Source of the DNA: Buxus sempervirens
Lineage: Eukaryota; Streptophyta; Magnoliopsida; Buxales; Buxaceae
NCBI GenBank assembly: GCA_947561395.2
Contig: OX387182.1
Span: forward strand, 41,223,949-41,287,948
Length of the DNA: 64,000 nucleotides
Direction: 5' to 3'
Part shown: positions 1-64,000 of the stretch, piece after piece
Position numbering within the stretch: the first letter of the stretch is position 1
How the letters are laid out: each line of letters opens with the position of its first letter
The notes under the pieces: model-generated
Seen by the model: only the letters and a program-made list of their open reading frames with translations
Databases searched by the model: none
What the model was told of the DNA's origin: nothing
Program-made: the position numbers and the translations under genes

Positions 1-1596
1 AAACGAGACTGGGGATTGACCCTAGTGCTAGAACCCATGTAGCATAAGGCCTTTTTGATTGATTGTAAACCGTACCATATTCAAAGTACCCTTGATTATC
101 TTAAAGAGAACAGAGGGAAACGATAATGGAACGGAACCCTAGGCTATGCTAGAACCTATTTTATTGAATCTATATGCATGTGTATGGATCTTACTAGGTT
201 TTTTTCACTTTTGCACACATATCACTATTTTGGCGGGATAGGCTCATATTTGGGGTTTATTGCATTTATTGTGATAAATCTCAAATAAATGGCCTCAATC
301 AATTCTGGAATGCCTTTCGGATGATTTTAAAGTATTTGTGTTCATCTTGCACGAATTTCATTTTTATCAATTTTCGGACTTGGTTTTACTCAAAAATGGC
401 TTAGCTTGACAGCACCTGTACCCTTACTTCGGACGTCCGTAACTTCATCATCCGGATGAATTTTGGGGCGATTCCAGAACCATAGGAAAGGTGAGGCTGT
501 CTAGTTTATGTCCACCAAATTTCATGAATTTCTATCTAGCCGATTTTTGACACCTCTCTGTCGAAGTTAAGTGGACAGTTCAGGTCTAAGTACAGAACTT
601 GTCACTTCGACGGACCGCCATGTGTTCGTTTTAAGTCCGATTCGAGTGATTTTTGTTTCTGAGTACTCCTCTATGAGTCTATTTTCAAATCCAGTTGGTT
701 TCATAATTTTTGGATTCCATTTGAATTATTGGTAGCCGATTTACTCAGAACTGCTCATTTGCATTTTTCTGGGTAAATCTGTGATCTTCGGGACCTGTTC
801 GGGAGACCACCCAAGGCACATCCAAAGGGATTTTTGTATGAGGCTAGTTTCTCTGGAAATATGGCCATACAGACTTCAATCACACCAAATTTCACGGATT
901 TCTATGTAGTGGATTTTTCTAGACAATTTTCCAAAGTTGCCCACTTACCACTTTTAAAAATCCCCAACAGCAGCTTCAAAGGAGCATAACTCCTAGGATT
1001 TTTATCGGAATGGATTGAAATTTTGCATGAAACTCTTATTTGCCCTAATCTTTCAAATGGATTTGGTTTGGTTCAATTTAATATTGGATTTGAGTGATTT
1101 TAAAGCAAATGGCATACTTTTTACCGAATTTTTCGGATTTGATTCAACTTGGTTTTTGAGCAACTTGTGCTTTGATTTCCATCTTTTGAGATATTCCAGA
1201 AATGATATTGATATAAGAGAGGATCTAAAACCCATTTAGATCTTCATGTGAAAATATCATACATTGTTCCTTTTTTCAAGGTTTTCTATGATTTTAGCAA
1301 GCTTTCTATTTTTGCATGAACATACACTTGGCAACCACTTCGTGTGGATGAATGGGGGTGCCTAACACCTTCCCCCGTTCATAATCTAATCCCCTTACCC
1401 ATCTCTGGATTTGATTTTCAAGTAGGGTTATTTTTATCCTAGAATTTGTCTTTTGGCTATTTTTGCCTACTTTTGAACTTTTGGTGTCCATTCTCACCCC
1501 AAAATCATGAATGGTGGCGACTCTCCCAATTTTTGCGTTGAGCCCGTGTGTTGACGGAGGGACGATCACTCCGGTGATTTTTTCCCATGTCTCACA
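1..1596 (+). repeat. LTR of element-I family, inverted copy, cut by window start
   Basis: The sequence is the reverse complement of about 8127-9731 in the LTRs of element I, with scattered differences. It ends at 1596 in the terminal CTCACA shared by this LTR family. Read in gag-pol sense it lies on the plus strand. A 5' LTR of this family is followed by AC and then the primer binding site TGGCGACTCTGCTGGGGA. Here the LTR is followed by CTATCTCTACC, so it is a 3' LTR or a solo LTR whose body lies left of the window. The U3 part with the palindromes and TATA box is outside the window. Confidence 0.9.
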
Positions 1597-2115
1597 CTAT
1601 CTCTACCATAGGACGTAAACACATAGGATCCACACAAGCTCCGCAGGAGAATGCACATCTCTAAGACTACTGGTACCCCCTGCAGGAGACAGCATAACTC
1701 TACCGTAGGATGTGAACACCTAGCATCTACCTCTACCGTAGGAGATAGCTTCCTCACCTTCCAGTGGTAACTCACACACCCATCCTCCATGTGGGATGCA
1801 ATCACGCATAATCACATCTCCCCCGCATGAGGTATCTCTCCTGTAGGATGCAATCCATCGGAAATACATCTGCCCCACAGGAGGTAATGAATCTCTTCCA
1901 CAGGAGGTAATGTCTCCGCCATGAAGCGGGTATCTCCGCCACTTAGCGGGTTATCTCTGCCACCAAGCAGGTTAGGGTCTCCGCCACCAAGCGGGTTAGG
2001 GTCTCCGCCACCAAGCGGGTATCTCTGCCACCAAGCAGGTTAGGGTCTCCGCCACCAAGCGGTTTAGGGTCTCCGCCACCAAGCGGGTATCTCTGCCACC
2101 AAGCAGGTTATTTAT
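1597..2115. repeat. compound minisatellite
   Basis: From about 1915 there are nine head-to-tail units of 20-24 bp of the form TCTCCGCCACCAAGCGGGTT(AGGG), alternating between forms with CGCC..GCGGG and TGCC..GCAGG and between forms with and without AGGG. From 1597 to 1915 a looser series of short near-palindromes recurs (CTCCGCAGGAG, CTACCGTAGGA, CCCTGCAGGAG, CCACAGGAGG). It directly abuts the end of the LTR. No coding potential. Confidence 0.75.
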
Positions 2116-3030
2116 AAAACTGGCCACCAAGCCATCACAGATAGTTCTCAATTCCATTATTATTTATAACATACTAGGTTCATGTTCAAGGTCCGGTTCT
2201 AAACAGTTCCCCAGTTTATTAATCATAATATTTTGTTCAGTATATAAAAATAAGTTTAACGTGACATCCTGATTTAGTGTTAAACAAGTATTTAATTATA
2301 TCAAAAGTTGAACGCATAACACGCACGCTAAAGTGCGGTTCTAATCATGTATTAATCAATATTCAACTGTTTAATAATATATGTGGTTCGTTTTTAAAGT
2401 ATTAAGATTTAATTAATATACGGTTAAATTATCAAAAATTGTTAAAGTTTAGGTTTAGTGAAAGAGTCAAGTACGTAAACAAATCTAAGTATGTTTAGGT
2501 TAAGTTTTTCAATTTATTTAAAGTTTTGTGAGGGTCAAAAAGACATATGAAAGTATTTAGAGTTTAGTTTAATTCAATAAAGATGGAAGTATTTACGTTT
2601 GGGTTTTAATTCATTAAAGTATATAAAAATATTTAAGGTTTAGGCTTGTAATCATTACAAGCCATTAATTCGTTTTTTTCATTGATCGCCTAAGATTGCT
2701 CCGATAGACGAACCTGGCGCTCTTCAGCGTTACGCGTATGTCGTTAAAAATAAAAGGAGCGCCGATCGTCCGTCACTCGGCGGTCTCGGGCGCTCGAAAT
2801 TTTTCAACGAACGCTGAATATCGCCGAGGAGCGCTGAGTACAGGCATGCTCGGCGCTCTAACCAGAAAGACGAACCGAGTTTCTAAACATCAAATTTTTG
2901 GGTTCTAATCGCTTCTAAAATTCATATAAATTAATATCAATCAATATACACATATTTACAACATAGAAGATCATGCAATCGAATCGAATAATCTCATAAA
3001 CACAAAATAAGCGTTAAAACGAAGTGCCAC
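2116..3030. other. intergenic, AT-rich with a GC-rich motif island
   Basis: 2116-2690 is AT-rich with recurring GTTTAGGTTTAG-type words and no recognisable gene. 2716-2859 is a GC-rich island in which GGCGCTC or its complement GAGCGC(C/T) occurs about five times. The remainder to 3030 shows nothing. Confidence 0.5.
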
Positions 3031-3150
3031 CTACCTCCGTCTGCTCAAATCCTTTCTTCTTCCAACCAGAGACTTCCTCTCCTCTTCGCAGGCAAGAGAC
3101 GTTCCAAGAATGGTGAGGAACATGAGGACCACAAGGAATGCTTTCCCCAT
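3031..3150 (-). CDS. possible small secreted peptide (39 aa) or first exon
   Basis: From the ATG at 3150 the frame gives a lysine at residue 3, a hydrophobic run of about 15 residues (AFLVVLMFLTILGTSLA), then Cys-Glu-Glu-Glu and an Arg/Lys-rich tail ending RRKDLSRRR. This is the shape of a signal peptide with a short mature part. The sequence GGAG/GTAGG at the stop is also a fair splice donor, so this could be the first exon of a longer secreted-peptide precursor. No downstream exon was recognised and no family (RGF, PSK, CLE) motif is visible. A longer in-frame start exists at 3225. Evidence is weak. Confidence 0.25.
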   Translation of the reverse strand: MGKAFLVVLMFLTILGTSLACEEERKSLVGRRKDLSRRR

Positions 3151-3225
3151 GTGATGCTCGAGTCCTGCAAAGCTGCAACTCTGTTTTTCTTTTTCCTTTC
3201 TCATTTTAATTGGGTGAATAGACAA

Positions 3226-4233
3226 GCAAATGAAATTAAGCAGAACTTAAAAAGATACAATGAAAGCTGTAGCATAGCTATAGAGTTTATAAAAAAGTAC
3301 AGGCTTTAAGAGCTGGGGAGGAACCGAATGTCAATAACATGAAAAGCTATCAAGAGCAGAGCTTGCCAAATGAACTGTACCTGGTCTGCCTCACGATTGA
3401 CAATTGACATCTTGACTATGGTAATCTTCTGGTTTAAGAGCTTGCTGCTTCAACAATGATATCTAATGAGATTTCAATTGCCGAGCAGAATGCAGCAATG
3501 AAATGTCCACTTGAATTCCTGCAATCAACTAGCAGTAGCTTCTCAACTAGATTTGGCCGTACCAAAAATGCATCCAAAGTAAATAGAAAAATTAAGCCCT
3601 TAATGGTGGCAATTAATTAATAGATTGGATGCAAACACAAATTTTCGCCCTATAATGAAGCCTTTAATTACTTTCGATAACATTGTCTATCATTTTGTTA
3701 ACACAATGCTCCCTTCCTACTTTGGTAAATAGGAGCTTTGTGGTATGATGTGGGCCCTCACTTGTGGCATTGTTGTGTGTGTGAGGTCACTATATTTGAT
3801 CTATACACAATCTATTACCCAATTTAGAACACTAGAGGTTGTATGTGATCATTCATGATTTAGTCCTTCAATTTTGGTCTTTCGACCAAAATTATTTCAA
3901 GGTTATGTCCAAAAAAAAAAAAATTTTTCCAAATGCCAAAATAATGTAATATTGAAATGGAATAACCACCCCAGAACAATAAGATAAATCTTTCCAGTTT
4001 TAGGTAAAAGGGAAATTTATATTAATTGCTTCATGAAAAGAAGTAAAAAATGAATAAAAAGTCTATTGTAATACCAGTACGACACGTACCTAGTTACTTC
4101 ACGATTTGTTGCTGCTTCACTGCAATGCAATCAATGTGGAAAAGGGCAAAAGAGAGATCAGCCAACATGGGTGCACGTGCTCTCAAGAATTTTTTAAATC
4201 CCAAACCGGTTAGAGGTGGTAGTTCTCCCAACC
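3226..4233. other. intergenic, nothing recognised
   Basis: AT-rich DNA with short homopolymers (for example 3909-3922). I see no conserved domain, RNA gene or clear repeat boundary. Confidence 0.4.
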
Positions 4234-4402
4234 TAGGGCTGGCAATGGGTCGGATATATTTCCGAATCCGATCCGAAATTGCCGAATTCGGATATAGGTT
4301 TTAGATCCACGGTTCGGATACGGATCTCGGATTTCGGATCCGGAAAAATTCGGATTCGAATTCGGATATAGGTGTATCCGATCCGAAAAAGATCCGAACC
4401 GA
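4234..4402. mobile_element. hAT-like terminal sequence
   Basis: It begins TAGGGCTGGCAATGGGTCGG, resembling the ends of plant Ac-type hAT elements. It continues as the typical subterminal array of CGGAT/ATCCG words in both orientations up to about 4402. I found no matching opposite end or 8-bp target duplication, so this is a fragment or a diverged end. Confidence 0.45.
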
Positions 4403-5984
4403 ATATATGCTTATAATATATATATACTTAGCCCAGAGGCCCTAGACCATGGTTCAACCATAAATTAGATTGGTTAAACGCCTAAACCATCGTTCGACCA
4501 TCAACTAAAAATGCAAAACAAAAAACACATTTCGCCCTAACCCTAACCCAAAAACGAATGCCCTAACTCCTCCTTCACCATTCTCCGCCGAGAGCCGACT
4601 GCGCATTTGGGGGGATCCTTCGTCGACTACGAACTCGCCGGTCGCCGCCGCCGTCGAACAACTTTGTTGTTCCCTGTCGACAACTTCGTCGGCAACTTCG
4701 TCGAACAACTTCGTCGACTACGAAGTACGAACCCATTTGCCCTAGCTCCCTGTCGATACAAACTCGCCGGTCGCCTCGCCATCTTCCTCAAGTCGGTAAG
4801 TTCCTCATCAGAGAAGACAACATTTCTTTGTTATATTTTTTTTAAGCAAATCCTTTCCAATCTGCAGAATCTCAGACTCCTCTGTTTCAGGCATTCAGCC
4901 GTTTATTGGCTTCGTTGGGTCTCAAGCGAGCAAATCAACTCCGTCGATACTCGATAGCGATTCCGTTCAGGTGTTTCCAGCGGCTGTTTGGTGACTCCTC
5001 TGTTTCAGGCATTCAGGCATTTAACAACTTCGTTGGGTCTCAGGCGAGCTAATCAGGTAAGCAGAAGCTCCCAGTCTATTTCTACGTGGATTTAGTGACT
5101 TTTCTCAATGGTCTCGTTCGCATCTCATATTCAGTAATCTCTGGCATGTCAGCTTCGTTTTGCACCTCTTGTATGTTGTCGACTCTCGTTTGGCATTGAG
5201 AATTTGTCTTGTTGAAAAATCCTTCGATACAGAGGTTTATGTGCATATATTTTTGGGTTGCTTTATGTGCATATATTTTTGTTTGTCAGAGAAGTTTTGA
5301 ATTGTTTCGAATGAGGACCTGTTGAAGGAAATCCTGTGAAGGTAGAATGTTATATCAACTAATTGGAGCAGAAAAACAGAACAAACAATACATGGATATG
5401 AACTTAGGGCAGGAAGAATAATTACAGACACTGATAATCTACTAACTACAACCGTAATAGTGAATTATAAGGAAACCCAGTTTAGTTGGATATAACATCC
5501 TTAACCTGGTTCAAGAAAATTCAGAAAACCAAATCACTGATCTTAATTTTGTTTCATAATGCTCAATAGCTTAAGCTGGAAATTACACATTAATAGTATT
5601 TGATGTTGGTTCCTTTTACAGAATTCTGACCTAGACTAAAACAAGGATTTTCAACTAACCAGGTTTCATATTTTAAGTCCATTAACAAATCCATATTTTC
5701 TGATTTTGTACTATTAGTTTTAAAATTTTCAAGACATTAATGATTCCAATAATAATATAAAGAATGCTGATTCACAAGTTCTTCAACCTCCACCACACAA
5801 GTTCTTGTATGCTGTGTTTTTGTTTCTTCATATATAGCTAGTTCTAGATGAGAGAAGAAATTTTCTGATTTTTGTTTTTTGGTGTCAAGTGGATGTGGTA
5901 TTCATATACCAATGTTTAGCTTTATGTTTCTTTACTCTTTTGCATGGTGCCATGTGATGAGGAAGATTTTCATTGCTGAAAGTC
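4403..5984. other. intergenic, no supported gene
   Basis: 4535-4549 reads CCCTAACCCTAACCC, a two-and-a-half-unit telomere-like word too short to mean a telomere. 4570-5060 is rich in CGTCGAC and TTCGTC words and has a near duplication (CTCCTCTGTTTCAGGCATTCA at about 4875 and 4997), as in a transposon 5' leader. Beyond 5100 it is AT-rich with nothing recognised. Confidence 0.35.
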
Positions 5985-8126
5985 TTCTTACTTTAACTAA
6001 AGTTCATGTTCTCTCACTCTAACTACCAAGAAAAAAAAAACATGTAAACAGAGGAATTCTTCACACTTGAGCAAGACAAGGAAAAAGCAAAAAAAAAAAA
6101 AAGAAAGAAAAAGAAAAAGATGGAAAAAGAAAAAGAGGTCTCTGACCCCACATTGTATTCTCTGATCTGTTTGCTTTGAGTGATACTCTTGAGTTGGATG
6201 CATAATGCTCAAAAATTAATTCATCAAGAAAAAGAGGTTACGGACCCACATTGTATTCTCTGAGATGTTTGCTTTGAATGGTTCTTTGATAGTTTATTTT
6301 CGTATGAACCATCCTAAAGTATTAAAATTGAGTTTGTGAGTTGTAACCCGTGGCACAAGTGGCATTTTTTGTCTCCTGAGTAGTAGAGTGTTCTGTCATT
6401 TTGTTTATAAATGCCGTGTAAACTTGGCAATTGGTTGTGAATGTAGTGAATTTTAGAATAACGTTTTAAAAGACAGGCGTACGTAATTTTCCCAACAAAA
6501 AATGACGAAATCTCATGGCGGATCCGACTGATTTAGTGGCTGGCCTTTTTTTTGTAGTGTGGCAATGGATTGGTGTTAGAGAAAAGGTCAATGTCATTTG
6601 GTTCGACCATTGGCATGAATTGGGTCTCTTCATAGGTTGGTGATGGACCTCAAAAAATTTAAGAAACGAAACCCACGTTACGGACCATTGGCATGAATTT
6701 TGCACGCAATATGTGATTCGTCGCTTATCTTTAGGTGCAAGTGCTGACTGAGATAAGGTTCAAAGCGCATCTTCTTTCTTTGCTTTCAAGTGTCAAGTTA
6801 TCCTCCAATTTTTTGTATGGTTCCTTGGAGCATAAGATTCTGATAATTTTATTTGACTGTTAATTTTAATTGCACAGTGACTCTTAGATTTAAATCATTT
6901 CATTTGGTTAAAATATCCATCTTAGAGTGTTTGTTATGATGCTAATTTAAAGTCCCACACATGAGTCCTGAAATTTATACCTTCCCCTGAAATTTTTGTT
7001 CAAGCTTTTCCAATAAACTTTTTTCAATGGGCAGAGCTCATGGTGTTCAGTTTTGTCACTTCCTTTTCTTCTTTTTTACCAGCAACATCAATTAATCAGC
7101 TCAAGTTCAATCCTGTTTGCATTATTCTTTGAATCATATCTCAAGGCTAATATCCAATGGACGCCACACCATGGAGTTGGGTTGTCATGAAACAAAGAGA
7201 CCTCAACGTTTTAAATACTAAAAAGTGGCAATGAGCATAACTCTCAACATTTTAAAACAAAGAGATGAAGACAAATTAGCATGGATATAAGTGATGTCCA
7301 TAGAATAGCATTTGTGGATAATTATTTTGATCCATATCATATTTTTATATAATTTAAGTTGTAATGATACTTTTCATTATAATTTACACATATTTCTATC
7401 CTTTACACGTATTGAACTCCAAAGTTCCAAGGATAGAATACAAATCGGTCTTATATTAACCTCTTTTAAATATGTACCAACATAACATAAATTAATTGAG
7501 ATTATTATTAAATGATTAACAAATGACAACTAAATATGATTAGAGCTTTACAATAACATGCATATAAAGTACTCATCAAATGCTACAATACAAACATGTC
7601 CCCTCAATTTGGTAGATGTTACAAATTTTCTCTGCGTTCACCCGCATCACGCGTGCCTTTCCCCAAAATGCTGTTGAAGGGAGAATAATCCCCAAAGGAA
7701 TCATCACACCAAACAAAGTGGATTATGTGGTGCACTTAAAATAAGCTTAAGCAAAGTCAATTAACAAAGCATCTAGAGAGGCAACGACTTGAGAACTGAG
7801 ACATTAGCATTACTTATAAAGGGTTAAACCATATGCATATGAAACTTGTAAAAAGAAGGAAAGGGAATAAAGAGGAGGCAAATTAGCATATATTCTCCTA
7901 TTCCCTGCAATGAACTTTTAAAGGTCCAGAAGGACTACATTCTAACGATATTACCTGAACAAGGGTCTCAAATTTACTTCTCAAATGAAAATAATCTTAG
8001 TGGATCCTATTTAATTAAGGCCTGAAGGCACTTGAAAGGAAAGGATAACATTTTCATCAAAAGAAAGTTCATATTCGACTATTCACACATACACACATAT
8101 CAAATTGGTAGATTTTGATATGTGTG
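5985..8126. repeat. segmental duplication, copy A (left part)
   Basis: This aligns by eye with 30776-34995, for example the stretch after TTTAACTAAAGTT at 5991 and 30784, the CACATTGTATTCTCTGA words, and the block around TTTCCCCAAAATGC at 7660 and 33670. Copy A lacks two segments present in copy B: the solo LTR 32351-33420 and about 0.87 kb at 33808-34685. No gene recognised. It is interrupted at 8126 by element I. Confidence 0.8.
8122..8126. other. target-site duplication of element I (left)
   Basis: GTGTG immediately precedes the LTR start TGTGAGAC and is repeated at 29172-29176 immediately after the second LTR. Confidence 0.85.
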
Positions 8127-10004
8127 TGTGAGACATGGGAAAAAATCACCGGAGTGATCGTCCCTCCGTCAACACACGGGCTCAACGCAAAAGTGGGAGA
8201 GTCGCCACCATTCATGATTTTGGGGTGAGAATGGACACCAAAGATACAAAAGTAGGCAAAAATAGCCAAAAGACAAATTCTAGGATAAAAATAATCCTAC
8301 TTGGAAATCAAATCCAGAGATGGGTAAGGGGATTAGATTATGAACGGGGGAAGGTGTTAGGCACCCCCATTCATCCACACGAAGTGGTTGCCAAGTGTAT
8401 GCTCATGCAAAAAATAAAGTAAGAAAGCTTGCTAAAAATCATAGAAAACCTTGAAAAAGGATTAATGTATGATATTTTCACATGAAGATCTAAATGGATT
8501 TTAGATCCTCTCTTATGTCAATATCATTTCTGAAATATCTCAAAAGATGGAAATCAAAGCACAAATTGCTCAAAACCAAGTTAAATCAAATTCGGAAAAT
8601 TTGGTAAAAAGTATACCATTTTCCTTGAAATCATTCAAATCCGATTCTAAATTGACCCAAACCAAATCCATTTGAAAGATTAGGGTAAACAAGAGTCTCA
8701 TGCAAAATTTCACTTCATTCCGATGAAAAATCTAGGAGTTATGCTCCTTTGAAGTTGCTGTTGGGGATTTTTAAAAGTGGTAAGTGGGCAACTTTGGAAA
8801 ATTGTCTAGAAAAATCCACTATATAGAAATCCGTGAAATTTGGTGTGATTGAAGTCTGTATGGCCATCTTTCAACAGAAACTAGTCTCATACAAAAATCC
8901 CTTCGGGTGTGCCTTGGGTGGTCTCCCGAACAGGCCCCGAAGATCACAGATTTACCCAGAAAAATGCAAATGAGCAGTTCTGAGTAAATCGGCTACCAAT
9001 AATTCAAATGGAATCCAAAAATTATGAAACCAACTGGATTTGAAAATAGACTATAAAAGGAGTACTCAGAAATAAAAATCACTCGAATCGGACTTAAAAC
9101 AAACACATGGCGGTCCGTCGAAGTGACAAGTTCTGTACTTGGACCTGAACTGTCCACTTAACTTCGACAGAGAAGTGTCAAAAATCGGCTAGATAGAAAT
9201 TCATGAAATTTGGTGGACATAAACTAGACAGCCTCACCTTTCCCATGGTTCTAGAATCGCCCCAAAATTCATCCGGATGATGAAGTTACGGACGTCCGAA
9301 GTAAGGGTACAGGTGCTGTCAAGCTAAGCCACTTTTGAGTAAAAACCAAATCCGAAAATTGATAAAAAAATGAAATCCGTGCAAGACGAACACAAATACT
9401 TCAAAATCATCCGAAAGGCATTCCAGAATTGATTGAGGCCATTTATTTGAGATTTATCACAATAAATGCAATAAACCCCAAATATGAGCCTATCCCGCCA
9501 AAATAGTGATATGTGTGCAAAAGTGAAAAAAACCTAGCAAGATCCATACACATGCATATAGATTCAACAAAATAGGTTCTAGCATAGCCTAGGGTTCCGT
9601 TCCATTATCGTTTCCCTCTGTTCTCTTTAAGATAATCAAGGGTACTTTGAATATGGAACGGTTTACAATCAATCAAAAAGGCCTTATGCTACATAGGTTC
9701 TAGCACTAGGGTCAATCCCTAGTCTCGTTTCTCCTAGATCCGCCTTCACGTTTTACGGCTAGGGGAGTCTTGAGATACTTTGAGCCAGGGAAGGATTTCC
9801 ACACATACAAACAAGGCTTTATACTACAGAAAGGTAGAAGAAGAGATCTAGATCTAGGAATGTAAAGACAGAAAATAAAAAGAAAAGTTGAGGCTTACCT
9901 GAGTGCTGGAGGCGATTCCACAGCGGTTTCCTTCTTCTCTTGGAGTTCTTCTTTGCGAGAATTCAAAACAAGAGTTGTGTCTTTTTGCTCAAGGAGGAGG
10001 CTCC

Positions 10005-10012
10005 TATTTATA
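10005..10012 (-). promoter_or_regulatory. LTR TATA box
   Basis: TATAAATA on the minus strand within CCTATAAATAGG, at a normal U3/R position. It lies about 160 bp downstream (in gag-pol sense) of the palindrome cluster. In this LTR copy it would drive transcription out into the flanking DNA. Confidence 0.7.
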
Positions 10013-10169
10013 GGCAAGGGCTAAGGTCATTGGTAGACACAAATTAATGTCTAGAACCCCTCCAACCTAAACCCTAAGGTCATTTCCGCGATTTCCCCTC
10101 ATTTAATGAGGGACATGATGGTAAAAGTGAAAAGCTCTCGGAAAACCCTAATTTTGAGCAAACTTAAGG

Positions 10170-10296
10170 TATCCGGTATATCAGACCGGATAACAAAGGG
10201 CCTTAAGGTATCCGGTACATGGTACCGGATACGCTAAGGCCCACACGTATCCGGAATGAGTATCCGGATACGGGGAGGAGCACTTGTATCCGGATA
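10170..10296. promoter_or_regulatory. palindrome cluster I-a (3' LTR U3)
   Basis: Three full 23-bp units TATCCGG-N9-CCGGATA start at 10170, 10209 and 10248. A fourth, starting at 10287, has shrunk to the 10-bp TATCCGGATA by loss of 13 bp. Starts are exactly 39 bp apart. The unit at 10209 is a perfect palindrome with 10-bp arms around ATG. The 16-bp spacers are not conserved. The cluster lies upstream of the LTR TATA box in gag-pol sense. Confidence 0.9.
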
Positions 10297-10387
10297 CTGG
10301 CAAAAATTTATTTTCTTCAAATTCTGTGCTGGCTTTCCAGGAGATAATGATTTTTGATGATTGTTTGTGCAATTTGGGGTGTCTACA

Positions 10388-10400
10388 ACTGCCCCTCTTT
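10388..10400 (-). other. polypurine tract of element I
   Basis: On the minus strand AAAGAGGGGCAGT directly precedes the LTR start TGTAGACACC, the expected place for plus-strand priming. Element II has GAAGAGGGGGCAGT at the same place. Confidence 0.7.
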
Positions 10401-10790
10401 GCGGGAGCTGCGAAGCAGTGAGCTGCAAAGAGTAGACAAGCCCAAATTGCATTCCCTTGAGCATGATTTGCTCGGTTCAATTCAATTTCTGTAGAAAAAC
10501 ATTTTTGAGTGGAGATTTGCCAAAAAGCCCTCACTTTAAGGGGGCATCTCTCCAAGAGTTCTTAAATTCCACTGAGCCCTTTGTGGCTGTGAAGTGGATT
10601 TTAAGCCCAAAAATAGGATTTTTGAAAAACTGATTTTTTATCAAACCAAGTTGAAAATTGAGTGGATATCATCCTTTTGACCAGGCACATTTCCCAAAGT
10701 TGTCTCGAATTCCACAGAGCTCTCGTGGCTGTGAGGTGGATTTCAAGACAAAAATAGGATTTTTGAGAAAATAAAAATTGTAGCACAATT

Positions 10791-10983
10791 TTGCTCTTTC
10801 CTTTTCCTTCTCTTTTCTTTTTTCTTTTCTCTTTTTTTCTTTTTCTTTTCTTTTTTCTTTTCTTTTTTCTTTTCTTTTTTCTTTTTTCTTTTTTTTTTTC
10901 TTTTTTCTTTCTTTTTTCCTGTTTTTTTCTCAATTTTTTCTATTTTTTTCTGCTTTTTTCTATTTTTTTCTTTTTTTCTTTAG
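10791..10983. repeat. long pyrimidine tract
   Basis: About 190 bp of almost pure T and C on the plus strand (TTTTC/TTTTTC words) between the polypurine tract and the next palindrome cluster. The lysine-rich frame opposite it is a translation of this simple repeat, not a gene. Confidence 0.85.
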
Positions 10984-11045
10984 TATCCGGTAAGTGTATC
11001 CGGATAATACAGGGTATGCGGGTATCCGGCCTGAGTATCCGGATC
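10984..11045. promoter_or_regulatory. palindrome cluster I-b (upstream of PMD1)
   Basis: Two 23-bp units start at 10984 and 11023, again 39 bp apart. The second ends in CCGGATC, one arm mismatch. They stand just upstream of the GC-rich word at 11061-11080 and of the PMD1 leader. Confidence 0.85.
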
Positions 11046-11060
11046 CCGCAAGTTTACTTA

Positions 11061-12205
11061 AGTCGCGCGCGACCGCGACTTTTCATTTCTTTTCTTCATT
11101 CTCCGACAACTCCGACCGGCCACAGACCTTCGTCCCCGACTGTCACGATTCGCCCTGCTTCTCCGGCGATCTCCAGCTACTCCGGCGACTCCTATTGCTG
11201 CCGGCGACGACCTGCAACTCCGGCGACTTCAGTGATCGGCCATTGATAGCTGCAGTCAAGCCCTAGCTCGATTTCCTCCCATTTTCGGGGGTTCTCTCAA
11301 CTCAATATCATTGTCTTTGCTCCGGTGATCTTCTTTGAACTCCGGGAATCCAATTTCACTTTCTCTATTGCCCATCAAGCAGTAAGTGTGTCTTGGCAAT
11401 TTTCAATTGAACCAATTTCTTATCCATACCGAATTGCAAATTCCACATAACATTTTGCTTTGATTGTTGGTTGAATTTAGTTTATTTGTAAACTAATGCT
11501 CATCCTTCCACTGTTCTTGCCGAATTTGACATTGAGTGGCATGTTTGTTCCTATTCTGGAATTTCTGCAAAGTTTGTGCCTGGTGCTTTAATCGAATCTA
11601 GCAATTGCCATGATTCTGAATTGCAATCAACTTTTGCTATGATTCTTTCCTGTATTGATTGGAATTCCTGCTGATGAGGAATTCTGGCTTACTTTTGCTT
11701 TGGCTGTCAATTCTTGAATTGCATGCTTCTTTTTTTTTTTCTGATTGACACCCTGCTGGCATGATCACATTGGCTTTTTCTCTGAATTACTGACATTGTA
11801 CTGCCATTAGCTCCTTTCGGCTTTGATGGCCACTTCTTGATCATGTGGTATTTCTTTTCTTGCAATTGATTTTTTTTCCTTGGTAATCCTTGATGATTCT
11901 TGATACTAGCTTGTGTCTGGAGAACCACTTATTATAATCTTTTGCATCTGTCTCAAATTTTTCCAGAAACATTTGACCTGCAACAGACCACAAAATTAAG
12001 TTAGAATTCTTGGCAATAGCTTTGAAGAGACCAAGGTCCTATTAAACACGAACTGAATCTAGACCCAACAGCCAAGTATTATTCCTAACAAATGTGCAAT
12101 GAATCTAGATCAAAACCAAGTAGAATTCCTGATAAATTTAAACTGAATTTAGATTCAAAGCAAAGTAGGATTAGATCTCATAGGACACTTCCCTGCTGTA
12201 TGTAG
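11061..12205 (+). promoter_or_regulatory. PMD1 leader with probable 5'-UTR intron
   Basis: 11061-11080 holds the GC-only word GTCGCGCGCGACCGCGAC; a related GACCGCGACCGCGG lies at the same place in element II. 11090-11240 has several CTCCGGCGA words like a plant 5' UTR. A donor GCA/GTAAGT at 11382 and an acceptor GTAG ending at 12205 directly before the ATG suggest an 824-bp 5'-UTR intron. Element II repeats this layout. No TATA box is obvious. Confidence 0.5.
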
Positions 12206-14876
12206 ATGGCTAGGAGTCGTTCTCGTGTGCGTGAGGAGGTTGACCCGGCCGACCGGCCTTCTTCTTCTCGAGCTCGGATTGAGACTAGTTCTAGTGCCAC
12301 CCTGTCCGAGCCATTAGGCGATTCTCGAGAGAGCTCTGCTGAGGTAGGCTTTCAAGCCCTTTCTCTCTTTTCTTTCTTCCATTCTCCTTTCTACACAAAT
12401 CTTCACGTTGTTCCTTTGAAATTTAGCCCGTGGTTGTACCCGCTCGTGGTCGAGGCCGAGGCCGAGGCAGAGTTCCGGATCAGGCCCCTGAGGGCGAGAG
12501 AGGCCGTGGTAGAGGCCGAGGCAGAGTCAGAGATACGGCTCCGGAGGGGGTTGCTGTGGCTCTGGCAGGGGTCTCTGAGGAGTTGAGGGCCTCTGTTCAG
12601 GATACAGAGCTTCTCCATGGCTTGGATAGCCATCCTTCCATGTGCATCAGGGCGGATGTGCCGCTTCCGTACCATTCTTTTCATCTGCGCGGTAACTGGG
12701 GCAGATTCAGTGAGTTGGCACGGTCACTTTCTCCGGCACTCAGGCGGGAGTTTGGGAGATGCCACCTGGATCACTTCCTCAGTATTCCATCATTCAGAGC
12801 CGACCGTCCACTTATTTTTGCCATGATGGAGAGATATTTCCCCGAGACGCAGTCATTCCATCTGCCGGACGTGGAGCTGGGGATCCGCCCCTCCGATTTC
12901 GTGATGATTACGGGCATTCCTCTGACGGGGCGGACCATTGTCTTGGAGCGGCCTTCTGCGGAGGATATGGGACTTCTTTTGGGATATCAGGTCCTGCCTC
13001 CTACTGCTTGGGATGGGCGGAGTGGCCGGCTCTCCATTAGTTGGTTGCGGGAGAGTCTAGCTCGACATTTTGAGGGGAGGCACAGGACTGTGGCTGTGGA
13101 TGATGCTGCATTTATTCCCATCTTCCGGCACGTATTCCTGCTGATGCTTGGGAGCTGCTTTTTCCCGGAGGATACGACCGGCGTCAGCCCACTTTTCCTG
13201 GACGCTTTGAGAGATCTCCATCAGACCCGCCAGCTAGCATGGGGTCGGCTCATTTATGGGACCATCTTGGCCGGGTTGTGCCGGGCAGTTCGAGGTCTGG
13301 CATCCCCGAGAGGCGATGGAGTCAGCAGCCAGTTCTTCTGGCAGATTCTACAGGTATTGCATTCATCTGTCTGGTTTAATTCATTAGGCTTTATCTTTTC
13401 TTGACTGATTTTTCTTTTGCCAGGTGTTCATGTACACCTATATGACCTTCTTCCGCCCCTCCCCGGTTCCTGAGGTTGCGGATTTCCCTGTGGCTCTGCG
13501 GTGGTCGGCCCAGGTCCGAGATGCTGATAGGAGTCAGCCCCGCACCGCTCGGGTGCACTTGGACCGTGCCCGCCGACCTGATGTAAACCCTTTATCCTTT
13601 TTCCTTTTTATTTCTTTTCCTGTATCTTGACTGTACCAGATTATTTTTCTTTTTTGCAGCTCCTCCTGTCCCGATTTGATGATGTGGACGTCGGAGTGGC
13701 CCGTGAGATGGCGGTACAGGACGCCTTCGATAGAGATCGACGACGTCAGCCCTACCAGTGCTTCCTCGGGAGGCTTGGTAGGGTGATGTACTTGGGAGAG
13801 CGCCTGTACTTCCAGCACACTGGCGCACTTCGCATCCCCGTCCCTCCTCCTGCTGTGGGTCCCGACACACTCCTCCCTGGCTTTGATGTTGATCAGTTCG
13901 ATCACTTCCTGGATGCGGAGGGGCTCACAGTAGCCGGAGATTATGACGAGTGGTTCCAGAGGGTATCTATTGGATGCTTGATGGATCGACCCACTCGTGC
14001 TGGGGTGACAGAGATTGGCGGGATCCGCATCCGGATCCATGAGGACACAGTAAGTCTTGTACTTTTCATATCTTCATCTTTTCTTTCTTTATGTATTTCT
14101 GATCCTGCTTCTGTTCTTGCTGGCAGGTACACGAGCTGAATTCCATTCGGGACCGGTTCGAGAGCCAGCGGGCTGCGATCGATGATATGATCGCGGAGCA
14201 CGATGCGGTCGTGGCCCAGCGGGATGCTCGGATCAGGGAGCTGGAGGCCCTAGTTGCTGAGCTCCAGTCTAGACAGGTATCTGGCCTTCTCATATGTTCA
14301 TTTCTTTCATTATTTTCCTGTTTCTGCTATTCTGATATGCTTGTTTGACTTGTGCAGGGCCCGGTCCATGATCAGGATGCCTTCTTTGGGCATGATTTCC
14401 TGATTCCTGACCCATCTCCTGCCCGGGCCTCTGATCCCGAGGATGCCCCAGTGGCTGGTCTTGACGAGCCGGATCCTCCTGCTCCTTCTGCAGACATTCC
14501 TGGTATGATCCTCTTTTTATTCTTCCTTATATCTGAATCTTCTGATTTCTTCTTTTCTGTGGACTCAGCTACTTCTGATCCTGGCCCCTCTGCTGCTGAT
14601 GCTGGGCCTTCTGGAGCTGCGGGAGCAGAGGATGCTTTGGATGAGGGCCCAGTTGGGCCGGTTGCTGCTGAGCCCGAGGCTTCCTCCCCAGATTCTACTC
14701 CTGCTCCTCCCCCAGATCTCGAGGATTATTGCTTGGAGTATCATCTTCAGCAGGTGGTAGGTCGGCATCCTCGCCATGCAGCCGAGCGGATCCTTGCCTA
14801 CTCTAGAGGCCGAGCACTTTGGGGGAGACGCCGTAGAGGTGGACGCAGCCGAGGACACGAGGATGATCCTGCATAG
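12206..14876 (+). CDS. plant mobile domain protein PMD1 of element I, 7 exons, intact
   Basis: Exons 12206-12343, 12427-13353, 13424-13582, 13660-14049, 14127-14276, 14358-14502 and 14569-14876 join in phase with GT-AG introns to an uninterrupted 738-aa protein. Residues 1-46 are Arg/Ser-rich. About 50-85 carry RGRG repeats. About 90-355 is the PMD core, with the marker FHLPDVELGIRPSDF followed by ITGIPLTG, and it continues through exons 3-4. Exon 5 is a 50-residue heptad-like coiled coil. The tail is acidic and proline-rich and ends with a basic GRRRRGGRSRG segment, likely nuclear. PMD proteins (MAIN/MAIL family in host genomes) act in the nucleus in gene and transposon silencing; this copy's role is unknown. 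It is antisense to gag-pol, so its introns survive reverse transcription. It is intact although pol of the same element is broken. Confidence 0.85.
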
Positions 14877-15092
14877 GAGTAGATTAGGATTATTTTTTCA
14901 TTTTCATGTATTTTTATCATCCCTGTACAAAAACTTCCAGATATATATGAAAAAAACTTTTTATTCATTCTATCATGTCTTGCACATCTTTTGCTCTCAA
15001 TTCTATGCAATTATGACTTGTAAGCAGGTAAAACAGGTAAAAAATTCGGATTTTTCATCCTTAGCTCTTTTTTTTTTTGCATTTTTTCTTGG
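14877..15092 (+). other. PMD1 3' region
   Basis: AT-rich tail after the PMD1 stop, with likely polyadenylation signals in the 14890-14970 interval. No gene. Confidence 0.4.
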
Positions 15093-15231
15093 TATCCGGT
15101 CTGACATACCGGATACATTGATTGGTCTTTGTATCCGGTATGTCATACCGGATATTCATGGAATCCTCTGTATCCGGTACACTTATCCGGATATGTATAA
15201 AGCTTTTGTATCCGGACTGAGTTACCGGATA
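15093..15231. promoter_or_regulatory. palindrome cluster I-c (upstream of PMD2)
   Basis: Four 23-bp units start at 15093, 15132, 15171 and 15209 (steps 39, 39, 38). All keep TATCCGG at the left; right arms are CCGGATA. The last unit ends 14 bp before a TATA box, so the array occupies the immediate upstream promoter of the antisense PMD2 gene. Confidence 0.92.
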
Positions 15232-15244
15232 TGTTAAAAGATGC

Positions 15245-15251
15245 TATAAAT
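15245..15251 (+). promoter_or_regulatory. PMD2 TATA box (element I)
   Basis: TATAAAT in GCTATAAATGC, about 117 bp before the PMD2 ATG at 15362. This shows that the antisense gene has its own promoter inside the element. Confidence 0.6.
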
Positions 15252-15361
15252 GCAACCTGCCTCGGGATTTGAGCATTTTTTACGAGTTTTTGAGTTTAGA
15301 AACCCCCTTTTTCACCTCTTTCTTCCTCCTCTTGAGTTCTAGCTTGCTCCCGTCAAATCCA

Positions 15362-16814
15362 ATGGAATCCGGATCATCTTCTGCCCCATTATTGTCTGTC
15401 CACACTGCCTCCCCTGCAAAACAGCCTTTTAGATCAAAACCCCCAAATCTCACTAGGTACAACCCTGTGGATTCCTTTTACACAAGGTGGGTTAACTCTA
15501 TGACCCTAGATGAGGAGAGGAGATGGGGTACTACCAACCTAGGCCATACCCTGCTCATTCCCAAGGTTCCCTTCAAGTGGGAGATTATAGAGGCCATGAT
15601 TGGTCATTGGGTTCCTGATCTCAACTTGTTCCGTTTTGGGACCCATGAGATGACCCCAACTATTGAGGAGGTGGAAACCATCCTGGGCCTGAGGTTTGAT
15701 GAGAAGGTGGTGAATCCACCTCTTAGGCCCAGTTACAAGAAGGAAGCTTCTACTTTTTTGGGCATAGGGAAGAAGGACTTGGGGGATTCTGACACCCTTT
15801 TGACCCTATCTAAGGCTTTTTTGACTGATAAGCTTTTGAGGGGGGAAGATAAGGAGGCCCGATTCAATGCGTTGACCCTGATAGTGGTCAACCAGTTGCT
15901 TTTCCCACGGGAGGATGACGAGGTGGACTTGGCCTTGATTTCTGTGATATGCCAAGTTAGGGAACGGGAGAGGTTGGCCCCTATGATTTTAGCTGGGATA
16001 TATCAGGCCTTAACCGACTGCTACAATAGGAAGTCGAAACGCTTCTTAGCATGTGCCCAGATCCTGCAGGTAAACAAGTTTTTTTTTTTTTCTTTTTTTT
16101 CTTGCCTTTTGGCTCTCTTTTTGCCTTTTTTGCTTTTTTTTTTTTTTTTTGTTTGATTTGTGCTGACATATCTCCCTTCCTTTGCAGCTTTGGCTACTTG
16201 ATCATTTGAGCCAGATTGAAGAGATCAATCGACACTTCTTCCCGAGTCTGAAAGTCCCTTTGTTGATGAGCAACAGGGGGTGCCCCGATATTCCAGGGGG
16301 CAAACAGGGCTGGTTCACCTTCTTGGGCTCGCTTCAGGATGACCAGGTGAGATGGCCTGGTACTTATCAGCCCAATGCGGAGACCGTGATTAGCTTCCGT
16401 GACCGCAACTTTCTGATCCTAGCGGGCCTAAAGCATGCAGTGCTGTATCTTCCTCTGCGGGTCCTTCGTCAGTTCCGAGCGACCCAGGGGATTATCATCC
16501 CATGTGGATATGAGGATCGTCTTGGGCCTCTTTCTATGAAGCTGAATGCCTGGTTGATGAAGGAGTGGTCTTATGTCCGCTTTATGCATGGTCCAGTCTT
16601 CTCGGAAACCCATGTGAAGGATTATCTCTTCTGGATCAAGGAGCAGATACAGACTCAGGCCCCAGTACCCGAAGATCCTTCTGTAGTCTTGGCTCCCACC
16701 TATGAGGACATTCTAGAGTCTGAGCGGGCTCACTACCATCTTCTGAATGATTTTCTTTATATTCTTGTTGGCTGCTTCCACTGCCCCGTTCATCTTTGGC
16801 CTATACGGAGCTGA
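15362..16814 (+). pseudogene. PMD2 of element I, 3' truncated and joined to antisense integrase
   Basis: Start chosen at 15362 (MESGSSS) because it matches the start in element II; an upstream in-frame ATG at 15269 lies too close to the TATA box. Exon 1 is 15362-16069 and exon 2 starts at 16188 after a T-rich intron. The protein resembles uncharacterised plant DUF7745/PMD-like proteins: HWVPDLNLFRFG, then EMTPTIEEVETILGL, and a second-exon segment with QGWFTFLGSLQDDQVRWPG. At about 16740 the gene stops matching the element II homologue and continues into integrase sequence read on the wrong strand, with a chance stop at 16812-16814. About 100 C-terminal residues (the coiled coil seen in II) are missing. 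Confidence 0.75.
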
Positions 16815-19800
16815 CTTGTGGTGGGTGATCTGAAACTGCTCACACATTTTCTTCATGTCCTTGTTCTTAATATTTGAAGCGTTGTCTGATACTATGGCAC
16901 TTGGCAGTCCATAGCGACAAATGATATTGTGCTTCAAAAACTTCATAACATGGTTGCTTGTGATATTTGCATATGATGCTGCTTCCACCCACTTAGTGAA
17001 ATAATCAATTGCCACCAAGATGAATCTGTGCCCGTTCGATGCCTTAGGGGAGATCATGCCGATGACATCTATGCCCCACATAGAGAAGGGCTAGGGTGAT
17101 GTCATGTTGTGCAGCTCACCCGGGGGTGCATGCTTATTATCTGCATATATTTGGCATTGATGGCACCTCCTGACATGTATACAGCAATCGTGCTCCATAG
17201 TCGTCCAGTAATATCCTAGCCTCAGGATCTTCTTAGCCAGCATGTGCCCACTCATATGGGGCCCACAGACTCCTCCATGTACAGTCTCAATCAGCCTTTC
17301 CGATTCAGCCTTGGCAACACATCTGAGCAGAATGTCATTATGTGACCTCTTGTACACATGTCCACCACTTAGCAGAAATTGACCAGCCAATCTCTGTATT
17401 GTCCTCTTCTCAGTAGCCGTGGCATTTTCTGGCAAACTCCGATTATTCAAGAAGTTCTTGATATCCTGAAACCATGGTGCTTCTTCTTCTGGTGCTCCTT
17501 CTAGAACGAGACAGTAAGCCGGTTCATCTCGGACCTCAATTTCCAGTGGTCTGATGTCTACTCCTTCTGGTATGCTGACCATTGAAGCCAAGGTTGCTAG
17601 AGCATCCGCAAACTGATTTTTGGCCCTTGGCATATAGTTGAAGGAAATTCGAGTGAAATTTGTGCTTATTTCTTCCAAGTACTGGTGATAGGGGATCAAT
17701 TTGTGATCCTTGGTTTTCCACTCACCAGTTGTTTGGAAGATGATAAGACTCGAATCCCCGTATACGTCAAGTTCCTCTACTCCATGATCCATGGCTGCTT
17801 GCAATCCAATTATGCATGCTTCATATTCTGCTATGTTATTGGTGCACTGGAATCTCAGCTTTACTGCAATCGGGATGTGTGAACCATCTGGTTTGACCAA
17901 GACTGCCCCTATTCCGTTCCCATTCATGTTGGCGGCCCCATCGAAGAACATCTGCCAAGAACTCTCACTGTCCTCCTCTTCAGTGTACAGAATCGCCTCA
18001 TCGGGAAAGTTGGTCTTCAAGGGTTGATATTCTGGAAGAGGATGTGCAGCCAGGTGATCAGCTATGGCTTGACCCTTGATCGCCTTCTGGGTGATGTATG
18101 TGAGGTCAAACTCGGACAGTAGCAGTTGCCACTTTGCCGTCCTGCCAGTCAGTGCCGGTTTCTCAAATAAATATTTCAGCGGGTCCATCCGGGATATCAA
18201 TAGTGTGGAGTGACTAAGGAAATAATGCCTTAGCCTCTGAGTGGCCCACACTAGAGCACAGCAAGTCTTCTCCAATGGTGAGTATTTGGCTTCATATTCC
18301 GTGAATTTTTTACTCAGATAGTAAATTGCCCTTTCTTTTCTACCAGTCTCATCATGCTGCCCCAAGACACATCCCATCGACGTTTCCAGCACTGACAAGT
18401 ACAGGATCAGTGGTCTTCCTGGAGTTGGTGGCACTAGTACCGGCGGGTTCAGTAAATACCTCTTTATTGTGTCAAATGCCTACTGGCAGTCCTCATTCCA
18501 GACCGTCGGGTTATCTTTTCTCAAAAGTTTGAAAATTGGTTCACATATAGCAGTGAGCTGTGCTATGAACCGGCTTATGTACTGAATTCTTCCAAGAAAC
18601 CCCCTGACCTCCTTCTCGGTTCTGGGTGCTGGCATTTCAATTATGGCCTTGGCTTTAGCCGGGTCAATTTCAATTCCCCTTTGGCTCACTATAAACCCAA
18701 GCAACTTCCCTGATGTAGCCCCAAAGACGCACTTAGCCGGGTTAAGCCGTAAACTGTACTTCCGGAGCCGATCAAACACTTTCTTCAGATTGATCAAGTG
18801 GTCCTCCTCTTTGCATGATTTGGCAATCATATCGTCCACGTAGACCTCCATATCCTTATGGATCATGTCATGAAATAGTGCAGTCATGGCCCGCTGGTAT
18901 GTTGCCCCAGCGTTTTTAAGCCCAAATGGCATGACTGTGTAGTGAAATGTGCCCCAAGGTGTGATAAATGCCGTTTTTTCTTGATCCTCCTTAGCCATCT
19001 TGATCTAATTATATCCTGAGAAACCATCCATGAAGGAGAACAGGCTATGTACCGCAGTATTATCGACCAGAATGTCGATGTGTGGAAGCGGAAAATCGTC
19101 CTTTGGGCTTGCCCTGTTTAAGTCTCTATAGTCCACGCACATTCGGACCTTCCCGTCCTTCTTGGGTACCGGTACTATGTTTGCGAGCCACTTCGGGTAC
19201 GTAGAGACTGCCAAAAATCCAGCTTGGAACTGTTTGACCACTTCGTCCTTGACCTTCAGAGTCCATTCAGGTTTCAATCTTCTCAGCTTCTGCTTGATTG
19301 GCTTAACCCCTGGTAAAATTGGCAACTTATGCACCACCATGTCCGTGTCCAACCCCGGCATGTCCCGATATGACCAAGCGAACACATCTTTGTAGTCTGC
19401 CAAGAACTGTGACATTTCATTTTTCTGCACATCAGACAAGCATGACCCGATTTTCACAATTTTTGGGTCCTCTTCGGTCCCAAGATTTATGGATATGGTC
19501 TCCTCAATATTAGGTTGGACCCCCTTTTCATGACGTTCCAATTGGTATTCAATTTCTTTTGGAACGTCTTCTTCTTCGACCTCGGTCTCTTCTTCGACCC
19601 CCATGAGATCAAAGTCGAGCTCAAGATAGAAGTCATATTCAACCTGGTCCAATTCGGTTTGATTATATGGCTCATAAGTGGTTTGGACTTTTTTGAAAAA
19701 TTTAAATTTTCTAGAAAAAATAGAAAAATCTTTTTGGGTTTTTTGTGGGCCTTCTAAACATAATTCCCCTGAAGACGAAGGCCCATTTGAACCTTCAGGG

Positions 19801-19822
19801 AAATGGCATTCCACTATTGGAG
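16741..19822 (-). pseudogene. pol: pol of element I: RT, RNase H, archaeal RNase H, truncated integrase
   Basis: A single frame broken by three nonsense codons, at 19005-19007 and 18480-18482 (each CAG to TAG relative to element II) and at 17091-17093 (TGG to TAG). All are transitions of the kind produced by cytosine deamination. Domains in order: acidic linker; RT with YVDD at about 18840; a Ty3-type RNase H whose first catalytic Asp is replaced (LYLSVLETSMGCVLGQ); an archaeal-type RNase H with its D-E-D-D set intact (FFDGAANMNG, EYEACI, YGDSSL, FADALA); integrase with an H-H-C-C finger and D-D-E (GIDVIG, VSDNAS, AVEAAN). About 150 C-terminal residues, including the GPY/F region, are deleted at the junction with PMD2. 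It cannot make a working polyprotein. Confidence 0.9.
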
Positions 19823-22800
19823 TTTTTTTTTGGAAGCCACATCAGTTTGCCGAACTAACGCTGCTTCAAAGGTAAGGGGAGTTTCCTCCCAATTGTTCAG
19901 TACAAAATTTTGGGGAGCAGGGGAAATAGGGAAAGCCTGCTCCTCAAGCCCAGAATCCGATGCCATCATCACCGGGTGGGTACTGCCCTTTTCTGCTACG
20001 GGGCCCAATCCAGAAATGACCTTGTCTGGAACCTTCACTGCGGCCCAGTCAATAAATGGCAGTTCCATGTCTGCCCCTGTCTTTTCGCCTTCAGTCATGG
20101 CGAAGAATGCACCAACATCTTCCGAAAAGTCCACCTGCTGCTCGGGCTGTGGTCCAGGCCCATCCACTGCTCCCAGTATTGGAGATGGGTTATAGGGTTG
20201 TAGGGCCGAAACAGAAGGCTTTTGAAATGGGTTGACATTGTAGTAGGGAGGTTTTGATTGGTCCATAGGAGGAGAAATTTGGATTATGTAGGAGGGTTTT
20301 GGGAAGCTTTCCCTTAAATGAGGGAGTTTTCCTTTGCTTCTGCTCTCCCCTTCTTCGTGCTTCATTCTTCTCCAACCTCTGGGCTTGAAGCCCAACCCTA
20401 CCTTGGGGATCAGTTTCTTAGCCGTGATTGGCTCCACCATCCCCTGCAGATTGATCCCCAGGCCTTTCCCTGGGTGAAAGTGGTATTTTTCCATCACTTT
20501 CTTGACCATTCTTTCTGCAGTGGTCCCCTTTTCTTTCTTTTTCTCACACCCCCCAGGTATGTAATTTACCGCCTCAAATTGAAATGAGTGGAATGCAATC
20601 TTGTCGACAGTCAAATCCACATTGATTAATGGTACATCAGGTGACACAATGGGCGGCACCAAGTTTTCGGCTAGGACTGTTATCACCCTTTGCCCTCTTA
20701 CATATTTCACCCTTTGGTGGAGCGTGGATGGTATTGCCCTAGCCGAGTGTATCCACGGCCTTCCTAGGAGTAGATTGAAGGCTGCGGGTATATCCATCAC
20801 CTCAAATGTGATGTTAAAGATATTTGGCCCAATTGTGACCGGCAGTTCAATCTCCCCTAGGGAGTGGGTCTTGGAGCTATCAAAAGCCCTAACTATCCGC
20901 CCATTTCTTTTGATCCTTGACTGGTCCAGGCCCAGCTTGGTAAAAGTGATTAACGGGCAAACGTTTAACGCTGACCCGTTGTCAATTAAAACCCGTGCAA
21001 CCATGCAGCCCTTACAAAGCACGGTGATGTGCAAAGGGTCCACATGATAACACCCACCTGGGCTGATCTCACCTTCTGAGAAACTTATCACATTATGTGA
21101 CAAGATTTGACCAACCATTTTACCAAGCTGGTCTGGATCAATGGTCTGGGCTACGTGTGCACTCTGTAGCACCCTTAACAATGCATCCCTATGCTTTTCA
21201 GAATTCAGCAAAAGGCCCAGTATTGAAATCTGGGCCGGGACCTTGTTTAGCTGATCCACAAGATTAAATTCACTCTTTTTTATTATTTTTATGAGGTCGG
21301 CTGCCTCATTTTCTGCACCCTGGGGGGTGTCTTCTCCCACTTTATTTTTTCCTTTTTGTTTTCTTTTTTCTTCATTTTCTTTTTCTGTTTTTTCTTTTTC
21401 TACTTCTGTCTCCTTTTCTTTCTCTTCACCCCCTGCACATCTCCCCGACCTCGTCATGAGGTTCACCTCCTCCTGGTTCTGGTTCCTGACCATTGGAACC
21501 GTAGCCGTGATTCCCTCGCTGTAATTCCATGGTACAGCAGCCTCTGAATAGGCTAGTTTAGGGATGTTAACCACTAATGGCTGGAGTCTGGACCGGGATG
21601 TATGGGCCGGTTTAGGGATCGTATGGGCTGGCTGCACATTTACAACCAGGGGTTGAAGTTTGGATTTGGTAGGGACAGAAGAAGTGATGGAAGCAGTGGT
21701 GGGGTCAAGATTGATGACCAGTGGAGCCTTAGACGGCTTGGATGGGGAACAAGTGGGTGGACTGCAATTGAAGACCAATGGGGGCCTTGCAGTATTTATC
21801 TGGGCCATCAGAGAAGAGACCCGGTTTAAGGAGGAGCTTATGTCCTCAGCAGCAAGATTATTTTTTTGGGAGACCATGTTGATCTCCTCTTTTTCCTCTT
21901 CTGGGAAAAATCGGACCTGGACTGTAGTCCCCACAGGTGCTATGAGCTGTGATGGGTCAAAGGCCCTTCTGGTGGTGGATATGGCAGTGATGGAGTTGGA
22001 TGGGCCTGTCCCATTGTGGTATGGCAGAGGGTTCTGCCCAATATCATTTCCCGACGGGGCGGGTGCAGCAGTGTTAAAGACCAACGCCTTCTGGTCCAAC
22101 AGGTCCTGGACCGCATGCTTCAATACCCAGCAGGTATCTGTAGAATGCCCCGGTGCACCCATGTGGAAATCACAGGTGACTGATGTGTCAAAATTTCTCC
22201 CCCTGGTGGCATTCGGGTTGGGCTCTTTCAGAGTCAAATATTCACCCTTTAGCAGAGTTGGCAATAGTTGGGAAAGAGATATGGGTAGAGGAGTGAAAAC
22301 CCGGTTCTTTCTTGCTGCGAACCAGGCATCCCGCTCCTCCTTAGAAAAAGTCCTCCTTGTGTTCGCTGGCACAGAAGGAGAGAAGTTGACATTCATCGGG
22401 GTCTGGTACGACTGCTGGGCCTGTTGGGCCTGTTGGGGTGCCGAGATGTTGACGTGAAGTGGCTTCTTGGCTGGAGGAGCCTGGACCAGGTTCACCTCCC
22501 CTTCCTTTCGGGCCCCTGTCTTTTTAAATCCGGCCCCTTTCTTTTGGGCCATGGAGGCCGAGGAATCAGACTGCCTAGTCAGAGTAGAGTAGTCTATCAG
22601 CCGTCCTGACCTGACCCCTTCCTCGATCCGGTCCGCTACCTGTACCAGGGCTGCAAAGTTGGTGGTGATCTGGCCCACCAGATGGTTGTAAAAGGGCTGC
22701 CCCAGTGTGCCCCTAAATGTGGAGATCATCTCCGGCTCTTGCATAGGTGGCCTGACCTGGGAGGCGGCCTCTCTCCATCTCTTGGTGTATTGCCGTACTG

Positions 22801-23638
22801 GCTCATCTTTGCCCTTGGTCATCCTCATCATGTCGTACCGGTCCGGCACGATCTCCGAGTTGAACTTGTATTGGTCCAAGAAAACGTCTGCTAGGTCCTT
22901 CCACCTCCTGATCCTTCCATGGTCCACTGTAGCGAACCACCGAAGGGCTGACCCGGTCAGACTCCTCTGGAAGAGCTGGATCAGTATTCCATCGTCCCAG
23001 CCAAACTGGCACAGGGCCCCGCAGTATAGTTTCAGATGGCTTAATGGGCAGCCCGTGCCATCAAACTTGTCAAAATCCGGGCACCTGAACTTAGCCGGTA
23101 GACAGACGTCCGGGTACATGCACAGGTCCTCGAAGGTGGTGCCTGCATGGCTGCCTCCCCCCTTCACCTCTTTCAGCTCTGCCTGGATTCTTTCTATCCT
23201 CAGCAGCATTTTCTTTTCCATCTCATCTCGTGCCTTTTCTTTCTCCAGCTCTTTCTCAGACTCCGCCATATTTTCCCTGATCAGAATGGGCTCAGGGACT
23301 GGTTCAGAAATGGGCTCAGGCATGGGCTGAACCGGAGGCGGAATGTAGGCCTGAGGTGGTGGTGTCTGATGGCAAGTAGATGCCTGGTTCGGGGCTTGGG
23401 CCTGTTGGGCCTGAGCCGCCAGTAGGTCCCCCAGCATTTTGGCCAGACCGGCTACTTGCTCCTGCAGTTGAGTAAAGTCTTGAGCAGGGACGGTAGCTTG
23501 GGCTTGGTTCTCTTCAGTATTCATTGTTCTGGCTTTGGATCTAGTTACTGGAGCAATGATTGCAAGTGTACCTGGGTTGAATGTACCTGATGAAAAAAAA
23601 TGAATAGAACATGTTAGCGTCCATTTAACTTGAGTCAC
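19814..23638 (-). CDS. gag: gag-protease-G-patch polyprotein of element I
   Basis: One open frame of 1274 codons. The start is more likely Met39 at 23524 (MNTEEN), which aligns with the element II start. Similarity continues upstream of it in both elements up to an AG/GTAC acceptor-like site, so the true N-terminus may come from a spliced leader exon. Domains: acidic coiled coil at about residues 120-160; retrotransposon gag core at about 190-330; a variant zinc knuckle C489-H492-H498-C503 (CHHC rather than CCHC); Ser/Pro linker; retropepsin with LIDNGSALN at about 884-892 and LLGRPW at about 957; a G-patch-like segment at about 1044-1088 (GKGLGINLQG). It ends just past a 9-A run where element II has 13 A, so the frame leaves pol. 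Gag packages RNA, and the protease cuts the polyprotein. Confidence 0.88.
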   Translation of the reverse strand: MTQVKWTLTCSIHFFSSGTFNPGTLAIIAPVTRSKARTMNTEENQAQATVPAQDFTQLQEQVAGLAKMLGDLLAAQAQQAQAPNQASTCHQTPPPQAYIPPPVQPMPEPISEPVPEPILIRENMAESEKELEKEKARDEMEKKMLLRIERIQAELKEVKGGGSHAGTTFEDLCMYPDVCLPAKFRCPDFDKFDGTGCPLSHLKLYCGALCQFGWDDGILIQLFQRSLTGSALRWFATVDHGRIRRWKDLADVFLDQYKFNSEIVPDRYDMMRMTKGKDEPVRQYTKRWREAASQVRPPMQEPEMISTFRGTLGQPFYNHLVGQITTNFAALVQVADRIEEGVRSGRLIDYSTLTRQSDSSASMAQKKGAGFKKTGARKEGEVNLVQAPPAKKPLHVNISAPQQAQQAQQSYQTPMNVNFSPSVPANTRRTFSKEERDAWFAARKNRVFTPLPISLSQLLPTLLKGEYLTLKEPNPNATRGRNFDTSVTCDFHMGAPGHSTDTCWVLKHAVQDLLDQKALVFNTAAPAPSGNDIGQNPLPYHNGTGPSNSITAISTTRRAFDPSQLIAPVGTTVQVRFFPEEEKEEINMVSQKNNLAAEDISSSLNRVSSLMAQINTARPPLVFNCSPPTCSPSKPSKAPLVINLDPTTASITSSVPTKSKLQPLVVNVQPAHTIPKPAHTSRSRLQPLVVNIPKLAYSEAAVPWNYSEGITATVPMVRNQNQEEVNLMTRSGRCAGGEEKEKETEVEKEKTEKENEEKRKQKGKNKVGEDTPQGAENEAADLIKIIKKSEFNLVDQLNKVPAQISILGLLLNSEKHRDALLRVLQSAHVAQTIDPDQLGKMVGQILSHNVISFSEGEISPGGCYHVDPLHITVLCKGCMVARVLIDNGSALNVCPLITFTKLGLDQSRIKRNGRIVRAFDSSKTHSLGEIELPVTIGPNIFNITFEVMDIPAAFNLLLGRPWIHSARAIPSTLHQRVKYVRGQRVITVLAENLVPPIVSPDVPLINVDLTVDKIAFHSFQFEAVNYIPGGCEKKKEKGTTAERMVKKVMEKYHFHPGKGLGINLQGMVEPITAKKLIPKVGLGFKPRGWRRMKHEEGESRSKGKLPHLRESFPKPSYIIQISPPMDQSKPPYYNVNPFQKPSVSALQPYNPSPILGAVDGPGPQPEQQVDFSEDVGAFFAMTEGEKTGADMELPFIDWAAVKVPDKVISGLGPVAEKGSTHPVMMASDSGLEEQAFPISPAPQNFVLNNWEETPLTFEAALVRQTDVASKKKLQ
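23524..23600 (-). promoter_or_regulatory. candidate splice acceptor before gag
   Basis: On the minus strand a T-rich stretch ends in CATCAG/GTAC shortly before codons that resemble the stretch upstream of the element II gag ATG (IAP..RS). Similarity that starts at an AG in both elements suggests an acceptor rather than a leader start codon. Confidence 0.35.
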
Positions 23639-23714
23639 ACCCCTATATATGTAAACCAGTAGGTTAGGTGAACACCAATCCAGATTTTTTTTTTTGTTTT
23701 TTTTTTTTTTTTTT

Positions 23715-24940
23715 TTTTTTTGATTTTGTGTTGGAATATTCTAGGGCTTCCAAGGGTCCCAAATTTTTTTTTTTTGATTTGATTGATAAAAATAACCAAC
23801 CAAGGTTTTCATTTTTTTTTTTTTGATTTGATTGATAAAAATAACCAACCAAAGGTATCTTGGAATATTCTATCCAAGTATCCCACAAATGTTTTGATTT
23901 GATTGATAAAAATAACCAACCAAAGGTGTCTTGGACTACTCTATCCAAGTATCCCACAAATGTTTTGATTTGATTGATAAAAATAACCAACCAAAGGTGT
24001 CTTGGACTATTCTATCCAAGTATCCCACAAATGTTTTGATTTGATTGATAAAAATAACCAACCAAAGGTGTCTTGGACTACTCTATCCAAGTATCCCACA
24101 AATGTTTTGATTTGATTGATAAAAATAACCAACCAAAGGTGTCTTGGACTATTCTATCCAAGTATCCCACAAATGTTTTGATTTGATTGATAAAAATAAC
24201 CAACCAAAGGTGTCTTGGACTACTCTATCCAAGTATCCCACAAATGTTTTGATTTGATTGATAAAAATAACCAACCAAAGGTGTCTTGGACTACTCTATC
24301 CAAGTATCCCACAAATGTTTTGATTTGATTGATAAAAATAACCAACCAAAGGTGTCTTGGACTATTCTAGGGCTTCCAAGTATCCCACAAATGTTTTGAA
24401 TTGATTGATAAAAATAACCAACCAAAGGTGTCTTGGACTACTCTATCCAAGTATCCCACAAATGTTTTGATTTGATTGATAAAAATAACCAACCAAAGGT
24501 TTTCATTTTTTTTTTGATTTGATTGATAAAAATAACCAACCAAGGTTTTCATGGAATATTCTAGGGCTTCCAAGTGTCCCAATTTTTTTTGATTTGATTG
24601 ATAAAAATAACCAACCAAGGTTTTCATGGAATATTCTAGGGCTTCCAAGGGTCCCAATTTTTTTTGATTTGATTGATAAAAATAACCAACCAAGGTTTTC
24701 ATGGAATATTCTAGGGATTCCAAGTGTCCCACTTTTTTTGATTTGATTGATAAAAATAACCAACCAAGGTTTTCATTTTTTTTTTTGATTTGATTGATAA
24801 AAATAACCAACCAAGGCTTTCATGGAATATTCTAGGGCTTCCAAGTGTCCCACTTTTTTTTGATTTGATTGATAAAAATAACCAACCAAGGTTTTCATTT
24901 TTTTTTTTGATTTGATTGATAAAAATAACCAACCAAAGGT
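23715..24940. repeat. leader tandem repeats of element I
   Basis: About 18 copies of a unit containing GATTGATAAAAATAACCAACC. In the middle part the unit is about 71 bp with TCTTGGACTACTCTATCCAAG and TATCCCACAAATG; at both ends the variants carry GGAATATTCTAGGGCTTCCA. They lie between gag and the primer binding site. Frames across them (both strands) are repeat translations only. Element II has diverged tandem repeats at the same place. Confidence 0.92.
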
Positions 24941-25244
24941 TTTTTTTCTTCTTCAAATTTGCTGAATTTTTCTCAGTTTTCTAGTTCCAGAGTTTGATTG
25001 ACACATGTTTGAGTTGAGTTGGTGTCAAAAAATATGACACCTTAGTTTCCTCTTTGATTTTCAAGCTTAGGTTAAATCCTGAAAGAATATTTTATTTTAT
25101 TCTTTTTTTGTTTTTGTTTTTTTTTTTTTATTTTTGGGAACATTTCTTATGTTCTTTTCGGGGTGCCTAAGGATTATCCACAGTGTTTTAGGCATTTTAT
25201 TCTGAAAATTTGGGCTGAAAAGCCAATTTGTGCATTTTTGAACG

Positions 25245-25384
25245 TATCCGGTATAACATTCCGGATAATAATATGCCTTATTGTATCCGGTTACCATAAC
25301 CGGATATACGCATATGCCTTTGTATCCGGAAATACATACCGGATATGCATAGAGTTGTTATTAACCGGCCTGAGTTACCGGTTA
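25245..25384. promoter_or_regulatory. palindrome cluster I-d (upstream of gag)
   Basis: Four 23-bp units start at 25245, 25284, 25323 and 25362, exactly 39 bp apart. The last has changed arms (TAACCGG/CCGGTTA), which is compensated on both sides, so the palindrome is kept although the sequence changed. It lies about 1.6 kb upstream of the gag frame. Confidence 0.92.
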
Positions 25385-26879
25385 TTGCCGAAATGGCCCT
25401 TTTTGACTCATTTTTTCACCAGATTAGGTTTTTTTCATTTTCACTTGATGTTCACCTTAATTTAACCTTCAAAACTTGCCCCAAATTGGGCTTGGGCATA
25501 ATACTTGCAAAATTCCCCAAATTTATGAAAAGAACATGGCTTTACCTTGCCACCTTGTGTTACCTTCATTCAATATGGTATTCACATTATACCTTGGCCT
25601 GTAAAACATGCAAACGGCCTTCCCACATTTACACCCAATTCCCCAAACGCAATTGTGTGCTTTTAGCCGAAAACGTGTTTCCCCACCTTCAAGCGTATGG
25701 TTTTTGGGTTTTGGCTTAATTGGCAACTTAGAACTCAAGTCTAGTGATGCCCGGAATCGAATCACAGATCCCATTGTCATCACATCATTGACCCAAATTC
25801 TAAGGTAAATGTTTTCACTTTCGCTTTCCGAAGTCACGACCTCGGTGCGCCAAGCTACACACATTCATGGTTCAACTTCCTAATAGGTAAAGGGTAGGCT
25901 GTGCAAATTGTTTCAAGTGCTCAAGTGCAATTTTAAATTGTAGTAACATTCACAACGTCCCAGCCCCTTGCCACTCTTTTTCGTAGCCATGCATTCAATT
26001 TCAAGCCAAGGTACAAATGACAAAGATAATGAAGCTAAATACAAGCAAGCAGGCACCAAAACAACTAAATATGCACAAAAAGTATTACATGCCCAAAAAG
26101 TGTTATACAAAACATGTCATTTGTACAAACAACCATAAAATCATGTAAGCATGCTTGAAACTCAAAAGCATTCCCTAAAATCCCAGATTTCATGCTCTTT
26201 TTCATGCTCAAAGTGTACCATTTCTACCCCAAATTGGAGCCTAAAATTTTAGCACTACTTGACATGATACCAAAGTGTTTCAATGAGGTAAAATATGCTT
26301 GAAATCTCCAGAAATATGCACTAAAATTTTCAGATTTCTCATGCTCAAAAGTGCATCCTTTATACCCCAAATTAATGCCTAAAAGTTTAGCAACTACTTG
26401 ACATGGTATATTGGTGAACATACTAAAACCACAATGTGCCCTAAAATTCCAGATTTCATGCTCTTGGTTTTCATGCTCAAATTGAATCCCCCTATACCCC
26501 AAATCAAAGGCATGGCATAACAAAAATGTTTTTAAGCACAAAAAAGCATGCTTTATAGGAATCATGTTTGAATACCCAAAAATTCTGAACTCCTAGATTT
26601 CATGATACTAATTCTCATATTCAAACCATGGTATTCAAAATTCAAATTAGAGCATGTTATCACCAAATACAACCAAATCATGCTTCAAGATAGGCTTTTC
26701 CTAAATCAACCTTTAGGCAACATCAAGCAAAACATACATGATTTGATTCATATAATATTCAAAAGCATCCCAATCTGATTTAGAATACAACATTATGCAC
26801 AAATAAAACAAACAAAATAGCAAGCATTCAAAAGTGGTGAAAAAGCATGAATATACACAAAATGGCTTAAATCCACAAG
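25385..26879 (-). other. 5' leader of element I, non-coding
   Basis: Between the palindrome cluster and the primer binding site. Several loosely repeated segments rich in CATGCTCAAA and CCCCAAATT words (26160-26560). Partly similar to 63800-64000 in element II. No domain-bearing frame. Confidence 0.5.
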
Positions 26880-26897
26880 TCCCCAGCAGAGTCGCCA
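26880..26897 (-). other. primer binding site of element I
   Basis: On the minus strand the LTR end is followed by AC and then TGGCGACTCTGCTGGGGA. It starts with TGG as expected for pairing with a tRNA 3' CCA. From memory it resembles the tRNA-Arg type of site described for Ogre-like elements, but the tRNA assignment is not checked. Confidence 0.75.
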
Positions 26898-28775
26898 GTT
26901 GTGAGACATGGGAAAATCACCGGAGTGATCGTCCCTCCGTCAACACACGGGCTCAACGCAAAAGTGGGAGAGTCGCCACCATTCATGATTTTGGGGTGAG
27001 AATGGACACCAAAGATACAAAAGTAGGCAAAAATAGCCAAAAGACAAATTCTAGGATAAAAATAATCCTACTTGGAAATCAAATCCAGAGATGGGTAATG
27101 GGATTAGATTATGAACGGGGGAAGGTGTTAGGCACCCCCATTCATCCACACGAAGTGGTTGCCAAGTGTATGCTCATGCAAAAAATAAAGTAAGAAAGCT
27201 TGCTAAAAATCATAGAAAACCTTGAAAAAGGATTAATGTATGATATTTTCACATGAAGATCTAAATGGATTTTAGATCCTCTCTTATGTCAATATCATTT
27301 CTGAAATATCTCAAAAGATGGAAATCAAAGCACAAATTGCTCAAAACCAAGTTAAATCAAATTCGGAAAATTTGGTAAAAAGTATACCATTTGCCTTGAA
27401 ATCATTCAAATCCGATTCTAAATTGACCCAAACCAAATCCATTTGAAAGATTAGGGTAAACAAGAGTCTCATGCAAAATTTCACTTCATTCCGATGAAAA
27501 ATCTAGGAGTTATGCTCCTTTGAAGTTGCTGTTGGGGATTTTTAAAAGTGGTAAGTGGGCAACTTTGGAAAATTGTCTAGAAAAATCCACTACATAGAAA
27601 TCCGTGAAATTTGGTGTGATTGAAGTCTGTATGGCCATCTTTCAACAGAAACTAGTCTCATACAAAAATCCCTTCGGGTGTGCCTTGGGTGGTCTCCCGA
27701 ACAGGCCCCGAAGATCACAGATTTACCCAGAAAAATGCAAATGAGCAGTTCTGAGTAAATCGGCTACCAATAATTCAAATGGAATCCAAAAATTATGAAA
27801 CCAACTGGATTTGAAAATAGACTCAAAAAGGAGTACTCAGAAATAAAAATCACTCGAATCGGACTTAAAACAAACACATGGCGGTCCGTCGAAGTGACAA
27901 GTTCTGTACTTGGACCTGAACTGTCCACTTAACTTCGACAGAGAAGTGTCAAAAATCGGCTAGATAGAAATTCATGAAATTTGGTGGACATAAACTAGAC
28001 AGCCTCACCTTTCCCATGGTTCTAGAATCGCCCCAAAATTCATCCGGATAATGAAGTTACGGACGTCCGAAGTAAGGGTACAGGTGTTGTCAAGCTAAGC
28101 CACTTTTGAGTAAAAACCAAATCCGAAAATTGATAAAAAAATGAAATCCGTGCAAGACGAACACAAATACTTCAAAATCATCCGAAAGGCATTCCAGAAT
28201 TGATTGAGGCCATTTATTTGAGATTTATCACAATAAATGCAATAAACCCCAAATATGAGCCTATCCCGCCAAAATAGTGATATGTGTGCAAAAGTGAAAA
28301 AAACCTAGCAAGATCCATACACATGCATATAGATTCAACAAAATAGGTTCTAGCATAGCCTAGGGTTCCGTTCCATTATCGTTTCCCTCTGTTCTCTTTA
28401 AGATAATCAAGGGTACTTTGAATATGGAACGGTTTACAATCAATCAAAAAGGCCTTATGCTACATAGGTTCTAGCACTAGGGTCAATCCCTAGTCTCGTT
28501 TCTCCTAGATCCGCCTTCACGTTTTACGGCTAGGGGAGTCTTGAGATACTTTGAGCCAGGGAAGGATTTCCACACATACAAACAAGGCTTTATACTACAG
28601 AAAGGTAGAAGAAGAGATCTAGATCTAGGAATGTAAAGACAGAAAATAAAAAGAAAAGTTGAGGCTTACCTGAGTGCTGGAGGCGATTCCACAGCGGTTT
28701 CCTTCTTCTCTTGGAGTTCTTCTTTGCGAGAATTCAAAACAAGAGTTGTGTCTTTTTGCTCAAGGAGGAGGCTCC

Positions 28776-28783
28776 TATTTATA
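28776..28783 (-). promoter_or_regulatory. TATA box of the active 5' LTR
   Basis: TATAAATA on the minus strand, same context as in the other LTR. It is the expected start region for the genomic transcript of element I. Confidence 0.7.
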
Positions 28784-28940
28784 GGCAAGGGCTAAGGTCA
28801 TTGGTAGACACAAATTAATGTCTAGAACCCCTCCAACCTAAACCCTAAGGTCATTTCCGCGATTTCCCCTCATTTAATGAGGGACATGATGGTAAAAGTG
28901 AAAAGCTCTCGGAAAACCCTAATTTTGAGCAAACTTAAGG

Positions 28941-29080
28941 TATCCGGTATATCAGACCGGATAACAAAGGGCCTTAAGGTATCCGGTACATGGTACCGGA
29001 TACGCTAAGGCCCACACGTATCCGGAATGAGTATCCGGATACGGGGAGGAGCACTTGTATCCGGATTGAGTATCCGGATA
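28941..29080. promoter_or_regulatory. palindrome cluster I-e (5' LTR U3)
   Basis: Four full 23-bp units at 28941, 28980, 29019 and 29058, exactly 39 bp apart. The fourth is complete here, showing that the shortened unit at 10287 is a later 13-bp loss in the other LTR. Confidence 0.92.
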
Positions 29081-29171
29081 CTGGCAAAAATTTATTTTCT
29101 TCAAATTCTGTGCTGGCTTTCCAGGAGATAATGATTTTTGATGATTGTTTGTGCAATTTGGGGTGTCTACA

Positions 29172-29176
29172 GTGTG
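29172..29176. other. target-site duplication of element I (right)
   Basis: GTGTG, matching 8122-8126. Confidence 0.85.
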
Positions 29177-30069
29177 ATATTATCATAAATAGAGGAAGCT
29201 TCATTAATCTTGGGAACATTTTGTAACTAAATCAGAAAACATCCATTTAAAAATAATTTTCATCAAATAAAATAAGTTACATAATTTTTATTAGATTTTA
29301 AATTGTCATTGAACGATTCTTTTTTGTGCACGCTATTAGTGATTATTACCTCATAACTGAGCCTACATACATTATTCTTCAAGAAAAATCTATAGAATTT
29401 ATAGCAGTTTTAAAAAATATATTTTTGTTTAAAATTTGTTGATATTAAATATCAGATCTGTTGCAGAAATTCCATAATCTAGCAAAAAAAAAAAAAAGTA
29501 AGTAAAAGTAATAAACAACGAATTTTTACCAATTAAAATTTTTTATAGAAAACCAACAATTTCATTGAGGAACTACCAAATTCAGATTCTTAGAAATAAG
29601 CGTCAAAATATCGAAATTCATGGAAAACTTACACAGTCATACATAAAAAAACATTATACTAAAAAGTTTATTATAAGAATATTCTAACACTAAGATGATA
29701 CTCATTTACAGTAATTGCTTAATCCTATATCCCCAACCTAGAATTTAGGAGTAGCATATCAGAGTGGTTGACTATAGATTATGTATTAATTAAAGAGATT
29801 ACTCATAATTTCCTGCTTTCTTCCATAGATCAATATTCAAATTTACACTCCAAATATTGTATCGAAGGTGAAGACATGATCAAATTTTCAAATACTGAAT
29901 TATTTTCCCTGCAACTGATTCAAATTTCTGCACTCTCAGGACATTATTTAAAATAGAAATGATCAAATAAATAGCCAGAGATCAGAAGAAAAACTAAAAG
30001 TGCCGACTTAAGAACCATACCCCAGTATTTTATTTCAATTACCAATACTAACTATTTTATACGAACAAA
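29177..30069. repeat. segmental duplication, copy A (right part)
   Basis: From ATATTATCATAAATAGAGG onward this aligns by eye with 35042-35930 at high identity with small indels. It shows that element I split a segment that survives without it in copy B. AT-rich, no gene recognised. Confidence 0.85.
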
Positions 30070-30636
30070 TGTTAAAGGCTAAGAAAAAACAAAAAAGAAA
30101 GAGACGATAGAAAGGTTTTAAAAGATATTTTCATTTCTTATGTCTCAGTATTACAAGAGAACATAGTGAATATATACAGGTAAGAAGCTAATATAATTCT
30201 GCCACATGGTCTGTTTGTTATAACAGAAAGCTTTTTTGCAGCTAAGAATTCCGGCACATGGACTGTTTGTTATAACAGAAAATGTTTATAGAATGTAATA
30301 GAGACTTCTATACTGCTTCTGATGTGGCATGTTGAGATGGTGTATGAGTTGGAGCTGATGTGGAGCTACTTGTGCTAACAGCCCCCTCGAGCCAAGCTGG
30401 AAAGGATGAACAGAGAGGCTCGATCCAAGAAGATGAAAACATGCAGATGAAAGAGGCTTGGTAAATATATCTGCAAGTTGATCTTTATTAGAGAAAAAAG
30501 CAACCTGTAATGTTTTTGCAGTAATTCTTTCTTGTACAAAATGATAATCAATAGCCACATGCTTAGTGCGTGAGTGAAAAACAGGATTAGAGGACAAACT
30601 TTTTGAAAGAAGACTAATTAAGTCTCCCAGTCCCAC
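30070..30636 (-). pseudogene. copia retrotransposon 3' fragment (RNase H end and 3' LTR)
   Basis: The minus-strand frame 30636-30286 carries the classic copia RNase H C-terminus (SRTKHVAIDYHFVQE, then NKDQLADIFTKPL), with no upstream RT. After it come TGTTATAACA words, and the minus-strand sequence ends at 30070 in TTTAACA, consistent with a short LTR of about 150-200 bp. The rest of the element is absent. Confidence 0.8.
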
Positions 30637-32350
30637 AGTACTTGATTATAGCTAATAAGCAGAAAAAACAAAGGGATTGCCAATTGTTGTTACACAAATT
30701 ATATAGAATCTCTCAACGCCACTTGATTATATTATAACCCATGAAGCTTAAGTAATGTGATTAGGCTTTTATTTCCTTGTTATTTTAACTAAAGTTCCTG
30801 TTCTCTCACTCCGACTACCAAGAAACATAAAAACATGTTAACAGAGGAATTCTAGGTTCACACTTGAGCAAGACAAGGAAAAAGCAAAAAAAAAAAAGAA
30901 AGAAATGAAAAAGAGGGAAAAAGAAAAAGAGGTCACAGACGTCGACATTGTATTCTCTGATCTGTTTGCTTTGAATGATTCTCTTGAGTTGGATGCATGA
31001 TGCTCAAAATTTTATTTATAAAGCAAAAAGGGGAAAAAGAAAAAGAGGTCACGGACCCCACATTGTATTCTCTGATCTGCTTCTTTGAATGGTTCGTTGG
31101 TAGTTTATTTTTGTATGAACCACCCTAAAGTATAAAAATTGAGTTTGTAAGTTGTAAACAGAGGCATTTTTTGTCTCCTAACATAAGCAGTAGAGCGTTC
31201 CGTCATTTTATTGATAAATGCAGTGTAAACTTGACAATTGGTTGTGAAGGTAGTGAATTTTAGAATAAAGTTTTAAAAAACAGGTATACGTAATTTTCCC
31301 AACAAAAAATGGCGAAATCTCATGGCGGACCTGACTGATTTAGTGGCGGGCCTCTTTTTTGTAGTGTGGTTATGGATTGGTGTTAGAAAAAAAGGTAAAT
31401 GTCATTTGGTTCGACCTTTGACATGAATTGGGTCTCTTTATAGGTTGGTGATGGACCTCAAAAAATTTAAGAAACGAAACCCACGTTACTTTCCGCAAAT
31501 CTAGGAGGAGCAATTCAAATTCAAGTTTTCAATTTAAGAAGCGCATCTCCTTTCTTGCTTTCAAGTTTCAAGTTATCCTCCAATTTTTTCTATGGTTCCT
31601 TAGAGCATAAGATTCTGATAATTTTATTTGACTATTAATTTTAATTAATTGCACAGTGACTATTAGATTTAAATCATTTCATTTGGTTAAAATATCCATC
31701 TTAGAGTGTTTCCTATGATGCCAATTTAAAGTCCCACACATCATTCCTGAAATTTATACTTTCCCCTGAAATTTTTGTTCAAGCTTTTCCAATAAATTTT
31801 TTTCAATGGACAGAGCTCACGTTGTTCAGTTTTGTCACTTCATTTTCTTCTTTTCTACCAGCAACATCAATTAATCAGCTCAAGTTCAATCCTGTTTGCA
31901 TTATTCTTTGAATCATATCTCAAGGCTAATATCCAATGGACGCCACACCATGGAGTTGGGTTGTCATTAAACAAAGAGGCCTCAACGTTTTAAATACTAA
32001 AAAGTGGCAGTGAACATAACTCTCAATATTTTAAAACAAAACCACAACTCCCAATCTTTCGCAACATTCTTAAAACCCTCCAAAGCTTCCGAGACTATGT
32101 GTAGAAAAAGAGAAAAATAAAGAGATGAAGACGAAGTAGCATGGATATAAGTGATGTCCATAAAATAGCATTAGTGGAGAGAAAAGAAGTGAAAAATTAT
32201 AAAGAGACACAGACGGAATAGCATTTGTGGATAATTATTTTGATTCATATCATATTTTTATATAATTTAAGTTGTAATGATACTTTTCATTAAAATTTAC
32301 ACATATTTCTATCCTATACACATATTGAACTCCAAAGTTCCAAGGATAGT

Positions 32351-33420
32351 GTTAGGTTTAATATTTTGGGTTGGCTTGATTCTGTGCCAAAAATTATATT
32401 TTTAAGGTGTTTAAGTTGGTTAGGATAAGTTCTAGAAGTCATGGTTCAAATGGCATTAAAATCGGAGTCAAATTAAAGATTTTATGCTTGGCGTTAGAAA
32501 GGGTTTGATGTGGTGTTCAAACGTTGTTTTATTTACTCAGTTGTAGAGAAACCCGAGGCTAGCATTCAAAAAAGTTAGATGTGCTATTTGAATGAGACAG
32601 TCTCCGTGGTGAGTTGCAGACAAACCCGAGAGCAGCATTCGAGAGAGTTAGAGCTGACGTTCGAACGAGCGTGTATTTTCAACCTGGCGTTCAAACCAAA
32701 TTAACTGATTTTGTGAATTGAACATGAGAGCCTCGTTAGAGAGCACTCAAACATTCGAGAAGTAATTTCAGTTATAAAATTTCTAATATTTTTCTAATCC
32801 AAATTCAACTTCTCCTAGACTTCTTCCTAACCTATATAAGCATCTTAAGGACGTTCCAAAACATCTTTTAAGCCATTTTTGGAATCCTAAATCGTCTTGT
32901 GTGAAGAAGAGAAACTTCTTTCCTACTTTTCTTCTTTTGAGCCATTGGTCATTCTTTTCTTACTTCTTCTCTTACCTTGGAGTTCCGAGTTGAAGAGTTT
33001 GCTTGTGGGAGTTCCTACAGTTGCTGAGTGAGTTCATTTGGCGTTTCATGAAGGGTTCTTCATATACTTGGGCTGTGACTCAGAGTCTATGTTGGGTTGT
33101 CTGAACTACAGTTTGTAAGTTATCTTCTTCTAGTGGAATTTTTCAGGTGGCTCCTGATAGCCCAGAGGGTTTTTCTCTTTGAGAATTCTCTTAGAGTTTT
33201 TCTTCCGTCACCAAAATTGCTCGTGTTGATTTATTTACTGTTTATTCTTATTTGCAATTTTTTGTGACATTGGCTATCGTAATTTTTACAATTTTTCTAA
33301 GGCTTGTGCATGCCTATTAATTAAGGATTTGTCTTTAATTAATAGAAATTTTTATTCTGCGATTGTTTACACCTATTCACCCCCCTCTAGGTGTAATTAG
33401 AGTCTAAACCGTATTTTTTA
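32351..33420 (+). mobile_element. solo-LTR-like insertion, probably copia
   Basis: Copy A shows the empty site. The insertion is flanked by GATAG at 32346-32350 and 33421-33425. It starts TGTTAGG, has a TATATAA at 32834-32840 and near the end TATTCACCCCCCTCTAGGTG, a phrase common near copia LTR ends. It ends in TTTTTTA rather than CA, so either the boundary has decayed or the class differs. No internal region is present. Confidence 0.65.
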
Positions 33421-33807
33421 GATAGAATACAAATCGATCTTATATTAAGCTCTTTTAAATATGTACCCACATAACATAAATTAATTGAGATTATTATTAA
33501 ATGATTAACAAATGACAACTAAATATGATTAGAGCTTTACAATAACATGCATATAAAGTACTCATCAAATTCAAAAATATAAACATGTCCCTTCAATTTC
33601 GATTCATAGTGGATTTTCTTAATACTAAAGTCAATATAGATGTTACACATTTTCTCTGCGTTCAAGCGTGCCTTTCCCCAAAATGCCGTTGAAGAGAGAA
33701 TAATTCCCAAAGGAATCATCACACCAAACAAAGTGGATTATATGGTGCACTTAAAATAAGCTTAAGCAAAGTCAATTAAGAAAGAATCTAGAAAGGCAAG
33801 GACTTCT

Positions 33808-34685
33808 ACTTAGTAGGTTTTAGTAGCACAAAATATATAGTGACAGATAAAAAATGCACCGTCCAAAAGGGTCACAAACCCCGCCTTGTATTGTGACCTT
33901 TTTCCAAAAGCATTTCCACTAGAGGCAAAATCCGATGGTTCCGTGAAACCACCGGCTGGGATGAACTTTGAATGTATGGGGCTCACTCTTGACATGGGCA
34001 TCCATCCGTGCGTTTCACGCTGGCACCACTGACTGCCACCAGGTGAAACGTTCTCCCTTCTTCCATATTATAATATTTGTCTACTTATTCGCACCATTGC
34101 CCAAAAGAAAAGGAGAAAAAAAAACTTGTGACTCTTTTTTTCGATTATAAACGATGGAATCGTCCATTGTGATATATAAAAAATGATAGATTTGAGAATG
34201 CTGTAAGAAATGAAATGTCAAAATACTTGAAAATAAAAATAAAAAATAAAAAAAGAAAAAGAGGTCACAGACCCCACATTGTATTCTCTGATCTGTTTGC
34301 TTTGAATGATTCCAACAAAAATTACATCGAAAGGAAGCCAAACTCAAACCAGGTTCCAACAAAAATTACAGGAAGGAAATATATTTATACCTTCTCCATG
34401 TCTCTAGAAATTAGAAAGTAGGTGACTTAATGACTACGTTAACGGAAAGCAAAAAGGATAAAGGAGAAAGATGAGTTACCGAGCACGTATTCTATCTAAC
34501 CGATCAACACTCTTCCTTGCTCTTTCCAATTGGTGATCAATGCTAGCTTTTCCGAGACTTTTCAAGGCATTGTATGCTTGTCCGGGCCTCTCCATTTGGT
34601 CAAAAGAGATTCTTAACTTTTTGGCATACTTCAAGCGTAAGCTACAAGTATGGCAAAGCGTAGACTGCCTTGAGGAGAACTTAAG
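33808..34685 (-). other. copy-B-specific segment with exon-like frames
   Basis: Absent from copy A. The minus strand holds an open 63-codon frame at 33810-34001 (PAGGFTEPSDFASSGNAFGK) and a longer exon-like frame at 34476-34681. It may be a gene remnant deleted from copy A, or an insertion. Confidence 0.4.
34476..34681 (-). pseudogene. possible terminal exon of an unidentified gene
   Basis: On the minus strand, after an acceptor-like TATCTTAAG, about 67 codons stay open to TAA at 34478-34476. The peptide is Lys/Arg-rich and helical in look (SLRLKYAKKLRISFDQMERP, later SIDHQLERARKSVDRLDR). Composition is more gene-like than its AT-rich surroundings. Family not recognised and no upstream exon found. 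Confidence 0.3.
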
Positions 34686-35930
34686 ATATTAGCATTACTT
34701 ATAAAGGTTAAACCATATGTATATGAAACTGTTAAAAGAAGGAAAGGGATCGAATAAGGAGGAGGGAAACGGGCGTATATTCTCCTATTCCCTGCAATGA
34801 ACTTTTAAAGGTCCAGAAGGACTACATTTAAAGATATTACCTGAACAAGGGCCTCAAATTAACTTCTCAAATGAAAATAATCTTGGTGGATCCTATTTAA
34901 TTAGGGCCTGAAGGCACTTGAAAGGAAAGGATAACATTGTCATCAAAAGAAAGTTTATATTCGACTATTCACACATACACATATCAAATTGGTAGATATA
35001 TAAGAATTTAAAAGGAAACAGGGAAAAAGAACCCATGAATGATATTATCATAAATAGAGGAAGCTTCATTAATCTTGGCACATTTTGTAACTAAATCAGC
35101 AAACATCCATTTAAAAATAATTTTCATCAAATAAAATAAGTTAAATAATTTTTATTAGATTTTAAATTGTCATTGAACGATTCTTTTTTGTGCACGCTAT
35201 TAGTGATTATTACCTCATAACTGAGCCTACATACATTATTCTTCAAGAAAAATCTATATATAGAATTTATAGCAGTTTTTAAAAATATATTTTTGTTTAA
35301 AATTTGTTGATATTAAATATCAGATCTGTTGCAGAAATTCCATAATCTAGCAAAAAAAAAAGTAAGTAAAAGTAATAAACAACGAATTTTTACCAATTAA
35401 AATTTTTTATAGAAAACCAACAATTTCAGTGAGGAACCACCAAATTCAGATTCTTAGAAATAAGCATAGAAATATTGAAATTCATGGAAAACTTACACAG
35501 TCATACATAAAAAACATTATACTAAAAAGTTTATTATAAGCATATTCTAACACTAAGATGATACTAATTTACAGTAATTGCTTAATCCTATATCCCCAAC
35601 CTAGAATTTAGGAGTAGCCTATCAGAGTGGCTGACTATAGATTACGTATTAATTAAAGAGATTACTCATAATTTCCTGCTTTCTTCCATAGATCAATATT
35701 CAAATTTACACTCCAAATATTGTATCGAAGGTGAAGACATGATCAATTTTTCAAATACTGAATCATTTTCCCTGCAACTGATTCAAATTTCTGCACTCTC
35801 AGGACATATTTAAAATAGAAATGATCAAATAAATAGCCAAAGATCAAAAAAAAAACCGAAAGTGCCGACTTAAGAACCATGCCCCAGTATTGTATTCCAA
35901 TTACCAATACTAACTATTTTACATGAACAA

Positions 35931-38900
35931 ACAATATTCAAATTTAATTAATTAGCTTCTAAATCGTCACAGAATCAATTACACTTGAGCATAATCGATA
36001 TTACCACCATCAAAGTCATCTTTCTAAAAAACATGAACAGTAAATTATAGAGTTTTCCTAAAAATCATAGAGATCTTAGTAGCTAGTAAGCTCAAATATC
36101 AGATGATTTCAAAGCAGGCATTGAATCGAATCTGCCGTGCAGAACTCCAATTCTTGGAGCAGAACATGGTCATCGAATTAAACATGAAGGGAATGAAAAA
36201 TGAAGGTATGCTATCATCCATAAAGAAGACGCGAGTGAAGTTGTGTAAGAGATCAAAAAGGAAGAGAGTGGAGATAGTTCACAAACTAGAATAACGAGTG
36301 CTTTGAAAAGAGCACAAAACTTGAGATCACCATTGTTAGATTTGGGAATTTTAGTCTGTTCCTTGTGAAAGCCCTAATCTGACAACGAAAAGCATTTCGT
36401 TCTTGTTCTCAGGTTGTTGCGAAAGCCCTTGAGTTGAGATCAGTTGCCTATTTCATTCGAAAGATTGAAAAATTAGAAAAACTAGTTAATTTACCCTTAC
36501 CCTTGCTAAGCACGGGAAGATATATTTTTCATACATAATATTTTATTAAATAATGTAAAATATATATTATTTTCTTTAAATTTATGAATAGCACATTTTG
36601 ACAATATATATGTTAAATAAAAGACCAATAACTAAAAAAAAAAAAACAAAAACATAGATAAAAGTAACAAGAAAAATAAACTTTTTAAATAAAAAATATT
36701 TTTGGTTTAAAAATTTTGACAGTACACAAATATTGATTTGGTTGATAATTGAGAATGAGTATACATATACTTAGTTTAAATAATAGGTTACTTTTGATAA
36801 TTATAAATTTACGATACTTTTTGATAATTAATCTGATTAAAATAATATTGAGGGCTTTTTTGGAAGATATCTTTTGTAAAGACACTCATATTCTCAATTA
36901 TTTAAAAGAAGTATCACTGCTTTCAAATTACCAAGAATTTTGTGATTGAATATAGTTTATTTTTTAAGAAAATGACGAAAACCAAATTTTCCCACTAAAA
37001 AAATCAATTTCCCAAGAAATTTATTTTTTAAGAACAATTATTTTTTAACAAATTTATCACCTGAGAATCATGACTTACATCCTTGCATTAAAGATAACAA
37101 TTAAAAGATAATATTTGGAGAAAGACAACAATTAATTAGATAATATTGGAGAAAGGCAATATTGAATTATTTTGGGGTTCTAACTATGACTCTAAAAAGA
37201 TAACAATTAATTAGATAATTTAGTTAAAGATAATATTGGAGAAAGGGGACTTATCCATGTGAATGTGAGAGAGTAAGATAAGTTATTTTAATGTGGGGCC
37301 CAAAAGGGCCATTGGAGAAAGAAAGGGATGTCCACTTAACAGAAGCTATGCTCTTGGCTATGGTTTGATTAATTTTTTGGGAGCTGTTGTTCTTAATTTC
37401 ATGTATTTTTAAAAGATGTATAGTGCATTTACTAAATTTAAGAAATATATACCATAAAGGTATGCAGTTATTGCCGGTTCCCCGAGCTGAAAACTATTGG
37501 TTTGGAGAAGCCATTTCATTGCTATTGTGGTTAACAGTAGCTTGAAACCTTTTTTTCCTGGAAAAAAGAAATGCTGGATTACAATTAGTGCAGTGAGAAA
37601 AAGTTCTTACTATGAGGGTCAGTAGCACTAATTGTATAGAACTATAAATCTGTTGTGGCATCACTGAAGTGTTCCCTTTAACCATTTGCCTTTTTGGATC
37701 CTAATGAGTTATTGCCGGAATTTTGTTGAGGCTGTTGATGGTATGTTTTGCTTATTGATAACTTATTTCTTTGTGCGGACTAATTGAATTGGTTTTTCAA
37801 ATTTTCAGTACTCAAGGCACTTCCTATATTTCAGTCCAGCTCAACCTCTGGGCCCAGAGGACCTCACTTGGAGAATGGTTAGTGATTCTCTTTCTTTTAG
37901 TAAAAATATCCTTGGATATATTTTAATCAGTTGCATAATTTCTGAAACTGTTTATGGAACTCGTGCTGAGCATAAGCGCTGCCCTGTAGTACCTAGGAGT
38001 GGTTGTTATTAGTGGTGTTGCCCCTTTTATTATATTCTGAAGGGTATAATTTTAATACAATAGGAATGGCCTTGGTTTCTAGTATGGAAATAATGGTCTT
38101 CAGATGCAGCTCATGGGTGGTTTTTTTTAGGCTTGTTCTGTTTGACTTGCATATTTACCTACTGCGAAAAAGCTAAGATATCCTTTTGTTAAGTCAAAGT
38201 AATTGTGATTTGAATACAGATTTTATTTTAGCAGGATGTTTTTATGTCTTGCATTTATCCACTTCATTTCCTTTCAAATGACCCAACGTGCAGCTGTGAA
38301 GGAGCCAAATCAGGCTGTGCTGCCCTCATCTCTGCTTGTGCTCATAAACCGTGAGTGAGGCGCAGACTCTGGCTCCATTAGGATTAGGCTGGTTGGATAT
38401 TTTTGTCCTTAGTCTTGGCACAGGACTGAACCATTTTGAGGCATTTTTTGGCTCATTCCCTGAATGTTATTTGGCAGCACGAGTCTGAAGTCAATTAAAT
38501 ACAATTATATGAGAGTTCATGTATTTTTGTATATATGTATATGTATATCTTATATAAAAGTAATTATCTGAACTTTAGTTATGTTAACACACCCAATTTA
38601 GTCTCCAAGTTCAGGATGTTGGCTTGGGAGGGTAGTTATTGGGCTTAAGGCTTAATTATTGAGCACTAGTGCAACTTATGTGAGTCAAGTGAGAGTCTCA
38701 ACCCACAGTTTTTTGAGAGCCCTGTCAAAATACAATGCCTTGGCGTGGTTCTCACAGTTGACTCCTTTGTGCTTCCCGTTTGCATGGAAATTATCATGAT
38801 CTTTGAGTAAACTCTTCCAACTTTATCTCATTTTAATTTCAATTTATTTGTGCATGTGGGCACAGATTGCGAGTAAGTTGGTCAACATCAAGCTGCACAT

Positions 38901-39589
38901 ACGACGATCACAGCGTGTTGTAAAAGAGTCGAGAAGCCTGTGCACCTGTGAGTGCAAGCGCGCAAACGTCACAAGCCACACACCATGACTGATGGCTGAC
39001 GGCTTGTGTATGCATTCGTGTTTGTATACAAGTTTCTTTGCTCTTATGAATCTTTAAATATCTGTTTGGTTATTTTTTTGGTCTATAGCTAAATAATTTG
39101 GGTGATAGATTTTTGTAAAATGTAGTCAAATGACCATGTTCCCAGTTTCTTGATGAGCCTAACAGGAGTTACGCTTGGGTTTGAACTTCAATGTAGATTG
39201 TTGATAGTCATAAATTGAATAGAACTCAAGAAAAACATTTTTAGGTTCATAAAAATGACAGATACGATCAATATATTCAGATTAAATATAGAATAAAAAA
39301 TTATTTTTTCTGTATTTTTTAAACGTATCTAATAAATTCTTATAGATTTCTCATAATTATAGAGAATTTAATAAATAAAAAAAAAATTGGGATCCTTCCA
39401 TTCATGAAATTAATTAAGACTGATAGGCCTAAGAGTTTATCATAGAATTGATAAAAATTGTAGGGTTGACATGTATTTCTAGATCTAGAAGTTCGACAGA
39501 CATAGATTTATAGGTATATTTACACCATGTAATTACATTGAAAATTAAGTACTAAAATCAAACGAAAACATAGAATCAACCAAAATACT
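35931..39589. other. intergenic, weak exon-like patches only
   Basis: Mostly AT-rich. A 63-codon frame at 36103-36294 (+) is Lys/Arg-rich and unidentified. 37809-37880 reads like a small exon (acceptor TTTTCAG; peptide YFSPAQPLGPEDLTWRM; donor GTTAGT), and 38290-38340 likewise (CEGAKSGCAALISACAHKP). They do not join into a gene I can name. Confidence 0.3.
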
Positions 39590-39592
39590 TAA

Positions 39593-40883
39593 GCTCCGTT
39601 TGTTTTGATGTAAAATATAATTCGGAAAATGTTTTCAGAGTAAAATGAGGTTTTTCAAGTGTTTGTGTAAAACTGTTTTCCTAAAAGAGACATGTTTTCC
39701 GGAAAATGACTTATCTTTGAATATCTCATATGTTGTTTTCCGGAAAGTGAATCATGCTAGATATCACGCAAAAAAAAAAAAAAAGATCATCACGACTAGA
39801 TGAAGCTTTTGTACCAAAAGCTCTGATCGTCCAACCCTTTATTTTTCTTCTTCTTTCTTCTCCCGGTGCGAGTGCATGTACGATCAGTTGCCACAAGCCA
39901 AAGACAGTTGAACGAACTTCTCTTTTTGCACTTACCGTGACCTTTGAATACCTCTTGGCAAGAGACGAACAGTTTTTGAAGCGCCATTAACACTCTGTCT
40001 CTGTACAGAGAGAGGCTTTGCCCTTCTGCATCTTCTCTTCCTGATCATCTCAATTACTCACGCGTTCGACTGTGTTCCCTTCTTGCTCGACCAAGCTATC
40101 GATTTCGATTGTCATCCAGAAATCATCGACATGGCTCCAATAGAAAACCCAAACGCCTCGAAATGTTTCAAAAGTCCAGTTTGTCATCCAGAAATCATCG
40201 AATTTTCTAGGTTTGTTCGCTTCTGGGTATCTATCCTTGCCAATTCGTTGGAGGCTTTACCCTTTTGTTTATTTCTGTTCATGACTTCATCTTTTGGGGA
40301 ATTGAATTCTGATGTTTTTCTTCAAGTGCACACAACTCGTTGGAGGCTTTAATTATGTTCTTTGCCCTTTTGTTTATCTCCATTCACGACTTCATCTTTT
40401 GGGAATTGAATCCTGTTGTTTTCTTCAAGTGCCATATGGCCTTTTGTAAGTGGGGTATCTATTTTTTGATCGAAGTTGTGATGTTGCTTATGGTTAAGAT
40501 TTAGTGAACAATTAGAAAACAATTAAGAGTTGGGACTTGGGTTATGGTACTCTATTTTTTGCCAACACCGTGATGGTTTCCCAGGCGCCTTAAACTGCAA
40601 AAGCTCCTGCTCTTTATGTGATTCAGATGCACCCATTTAACCCAAGCCAAGCTGTGGAAAAAGCCAATTTGCCACACATACTTTAACATTGGTGCTTTGT
40701 TCTAAATTTTTTGAACCAATAGGTTATAGCAAGCTTCAGGTCATTTTCCTTGATTATTTTCATTTGTTCCAAACATAAGAAAATGAAAAATTCTCATTTT
40801 CACGTCTATTTTCCAATGTCCATCCAAACACTTGAAAACCTTTGATTTTCCTGAAAACATTCTACATTAAAACAAATGGAGCC
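39593..40883. mobile_element. Harbinger/Tourist-like non-autonomous DNA element
   Basis: Left end AGCTCCGTTTGTTTTGATGT and the inverted right end GGCTCCATTTGTTTTAATGT match at 17 of 20 positions. Similarity continues inward for about 80 bp (GTTTTCCGGAAAATG, TCAAGTGTTTG). TTA flanks both ends (39590-39592, 40884-40886), the usual PIF/Harbinger target duplication. The 1291-bp interior encodes no transposase; part of it resembles a captured 5' leader (two copies of TGTCATCCAGAAATCATCGA). Confidence 0.7.
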
Positions 40884-41119
40884 TTACAATATCTGCCCCT
40901 GTGCACTCAGTTGAAGCTTTGGTAGAATGGGAGGGAAGAATGGCCGGCGATACTTTGTAAGGTTGAAAAGTTTCCATTTTGAAAGATCCAACTCTCTCTG
41001 TTTCTCTCTTTCTTTATTTTTATTTTTAATTTTCTTAAATGTTTTTGGTAAAAAGATAATAATTTTATTCAACAGAAGTCTAGAAACAGCACTCCCACTT
41101 GCATCAGCAAATAGGAGGA

Positions 41120-42135
41120 AGTAGATTTTGTAACCGGGGAATAGTTTCAAAAAAAACAAAGGAGAATCAACTCTATGTGATGGACCATGTTTGGGATTCC
41201 TATGGAGGTTGTTTATGGTGTGCATTACTGATCTGTATCGTAGCTTTTGAGTCTCCTTCAAGTTGAAGTCCTTCCAATGCTGCATATGTTTTTGCTTCTA
41301 GTGCTGTGGCTGTTCCCATTTGTGCAACGTTTCACTCCACCAACTGCCATTCTTGGACATCCTTTGGCTGTGCCACCAACGTTTATATTCATATACTGTG
41401 TCGGTGGAGTAACCCATATGATATGAACAACTTGTGCTTGACAAACACTGGGTCTAGTATGCAGTTTCCTAACAGTGATTGGTAGGTGAATCAACAACAG
41501 TGATCCTCCACTATGGGTGCTTTTCCTTTGAAGAAAGCAGCGTTTCTCGTTTTCCACATTGGCCCAAAGAATAATTTGCTCACTTGTAAGAGGGGTCACA
41601 TGATTTTCATTAAGCATTTGAGATCAAAGAATTTTATAACCAGGGAATAGTTGCTAAGAGCAAAATTTGCCAAATAATCAACAATTTTATTGGCTTCTCG
41701 ATAGACATGTGAAACTTGAAAATCCTCAAAAATAGAGAGAAACAACTCTATTGGATAGACCATGTTTGAGATTCCTATGGATGTTGTTTATGATGTGCAT
41801 TAATGATCTTTATCATAGCTTTTGAGTCTCCTTCAAGCTATATTCTTCTATATCTCATCTTATGTTCAAGCTGAAGTCCTTCCAATGCTGCATATGTTTC
41901 TGCTTCTAGTGCTGTGGTTGTTCCCATTTGTGCTGCAAATCCACAAAGAAAGTCTTTATATACTGTGTCGGTGGAGTAGCCCACATGATATGAATCACGT
42001 AGGTGATTCATCAACACTGATCCTCCATTATGGTGCTTTTCTTTTGAGGAAAGAAACGTTTCTTGTTTTTTAAATTGCCCAAGTATAATTTGCTTATTTG
42101 TAAGAGGGGCCACATGATTGTCATTAAGCATTTGA
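41120..42135 (-). pseudogene. tandemly duplicated, broken RNase H (RVT_3 type) fragments
   Basis: Two units of about 500 bp (about 41120-41630 and 41635-42135). The unit at higher coordinates gives TTALEAETYAALEGLQL, an RVT_3 RNase H helix, and downstream VYREANKIVDYLANFALSNY, the C-terminal motif. The other gives NVGGTAKGCPRMAVGG, like the N-terminal strand. Frames are broken by indels. They most likely come from a LINE or a host RVT_3 gene. Confidence 0.6.
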
Positions 42136-42463
42136 GATATGGTCTACCCCCTCCAAAACCCAAACTTGAGTGATAAGCTCCACATACTTGTTTTGTGGTC
42201 TATCAGATCACTGACCTCGGAGAGATTACTCAAATAAATGGTCGAACCTAGGCGCCGATATTCTGGCTTGTGCGTAATCTATGAGTCCAACAGTGTGATC
42301 GTTTTGTTAGATATGATTTAGGTCTCTCTAGAAGAGCTCAACTTAAAGACACAATCCTAAACAGTGAATTGAACCCCACCCATAGCTAACTCTATGGATT
42401 TTTAGGAAAGTTGGGAGAATGTTGAATCACTTATCAAAACTGGATGCCATTAGAGAGGACACA

Positions 42464-42595
42464 GTGGAATGGAAATGGGGAAAATTCACTATTAGAAGCC
42501 GCTATGAAGTAATAAGATCAAAGGGAGAACTAGTAGTTTGGTCGAGATTAGCTTGGTTTCCATGGTGCATAAATAGGCAAGCTTTCATTCTTTAG
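42464..42595 (+). pseudogene. LINE zf-RVT domain fragment
   Basis: The plus strand reads EWKWGKFTIRSRYEVIR, then VVWSRLAWFPWCINRQAFIL followed by a stop where LINE proteins have Trp. This is the zinc-binding segment C-terminal to the RT of plant LINEs. It is opposite in orientation to the neighbouring RNase H fragments. Confidence 0.6.
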
Positions 42596-43336
42596 CATAA
42601 TGTTAAAAAACACTGTTGCACCTAAAAGCTTAAGCAGATAAGTGAAGGTGTAATAATATATGTATAAGAGGAAGGGCCTAAATAGAATAGTTCAACATTC
42701 TCTCACACATGATTTCATATTGGACATACATGGTGTAGACACCTGATTTTTGCACCCCTAAAATGGCAAGAAATGAAAAGTCAAACTTTTAGTCAAACCC
42801 TGAGGGGGTCAAAAAAATTGACTTTTTGATTCAAGATAATTTGGCCATCAAACTTTACATCATTGAAAAGAGCATTTCGACACGGTTCTAACGCAACTGA
42901 GTTTGCTGGAATCGGAGTCCAAGTGAGAAAAATATGGCCCGGTCAAACTTCCAGAAAGCAAAAAGTTGACTTTTTGCTCGGCCCCAATCCAACTGCCAAA
43001 ATTGATCTCAATAGATAACTGGTTCCGAGCTGATTCAAACGACACTAAGTTTGCTGAAATCGGACACCAGATGAAGAAGTTATGGGCAGTTGAAATTTCA
43101 AGAAAACTGCCCATTTGGCAAAAACAGCAGAATAAAGCAAAATAAATGAACAAATAAATAAAATAATCATATATTAATGTTTTAATAAAATAATTGTAGA
43201 TATTTTGAATAGTTTAATAATATAGTTATAAAGAATCTCGGATTTTATAATAAAATAATAATAAAATCGAATAAAATCGTTATTAAAAATCAAATTTCAT
43301 AAACTGTTTGAAATCCGGCATTTGAAAAACGTGCGA

Positions 43337-43560
43337 AACCGCACTTGAAGAACGGTTTGGTCCGAACCGCACTTCAGATACGGTTCGATCTTCTAGAAGG
43401 TGGACGCGTGTCCTGTACGGCGACTGCTGGCAGATTCGCGCCGATTTGCACGTGTTGAATGCCAACCGCACTTAAAGTACGGTTTTTGTTTTTTTAGTGC
43501 AATTTTGTCACAACCGCACTTTAAGTACGGTTGTGACCAAAACGCACTTAAAGTACGGTT
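43337..43560. promoter_or_regulatory. palindrome cluster III (older LTR U3)
   Basis: Five 21-bp units AACCG-N11-CGGTT start at 43337, 43365, 43464, 43512 and 43540 (the last with AAACG). Steps are 28, 99, 48 and 28. The spacer is often CACTTAAAGTA or similar, so units are nearly full palindromes. The last unit ends 17 bp before the TATA box. Confidence 0.88.
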
Positions 43561-43576
43561 CCGGCACTTTTTTGCC

Positions 43577-43584
43577 TATAAATA
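43577..43584 (+). promoter_or_regulatory. TATA box of older LTR
   Basis: TATAAATA in GCCTATAAATAGAGG on the plus strand, giving the orientation of this LTR. Confidence 0.65.
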
Positions 43585-45578
43585 GAGGGCCAGCCCCCCC
43601 ATTTGAAACAAGCGGTCCCCCTCGGTCCCCACACTCTCTCCCTGTCCTTTGCTAACCCGAAACCTTGTCCAAATGCTGTAGCACCCAATCCCCAAACATT
43701 GGAATGCCCAAAATACCCCTTACCTTGTCTAAACCATGCCTAAACCCCTTCTTCTTACCTAGTTAATAAAAGAACCCAGCTGTGAGACATGGATTCGTCA
43801 TCTCGGATGACTTCCGATATCGTCACGCGGGGATCGATAAATGTTAGAGTCGCCACCATCCATTTTAAGGTGTGAATGGACACCAAAGGGTTCATGGATG
43901 TCAAATAGAGCCAAAGTAGCTCTGATACGAGGAAAATCCAGAGATTGGGTACGGGGAATTATTTATGAGCGGGGGAAGGTGTTAGGCACCCCCATTCATC
44001 CGTCTAAGACGGTTACCACATGCTTGCTTATGCTATAAATTGTTTGCTAGTAAAATTAACAAAAAGGTACTTAACAAGCACAATATGTGTGACCCTTCCA
44101 CATGAGAAGCCTAATGAGTTTAGACTCTCTTCGTGGATTCATCACTTCTAAAACTTCATGAGTGAAGGAAAATCAAGCCAAGGCAAATCTGGAGAAATTC
44201 GGTCAAAAGAGCTTGAAAGCTTGATAAACCATAACTCATTCGATTTAAATCTAAATCAAATGAAACCAAAGCCATTTGAAAACTGGTATATAGTAGAATA
44301 TACAGTAAAAAATTCAGCTCAATCCGATTCAACACGAGAGAGAAATCCACATATGAAATTTGCTGTTATAACTCAGAAAAAGTGTTAAGTAGGCATTTTC
44401 AAAGTCCTATTCGTGGAGTTTGGCTCAATAAAAATCCATAAAAATTGGTATGGAGGAAGTATGTAGTGCCATCTTTCCAAAGAAAAAAACCTCACACCAA
44501 TCTCTATCTGGATGTGACTTGTGTGCTCTCTTGAACAGGCCTAAAAGACCACAGATGAGCTCTGGACTACGCCAGCGAGCACCTCTGAGTCAACTGAGCA
44601 CCCAAGGCACAAAACAGGTCAAAATCTGTTGAAACCAGTTGGAAATGAAAATAAACTTCTCAAAGAAAACTCAGAAACTGGAATCACATAAAACGGATTA
44701 AAACTGAGCAAATAGTGCACCATCAAAGCGGCAAGTTCAGCAATCTGGGCTGAACTGTCTTACAAACTTTGAAGAGATGGTGTCAAAATTTGGCTACATG
44801 GAAACAAACGAAATTTTCCAGATATTAAATAGACCTCCCAATCTATCACATGTCTTTGGAATCACTCAAAAATTCATCCGGAGGATGAAGTTATGAGCAT
44901 TCCAAGACAGGCTATAGATCTGTCCTGTTTTTGAAGAACTGTGAATAAGAAGCCAAAATCAGTGTATGTGTGCAAGTGGATTCGACCAAAACCATTTAAA
45001 ATCATGAAAAACAACTCATGAACTTCTAAAAACTCATTCTAAGGCCAATGATCTCAGATTTTCCATATTTTACATGGAAATCCAAGATCTAGCCTATTTG
45101 ATGAAAGTAGTGAAAAGTGGGTGCAAAGATGTGGAAAATCACATTTCTATGAGAAAGTTAGAATCCATGGCTGTAGAGAGCATGGATTCACATCTTCTCC
45201 AAATATAAAAATAATCAGAGAAGCATCCAAGGGCTCAAAATAACCATATAGCATGCTTTTCATCATTTGAGGGTTCTAAGCCTAGAGGATCCATTCCACC
45301 TTCCTTTTCCCCAGGCTCTCTCTTCACGTTTTACGGCTAGAGAGGATTCCCAGGTACTTTAGAAGGGGTTTGGGGTTGCAAAAATACACACAGGCCTTAT
45401 ACTACAGAAAGGTAGAAGATGAGAGATTTTGCTAGAATGTAAAAGGGAAGCAATATCTCAAATAGGCCTTACCTTAGTAGCTTGAGCAATTGAGTAGCCA
45501 ATCCAGCAGAGGTTCTCCTTCTTCTTGCAGAGCTTCTAAGCTTCAGATTGTCAGCCATTTGCAAGAGGAGGGCCTCTC

Positions 45579-45586
45579 TATTTATA
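45579..45586 (-). promoter_or_regulatory. TATA box of element II LTR
   Basis: TATAAATA on the minus strand in GGCCTATAAATAGAG, about 200 bp downstream (gag-pol sense) of the palindrome cluster. Confidence 0.7.
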
Positions 45587-45787
45587 GGCCAAGTCAAGGG
45601 TAGAAGAGTCCCAAGGGTAGGCCAAAAAGGCCTTCTAGATTATTCCAATTCTCCTCCAAGGCATGAATTGGTGTAATTCAGCAAGTTTCGGAGGGTGAAA
45701 TAGGGAGTTCAAGTCCCTAAGAGAGAGGTAATATGCGTAAATAAGGCTCAGAGATCGAGCCATTTCGCAAAGCCTCGAAATAGCCAA

Positions 45788-46053
45788 AACCGTATACTCA
45801 GTGCGGTTTCCACAAAACCGCCACTCAAAGTGCGGTTCAATACAAATTTGAACAAACCGCATATACAGGACGGTTCAATTCAGTTATGCTTTAATTGAGT
45901 GCTGGACACGCGGCTTAACGGCCGAAGCTTCGCGAAGCCACGTGGCCGCCAGCGCAACAAGCAAGGACCTGAACCGTGCTGTTTATGCGGTTGCAACCGC
46001 ACATACAGAGCGGTTGAAACCGAGATTATAAAAACCGCATACACAGTGCGGTT
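45788..46053. promoter_or_regulatory. palindrome cluster II-a (3' LTR U3)
   Basis: Six units AACCG-N11-CGGTT start at 45788, 45816 (one base longer), 45855, 45972, 45995 and 46033. Typical middle: CATACACAGTG. Steps are 28, 39, 117, 23 and 38. Confidence 0.9.
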
Positions 46054-46166
46054 GGCACTGATTTTGAAAGTTTTTGAAAGTTTGACATATGTAAAGGCTC
46101 AAATAAGACCTTTGGAGCCCTTCTTAGTTAATCTCTTATATTGGGGTGCAATTTGGGGTGTCTACA

Positions 46167-46180
46167 ACTGCCCCCTCTTC
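46167..46180 (-). other. polypurine tract of element II
   Basis: Minus strand GAAGAGGGGGCAGT directly before the LTR start TGTAGACACC. Confidence 0.7.
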
Positions 46181-46507
46181 GCTGGGATTGGAATCCATTG
46201 GCAGCGGAGAGCAAAAGACCCGCAGATTGCACCTCTCAGGATCATGTCCATTCGATAATGAGCTGCAAGAACTCCAATATGGTTTTTGAAAAAGAATTTG
46301 TTTAAAGGATTTGATGAAAAGTCCCTAACCTTAAGGGTCAAATCCTCTCCTCGCCTCTCACAGAGCACTCGTGGCTATGAAGTGAGATTTGAGCAAATTT
46401 TAAAAGCAAAAGTTGGTAGGATGGTGTTTCTTGCAATTCACAACTGCCCTGGACATAGATCCCTTGAGAGAGATAAAAAAAGTTTTGAAAATTCATTTTT
46501 GGGTGCC

Positions 46508-46606
46508 AACCGTACTGAACATGCGGTTTTTAGCATTTTCAATTTCAACCGTGCTGTATGTGCGGTTTTCAACAATATTATTACCAACCGCTCTGTGTGT
46601 GCGGTT
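46508..46606. promoter_or_regulatory. palindrome cluster II-b (upstream of PMD1)
   Basis: Three 21-bp units start at 46508, 46547 and 46586, exactly 39 bp apart, the same step as in element I. A CATATAA TATA-like word follows at 46617-46623. Confidence 0.9.
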
Positions 46607-48048
46607 TTCTAGGTTTCATATAACCAAGACCGCGACCGCGGTTCCTCACTTCGCCTTTGCAAAACTCCGGAGAACCCAAGCCCTAGCTCTCTGCTCTGGT
46701 GACCGTGCGTTCTCTCCGGTTTTCATCCATCCTTCTCCGGTGAGATTACTCTTCCTCCGGCGAACTCCTCGTTTCCGGCGACATTGCTCATCTCCAGTGG
46801 ACTACTGTGTTGACCATTTTCAAGCTAGGATTTTCTTCTTGCTGTACCAGCGCTCTTCCTTGGTTCTGGGGATCTTCTATTTGCATTCGCCCACCACATT
46901 AGATCTTCTCCATCTTCGGTGGTGTGATTGCTTGTTCCTGAATCGGTGGTGAGACCAAGCTCGGACCTTTCTTGCGAAATTTTTTCCTTTCTGATTGGAA
47001 CAAGTAGGTGACCGAAACTGTATTTCTCCTGCAAACTTTCAATCCGAAAATACATGCATATATTTGCTGGTTGAATGAGCTTGTTGTAGGCATGATTTTG
47101 ATTCTTTGCCCTTGATCGAATGCCTGGGTTGCCTAGATGCTAGGAGGATAAGATCCTCATTTTGCATATGTTAGTTGTCTGCCCAGCCGATTTTCTCTTG
47201 GTGAACTGCTGCCTGTAACTGTCTCAGATTTATGTATCTTAATCCCATGATGTGAATCCTTATGATTGAGCTTTGCCTTCATGTGAACAAACATCTGCGA
47301 AATCTGCTAATTTGACTGTGTTTTGGCTTGTTCTAAATTCCTGTCTTATTGGCTACTGATCATCTTTGATGTGGTGTAGCTAATCACCTTTTTCACGTCT
47401 ATAGCATGCTTTAATTTCTTTCTTTTCTGAAAGGTGTTGTGTATACACATTTGATTGTATCTACTTCTCTTTTGAAAGCCTTGATTTCTGCTTATGGCAT
47501 GCTTGGGATTGATTGACTTCGGATCCAGAAAATGCTGGTACCCTATTAACACAAATAGGATTGACCCAGAAACATTAATTTGAATTGAACATCCGAATGT
47601 TTGTTAGGAACTGAGTGGTCCTGAATTCTGTGATTGCTTTTCCCTGTGAACCTGAGAATTAAAACACATTTAACAGTTTAGGCTTTTAGGTGAGTTTGTA
47701 AACCTGTCAAGACTCTAAAATTGAGAATTGAAAACCCTGAATAGATCCTTTCAAGAACCTTTCTTCTTTTTTCTTTTTTTTATTGTTTATAAGAACAATA
47801 TGTAGGAAATTTTGTTTCTTATATATAGTTCTTATATATAACAGAAATAATAAAGAAATTGATAAAGAATCAAATCCTGGTTTGGCGGGGCACTTTTTGA
47901 AATGCCTCTTCCGATCTCCATTTTTTTCTGCAAATAAAACCAACTTGATTAATCCAGAAAATCTAAATTAACAGAAACATGAAAGTAGATATAATGATCT
48001 TAAATGCCGAAAACATAATGAATTTTTCCCTGCAATTTGATCCTGTAG
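46607..48048 (+). promoter_or_regulatory. PMD1 leader of element II with probable 5'-UTR intron
   Basis: GC-rich word GACCGCGACCGCGG at 46628-46641, then CTCCGG(C/T)GA words, then a donor CAA/GTAGGT at 47004 and an acceptor GTAG directly before the ATG at 48049. The same order occurs in element I, although the sequence is largely diverged. Confidence 0.5.
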
Positions 48049-50859
48049 ATGGCCCGTACACGTCGCGCTTCTCGGGGTCCCGCAGATGAGCCTTCATCTT
48101 CGAGGGTTCGGAGGGACCCGGCCGATGTGGCCTCTTCTTCTAGGGCTGAGCCAGACCCTGAGCCTTCTTCTCCCAGTGGTCTGGAGCTTTCAGATTCAGA
48201 CTCTGGAGCGTCTGGGGATTCATTGGAGTCGATCCCAGAGGTATTCCCTATCCCTTTTTAACATCCGGCCTTTCTTTTATCACATTCAACTTTAACCCTT
48301 ATTATTCGCCTTTCTAGCCTGCTGGTGAGGTCCGTGAGCGTAGGGGAGCCCGTCGTAGAGGTAGGGCAGGGGCCCGGGCGACTCGTGTCGCCATTCCTGC
48401 AGAGATAGCAGATCAGATCCGAGACACCTCTCTTCTTAGTAGCTTGACGACACATCCTTCGGCAGGAGTTAGGGTAGACATCCCCCTTAGATATCCTTCT
48501 TCCCATTTCCGAGGGAGCTGGGCCCTTTTTGCTAATGTTGTAGGGGCTTGCTCGTCTTCTCTGCGCCGAGAGATGGTCCGTTTTGGATTTGGCCCCTTCA
48601 TTACCATCACCGGCGTTCGTCAGGATCGGCCCTTGATCTTGGCTTTGTTGGAGCGCTTTTTCCCGGAGACCCTGAGCTTCCATCTGCCTGATGTGGAGAT
48701 AGGCATTCGCCCCTCCGACTTCGCTCTCATTACCGGGATCAGGATGACTGGAGATGTCATCACTGAGATGGATCGGCCGACGGACTTGGAGATTGCCGAG
48801 CTGTTAGGATATGACGAGATGCCCGTGGAGGCGTGGGATCGGAGCAGGATCACTCGTATATCCCGGACATGGTTGAGGGAGGCATTTGTGGAGAGGGGAT
48901 TCAGCACCTTAGCAGTGGATCATCCCAGCTTCCCGATAGCTTTCCGGTTTCTCTTTCTTCTGATGATGGGATCCTGCTTCTGCTTGGAGGATACTACTTC
49001 AGTCAGCCCCCATTTCCTGAGTCTTCTCCGGGATTTGCACCGAGCGAGGGACTACGCTTGGGGCCAGCTTGTCTATGGCACCTTGCTAGCGGGCCTTCGA
49101 CGAGTGGTCTCCGGCCTGTCTTCTCCCAGGGGAGCCGGAGTAGGTTGCAGATTTTTCTGGCCCTTTCTGCAGGTATAAATTCTTTTCTTCTTTCTTTCCT
49201 TTCTTTTCTTTCTTCTTCTTTTTTTTTCTTTTTTGCTTAACCTCTTTTTCTTCTTTTCTTTTGTTCTCTCTTCTTTTTTTTTTTTTTCTTTTTTTTTTTT
49301 AGTTCTTTGCTCGGGTCTATGTGGCCCACTTTCGCCCTACCTCCACCTTGTCTGAGGGGACATTTCCCCTGGCCCGCCGGTGGAATCAGATTAGGCGTGA
49401 CTCAGAGAAGAGTCGCCCTAGGTCGGCCAGGGCTCACCTGGACAGGACCTTTAGGAGAGAGGTAAGCATTTTTCCCGTCTCTCTTTTCTTCATTTTCTTT
49501 TCTCCTTTTTATCAGATTCTGATATTCTTCTTTGTTCATTCTCAGCTATCTGTCCCCCGTCTTGACGGCCTGCATGACGAGCTGGCTTTTCAGCCCTTTG
49601 TGGATGACGCTTTCGCCCTGGATCAGCGGCGCCAGAGGTACCCATTCTTCATTGGGCAGTTGGGTAGTATATGGTACCTCGGCGAGCGATTTTTCTTCCA
49701 GCATACTGGCGAGCTCCGGATCCCAGTGGCTCCTCCAGCTACGGCCCCTTTCATCCCTCCTGGTCCATTCGACCCTGCCCATTTTGGCGAGTGGGAGGCG
49801 GGAGATGGCCTTCTAGTTGATGGTGACTATGATACCTGGTTCGGGCAAGTCTCAGTGGGTTGTCTGATGCAGCCCATGCCCGTTCGAGGTGGAGTTACTG
49901 AGATAGGGGGGGTAGTGATCCGCCTCTATGACACTACGGTATGAACCTCCTTTCCTTGTGCAGTCTTTTAGTCTTCCTTTCTTATTTACTGATCTCTTTT
50001 CTTTTCTTATCTCATTTCAGGAGGCACAGCTAGAGGAGGTCCGGGCTCGATACGCGGATCTGGAGCGCCAGCTGGCTGAGAGGGACGCCGCCATTGCTGA
50101 GAGCGATGTCATCATTACTGGGCAGGCCGCTCTCATTGCTGACTTGCGGGCTCAGTTGGCCAGTGCCCAGGGTCAGGCGGGACCTTCAGGAGCTCAGGTC
50201 TGTCTTTTCCAGTTTCTGTATTTTATCTTATCTTTTCTGCTTCTGATCAATCTGTCTTTGCCTTTCAGGAGGATGTGGCGGCTTCACCATCCAGTTCCCG
50301 CACTTTGTCCTTCTCTTTAGGAGATATAGAGATCCCGGAGAGAGAGAGCGAGGTGGCGGCCGAGGCTACTTCTGCTGGTGTAGTTCCTGAGTCGGCCGAG
50401 ATGCCCGAGGCTGTACCTGTATTTGAGACCGCTCCTTCATCTGAGCCGGAGACTGTTCCTGAGCCAGCGGAGGGTGGATCGGAGATTCCTGTGGTTCATG
50501 AGGCGGCCGGACATACGAGAGAGGAGGATGTTCCCGGCGTAGCAGATCCAGAGGTGGCCGAGCCCACGAGAGAGGAGGATGTTCCCGGCGTAGCAGATCC
50601 ATCTCTTCCGGTTGAGGACTTTCGCGTTCTGGAGCTGGTTCCCTTGGCGACGGACTCTTCAGTTTCATGCTTCATGGACCTGACCCGGGGTGATCCAGCC
50701 CCAGCCTCAGCCTCTTCCACCGATCCTGCGCCTCCTGCAGACCCGGTGCCTCCTGCTGGTCCATCCTCGCTTGGTGAGTCTTCATCTCCCGCTGGCCAGC
50801 GTTTCTCAGATCACTTTTTCATCCGGCAGCAACGGCGAGGTAGAGGCGATAGGGATTGA
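48049..50859 (+). CDS. plant mobile domain protein PMD1 of element II, 6 exons, intact
   Basis: Exons 48049-48240, 48318-49172, 49303-49461, 49546-49938, 50021-50197 and 50269-50859 join in phase with GT-AG introns into 788 aa without a stop. The first four introns sit at the same places as in element I, and exon 3 is 53 codons in both. Order: Ser/acidic N-terminus; Arg-rich segment (RERRGARRRGRAGAR); PMD core with FHLPDVEIGIRPSDF and ITGIRMTG; exon 5 coiled coil; a long Glu/Pro/Val-rich tail with a duplicated TREEDVPGVADP segment; basic end QQRRGRGDRD. The element I intron between tail exons is absent here. Known PMD proteins act in the nucleus in silencing pathways; the target of this one is unknown. 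Confidence 0.85.
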
Positions 50860-51090
50860 CCTGTTAGAGATAGGTCTAGATTTAGGATTTATCAGATATT
50901 TGTATATAAACTTGATGTATTCATTGGCAGTTTATATGAAAAGAGAAGATTTTTTTGGTTTTGTTTCCTTTTTTGTAGATTTTTTGTTTATTTTTGTATA
51001 TTTGTCATGTTACAATTGTTTATACAGGTAACAGGTTTTCTGGGAACATGACTTATTAAAAGAAAGAAGTAAAACCCCCTTTTGTGCAAA

Positions 51091-51208
51091 AACCGTACAT
51101 TCAGGGCGGTTGTGCAAGAACCGTACTTATCCCGCGGTTTTTAAACTTTGCGGGAATGCAACCGCATATTAGGTGCGGTTCAGGCACAACCGCTCTGTGT
51201 GTGCGGTT
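51091..51208. promoter_or_regulatory. palindrome cluster II-c (upstream of PMD2)
   Basis: Four 21-bp units start at 51091, 51119, 51160 and 51188 (steps 28, 41, 28). A weak TATA-like TTATTTTAAAA lies at 51221-51231, and the PMD2 ATG is at 51340. Same position as cluster I-c. Confidence 0.9.
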
Positions 51209-51339
51209 TTCGCCCTTAGGTTATTTTAAAACCGCGAATTGCGGGCAGGACGTCATTTTGACGTATTGCTTAGGTCAGAAACCCCCTTTTCCGGCGATTT
51301 TCTCTCTCCTAGCTGCCTTTAATCCACTTTTGCCCATTA

Positions 51340-52994
51340 ATGGCCTCTGGTTCAGCTTCTGTGCCTTCTTTATCTTCTGTACCTGAAATATCAGCACCTA
51401 GACCAAAAATTAGGTCCAAACCTCCTAATTTGACTAGGTATGCCATTGTAGATACATTCTATGAGAGGTGGGTCTCCTCAATGACCCCTCAAGATGAGAT
51501 GGATTGGGCCTCTGCCAATCTAGGCCACCTCCTTTCAATCCCAAAGATTCCTCTAAAATGGGAAATCATAGAGGCACTAATTGGGCATTGGGAGCCTCAA
51601 TTGAACCTCTTCAGGTTTGGGGAAAAAGAGATGACCCCTACAGTCGAGGAGGTTGAAACCATCCTCAACCTTAGCTTTTCTAAGAAAGTAGTTAACCCAC
51701 CTCTCAAACCGAGCTTCAAAAAGGAAGCCTCCACCTTTTTGGGGATTAACAAGAAAGAGTTAGGGGAAGCCGACGCTTTATTGACCCTATCAAAGTCATT
51801 TTTGACTGAAAAGCTGTTGAATAGCCCAAACCAGTCGGCCCGGTTCAATGCTTTGACCTTGATAGTGGTCAATCAACTTTTATTCCCCCGAGGTGATAGT
51901 GAGGTTGATCTATCCCTCATTTCAGTCATTTGCCAAGTTAGGGAGCGCGAAAGGCTTGCCCCTATGATCCTGGCTGAAATATACCAGGCCTTGACTGACT
52001 GCTATCACAGGAAGCAGAAAAGTTTCCTTGCCTGCGCCCCTATACTTCAGGTAAAATCTGAATCTCCTTCCTTGAATTGTAATTTTTATTGCCATGTTGA
52101 AATTTTCTAAGGTTGGAAATGCTTCCCTGTTTTGTGTAGCTCTGGTTACTTGACCACCTGAGTCAAGTTGAAGAGATAACCCGGCGCTTCTTCCCCAGGT
52201 TGGACGTTCCTGTTTTGATGAGCAACAGGGGGTGTCCCAATATACATGGCGGCAAACAGGGATGGTTTGCTTTCTTGGGGACTCTTCAGGACGACCAGGT
52301 GAGATGGCCCGGTGCTTACCAGCCTTCCGTCGAGACAGTGATCAGCTTCTCTGACCGAAACTTCGCTGTGCTCATGGGCTTGAAGTCTGCCTTGCTCTAC
52401 TTGCCTTTGAGGGTCATCCGGCAGTTTGGAGAGGAGGTGCAGGGGATTTTGGTACCTCATGGATATGAAGAACTCCTTGGTCCCCTCACACCAGCTACCA
52501 TGGGTCTCTGCTTCCGCCTATTGAAAGACTGGTCGCAGGCCTGCTTTTTGAGAGGTCCCGTCTTCTCCAAATTACATGAGAAGGATTATCTCCTTTGGAT
52601 TAGGGAGCAGGTGCAGAGCTGTGCCTCTGTACCGGCTGATCCTCCCGCTATCCCGTGTCCTACTTATGAGGACCTCTTGGAGACCGAGCGGGCTTCTCAT
52701 AGGCGGCTTCAGCTCATATGGGTGGAGGAGGCCCGCACTTTGAGGTTGGAGAAAGAAGACCTGGAGCGGCGATTATCAGAGCAGATACAGGCCCGTCGCT
52801 TCGAGGTGAGAGCTGCATGGCGCAGGCATGACGAGACCATGGCCAGGCTCAGAGATATGAGGACTAGGCAGACCCTCTCCGATGATGTCATCTCATTCCT
52901 CAGTGACCCAGATGCAGAGGGGGCTGAAAGGCTTGTGGCGGTTCAGGCGGCTCGGATCAAAGAGCTTGAGGAGAGGCTAGGGGATAGAGATTAG
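51340..52994 (+). CDS. PMD2 of element II, 2 exons, intact
   Basis: Exons 51340-52050 and 52140-52994 join in phase to 521 aa. The protein resembles uncharacterised plant DUF7745/PMD-like proteins: SKPPNLTRYAIVDTFYERWV near the start, HWEPQLNLFRFG then EMTPTVEEVETILNL, LTLIVVNQLLFPRG, and in exon 2 QGWFAFLGTLQDDQVRWPG. The C-terminal 110 residues are strongly charged and heptad-like (LEKEDLERRL, RIKELEERLGDRD), a probable coiled coil for dimerisation. The intron position is the same as in element I. A partner role with PMD1 is possible from context only. It is antisense to pol and ends about 1 kb from the pol stop. Confidence 0.8.
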
Positions 52995-54037
52995 CCCCTT
53001 TCATTGTATTTTTTCCTTTTTTACACTTCTGTACAAAGAGAAACTCCACTAGTGGAAAGATAGAGAATACAAAGTAGGTTTTTATACTATTGGCCTCAGA
53101 ACTCTCATATGCTTGTAAAAACTGACAGTTTTAATGAAAAGTCACTGATTTCTCATCATCGGCCAAAATATAGTTTTCATTTTTGTGTGTTTTTATTGTA
53201 AATTGGTCCATAATACTTTAATCCCATATAGTTGGATGAATTGAAGTAAGTTGGGCAAAAAGGGTATTTCAGTTAATGAGGAGGAAGCCAATCCGTCCCC
53301 CTTGGAACCCTTAGACTCATCCCCAAGTTTCTTTCCCACTTCCAGGGGGCCTGCCCCAGCCTACTGGTTCAGTCCTGTGCATAAAATCTGCTCAATTCAC
53401 TTCTGCTGCGCAAAACCGCGCATTCAGAACGGTTTAGCCAAAACCGTCTTCAATATGCGGTTGCATAGCCCTTCTGCCAAAACCGTAGAAAAAGGGCGGT
53501 TTGGTTCAATCTGTATCCCAAGTACGGTTGGTGACCTTTTTCCTGTTTCTTCCTTTTCTTTTATTCTCTTTTTTCTTTCGCCTTCTTTCTGCCAATATTG
53601 CCCCTAGTGCCTGTTACGGTTTTCACTAGGACCGGCCTGTTTTATTCCGTCATTGCCCTTTCAACATCCCGAGCTTGAAGGAATACACCCAGATCACCGA
53701 GGACTTGATTGATAGGACGAAATGAAGGCTGGGCTGGGTTTATGAAAAAAAGTTATTATAGGCTCAATATTTTAACATCTTGAAAATGGGACAACTGGGC
53801 TTACAGTCATAATGGATGCGACCCCCCATTCCCAATATTGGCCTTCTGTTTTTTCTTTTGGCCTTTCTTTTCTATTTCCCTTTTTGTTTTTCTATTAACC
53901 CTGCCCCATTCGCGACGGTAAGCTCCAGTTTGGGTTCTTTAAAACACGAACAGGCTCAACTTGGTTTAATCTAGGGATATTAGAATTTGTGAGGGAGGAA
54001 GAAAAATGGCCTCGGATCATTTCTTTGTGATATTCCT
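52995..54037. other. PMD2-pol intergenic region of element II
   Basis: 3' regions of two convergent genes. It contains the palindrome cluster II-d and otherwise AT-rich sequence. Element I has lost this region by deletion. Confidence 0.55.
53414..53529. promoter_or_regulatory. palindrome cluster II-d (downstream of PMD2)
   Basis: Three 21-bp units start at 53414, 53442 and 53481. A fourth, at about 53509, keeps only its right arm. Steps are 28, 39 and 28. Confidence 0.85.
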
Positions 54038-57000
54038 TCAAGGGAAATATTGCTTGACCGCATCGGAGTTGATTGGCTCAGGAAAATCTGCCCCATCCAT
54101 TTCTGTCAGGATAAGAGCTCCTCCTGACAAGAGCTTCTTTACTACATAAGGTCCTTCCCAATTTGGCTTAAACTTTCCACGAGGGTCTTCCAGAAATGGT
54201 AATATCTTCTTTAAGACTAGATTACCCACTTGGAAAGCTCTGGGCTTCACTTTCTTGTTGTAGGCCCTGGCCATTCTCCTCTGATACAGTTGACCATGGC
54301 AAAGCGCCTTCAACCGCTTTTCTTCTATCAGATTAAGTTGCTCATATCTAGACTGAACCCATTCAGCCTCTTCCAGCTCTGTTTCCATAAGCACTCTTAA
54401 TGAAGGGATTTCTACCTCAACAGGTAAGACTGCCTCTGTTCCATAAACCAAGGAATACGGCGTTGTCCCCGTAGAAGTTCGGATCGAGGTTCTGTAAGCA
54501 TGGAGAGCAAATGGTAACATCTCGTGCCAATCTCTGTAGCTTACCACCATCTTCTGGATTATTTTCTTTATATTCTTATTTGCCGCTTCTACTGCTCCAT
54601 TCATTTTTGGCCTGTAAGGGGCTGACTTGTGATGAGTTATCTGAAACTTCTCACACATCTCCTTCATATCCTTGTTCTTAATATTCGAAGCATTGTCTGA
54701 AACTATGGCTTTTGGCAACCCATAGCGACAAATTATGTTGTGCTTTAGAAACTTAAGAACATGGTTTCCTGTGATATTTGCATACGAAGCAGCTTCAACC
54801 CATTTTATGAAATAATCGATTGCCACCAGAATGAACCGGTGTCCATTAGATGCTTTTGGAGAAATCATCCCAATGACATCAATACCCCACATAGAGAATG
54901 GCCATGGAGAGGTCATGCTGTGCAGTTCACTTGGTGGTGCATGCTTATTATCAGCATATATTTGGCACAAATGGCATCTCTTAACATGTAGGCAGCAATC
55001 GTGCTCCATTGTAGACCAATAATATCCCAATCGTAATATTTTCCTTGCGAGCATGTGTCCATTCATGTGCGGCCCACAGACTCCCCCGTGCACTGTTTCA
55101 ATCAACCTTTCTGCTTCAACCTTGGTGACGCATCTGAGTAGAACATTATTGTAAGATCTCTTATACAACTGCCCACCATTTAGAAGAAACTGTCCTGCTA
55201 ACTTCTGGATTGTTCTTTTTTCAGTGGGACTAGCGCTTTCTGGCAGATTTCGATTATCCAAGAAATTCTTGATATCTTGGAACCATGGTATTTCTGTTTC
55301 TTGCGCTCCTTCCAAAACAAGACAGTAAGCTGGCTCGTCTCTGACTTCAATTTCTAGTGGTTGTATGTCTACCCCTTCTGGAATACTAACCATTGAGGCC
55401 AATGTCGCCAAGGCATCCGCAAACTGATTCTTAGCCCTTGGCATATAGCTAAAAGAAATTCGAGTAAATTTGGTACTTATTTCTTCCAAATATTGGTGAT
55501 ATGGGATCAATTTATGATCTTTGGTTTTCCATTCCCCAGTTGTTTGGAAGATGATAAGACTCGAATCTCCATATACGTCAAGTTCTTGAACATCATGGTC
55601 CAGAGCAGCTTGTAATCCGATTATACATGCCTCATACTCTGCTATGTTGTTCGTGCACTGAAATCTCAATTTCACTGCGATTGGGATATGTGAACCATCT
55701 GGCTTTACTAATACTGCGCCGATCCCATTTCCATTCATATTTGCAGCCCCATCAAAGAACATCTGCCAGGAGTCTTCACTTTCTTCTTCTTCAGCGAATA
55801 AGATGGCCTCATCCGGGAAATTCGTCTTAAGAGGTTGATAATCTGGTAATGGATGCTCAGCTAGGTGGTCAGCAATTGCCTGACCTTTGATTGCTTTCTG
55901 AGTGACATATGTCAGGTCGAATTCTGAAAGCAAAAGCTGCCACTTTGCTGTTCTACCAGTTAAAGCCGGCTTCTCAAACAGATATTTTAGCGGATCCATC
56001 CTTGAGATCAGCAAAGTCGAATAGCTTAAAAAATAGTGCCTAAGCCTTTGAGTCGCCCAGACCAAAGCGCAACAAGTCTTTTCCAATGGCGAATATCTTG
56101 TCTCATAATCTGTAAACTTCTTGCTCAAATAGTAGATAGCCTTTTCTTTTCTGCCTGTTTCATCATGCTGCCCCAATACACATCCCATTGATGTTTCTAG
56201 AACTGATAGATACAGAATCAGTGGTTTTCCTGGAATTGGCGGTACTAGAACAGGAGGATTTGACAGATAATCCTTTATTTTGTCGAATGCTTGTTGGCAA
56301 TCCCCATTCCAGATAGTTGGGTTATTCTTCCTTAGAAGTTTAAAGATCGGCTCGCAAATAGCAGTAAGTTGTGCTATGAACCGGCTGATATACTGAATTC
56401 TTCCCAGAAAGCCCCTAACTTCTTTTTCAGTCTTAGGAGCTGGCATCTCAATGATTGCCTTGGCTTTAGACGGGTCTATTTCAATCCCTCTTCTGCTTAC
56501 AATGAATCCCAATAATTTCCCGGATGTGGCTCCAAAGACACACTTTGCTGGATTAAGCCTTAAGCTGTACTTCCTTAGACGGTCAAATACCCTCTTTAGA
56601 TTGATTAAGTAGTCTTCCTCTTCACATGATTTGGCAATCATATCATCCACATATACTTCCATCTCTTTGTGGATCATATCATGGAAAAGGGCTGTCATGG
56701 CTCGCTGATACGTCGCCCCGGCATTCTTTAAACCAAAAGGCATGACTGTGTAGTGGAAGGTTCCCCAAGGAGTAATAAAAGCAGTTTTCTCTTGATCCTC
56801 CTTTGCCATTTTAATTTGGTTGTATCCGGAAAAGCCATCCATAAAAGAGAACAGGCTGTGCACTGCCGTATTATCAACCAAGATGTCGATGTGTGGCAAT
56901 GGGAAGTCATCCTTCGGGCTCGCTTTGTTCAAATCTCTGTAATCCACACACATCCTGACTTTTCCATCCTTCTTTGGAACTGGGACTATATTGGCTAGCC

Positions 57001-58411
57001 AATCAGGGTATGTGGACACCGCCAAAAACCCGGCTTGAAACTGCTTCACTACTTCATCTTTGACTTTCAAAGTCCATTCCGGTTTTAACCTTCTCAATTT
57101 CTGCTTAATAGGTTTTACTCCTGGCAGGATGGGCAGCCTGTGTACAACCATGTCTGTATCCAACCCTGGCATATCCCGATAAGACCATGCGAACACGTCC
57201 TTGTAATCGGCCAAGAATTGGGACATTTCTTTCTGCTGTATTTCAGACAAGCATGCACCAATCTTTACAATTTTTGGGTCCTCTTCAGTTCCCAGGTTTA
57301 TGGAAATGGTTTCTTCAATATTAGGTTGAATACCCATTTCGTGACGCTCCAATTGATATGATATCTCTCTTGGAAGGTCATCGTCTTCGGCCTCGATCTC
57401 CTCTTCGATCCCCATTAGGTCGAAGTCGAGCTCGAGGTCGAAGTCGTATTCAACTTGCTCTAATTCAGTCTGTATATATGGCTCATAAGCAGTCTGGACC
57501 ATTTTGAAAGCTTTAGATTTTCTAGAAAAAATTGAAAAATCTTTTTGAGTTTTTTGAGAACCTTCTAAAAAGGCTTTTCCTGAAGATGAAGGTTCATTAA
57601 AACCTTCAGGAAAAGGGCAATCCACTAATGGAGTTTTTTTTTTTTTGGAGGACGCAGCTGATTGCCAACCATATGCAGCCTCAAATGTCAAAGGGGTCTC
57701 TTCCCAATTTTTCAATACAAAGCCCTCTGGAACAGGTGGTATAGTGCAAACCCGTTCCTCCTCAAACTCTTGATCCGATACCATCATTACCGGATTTGAA
57801 AAGCTGCCCTTTTCTGCTTCGGGGCTGAGTTCAGAGGTGACTTCATCAGGAATCTTGATTGAGGCCCAGTCGATAAAAGGAACCTCTTCTTCTGCTTTCT
57901 CTCTTCCTTCATTCTCTGTCATTGCAAAGAATGCCCCTGTCTCCTCTGTGAAATCCTGCTGCTCTTGTGGCAGTGGCTCAGGCTCACCCGTGGCTTCAGG
58001 CGTCAAAGTGGATGAGAGGGGGATAAAAGGTTGAAGGGTTGAGGTAAAAGGCTTTCTAAAAGGGTTGTCATTGAAATACGGAGGCTTGGAGGAATCTGTA
58101 GGAGGAGCCAATTGAATGGTATGAGAGGGCCTCGGGAAAGTTTCCCTTAAATGAGGGAATTTTCCTTGATTCTTTCCCCTCTCATTTTCTTTCTGCGGTC
58201 TCCTCTTCCATCTTCTCATTTTCATCCCTAGTCCTACTCGTTGGACTAGCCTTTGTGCCTCTATGGGCTTCACCCTTCCTTGCAGGTTAATGCCCAACCC
58301 CTTTCCTGGGTGGAAATTGCAATCCTTTAAAACTTTCTCCACCATCTTATTGGCGCAGGTCAACCTCTCTTTCTTTTGACACCCCCCAGGTATGAAGTTG
58401 ACTGTTTCGAA
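54038..58411 (-). CDS. pol: pol of element II: G-patch, RT, RNase H, archaeal RNase H, integrase
   Basis: Open from the stop at 58414-58412 to 54038, about 1457 codons. The first Met in the frame is at 58363, but the natural reading probably continues from protease. It starts with a G-patch-like segment (HPGKGLGINLQG), then an acidic linker with a 13-A run, RT with YVDD, and a Ty3-type RNase H lacking its first Asp (LYLSVLETSMGCVLGQ). The archaeal-type RNase H is complete (FFDGAANMNG, EYEACI, YGDSSL, FADALA). Integrase follows with an HHCC finger, D-D-E (GIDVIG, VSDNAS, AVEAAN) and a GPY-type end (FKPNWEGPYVV). No chromodomain, as in Tat. All catalytic residues I can check are present. Confidence 0.93.
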   Translation of the reverse strand, partial: FETVNFIPGGCQKKERLTCANKMVEKVLKDCNFHPGKGLGINLQGRVKPIEAQRLVQRVGLGMKMRRWKRRPQKENERGKNQGKFPHLRETFPRPSHTIQLAPPTDSSKPPYFNDNPFRKPFTSTLQPFIPLSSTLTPEATGEPEPLPQEQQDFTEETGAFFAMTENEGREKAEEEVPFIDWASIKIPDEVTSELSPEAEKGSFSNPVMMVSDQEFEEERVCTIPPVPEGFVLKNWEETPLTFEAAYGWQSAASSKKKKTPLVDCPFPEGFNEPSSSGKAFLEGSQKTQKDFSIFSRKSKAFKMVQTAYEPYIQTELEQVEYDFDLELDFDLMGIEEEIEAEDDDLPREISYQLERHEMGIQPNIEETISINLGTEEDPKIVKIGACLSEIQQKEMSQFLADYKDVFAWSYRDMPGLDTDMVVHRLPILPGVKPIKQKLRRLKPEWTLKVKDEVVKQFQAGFLAVSTYPDWLANIVPVPKKDGKVRMCVDYRDLNKASPKDDFPLPHIDILVDNTAVHSLFSFMDGFSGYNQIKMAKEDQEKTAFITPWGTFHYTVMPFGLKNAGATYQRAMTALFHDMIHKEMEVYVDDMIAKSCEEEDYLINLKRVFDRLRKYSLRLNPAKCVFGATSGKLLGFIVSRRGIEIDPSKAKAIIEMPAPKTEKEVRGFLGRIQYISRFIAQLTAICEPIFKLLRKNNPTIWNGDCQQAFDKIKDYLSNPPVLVPPIPGKPLILYLSVLETSMGCVLGQHDETGRKEKAIYYLSKKFTDYETRYSPLEKTCCALVWATQRLRHYFLSYSTLLISRMDPLKYLFEKPALTGRTAKWQLLLSEFDLTYVTQKAIKGQAIADHLAEHPLPDYQPLKTNFPDEAILFAEEEESEDSWQMFFDGAANMNGNGIGAVLVKPDGSHIPIAVKLRFQCTNNIAEYEACIIGLQAALDHDVQELDVYGDSSLIIFQTTGEWKTKDHKLIPYHQYLEEISTKFTRISFSYMPRAKNQFADALATLASMVSIPEGVDIQPLEIEVRDEPAYCLVLEGAQETEIPWFQDIKNFLDNRNLPESASPTEKRTIQKLAGQFLLNGGQLYKRSYNNVLLRCVTKVEAERLIETVHGGVCGPHMNGHMLARKILRLGYYWSTMEHDCCLHVKRCHLCQIYADNKHAPPSELHSMTSPWPFSMWGIDVIGMISPKASNGHRFILVAIDYFIKWVEAASYANITGNHVLKFLKHNIICRYGLPKAIVSDNASNIKNKDMKEMCEKFQITHHKSAPYRPKMNGAVEAANKNIKKIIQKMVVSYRDWHEMLPFALHAYRTSIRTSTGTTPYSLVYGTEAVLPVEVEIPSLRVLMETELEEAEWVQSRYEQLNLIEEKRLKALCHGQLYQRRMARAYNKKVKPRAFQVGNLVLKKILPFLEDPRGKFKPNWEGPYVVKKLLSGGALILTEMDGADFPEPINSDAVKQYFP

Positions 58412-59232
58412 CTAAAAAGAGTGAAAAGCAATTTTGTCCGCCGTTAATTCTACATTAATGAAAGGTACGTCAGGTGGTATGACAGGAGGGACTAGGTTCT
58501 CTGCTAGGACCGTTATTACCCTTTGGCCTCTTATAAATTTTACTCTTTGATGAAGAGTAGAGGGTATAGCCCTAGCTGAGTGGATCCACGGCCTTCCCAG
58601 AAGTAGATTAAAGGCCGCCGGAATATCTATCACTTCGAATGTGATATTAAAGATATTCGGTCCGATGGTAATCGGTAGTTCAATCTCTCCCAGGGAGTGT
58701 GTTTTGGAGCTATCGAAAGCTCTTACAACCCTCCCGTTCTGCTTTATCTTGGATTGGTCCAGACCAAGCCTCACACATGTTACAAGGGGGCAGACGTTTA
58801 AGGCTGACCCATTGTCAATTAGGACCCTGGCTATCATGCTACCCTTACAGAGCACAGTGATGTGCAAAGGGTCCATGTGATAGCCTCCAACAGGGCTAAT
58901 CTCGCTTTCTGAAAAGCTTATTACATTGTGAGATAGGATCTGGCCGATCATCGTGCCGAGCTGGTCTGGCTCAATTGTTTTGGGCACGTGGGCGCTCTGG
59001 AGTACTTTCATTAATGAGTCCCTATGCTTTTCTGAATTAAGCAATAATCCCAGTATTGATATCTGGGCAGGGACCTTGGTTAGTTGGTCAACAATATTGA
59101 ATTCACTCTTTCTCAGTATCCTTAGGAGGTCCTCTGCCTCCTTACTGTCGACCTGAGGGGTGTCTTCCCCTATCTTGGCCTTCCCCTTCTGGATTTGCTC
59201 TGCTTCTTTCCTTTCTTGTTCTTTTCCTTTCT
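58412..59232 (-). pseudogene. protease region of element II, separated by a stop and a frameshift
   Basis: Same frame as pol, but cut from it by TAG at 58414-58412 where element I has Gln (CAG to TAG). Relative to gag it is in another frame; the shift lies close to 59230, just after MTRSGRC. Retropepsin motifs LIDNGSALNVCP and LLGRPWIHSA are intact. A single continuous frame in element I shows that these are lesions, not a programmed shift. Confidence 0.8.
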
Positions 59233-61403
59233 ACACACCTCCCTGATCTTGTCATGAGGTTTACCTCCTCCTGACCTTGATTGCCGGCCACTGGGATAGT
59301 GGTCGTATAACCCTCGCTGTAGTTCCAAGGTACAGCGGTTTCTGAATAAGAGGGTTTAGGCACGTTAAATACCAAGGGTTGGAGGTGGGACCTAGGTGCA
59401 GGAGCTGATGTAGGAATAAGGTTAGAAGAAGGCACCTCAATAACCAGAGGCGAAGATTGCCTTGGTTCCTTGGGTTGAGAGGATTTTAAGGTCTGAGAAG
59501 AAACAGACGTAATTGAAGCAGTGGTGGGGTCATAATTAATGACCAAAGATGGTTTGGGTGATGGAGTAGTGGGGGAAGCAACAGCCTGGTTGTAATTAAT
59601 AATGAGAGGGGGTTTGGCTACATTAAGCTGGGCCATGAGAGAGGCGGCCCGGCTTAGAGAGGCATTAATGTCCTCTGCAGTCTTGCCATTTCCATTATTT
59701 CCAGAAATGACGTTGATTTGTTCCTCTATCCCTTCCTGGTCAAAATAGACCTTAACGGACGTCCCTATTGGCGCAATTAACTGCGAGGGATCAAACGTCC
59801 TAGGTCTAGAAGAGATGGTCCCTACGAAATTGGAAGGACCAGCCCCATTATGCTGGGGCAGAGGATTCTGACCAATGTCAGTCCTGGTGGGAGAGGGTGC
59901 AGCTGTGTTAAACAACAGGGTTCCCTGATCGATCAAATCTTGAATGGCGTGTTTTAATGGCCAGCACCTGTCTGTAGGGTGTCCTGGTGCACCCATATGG
60001 TATTCACAGGTGGTGGAGGGATCGAAATTCTTTCCCTTTGAAGCATTCGGATTTGGTTCTTTCAGGGTGACATACCCTGCGTTTAACAAAGATGGCAAAA
60101 GTTGGGATGGAGTCACAGGAAGAGGGGAAAGGACCCTGCTTCTTCTGGACGCCATCCAAGCGTCTCTCTCCTCTTTTGAGAATACCCTTTTTTGGTTGGG
60201 CATTGCTGCCTGAGGAACATTAATGTTGAGAGGGTTTTGATAGGTCGATTGTGGCTGCACCGGACTGGGTGGAGGTGCAGCAATATTGATTTGGATGGGT
60301 TTTTGTGGTGGTTGGGGTTGTACCATGTTTACTTCCCCTTCTTTCTTTCCTCCATTCCTTCTTGCCCCATTTTTCTGCTTCTGGGCAGAAGGATCAAAAG
60401 TGGGCTCCTGCTGACGAGCTGTGGCAGAATGGTCGTGGATTCGTCCGGATCTGATTCCATCTTCAATCCGGTCCGCGACCAGTACTAGGGCAGCGAAACT
60501 GGTGGTAACCTGACCCACCAAGTGATTGTAAAATGGATGCCCCAATGTGCCAATGAAGGTGGTAACCATCTCTGGCTCCATCATGGGAGGCCTGACTTGA
60601 GAGGCGGCTTCTCTCCATCTTTTGGCATACTGCCTAACTGTCTCATCTCTTCCCTTACTCATTTTCATCATATCGTACCTATCTGGCACGATGTCAGCAT
60701 TGAAACGGTACTGAGCAAGGAAAGCATCAGCTAGGTCCTTCCACCTTCTGATTCTACCATGGTCCACAGTTGCGAACCATCTCAAGGCTGCCCCAGTTAG
60801 GCTTCTCTGGAATAGCTGGATCAGGATGCCATCATCCCGGCCAAATTGGCATAACGCCCCACAGTAGAGCTTCAGATGGCTCATTGGGCATCCGGTGCCG
60901 TCATATTTTTCAAAGTCCGGGCACTTAAATTTGGCCGGTAAGCATGCGTCGGGGTACAGGCAGAGATCTTGGAAGTTGGTACCACCCAACGTGTTGATCC
61001 CCCTGACTTCTTTCAATTCCTCCTGAATGGACTCCAGTTTGTCCAAAAATTTTCTCTCCACTTCTACCCTTAGTCTCTCTTTTTCTTTTTCCTTTTCCCT
61101 CTCACATTCAGATTCCTCCTCCCGGATCAGGATAGGCTCGGGGTTTGGATGAGAGAGTTCAGGTTGAGGTGGGATAGGTTGGATTGGTGGTGGAAGTTCA
61201 GTCTGGGGTGGAGCCTGTGGTGGTGCATTGTGGGATGATGAAGCTTGGTGAACCTGAGCCTGCGCCTGTTGCGCCTGCACCTGAGCCTGAGCGGCTTGGT
61301 TGGCCAGCAAATTCTCCAATAGTTTGGTCATCCCTGCCACTTGCTCTTGCAGTTGAGCAAAGGCCTCAGCCGAAACAGTAGATTGTTCTTCAGCAGGGTT
61401 CAT
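59142..61403 (-). CDS. gag: gag of element II (C-terminus shifted)
   Basis: 753 codons from MNPAEEQ. N-terminal coiled coil and Gln/Ala/Pro-rich region, Glu/Lys/Arg-rich helix, gag core (LYCGALCQFGRDDGILIQLF onward), and a variant zinc knuckle CEYHMGAPGHPTDRC (C-H-H-C). Then a Pro/Ser linker with repeated PLVIN(Y/F) words, also seen in element I. The last about 30 residues after MTRSGRC are out of frame. Confidence 0.88.
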   Translation of the reverse strand: MNPAEEQSTVSAEAFAQLQEQVAGMTKLLENLLANQAAQAQVQAQQAQAQVHQASSSHNAPPQAPPQTELPPPIQPIPPQPELSHPNPEPILIREEESECEREKEKEKERLRVEVERKFLDKLESIQEELKEVRGINTLGGTNFQDLCLYPDACLPAKFKCPDFEKYDGTGCPMSHLKLYCGALCQFGRDDGILIQLFQRSLTGAALRWFATVDHGRIRRWKDLADAFLAQYRFNADIVPDRYDMMKMSKGRDETVRQYAKRWREAASQVRPPMMEPEMVTTFIGTLGHPFYNHLVGQVTTSFAALVLVADRIEDGIRSGRIHDHSATARQQEPTFDPSAQKQKNGARRNGGKKEGEVNMVQPQPPQKPIQINIAAPPPSPVQPQSTYQNPLNINVPQAAMPNQKRVFSKEERDAWMASRRSRVLSPLPVTPSQLLPSLLNAGYVTLKEPNPNASKGKNFDPSTTCEYHMGAPGHPTDRCWPLKHAIQDLIDQGTLLFNTAAPSPTRTDIGQNPLPQHNGAGPSNFVGTISSRPRTFDPSQLIAPIGTSVKVYFDQEGIEEQINVISGNNGNGKTAEDINASLSRAASLMAQLNVAKPPLIINYNQAVASPTTPSPKPSLVINYDPTTASITSVSSQTLKSSQPKEPRQSSPLVIEVPSSNLIPTSAPAPRSHLQPLVFNVPKPSYSETAVPWNYSEGYTTTIPVAGNQGQEEVNLMTRSGRCVERKRTRKERSRANPEGEGQDRGRHPSGRQ

Positions 61404-61639
61404 GGTAGCAGCTTTTAATCTTTGAGAACGTCGGGGAGCAATGGTTGCAGTAGGAACTTAGTACCTTAGGTAAAAGAAAAAGACAAAAGAGAAAAAGGTT
61501 AGTATCCCATCAATTCAACTTTACACACCTATGCATGCATGCATGTAGGCTTGGTGAACATGAGTCTGGGATTTTCTTTGTATTCATATTTTTTTTTGCC
61601 TTTTGTATTTATGGTTAAAATAACCTTATTAGAATGAAG

Positions 61640-62400
61640 TGATGGATACGAAAAAGATCCAACCACAGAAATTTTGTAGGAGTATTCTAGGGCCTCCAAC
61701 ATGTCCCACAAAAGATGATGTGCCTACAGTAAAAGCCTGTAGACAAATCCAGACTTGGAATCACGCAAGCTTCCAAGGGCTTATGAATTGGTTGGTGCGA
61801 AAAAGACCCGCCAATATTGGAAAATTCTAGGGCTTCCAACATATCCCACAAAAGATGATGTGCCTACAGTAAAAGCCTGTAGACAAATCAAGACTTGGAA
61901 TCACGCAAGCTTCCAAGGGCTTATGCTTTGGAATTAAGGCTTCCACAACCTCCCGAAATTACGCAGGCTTTCAGGGGCCTATGAGTTGGTTGGTACGAAA
62001 AAGACCGACCAAAGTTGGAATTGAGGCTTCCACAACCTCCTGAAATTACGCAGGCTTTCAGGGGCCCATGATTTTCTAAATTCAGGCTTTAGAAGGCCTA
62101 TGAAGATTTTGAAAAATTCTGGAATTTCAGGCTTCCAGGAGTCCTATGAGTTTCTAAATTCAAGCTTTAGAAGGCCTATGAAGATTTTGAAAAAGTCTGG
62201 AATTTCAGGCTTCCAGGAGTCCTATGAGTTTCTAAATTCAGGCTTTAGAAGGCCTATGAAGATTTTGAAAAAGTCTGGAATTTCAGGCTTCCAGGAGTCC
62301 TATGAGTTTCTAAATTCAGGCTTTAGAAGGCCTATGAAGATTTTGAAAAAGTCTGGAATTTCAGGCTTCCAGGAGTCCTATGAGTTGATTTTCTGAAATT
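61640..62400. repeat. leader tandem repeats of element II
   Basis: 61660-61930 has two copies of about 160 bp including CAACATGTCCCACAAAAGATG. 61930-62060 has two shorter units with CGCAGGCTTTCAGGGGC. 62080-62390 has four units of 76 bp with TCAGGCTTTAGAAGGCCTATG. Position equals the element I repeats, and both contain ATTCTAGGGC(T/C)TCCAA. Frames here are repeat translations. Confidence 0.88.
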
Positions 62401-64000
62401 CCAAGGCTTTCAGATGCCTAAAATATTTTTGGTTTCCCCTTAGGTGTTTTTGAGTTAAAAAGAGACTCAAATTGCTTTCAAGGAGATGATTTACTTAAAA
62501 TTTTCCTTTCACTTGATTTTTAAATGATTATTTGCTTGGAATTCAAAGGTTTCCAAGTGACCCAATTGCTCTTTGGGAGAAATCTTAAAAGTTTGAACAC
62601 TTTATGTTTAAAGATTTCTTAAAGATTGATTTTTGATTGGAATTTGCCCCATTTTAACAGAGTTGAGCTTCCTTTCATGAATTGCATTATACTTTAAGCT
62701 TAACATGTCTTGGGAACTTATTGTGATTTCCAAATTTAATTCTTGAGGTTGAAGTATGATTAGGTTGGTTATTTGAACCGATTCTCTTTTAATCATTTAC
62801 TTCACTTAAGATGGGTTAAGTGTTCAAATTAGGTAAAAAGAGCCTAACATGAGCTTAAACCGCAAAATTTGGTGCTTGACCTGACTTTTGGTTTGAGCCA
62901 ACTTTATTTCATCATTTTCACCTTTGAGTTGGATTAATTTGCTCAATTTAGGTGAATATGTTCAAAATGACCTTAATCTCTTGATCCGGGTGGATTTGGA
63001 ATGGTTTAAATGCCATTTATCTTATTTGGAGTCACTGCCCATTTGCTTATATAACTTAGGGATGAAAGGACCCAGAAATGTTTAATTAGCATGGCCAGAA
63101 TGGGATTTCGGCTTAAAACCGCACACTCAGGACGGTTTGGCCCAAACCGTATGATACATGCGGTTGCAGCGAAAATGCAGACAACCGCATACTCAGGACG
63201 GTTTTCAGCCGAAAAACAGATTTTCGAATTGTTTCCTTTTCCAATTGGTTTTATTAGCTTGGTTACTTGCCCAAACACACTGTTCACCATTGGGTGGCTT
63301 CTGGACTGCCCCAAATTGGGCACTTGACATATCAAATGGCATTAAAGGCCCGTTTAACCCTTGATTTTCATGAGATTGCATGGGGATACCAAAATATGCA
63401 CAAACAGACTTCTTATGATAAAAGAAACATGTTACAATACAAATTGGCCTTCAAGGGCATGAATCAAAATAAAATTACAATTTTAGCCTCCTTGGGCTTG
63501 AGAATGAGAATTTTTAAACTAAAAAGGAAAAATCCCTTTGTACCAGCAGCTCCAGGGTGTTCTCCACACCAATTTCCTGCAAAACAAAGGATTAGTAATA
63601 TTCATACATAGGAGGGCCTAGGTTCCCTCCCCAAAATGGACACCCAATGCATGGATTTCGGGACTTTTAGGTGCCTCCTAAGGGCATTTGGGTAGAATGA
63701 CACCTAAGAAGAGTTAAAAACTCTCTCTAAGGGCTACACCAATCCTAGGATAACAACAAATTTCTGGGAATAACAAAATCCCCACAAATGGCCGACATGA
63801 GCTTGATATTTACAAAGTAAAGATGTTACCCCAAATAATAGGCTTACATTACCTTGTTACCTCATGTTTACCTTCCAAATGGTGTCCATATCATGCCTTG
63901 GACCACCTGAGCCATGCAAGACGGCCTTCCCTCAATTACAAACCCTTTCCCCATCGCATTTGGTTTATTTTGTCCAAAAGGGTGTTTCTCCTCCTTCGCG
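62401..64000 (-). other. 5' leader of element II, non-coding
   Basis: AT-rich leader without domain-bearing frames. 63800-64000 resembles 25530-25680 of element I (GCAAGACGGCCTTCCC and neighbours). The primer binding site is not reached before the window ends. Confidence 0.55.
63117..63203. promoter_or_regulatory. palindrome cluster II-e (upstream of gag)
   Basis: Three 21-bp units start at 63117, 63145 and 63183 (steps 28 and 38), about 1.7 kb upstream of gag, the same place as cluster I-d. Confidence 0.9.

What the first reader, a model, noticed from the sequence alone, without database searches (positions are those of the whole stretch)
43337..63203. Element II and the older LTR carry a different palindrome at the same architectural positions
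AACCG-N11-CGGTT (21 bp) occurs 19 times in element II (clusters at 45788, 46508, 51091, 53414, 63117), plus one half-unit, and five times in the older LTR (43337-43560). Four of the five element II clusters match element I clusters in position: LTR U3, upstream of PMD1, upstream of PMD2, upstream of gag. The sequence has been replaced while the placement has been kept, as expected if a recognition code co-evolves with a binder.
Basis: partly seen in the sequence, partly recalled or inferred. Interest (0 to 1): 0.88.

Follow-up and report, generated by a model that had tools for sequence, protein, structure and literature searches.

The report
Jumping genes with family-specific palindrome codes
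Related plant jumping genes carry clusters of a short mirror-image DNA site near their own genes; the core of the site is shared but the outer letters differ between families, as if each family used its own password read by a DNA-binding protein.

Summary
AACCG-N11-CGGTT occurs 23 times exactly in the window (0.00 expected): 18 in element II, 4 in the older LTR, 1 in element I. Cluster positions match element I's TATCCG-N11-CGGATA clusters. But the site was not 'replaced'. Both motifs are one site, CCG-N11-CGG, sharing spacer length and a TGAGT word at one fixed spacer offset (9 of 39 units), and element I holds a hybrid unit. Only the outer 2-3 bases differ.

The host genome (676.5 Mb) holds 41458 TATCCG, 19195 AACCG and 17547 GCCCG palindromes, against 70 with one arbitrary outer pair (CT) and 3045 mixed AA/GC sites. 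Half-sites are conserved between copies while spacers and flanks drift. Seven of ten clusters tested lie 10-201 bp upstream of a TATA-like box. A third PMD1-bearing family uses a looser, GN-like code.

Best reading: dimer-binding promoter sites read by an element-encoded factor, most likely a PMD protein, working like VANC in VANDAL transposons. Binding is not shown. Relatives in which no PMD1 was found also carry arrays, so PMD2, PMD1 in trans or a host factor remain open.

The parts
43337..43560 (+). Older LTR array: 4 exact AACCG-N11-CGGTT plus one with one mismatch; TATA box (CCTATAAATAG) follows 16 bp downstream
43781..46166 (-). Element II 3' LTR (limits inferred from termini shared with element I's LTR)
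45788..46053 (-). Element II array in LTR U3: 5 exact units, plus an N12 variant at 45816; LTR TATA at 45586, 201 bp downstream on the minus strand
46508..46606 (+). Element II array upstream of PMD1: 3 units, 39-bp steps; CATATAA 10 bp downstream
48444..50859 (+). Element II PMD1 gene as three open stretches (48444-49178 with Pfam PMD; 49321-49944; 50275-50859); exon status inferred
51091..51208 (+). Element II array upstream of PMD2: 4 units; no TATA-like box found within 260 bp downstream
51340..52994 (+). Element II PMD2 gene as two open stretches (51340-52110 with Pfam DUF7745 and PMD; 52200-52994)
53414..53501 (.). Element II fifth array, 3 units, between PMD2 and the end of pol
54038..61403 (-). 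Element II gag (59142-61403) and pol (54038-58363), antisense to the PMD genes
63117..63203 (-). Element II array upstream of gag: 3 units; TATATAA 63 bp downstream on the minus strand
8127..29171 (-). Element I, complete, LTRs 8127-10387 and 26900-29171 at 99.0% identity; comparison element
10170..10270 (-). Element I array in 3' LTR U3: 3 full TATCCG-N11-CGGATA units (a shortened fourth follows)
10984..11045 (+). Element I array upstream of PMD1: 2 units
12430..14876 (+). Element I PMD1 gene as three open stretches (12430-13404 with Pfam PMD; 13627-14139; 14352-14876)
15093..15231 (+). Element I array upstream of PMD2: 4 units; CTATAAAT 13 bp downstream
15269..16814 (+). Element I PMD2 gene as two open stretches (15269-16156; 16182-16814)
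25245..25383 (-). Element I array upstream of gag: 3 TATCCG units plus the hybrid AACCGG-N9-CCGGTT unit at 25363
28941..29081 (-). Element I array in 5' LTR U3: 4 units; LTR TATA at 28783

Best explanation
The palindromes are binding sites for a dimeric DNA-binding protein, placed at the element's own promoters: the LTR (driving gag-pol), PMD1, PMD2 and a site before gag. All units in the window share a CCG-N11-CGG frame. The 2-3 bases outside it act as a family code: TAT in family I, AA in family II, a loose GN in family IV. The most likely reader is an element-encoded PMD protein (PMD1 or PMD2), made antisense to gag-pol, which binds arrays on copies of its own family and activates or de-silences their promoters, its own included; relatives without the gene would use it in trans. 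Shown: sites, code, symmetry, conservation, nearness to TATA-like boxes at most tested clusters, PMD1 under purifying selection within families. Inferred: that a protein binds, that it is PMD, and that the outcome is activation or anti-silencing.
For: Non-random sites with one spacer length. All 39 palindromic-flank CCG-N11-CGG sites of the window are of the two codes. Genome counts 41458 TAT, 19195 AA, 17547 GC against 70 for CT and 3045 mixed AA/GC. Differences from the window copy: family II 5/300 half-site, 27/330 spacer, 62/728 flank in 10 copies; family I 1/386, 17/360, 83/751 in 20 of 29 copies. TATA-like box 10-201 bp downstream in 7 of 10 clusters tested. PMD1 exon a pN/pS 0.055 (30 of 30 fetched copies) and 0.063 (23 of 30) within families II and I, yet PMD1 has the highest pN of the proteins compared between I and II. 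Family IV, whose PMD1 fragment is 73% identical to II and 54% to I, has 27-28-bp steps and a GN-like code, closer to II in spacing than to I's 39-bp steps. Precedent: VANC proteins bind motif arrays in their own transposons (PMC5735166, Results read).
Against: No binding or expression data. Structure models of the PMD exons were unusable (pLDDT 43 and 44) and no solved relative was found, so no DNA-binding fold is shown. No PMD1 was found in L077, L079 or L080, which carry arrays. Codes are not clean everywhere: a fixed-looking AA hybrid in family I, unlike halves in family IV, mixed codes in L001, L004, L076-L079. Three of ten clusters lack a TATA-like box within 260 bp, and cluster 53414 was not tested. 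Fetched copies were the best-scoring ones, which biases towards intact copies.
Confidence: 0.55

Rival explanations
1. The reader is a host transcription factor, or several paralogues, that the elements exploit; codes reflect which paralogue each family uses.
For: Elements in which no PMD1 was found still carry arrays. LTR promoters commonly use host factors (general knowledge). AACCG and GGATA resemble plant MYB-type cores (recalled, from no call).
Against: A constant CCG-N11-CGG frame with switched outer letters across families that each carry the same PMD genes is more simply explained by a reader that travels with the element. No known plant factor with this palindrome came to mind (recall only, not searched).
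Confidence: 0.25
2. The sites are bound by the element's PMD protein but to repress or limit copy number, not to activate.
For: The same placement evidence; host PMD proteins MAIN and MAIL1 act in TE silencing and in gene expression (PMC7156037 and PMC9899485, passages).
Against: Arrays are retained at both gag-pol and PMD promoters and in very many copies, which fits self-promotion better; not decisive.
Confidence: 0.1
3. The palindromes act as RNA hairpins or small-RNA sources rather than as DNA sites.
For: Inverted symmetry; tandem repeats can be siRNA sources and RdDM targets (PMC10398659, passages).
Against: Stems of only 5-7 pairs with 9-11-base loops (sequence). The half-site letters themselves, not only pairing, are kept. 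Many clusters sit just upstream of TATA-like boxes. No fold energies were computed.
Confidence: 0.05
4. By-product of local duplication without function.
For: Units step regularly at 28, 38 or 39 bp and resemble one another, as duplication would give.
Against: Half-sites differ far less than spacers and flanks, and clusters sit at matching places in two families although outer letters differ.
Confidence: 0.03

Closest known systems
VANC anti-silencing proteins of VANDAL (Mutator-like) transposons in Arabidopsis (PMC5735166: abstract and Results read; PMC10398659: passages)
   Same: Clustered short motifs in non-coding parts of the element; related families have different motifs; motif arrays and element protein both change between families.
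   Different: DNA transposon, not LTR retrotransposon. VANC has DUF1985/DUF287; here PMD/DUF7745. VANC21 motif is a 9-base YAGTATTAY arrayed in one orientation; here a palindrome with constant core and variable outer letters. VANC binding and demethylation are proven; here nothing is.
Antisense ORFs of Retand and other plant Ty3/gypsy elements (PMC11963269: abstract and passages; PMC7264820: passages; PMC9289625: passages)
   Same: Accessory genes antisense to gag-pol between pol and 3' LTR; PMD reported in Gypsy elements; a regulatory or DNA-binding role proposed.
   Different: Vicient 2025 reports TRP28 (PF04195), not PMD, in those ORFs, and family-specific tandem repeats; the passages I saw describe no palindromic array or outer-letter code.
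Host PMD proteins MAIN and MAIL1 with the 'DOWN' promoter motif (PMC7156037, PMC9899485: passages)
   Same: PMD proteins needed for expression of genes sharing a promoter motif; direct recognition proposed there but untested.
   Different: The printed example CATGCAGTTT is not this palindrome and is not enriched in the window (4 matches with up to one mismatch, about 3.8 expected).
Foamy virus Tas transactivator (search listing and abstract starts only)
   Same: Works like: an accessory protein acting on both the LTR and an internal promoter of its own retroelement.
   Different: Unrelated virus and protein; no claim of kinship.

Membership tests
Ty3/gypsy Tat-type LTR retrotransposon | gag, RT, RNase H and integrase in one element with LTRs | tested here: met
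   Retrotrans_gag, RVT_1, RNase H and rve in element II; LTR pair in element I
Ty3/gypsy Tat-type LTR retrotransposon | Second RNase H domain (trait named in PMC9289625 passages) | tested here: met
   RT_RNaseH at 711-815 and RVT_3 at 870-988 of element II pol
Ty3/gypsy Tat-type LTR retrotransposon | RT phylogeny within the Tat lineage | not tested
   No RT tree was built
PMD (plant mobile domain) family | Pfam PF10536 match over the curated cut-off | tested here: met
   58.2, 44.7, 52.5 and 52.4 bits against cut-off 34.9 for PMD1 and PMD2 first stretches of II and I
VANC anti-silencing system | VANC-type protein (DUF1985/DUF287) in a Mutator-like element | tested here: not met
   The PMD-gene stretches scanned match only PMD and DUF7745 at E<=0.001; the element is an LTR retrotransposon
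VANC anti-silencing system | Motif arrays in non-coding parts, with different motifs in related families | tested here: met
VANC anti-silencing system | Protein binds the motif and causes loss of methylation | not testable with these tools
   Needs binding assay and bisulfite sequencing

The most novel reading that the evidence does not exclude
PMD is a plant DNA-binding domain that reads a constant CCG-N11-CGG frame plus a variable outer code, giving each LTR-retrotransposon family a private self-recognition channel at its promoters. Code shifts, through hybrid or loose sites, let new families escape cross-talk or host silencing, and relatives that lost the gene live on a code by keeping its sites.
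Probability: 0.42. Interest if true: 0.92.

Novelty: new variant of a known kind. Interest (0 to 1): 0.8.

Why it matters
VANC is the one sequence-specific self-recognition system of plant transposons that my paper searches turned up, and it belongs to DNA transposons. A counterpart in LTR retrotransposons would give a function to the unexplained antisense PMD genes, point to a DNA-binding role for a domain also found in host proteins MAIN and MAIL1, and offer tens of thousands of natural sites in one genome for testing how a DNA code and its reader change together.

Tried and rejected
Homologues in the 5.8-billion-protein set: 1058 candidates, none at E<=0.001, so no other species could be compared. 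PDB sequence searches with the first PMD1 and PMD2 stretches of element II: two hits at E 0.32 and 0.81, and none. AlphaFold on two-row alignments of the same stretches: mean pLDDT 43.4 and 44.2, so no fold search was made. Host DOWN motif as the same site: rejected. L075 (10 kb near L004) gave no match to the window's proteins at E<=0.01, only LTR-like pieces. The first within-family pN/pS run and the first site listing of L035-L064 were wrong or incomplete because minus-strand loci had not been turned; one search replaces both. The Pfam PF10536 genome search listed 117 matches, all at 93 bits or more, above the window's own PMD frames (44.7-58.2 bits), and was not used for family sampling. 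In one search, 9 of 29 family I copies gave no alignment of 60 bases or more and were left out; their loci may end short of the cluster or lack it. In one search, 7 of 30 family I copies were left out because of unequal length. The TATA test left out cluster 53414. Not obtained: genome counts for GACCG-N11-CGGTC and for a second arbitrary code (TGCCG), and a listing of copies related to L086 (124, 126; 121 unanswered).
Full report
WHAT IS THERE. The window holds two long Ty3/gypsy elements on the minus strand. Element I is complete (8127-29171; LTRs 99.0% identical). Element II runs past the right edge; its 3' LTR is 43781-46166, judged by termini shared with element I. Both carry gag and pol on the minus strand and two PMD-type genes on the plus strand between pol and the 3' LTR. 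The older LTR next to element II has a TATA box on the plus strand.

THE OBSERVATION. The 21-bp palindrome is far from chance: 23 exact copies against 0.00 expected. Element II has 18 exact copies, not 19. Sites of the form XYCCG-N11-CGGrc(XY) number 39 in the window: 16 with outer pair AT (TATCCG) and 23 with AA. At spacer lengths other than 11, from 0 to 30, counts are 0 to 5.

RECODING, NOT REPLACEMENT. TATCCG-N11-CGGATA and AACCG-N11-CGGTT share the CCG-N11-CGG frame. TGAGT, read in either orientation, occurs in 9 of 39 spacers (6 in element I, 3 in element II) and always at spacer offset 4; 5000 within-spacer shuffles never gave more than 2. Units are not independent, since clusters grow by duplication and both LTR copies of element I are counted. 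Element I carries a hybrid unit, AACCGG-N9-CCGGTT, at 25363. Of six such hybrids visible in the capped one search list on contig C1, five (3391808, 3413018, 3445279, 4237653, 4520214) lie 38-116 bp from a TATCCG site in the capped one search list; the sixth lies beyond that list. In the older-LTR lineage, L004 is 78% identical to window 42885-43422, but its LTR array reads GCCCG where the window reads AACCG.

GENOME-WIDE. Counts in the 676.5-Mb host genome: TATCCG..CGGATA 41458 (reversed-pattern control 23); AACCG..CGGTT 19195 (1691); GCCCG..CGGGC 17547 (1289); one arbitrary code CTCCG..CGGAG 70 (926); mixed AACCG..CGGGC 1498+1547 (192+176). The reversed control varies widely with composition; the arbitrary code is the better yardstick but only one was obtained. 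By my arithmetic free mixing of AA and GC halves would give about 19900 mixed sites; 3045 were found. Family structure alone could produce much of this deficit, so it shows that halves go together, not why.

CONSERVATION. Ten family II copies, 82-96% identical to the window at the PMD1-upstream cluster, differ from it at 5/300 half-site, 27/330 spacer and 62/728 flank positions. For family I, 20 of 29 fetched copies could be aligned: 1/386, 17/360, 83/751. Fisher P for half against spacer is 2e-4 (II) and 4e-5 (I); copies share ancestry, so these are indicative. Five half-site changes in family II do break units in some copies. PMD1 exon a has pN/pS 0.055 (30 of 30 copies, II) and 0.063 (23 of 30, I) within families, on best-scoring copies only. 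At least 150 family II and 123 family I matches exist, both capped lists. Between I and II, pN is 0.31 and 0.32 in PMD1, 0.19 and 0.23 in PMD2, 0.21 in gag, 0.07 in the stretch between gag and pol, 0.05 in pol; synonymous sites are near saturation, so no dN/dS is claimed.

PLACEMENT. Among 28 neighbour distances under 120 bp, 14 are 39, 5 are 28 and 3 are 38; 28 and 39 differ by about one turn of DNA. Seven of ten clusters tested have a TATA-like box within 260 bp downstream on the gene's strand: 10 bp (II PMD1), 13 (I PMD2), 16 (older LTR), 63 (II gag), 158 (both element I LTRs, one event), 201 (II LTR). I PMD1, I gag and II PMD2 have none. TATA-like words occur about 0.77 per kb and strand in the window. 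The layout resembles an upstream activating site before a TATA box; no transcription start was mapped.

OTHER FAMILIES. Family IV was reached through PMD2 (capped at 150). Five copies were sampled (L081-L085) of 13 first asked for. All five have an acidic frame with an RG tail like the PMD1 C-terminal stretch. One 351-bp stretch near L082 gives PMD1 at 73% to II over 108 residues and 54% to I over 112. Four of five copies have three or four units upstream of PMD2, L084 one; units mostly read GCCCG or GTCCG on at least one side, often with unlike halves, and two begin ACCCG; steps are 27-28 bp, one 55. So the two closer PMD1s (II, IV) share 28-bp steps, while the more distant I has 39-bp steps and CCGG; family II also has 39-bp steps. 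This fits co-evolution but rests on three families. Against a PMD1-only model: in L077 (pol end to LTR array), L079 and L080 no PMD1 first or second exon was found at E<0.01 although arrays are present; the third exon is too poorly conserved to judge. The L001/L004 lineage, with a distant gag in L001 (27-31% identity), carries arrays of mixed code.

MECHANISM. Shown: symmetric, evenly spaced, conserved, family-coded sites, most near TATA-like boxes, on elements with selected PMD1 genes. I put binding by some protein at about 0.9 and an element-encoded PMD reader at about 0.55.

AGAINST WHAT IS KNOWN. The nearest system is VANC/VANDAL, where binding to motif arrays, motif differences between families and loss of methylation are shown (PMC5735166, abstract and Results read). 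It works alike, but membership fails on protein domains and element class. PMD in Gypsy elements is in print (PMC9289625, passages), as are regulatory ideas for antisense ORFs (PMC11963269, abstract and passages; PMC7264820, passages). I found no report of these palindromes or of a PMD-linked cis code in the listings of searches, in an open-licence library that lacks most subscription journals and preprints; I read only the papers named here in the depth stated.

Noticed in passing
23750-25020 and 61928-62454: Unrelated-looking tandem arrays (71-bp and 75-bp units in element I, 78-bp in element II) lie at corresponding places upstream of gag.
   Followed up: no
53414-53501: Element II has a fifth palindrome cluster between PMD2 and the end of pol with no counterpart in element I among the sites.
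   Followed up: partly
L080; L076-L079: Relatives with PMD2 and palindrome arrays in which no PMD1 was found; possibly dependent on other families in trans.
   Followed up: partly
1-1597: A piece about 95% identical to element I's LTR lies in inverted orientation at the window's left edge.
   Followed up: no
29175-30069 and 35040-35931: A direct repeat pair at 95.8% identity, 5.9 kb apart, looks like LTRs of another element.
   Followed up: no
50275-50859 and L081-L085: The PMD1 C-terminal stretch is acidic and proline-rich, ending in an arginine-glycine-rich tail in family IV and a shorter basic tail in II, suggestive of an activation region plus nucleic-acid-binding tail (inference).
   Followed up: no
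54038-58363: A G-patch domain sits at the N-terminus of element II pol, and one is matched in element I's gag reading frame.
   Followed up: no
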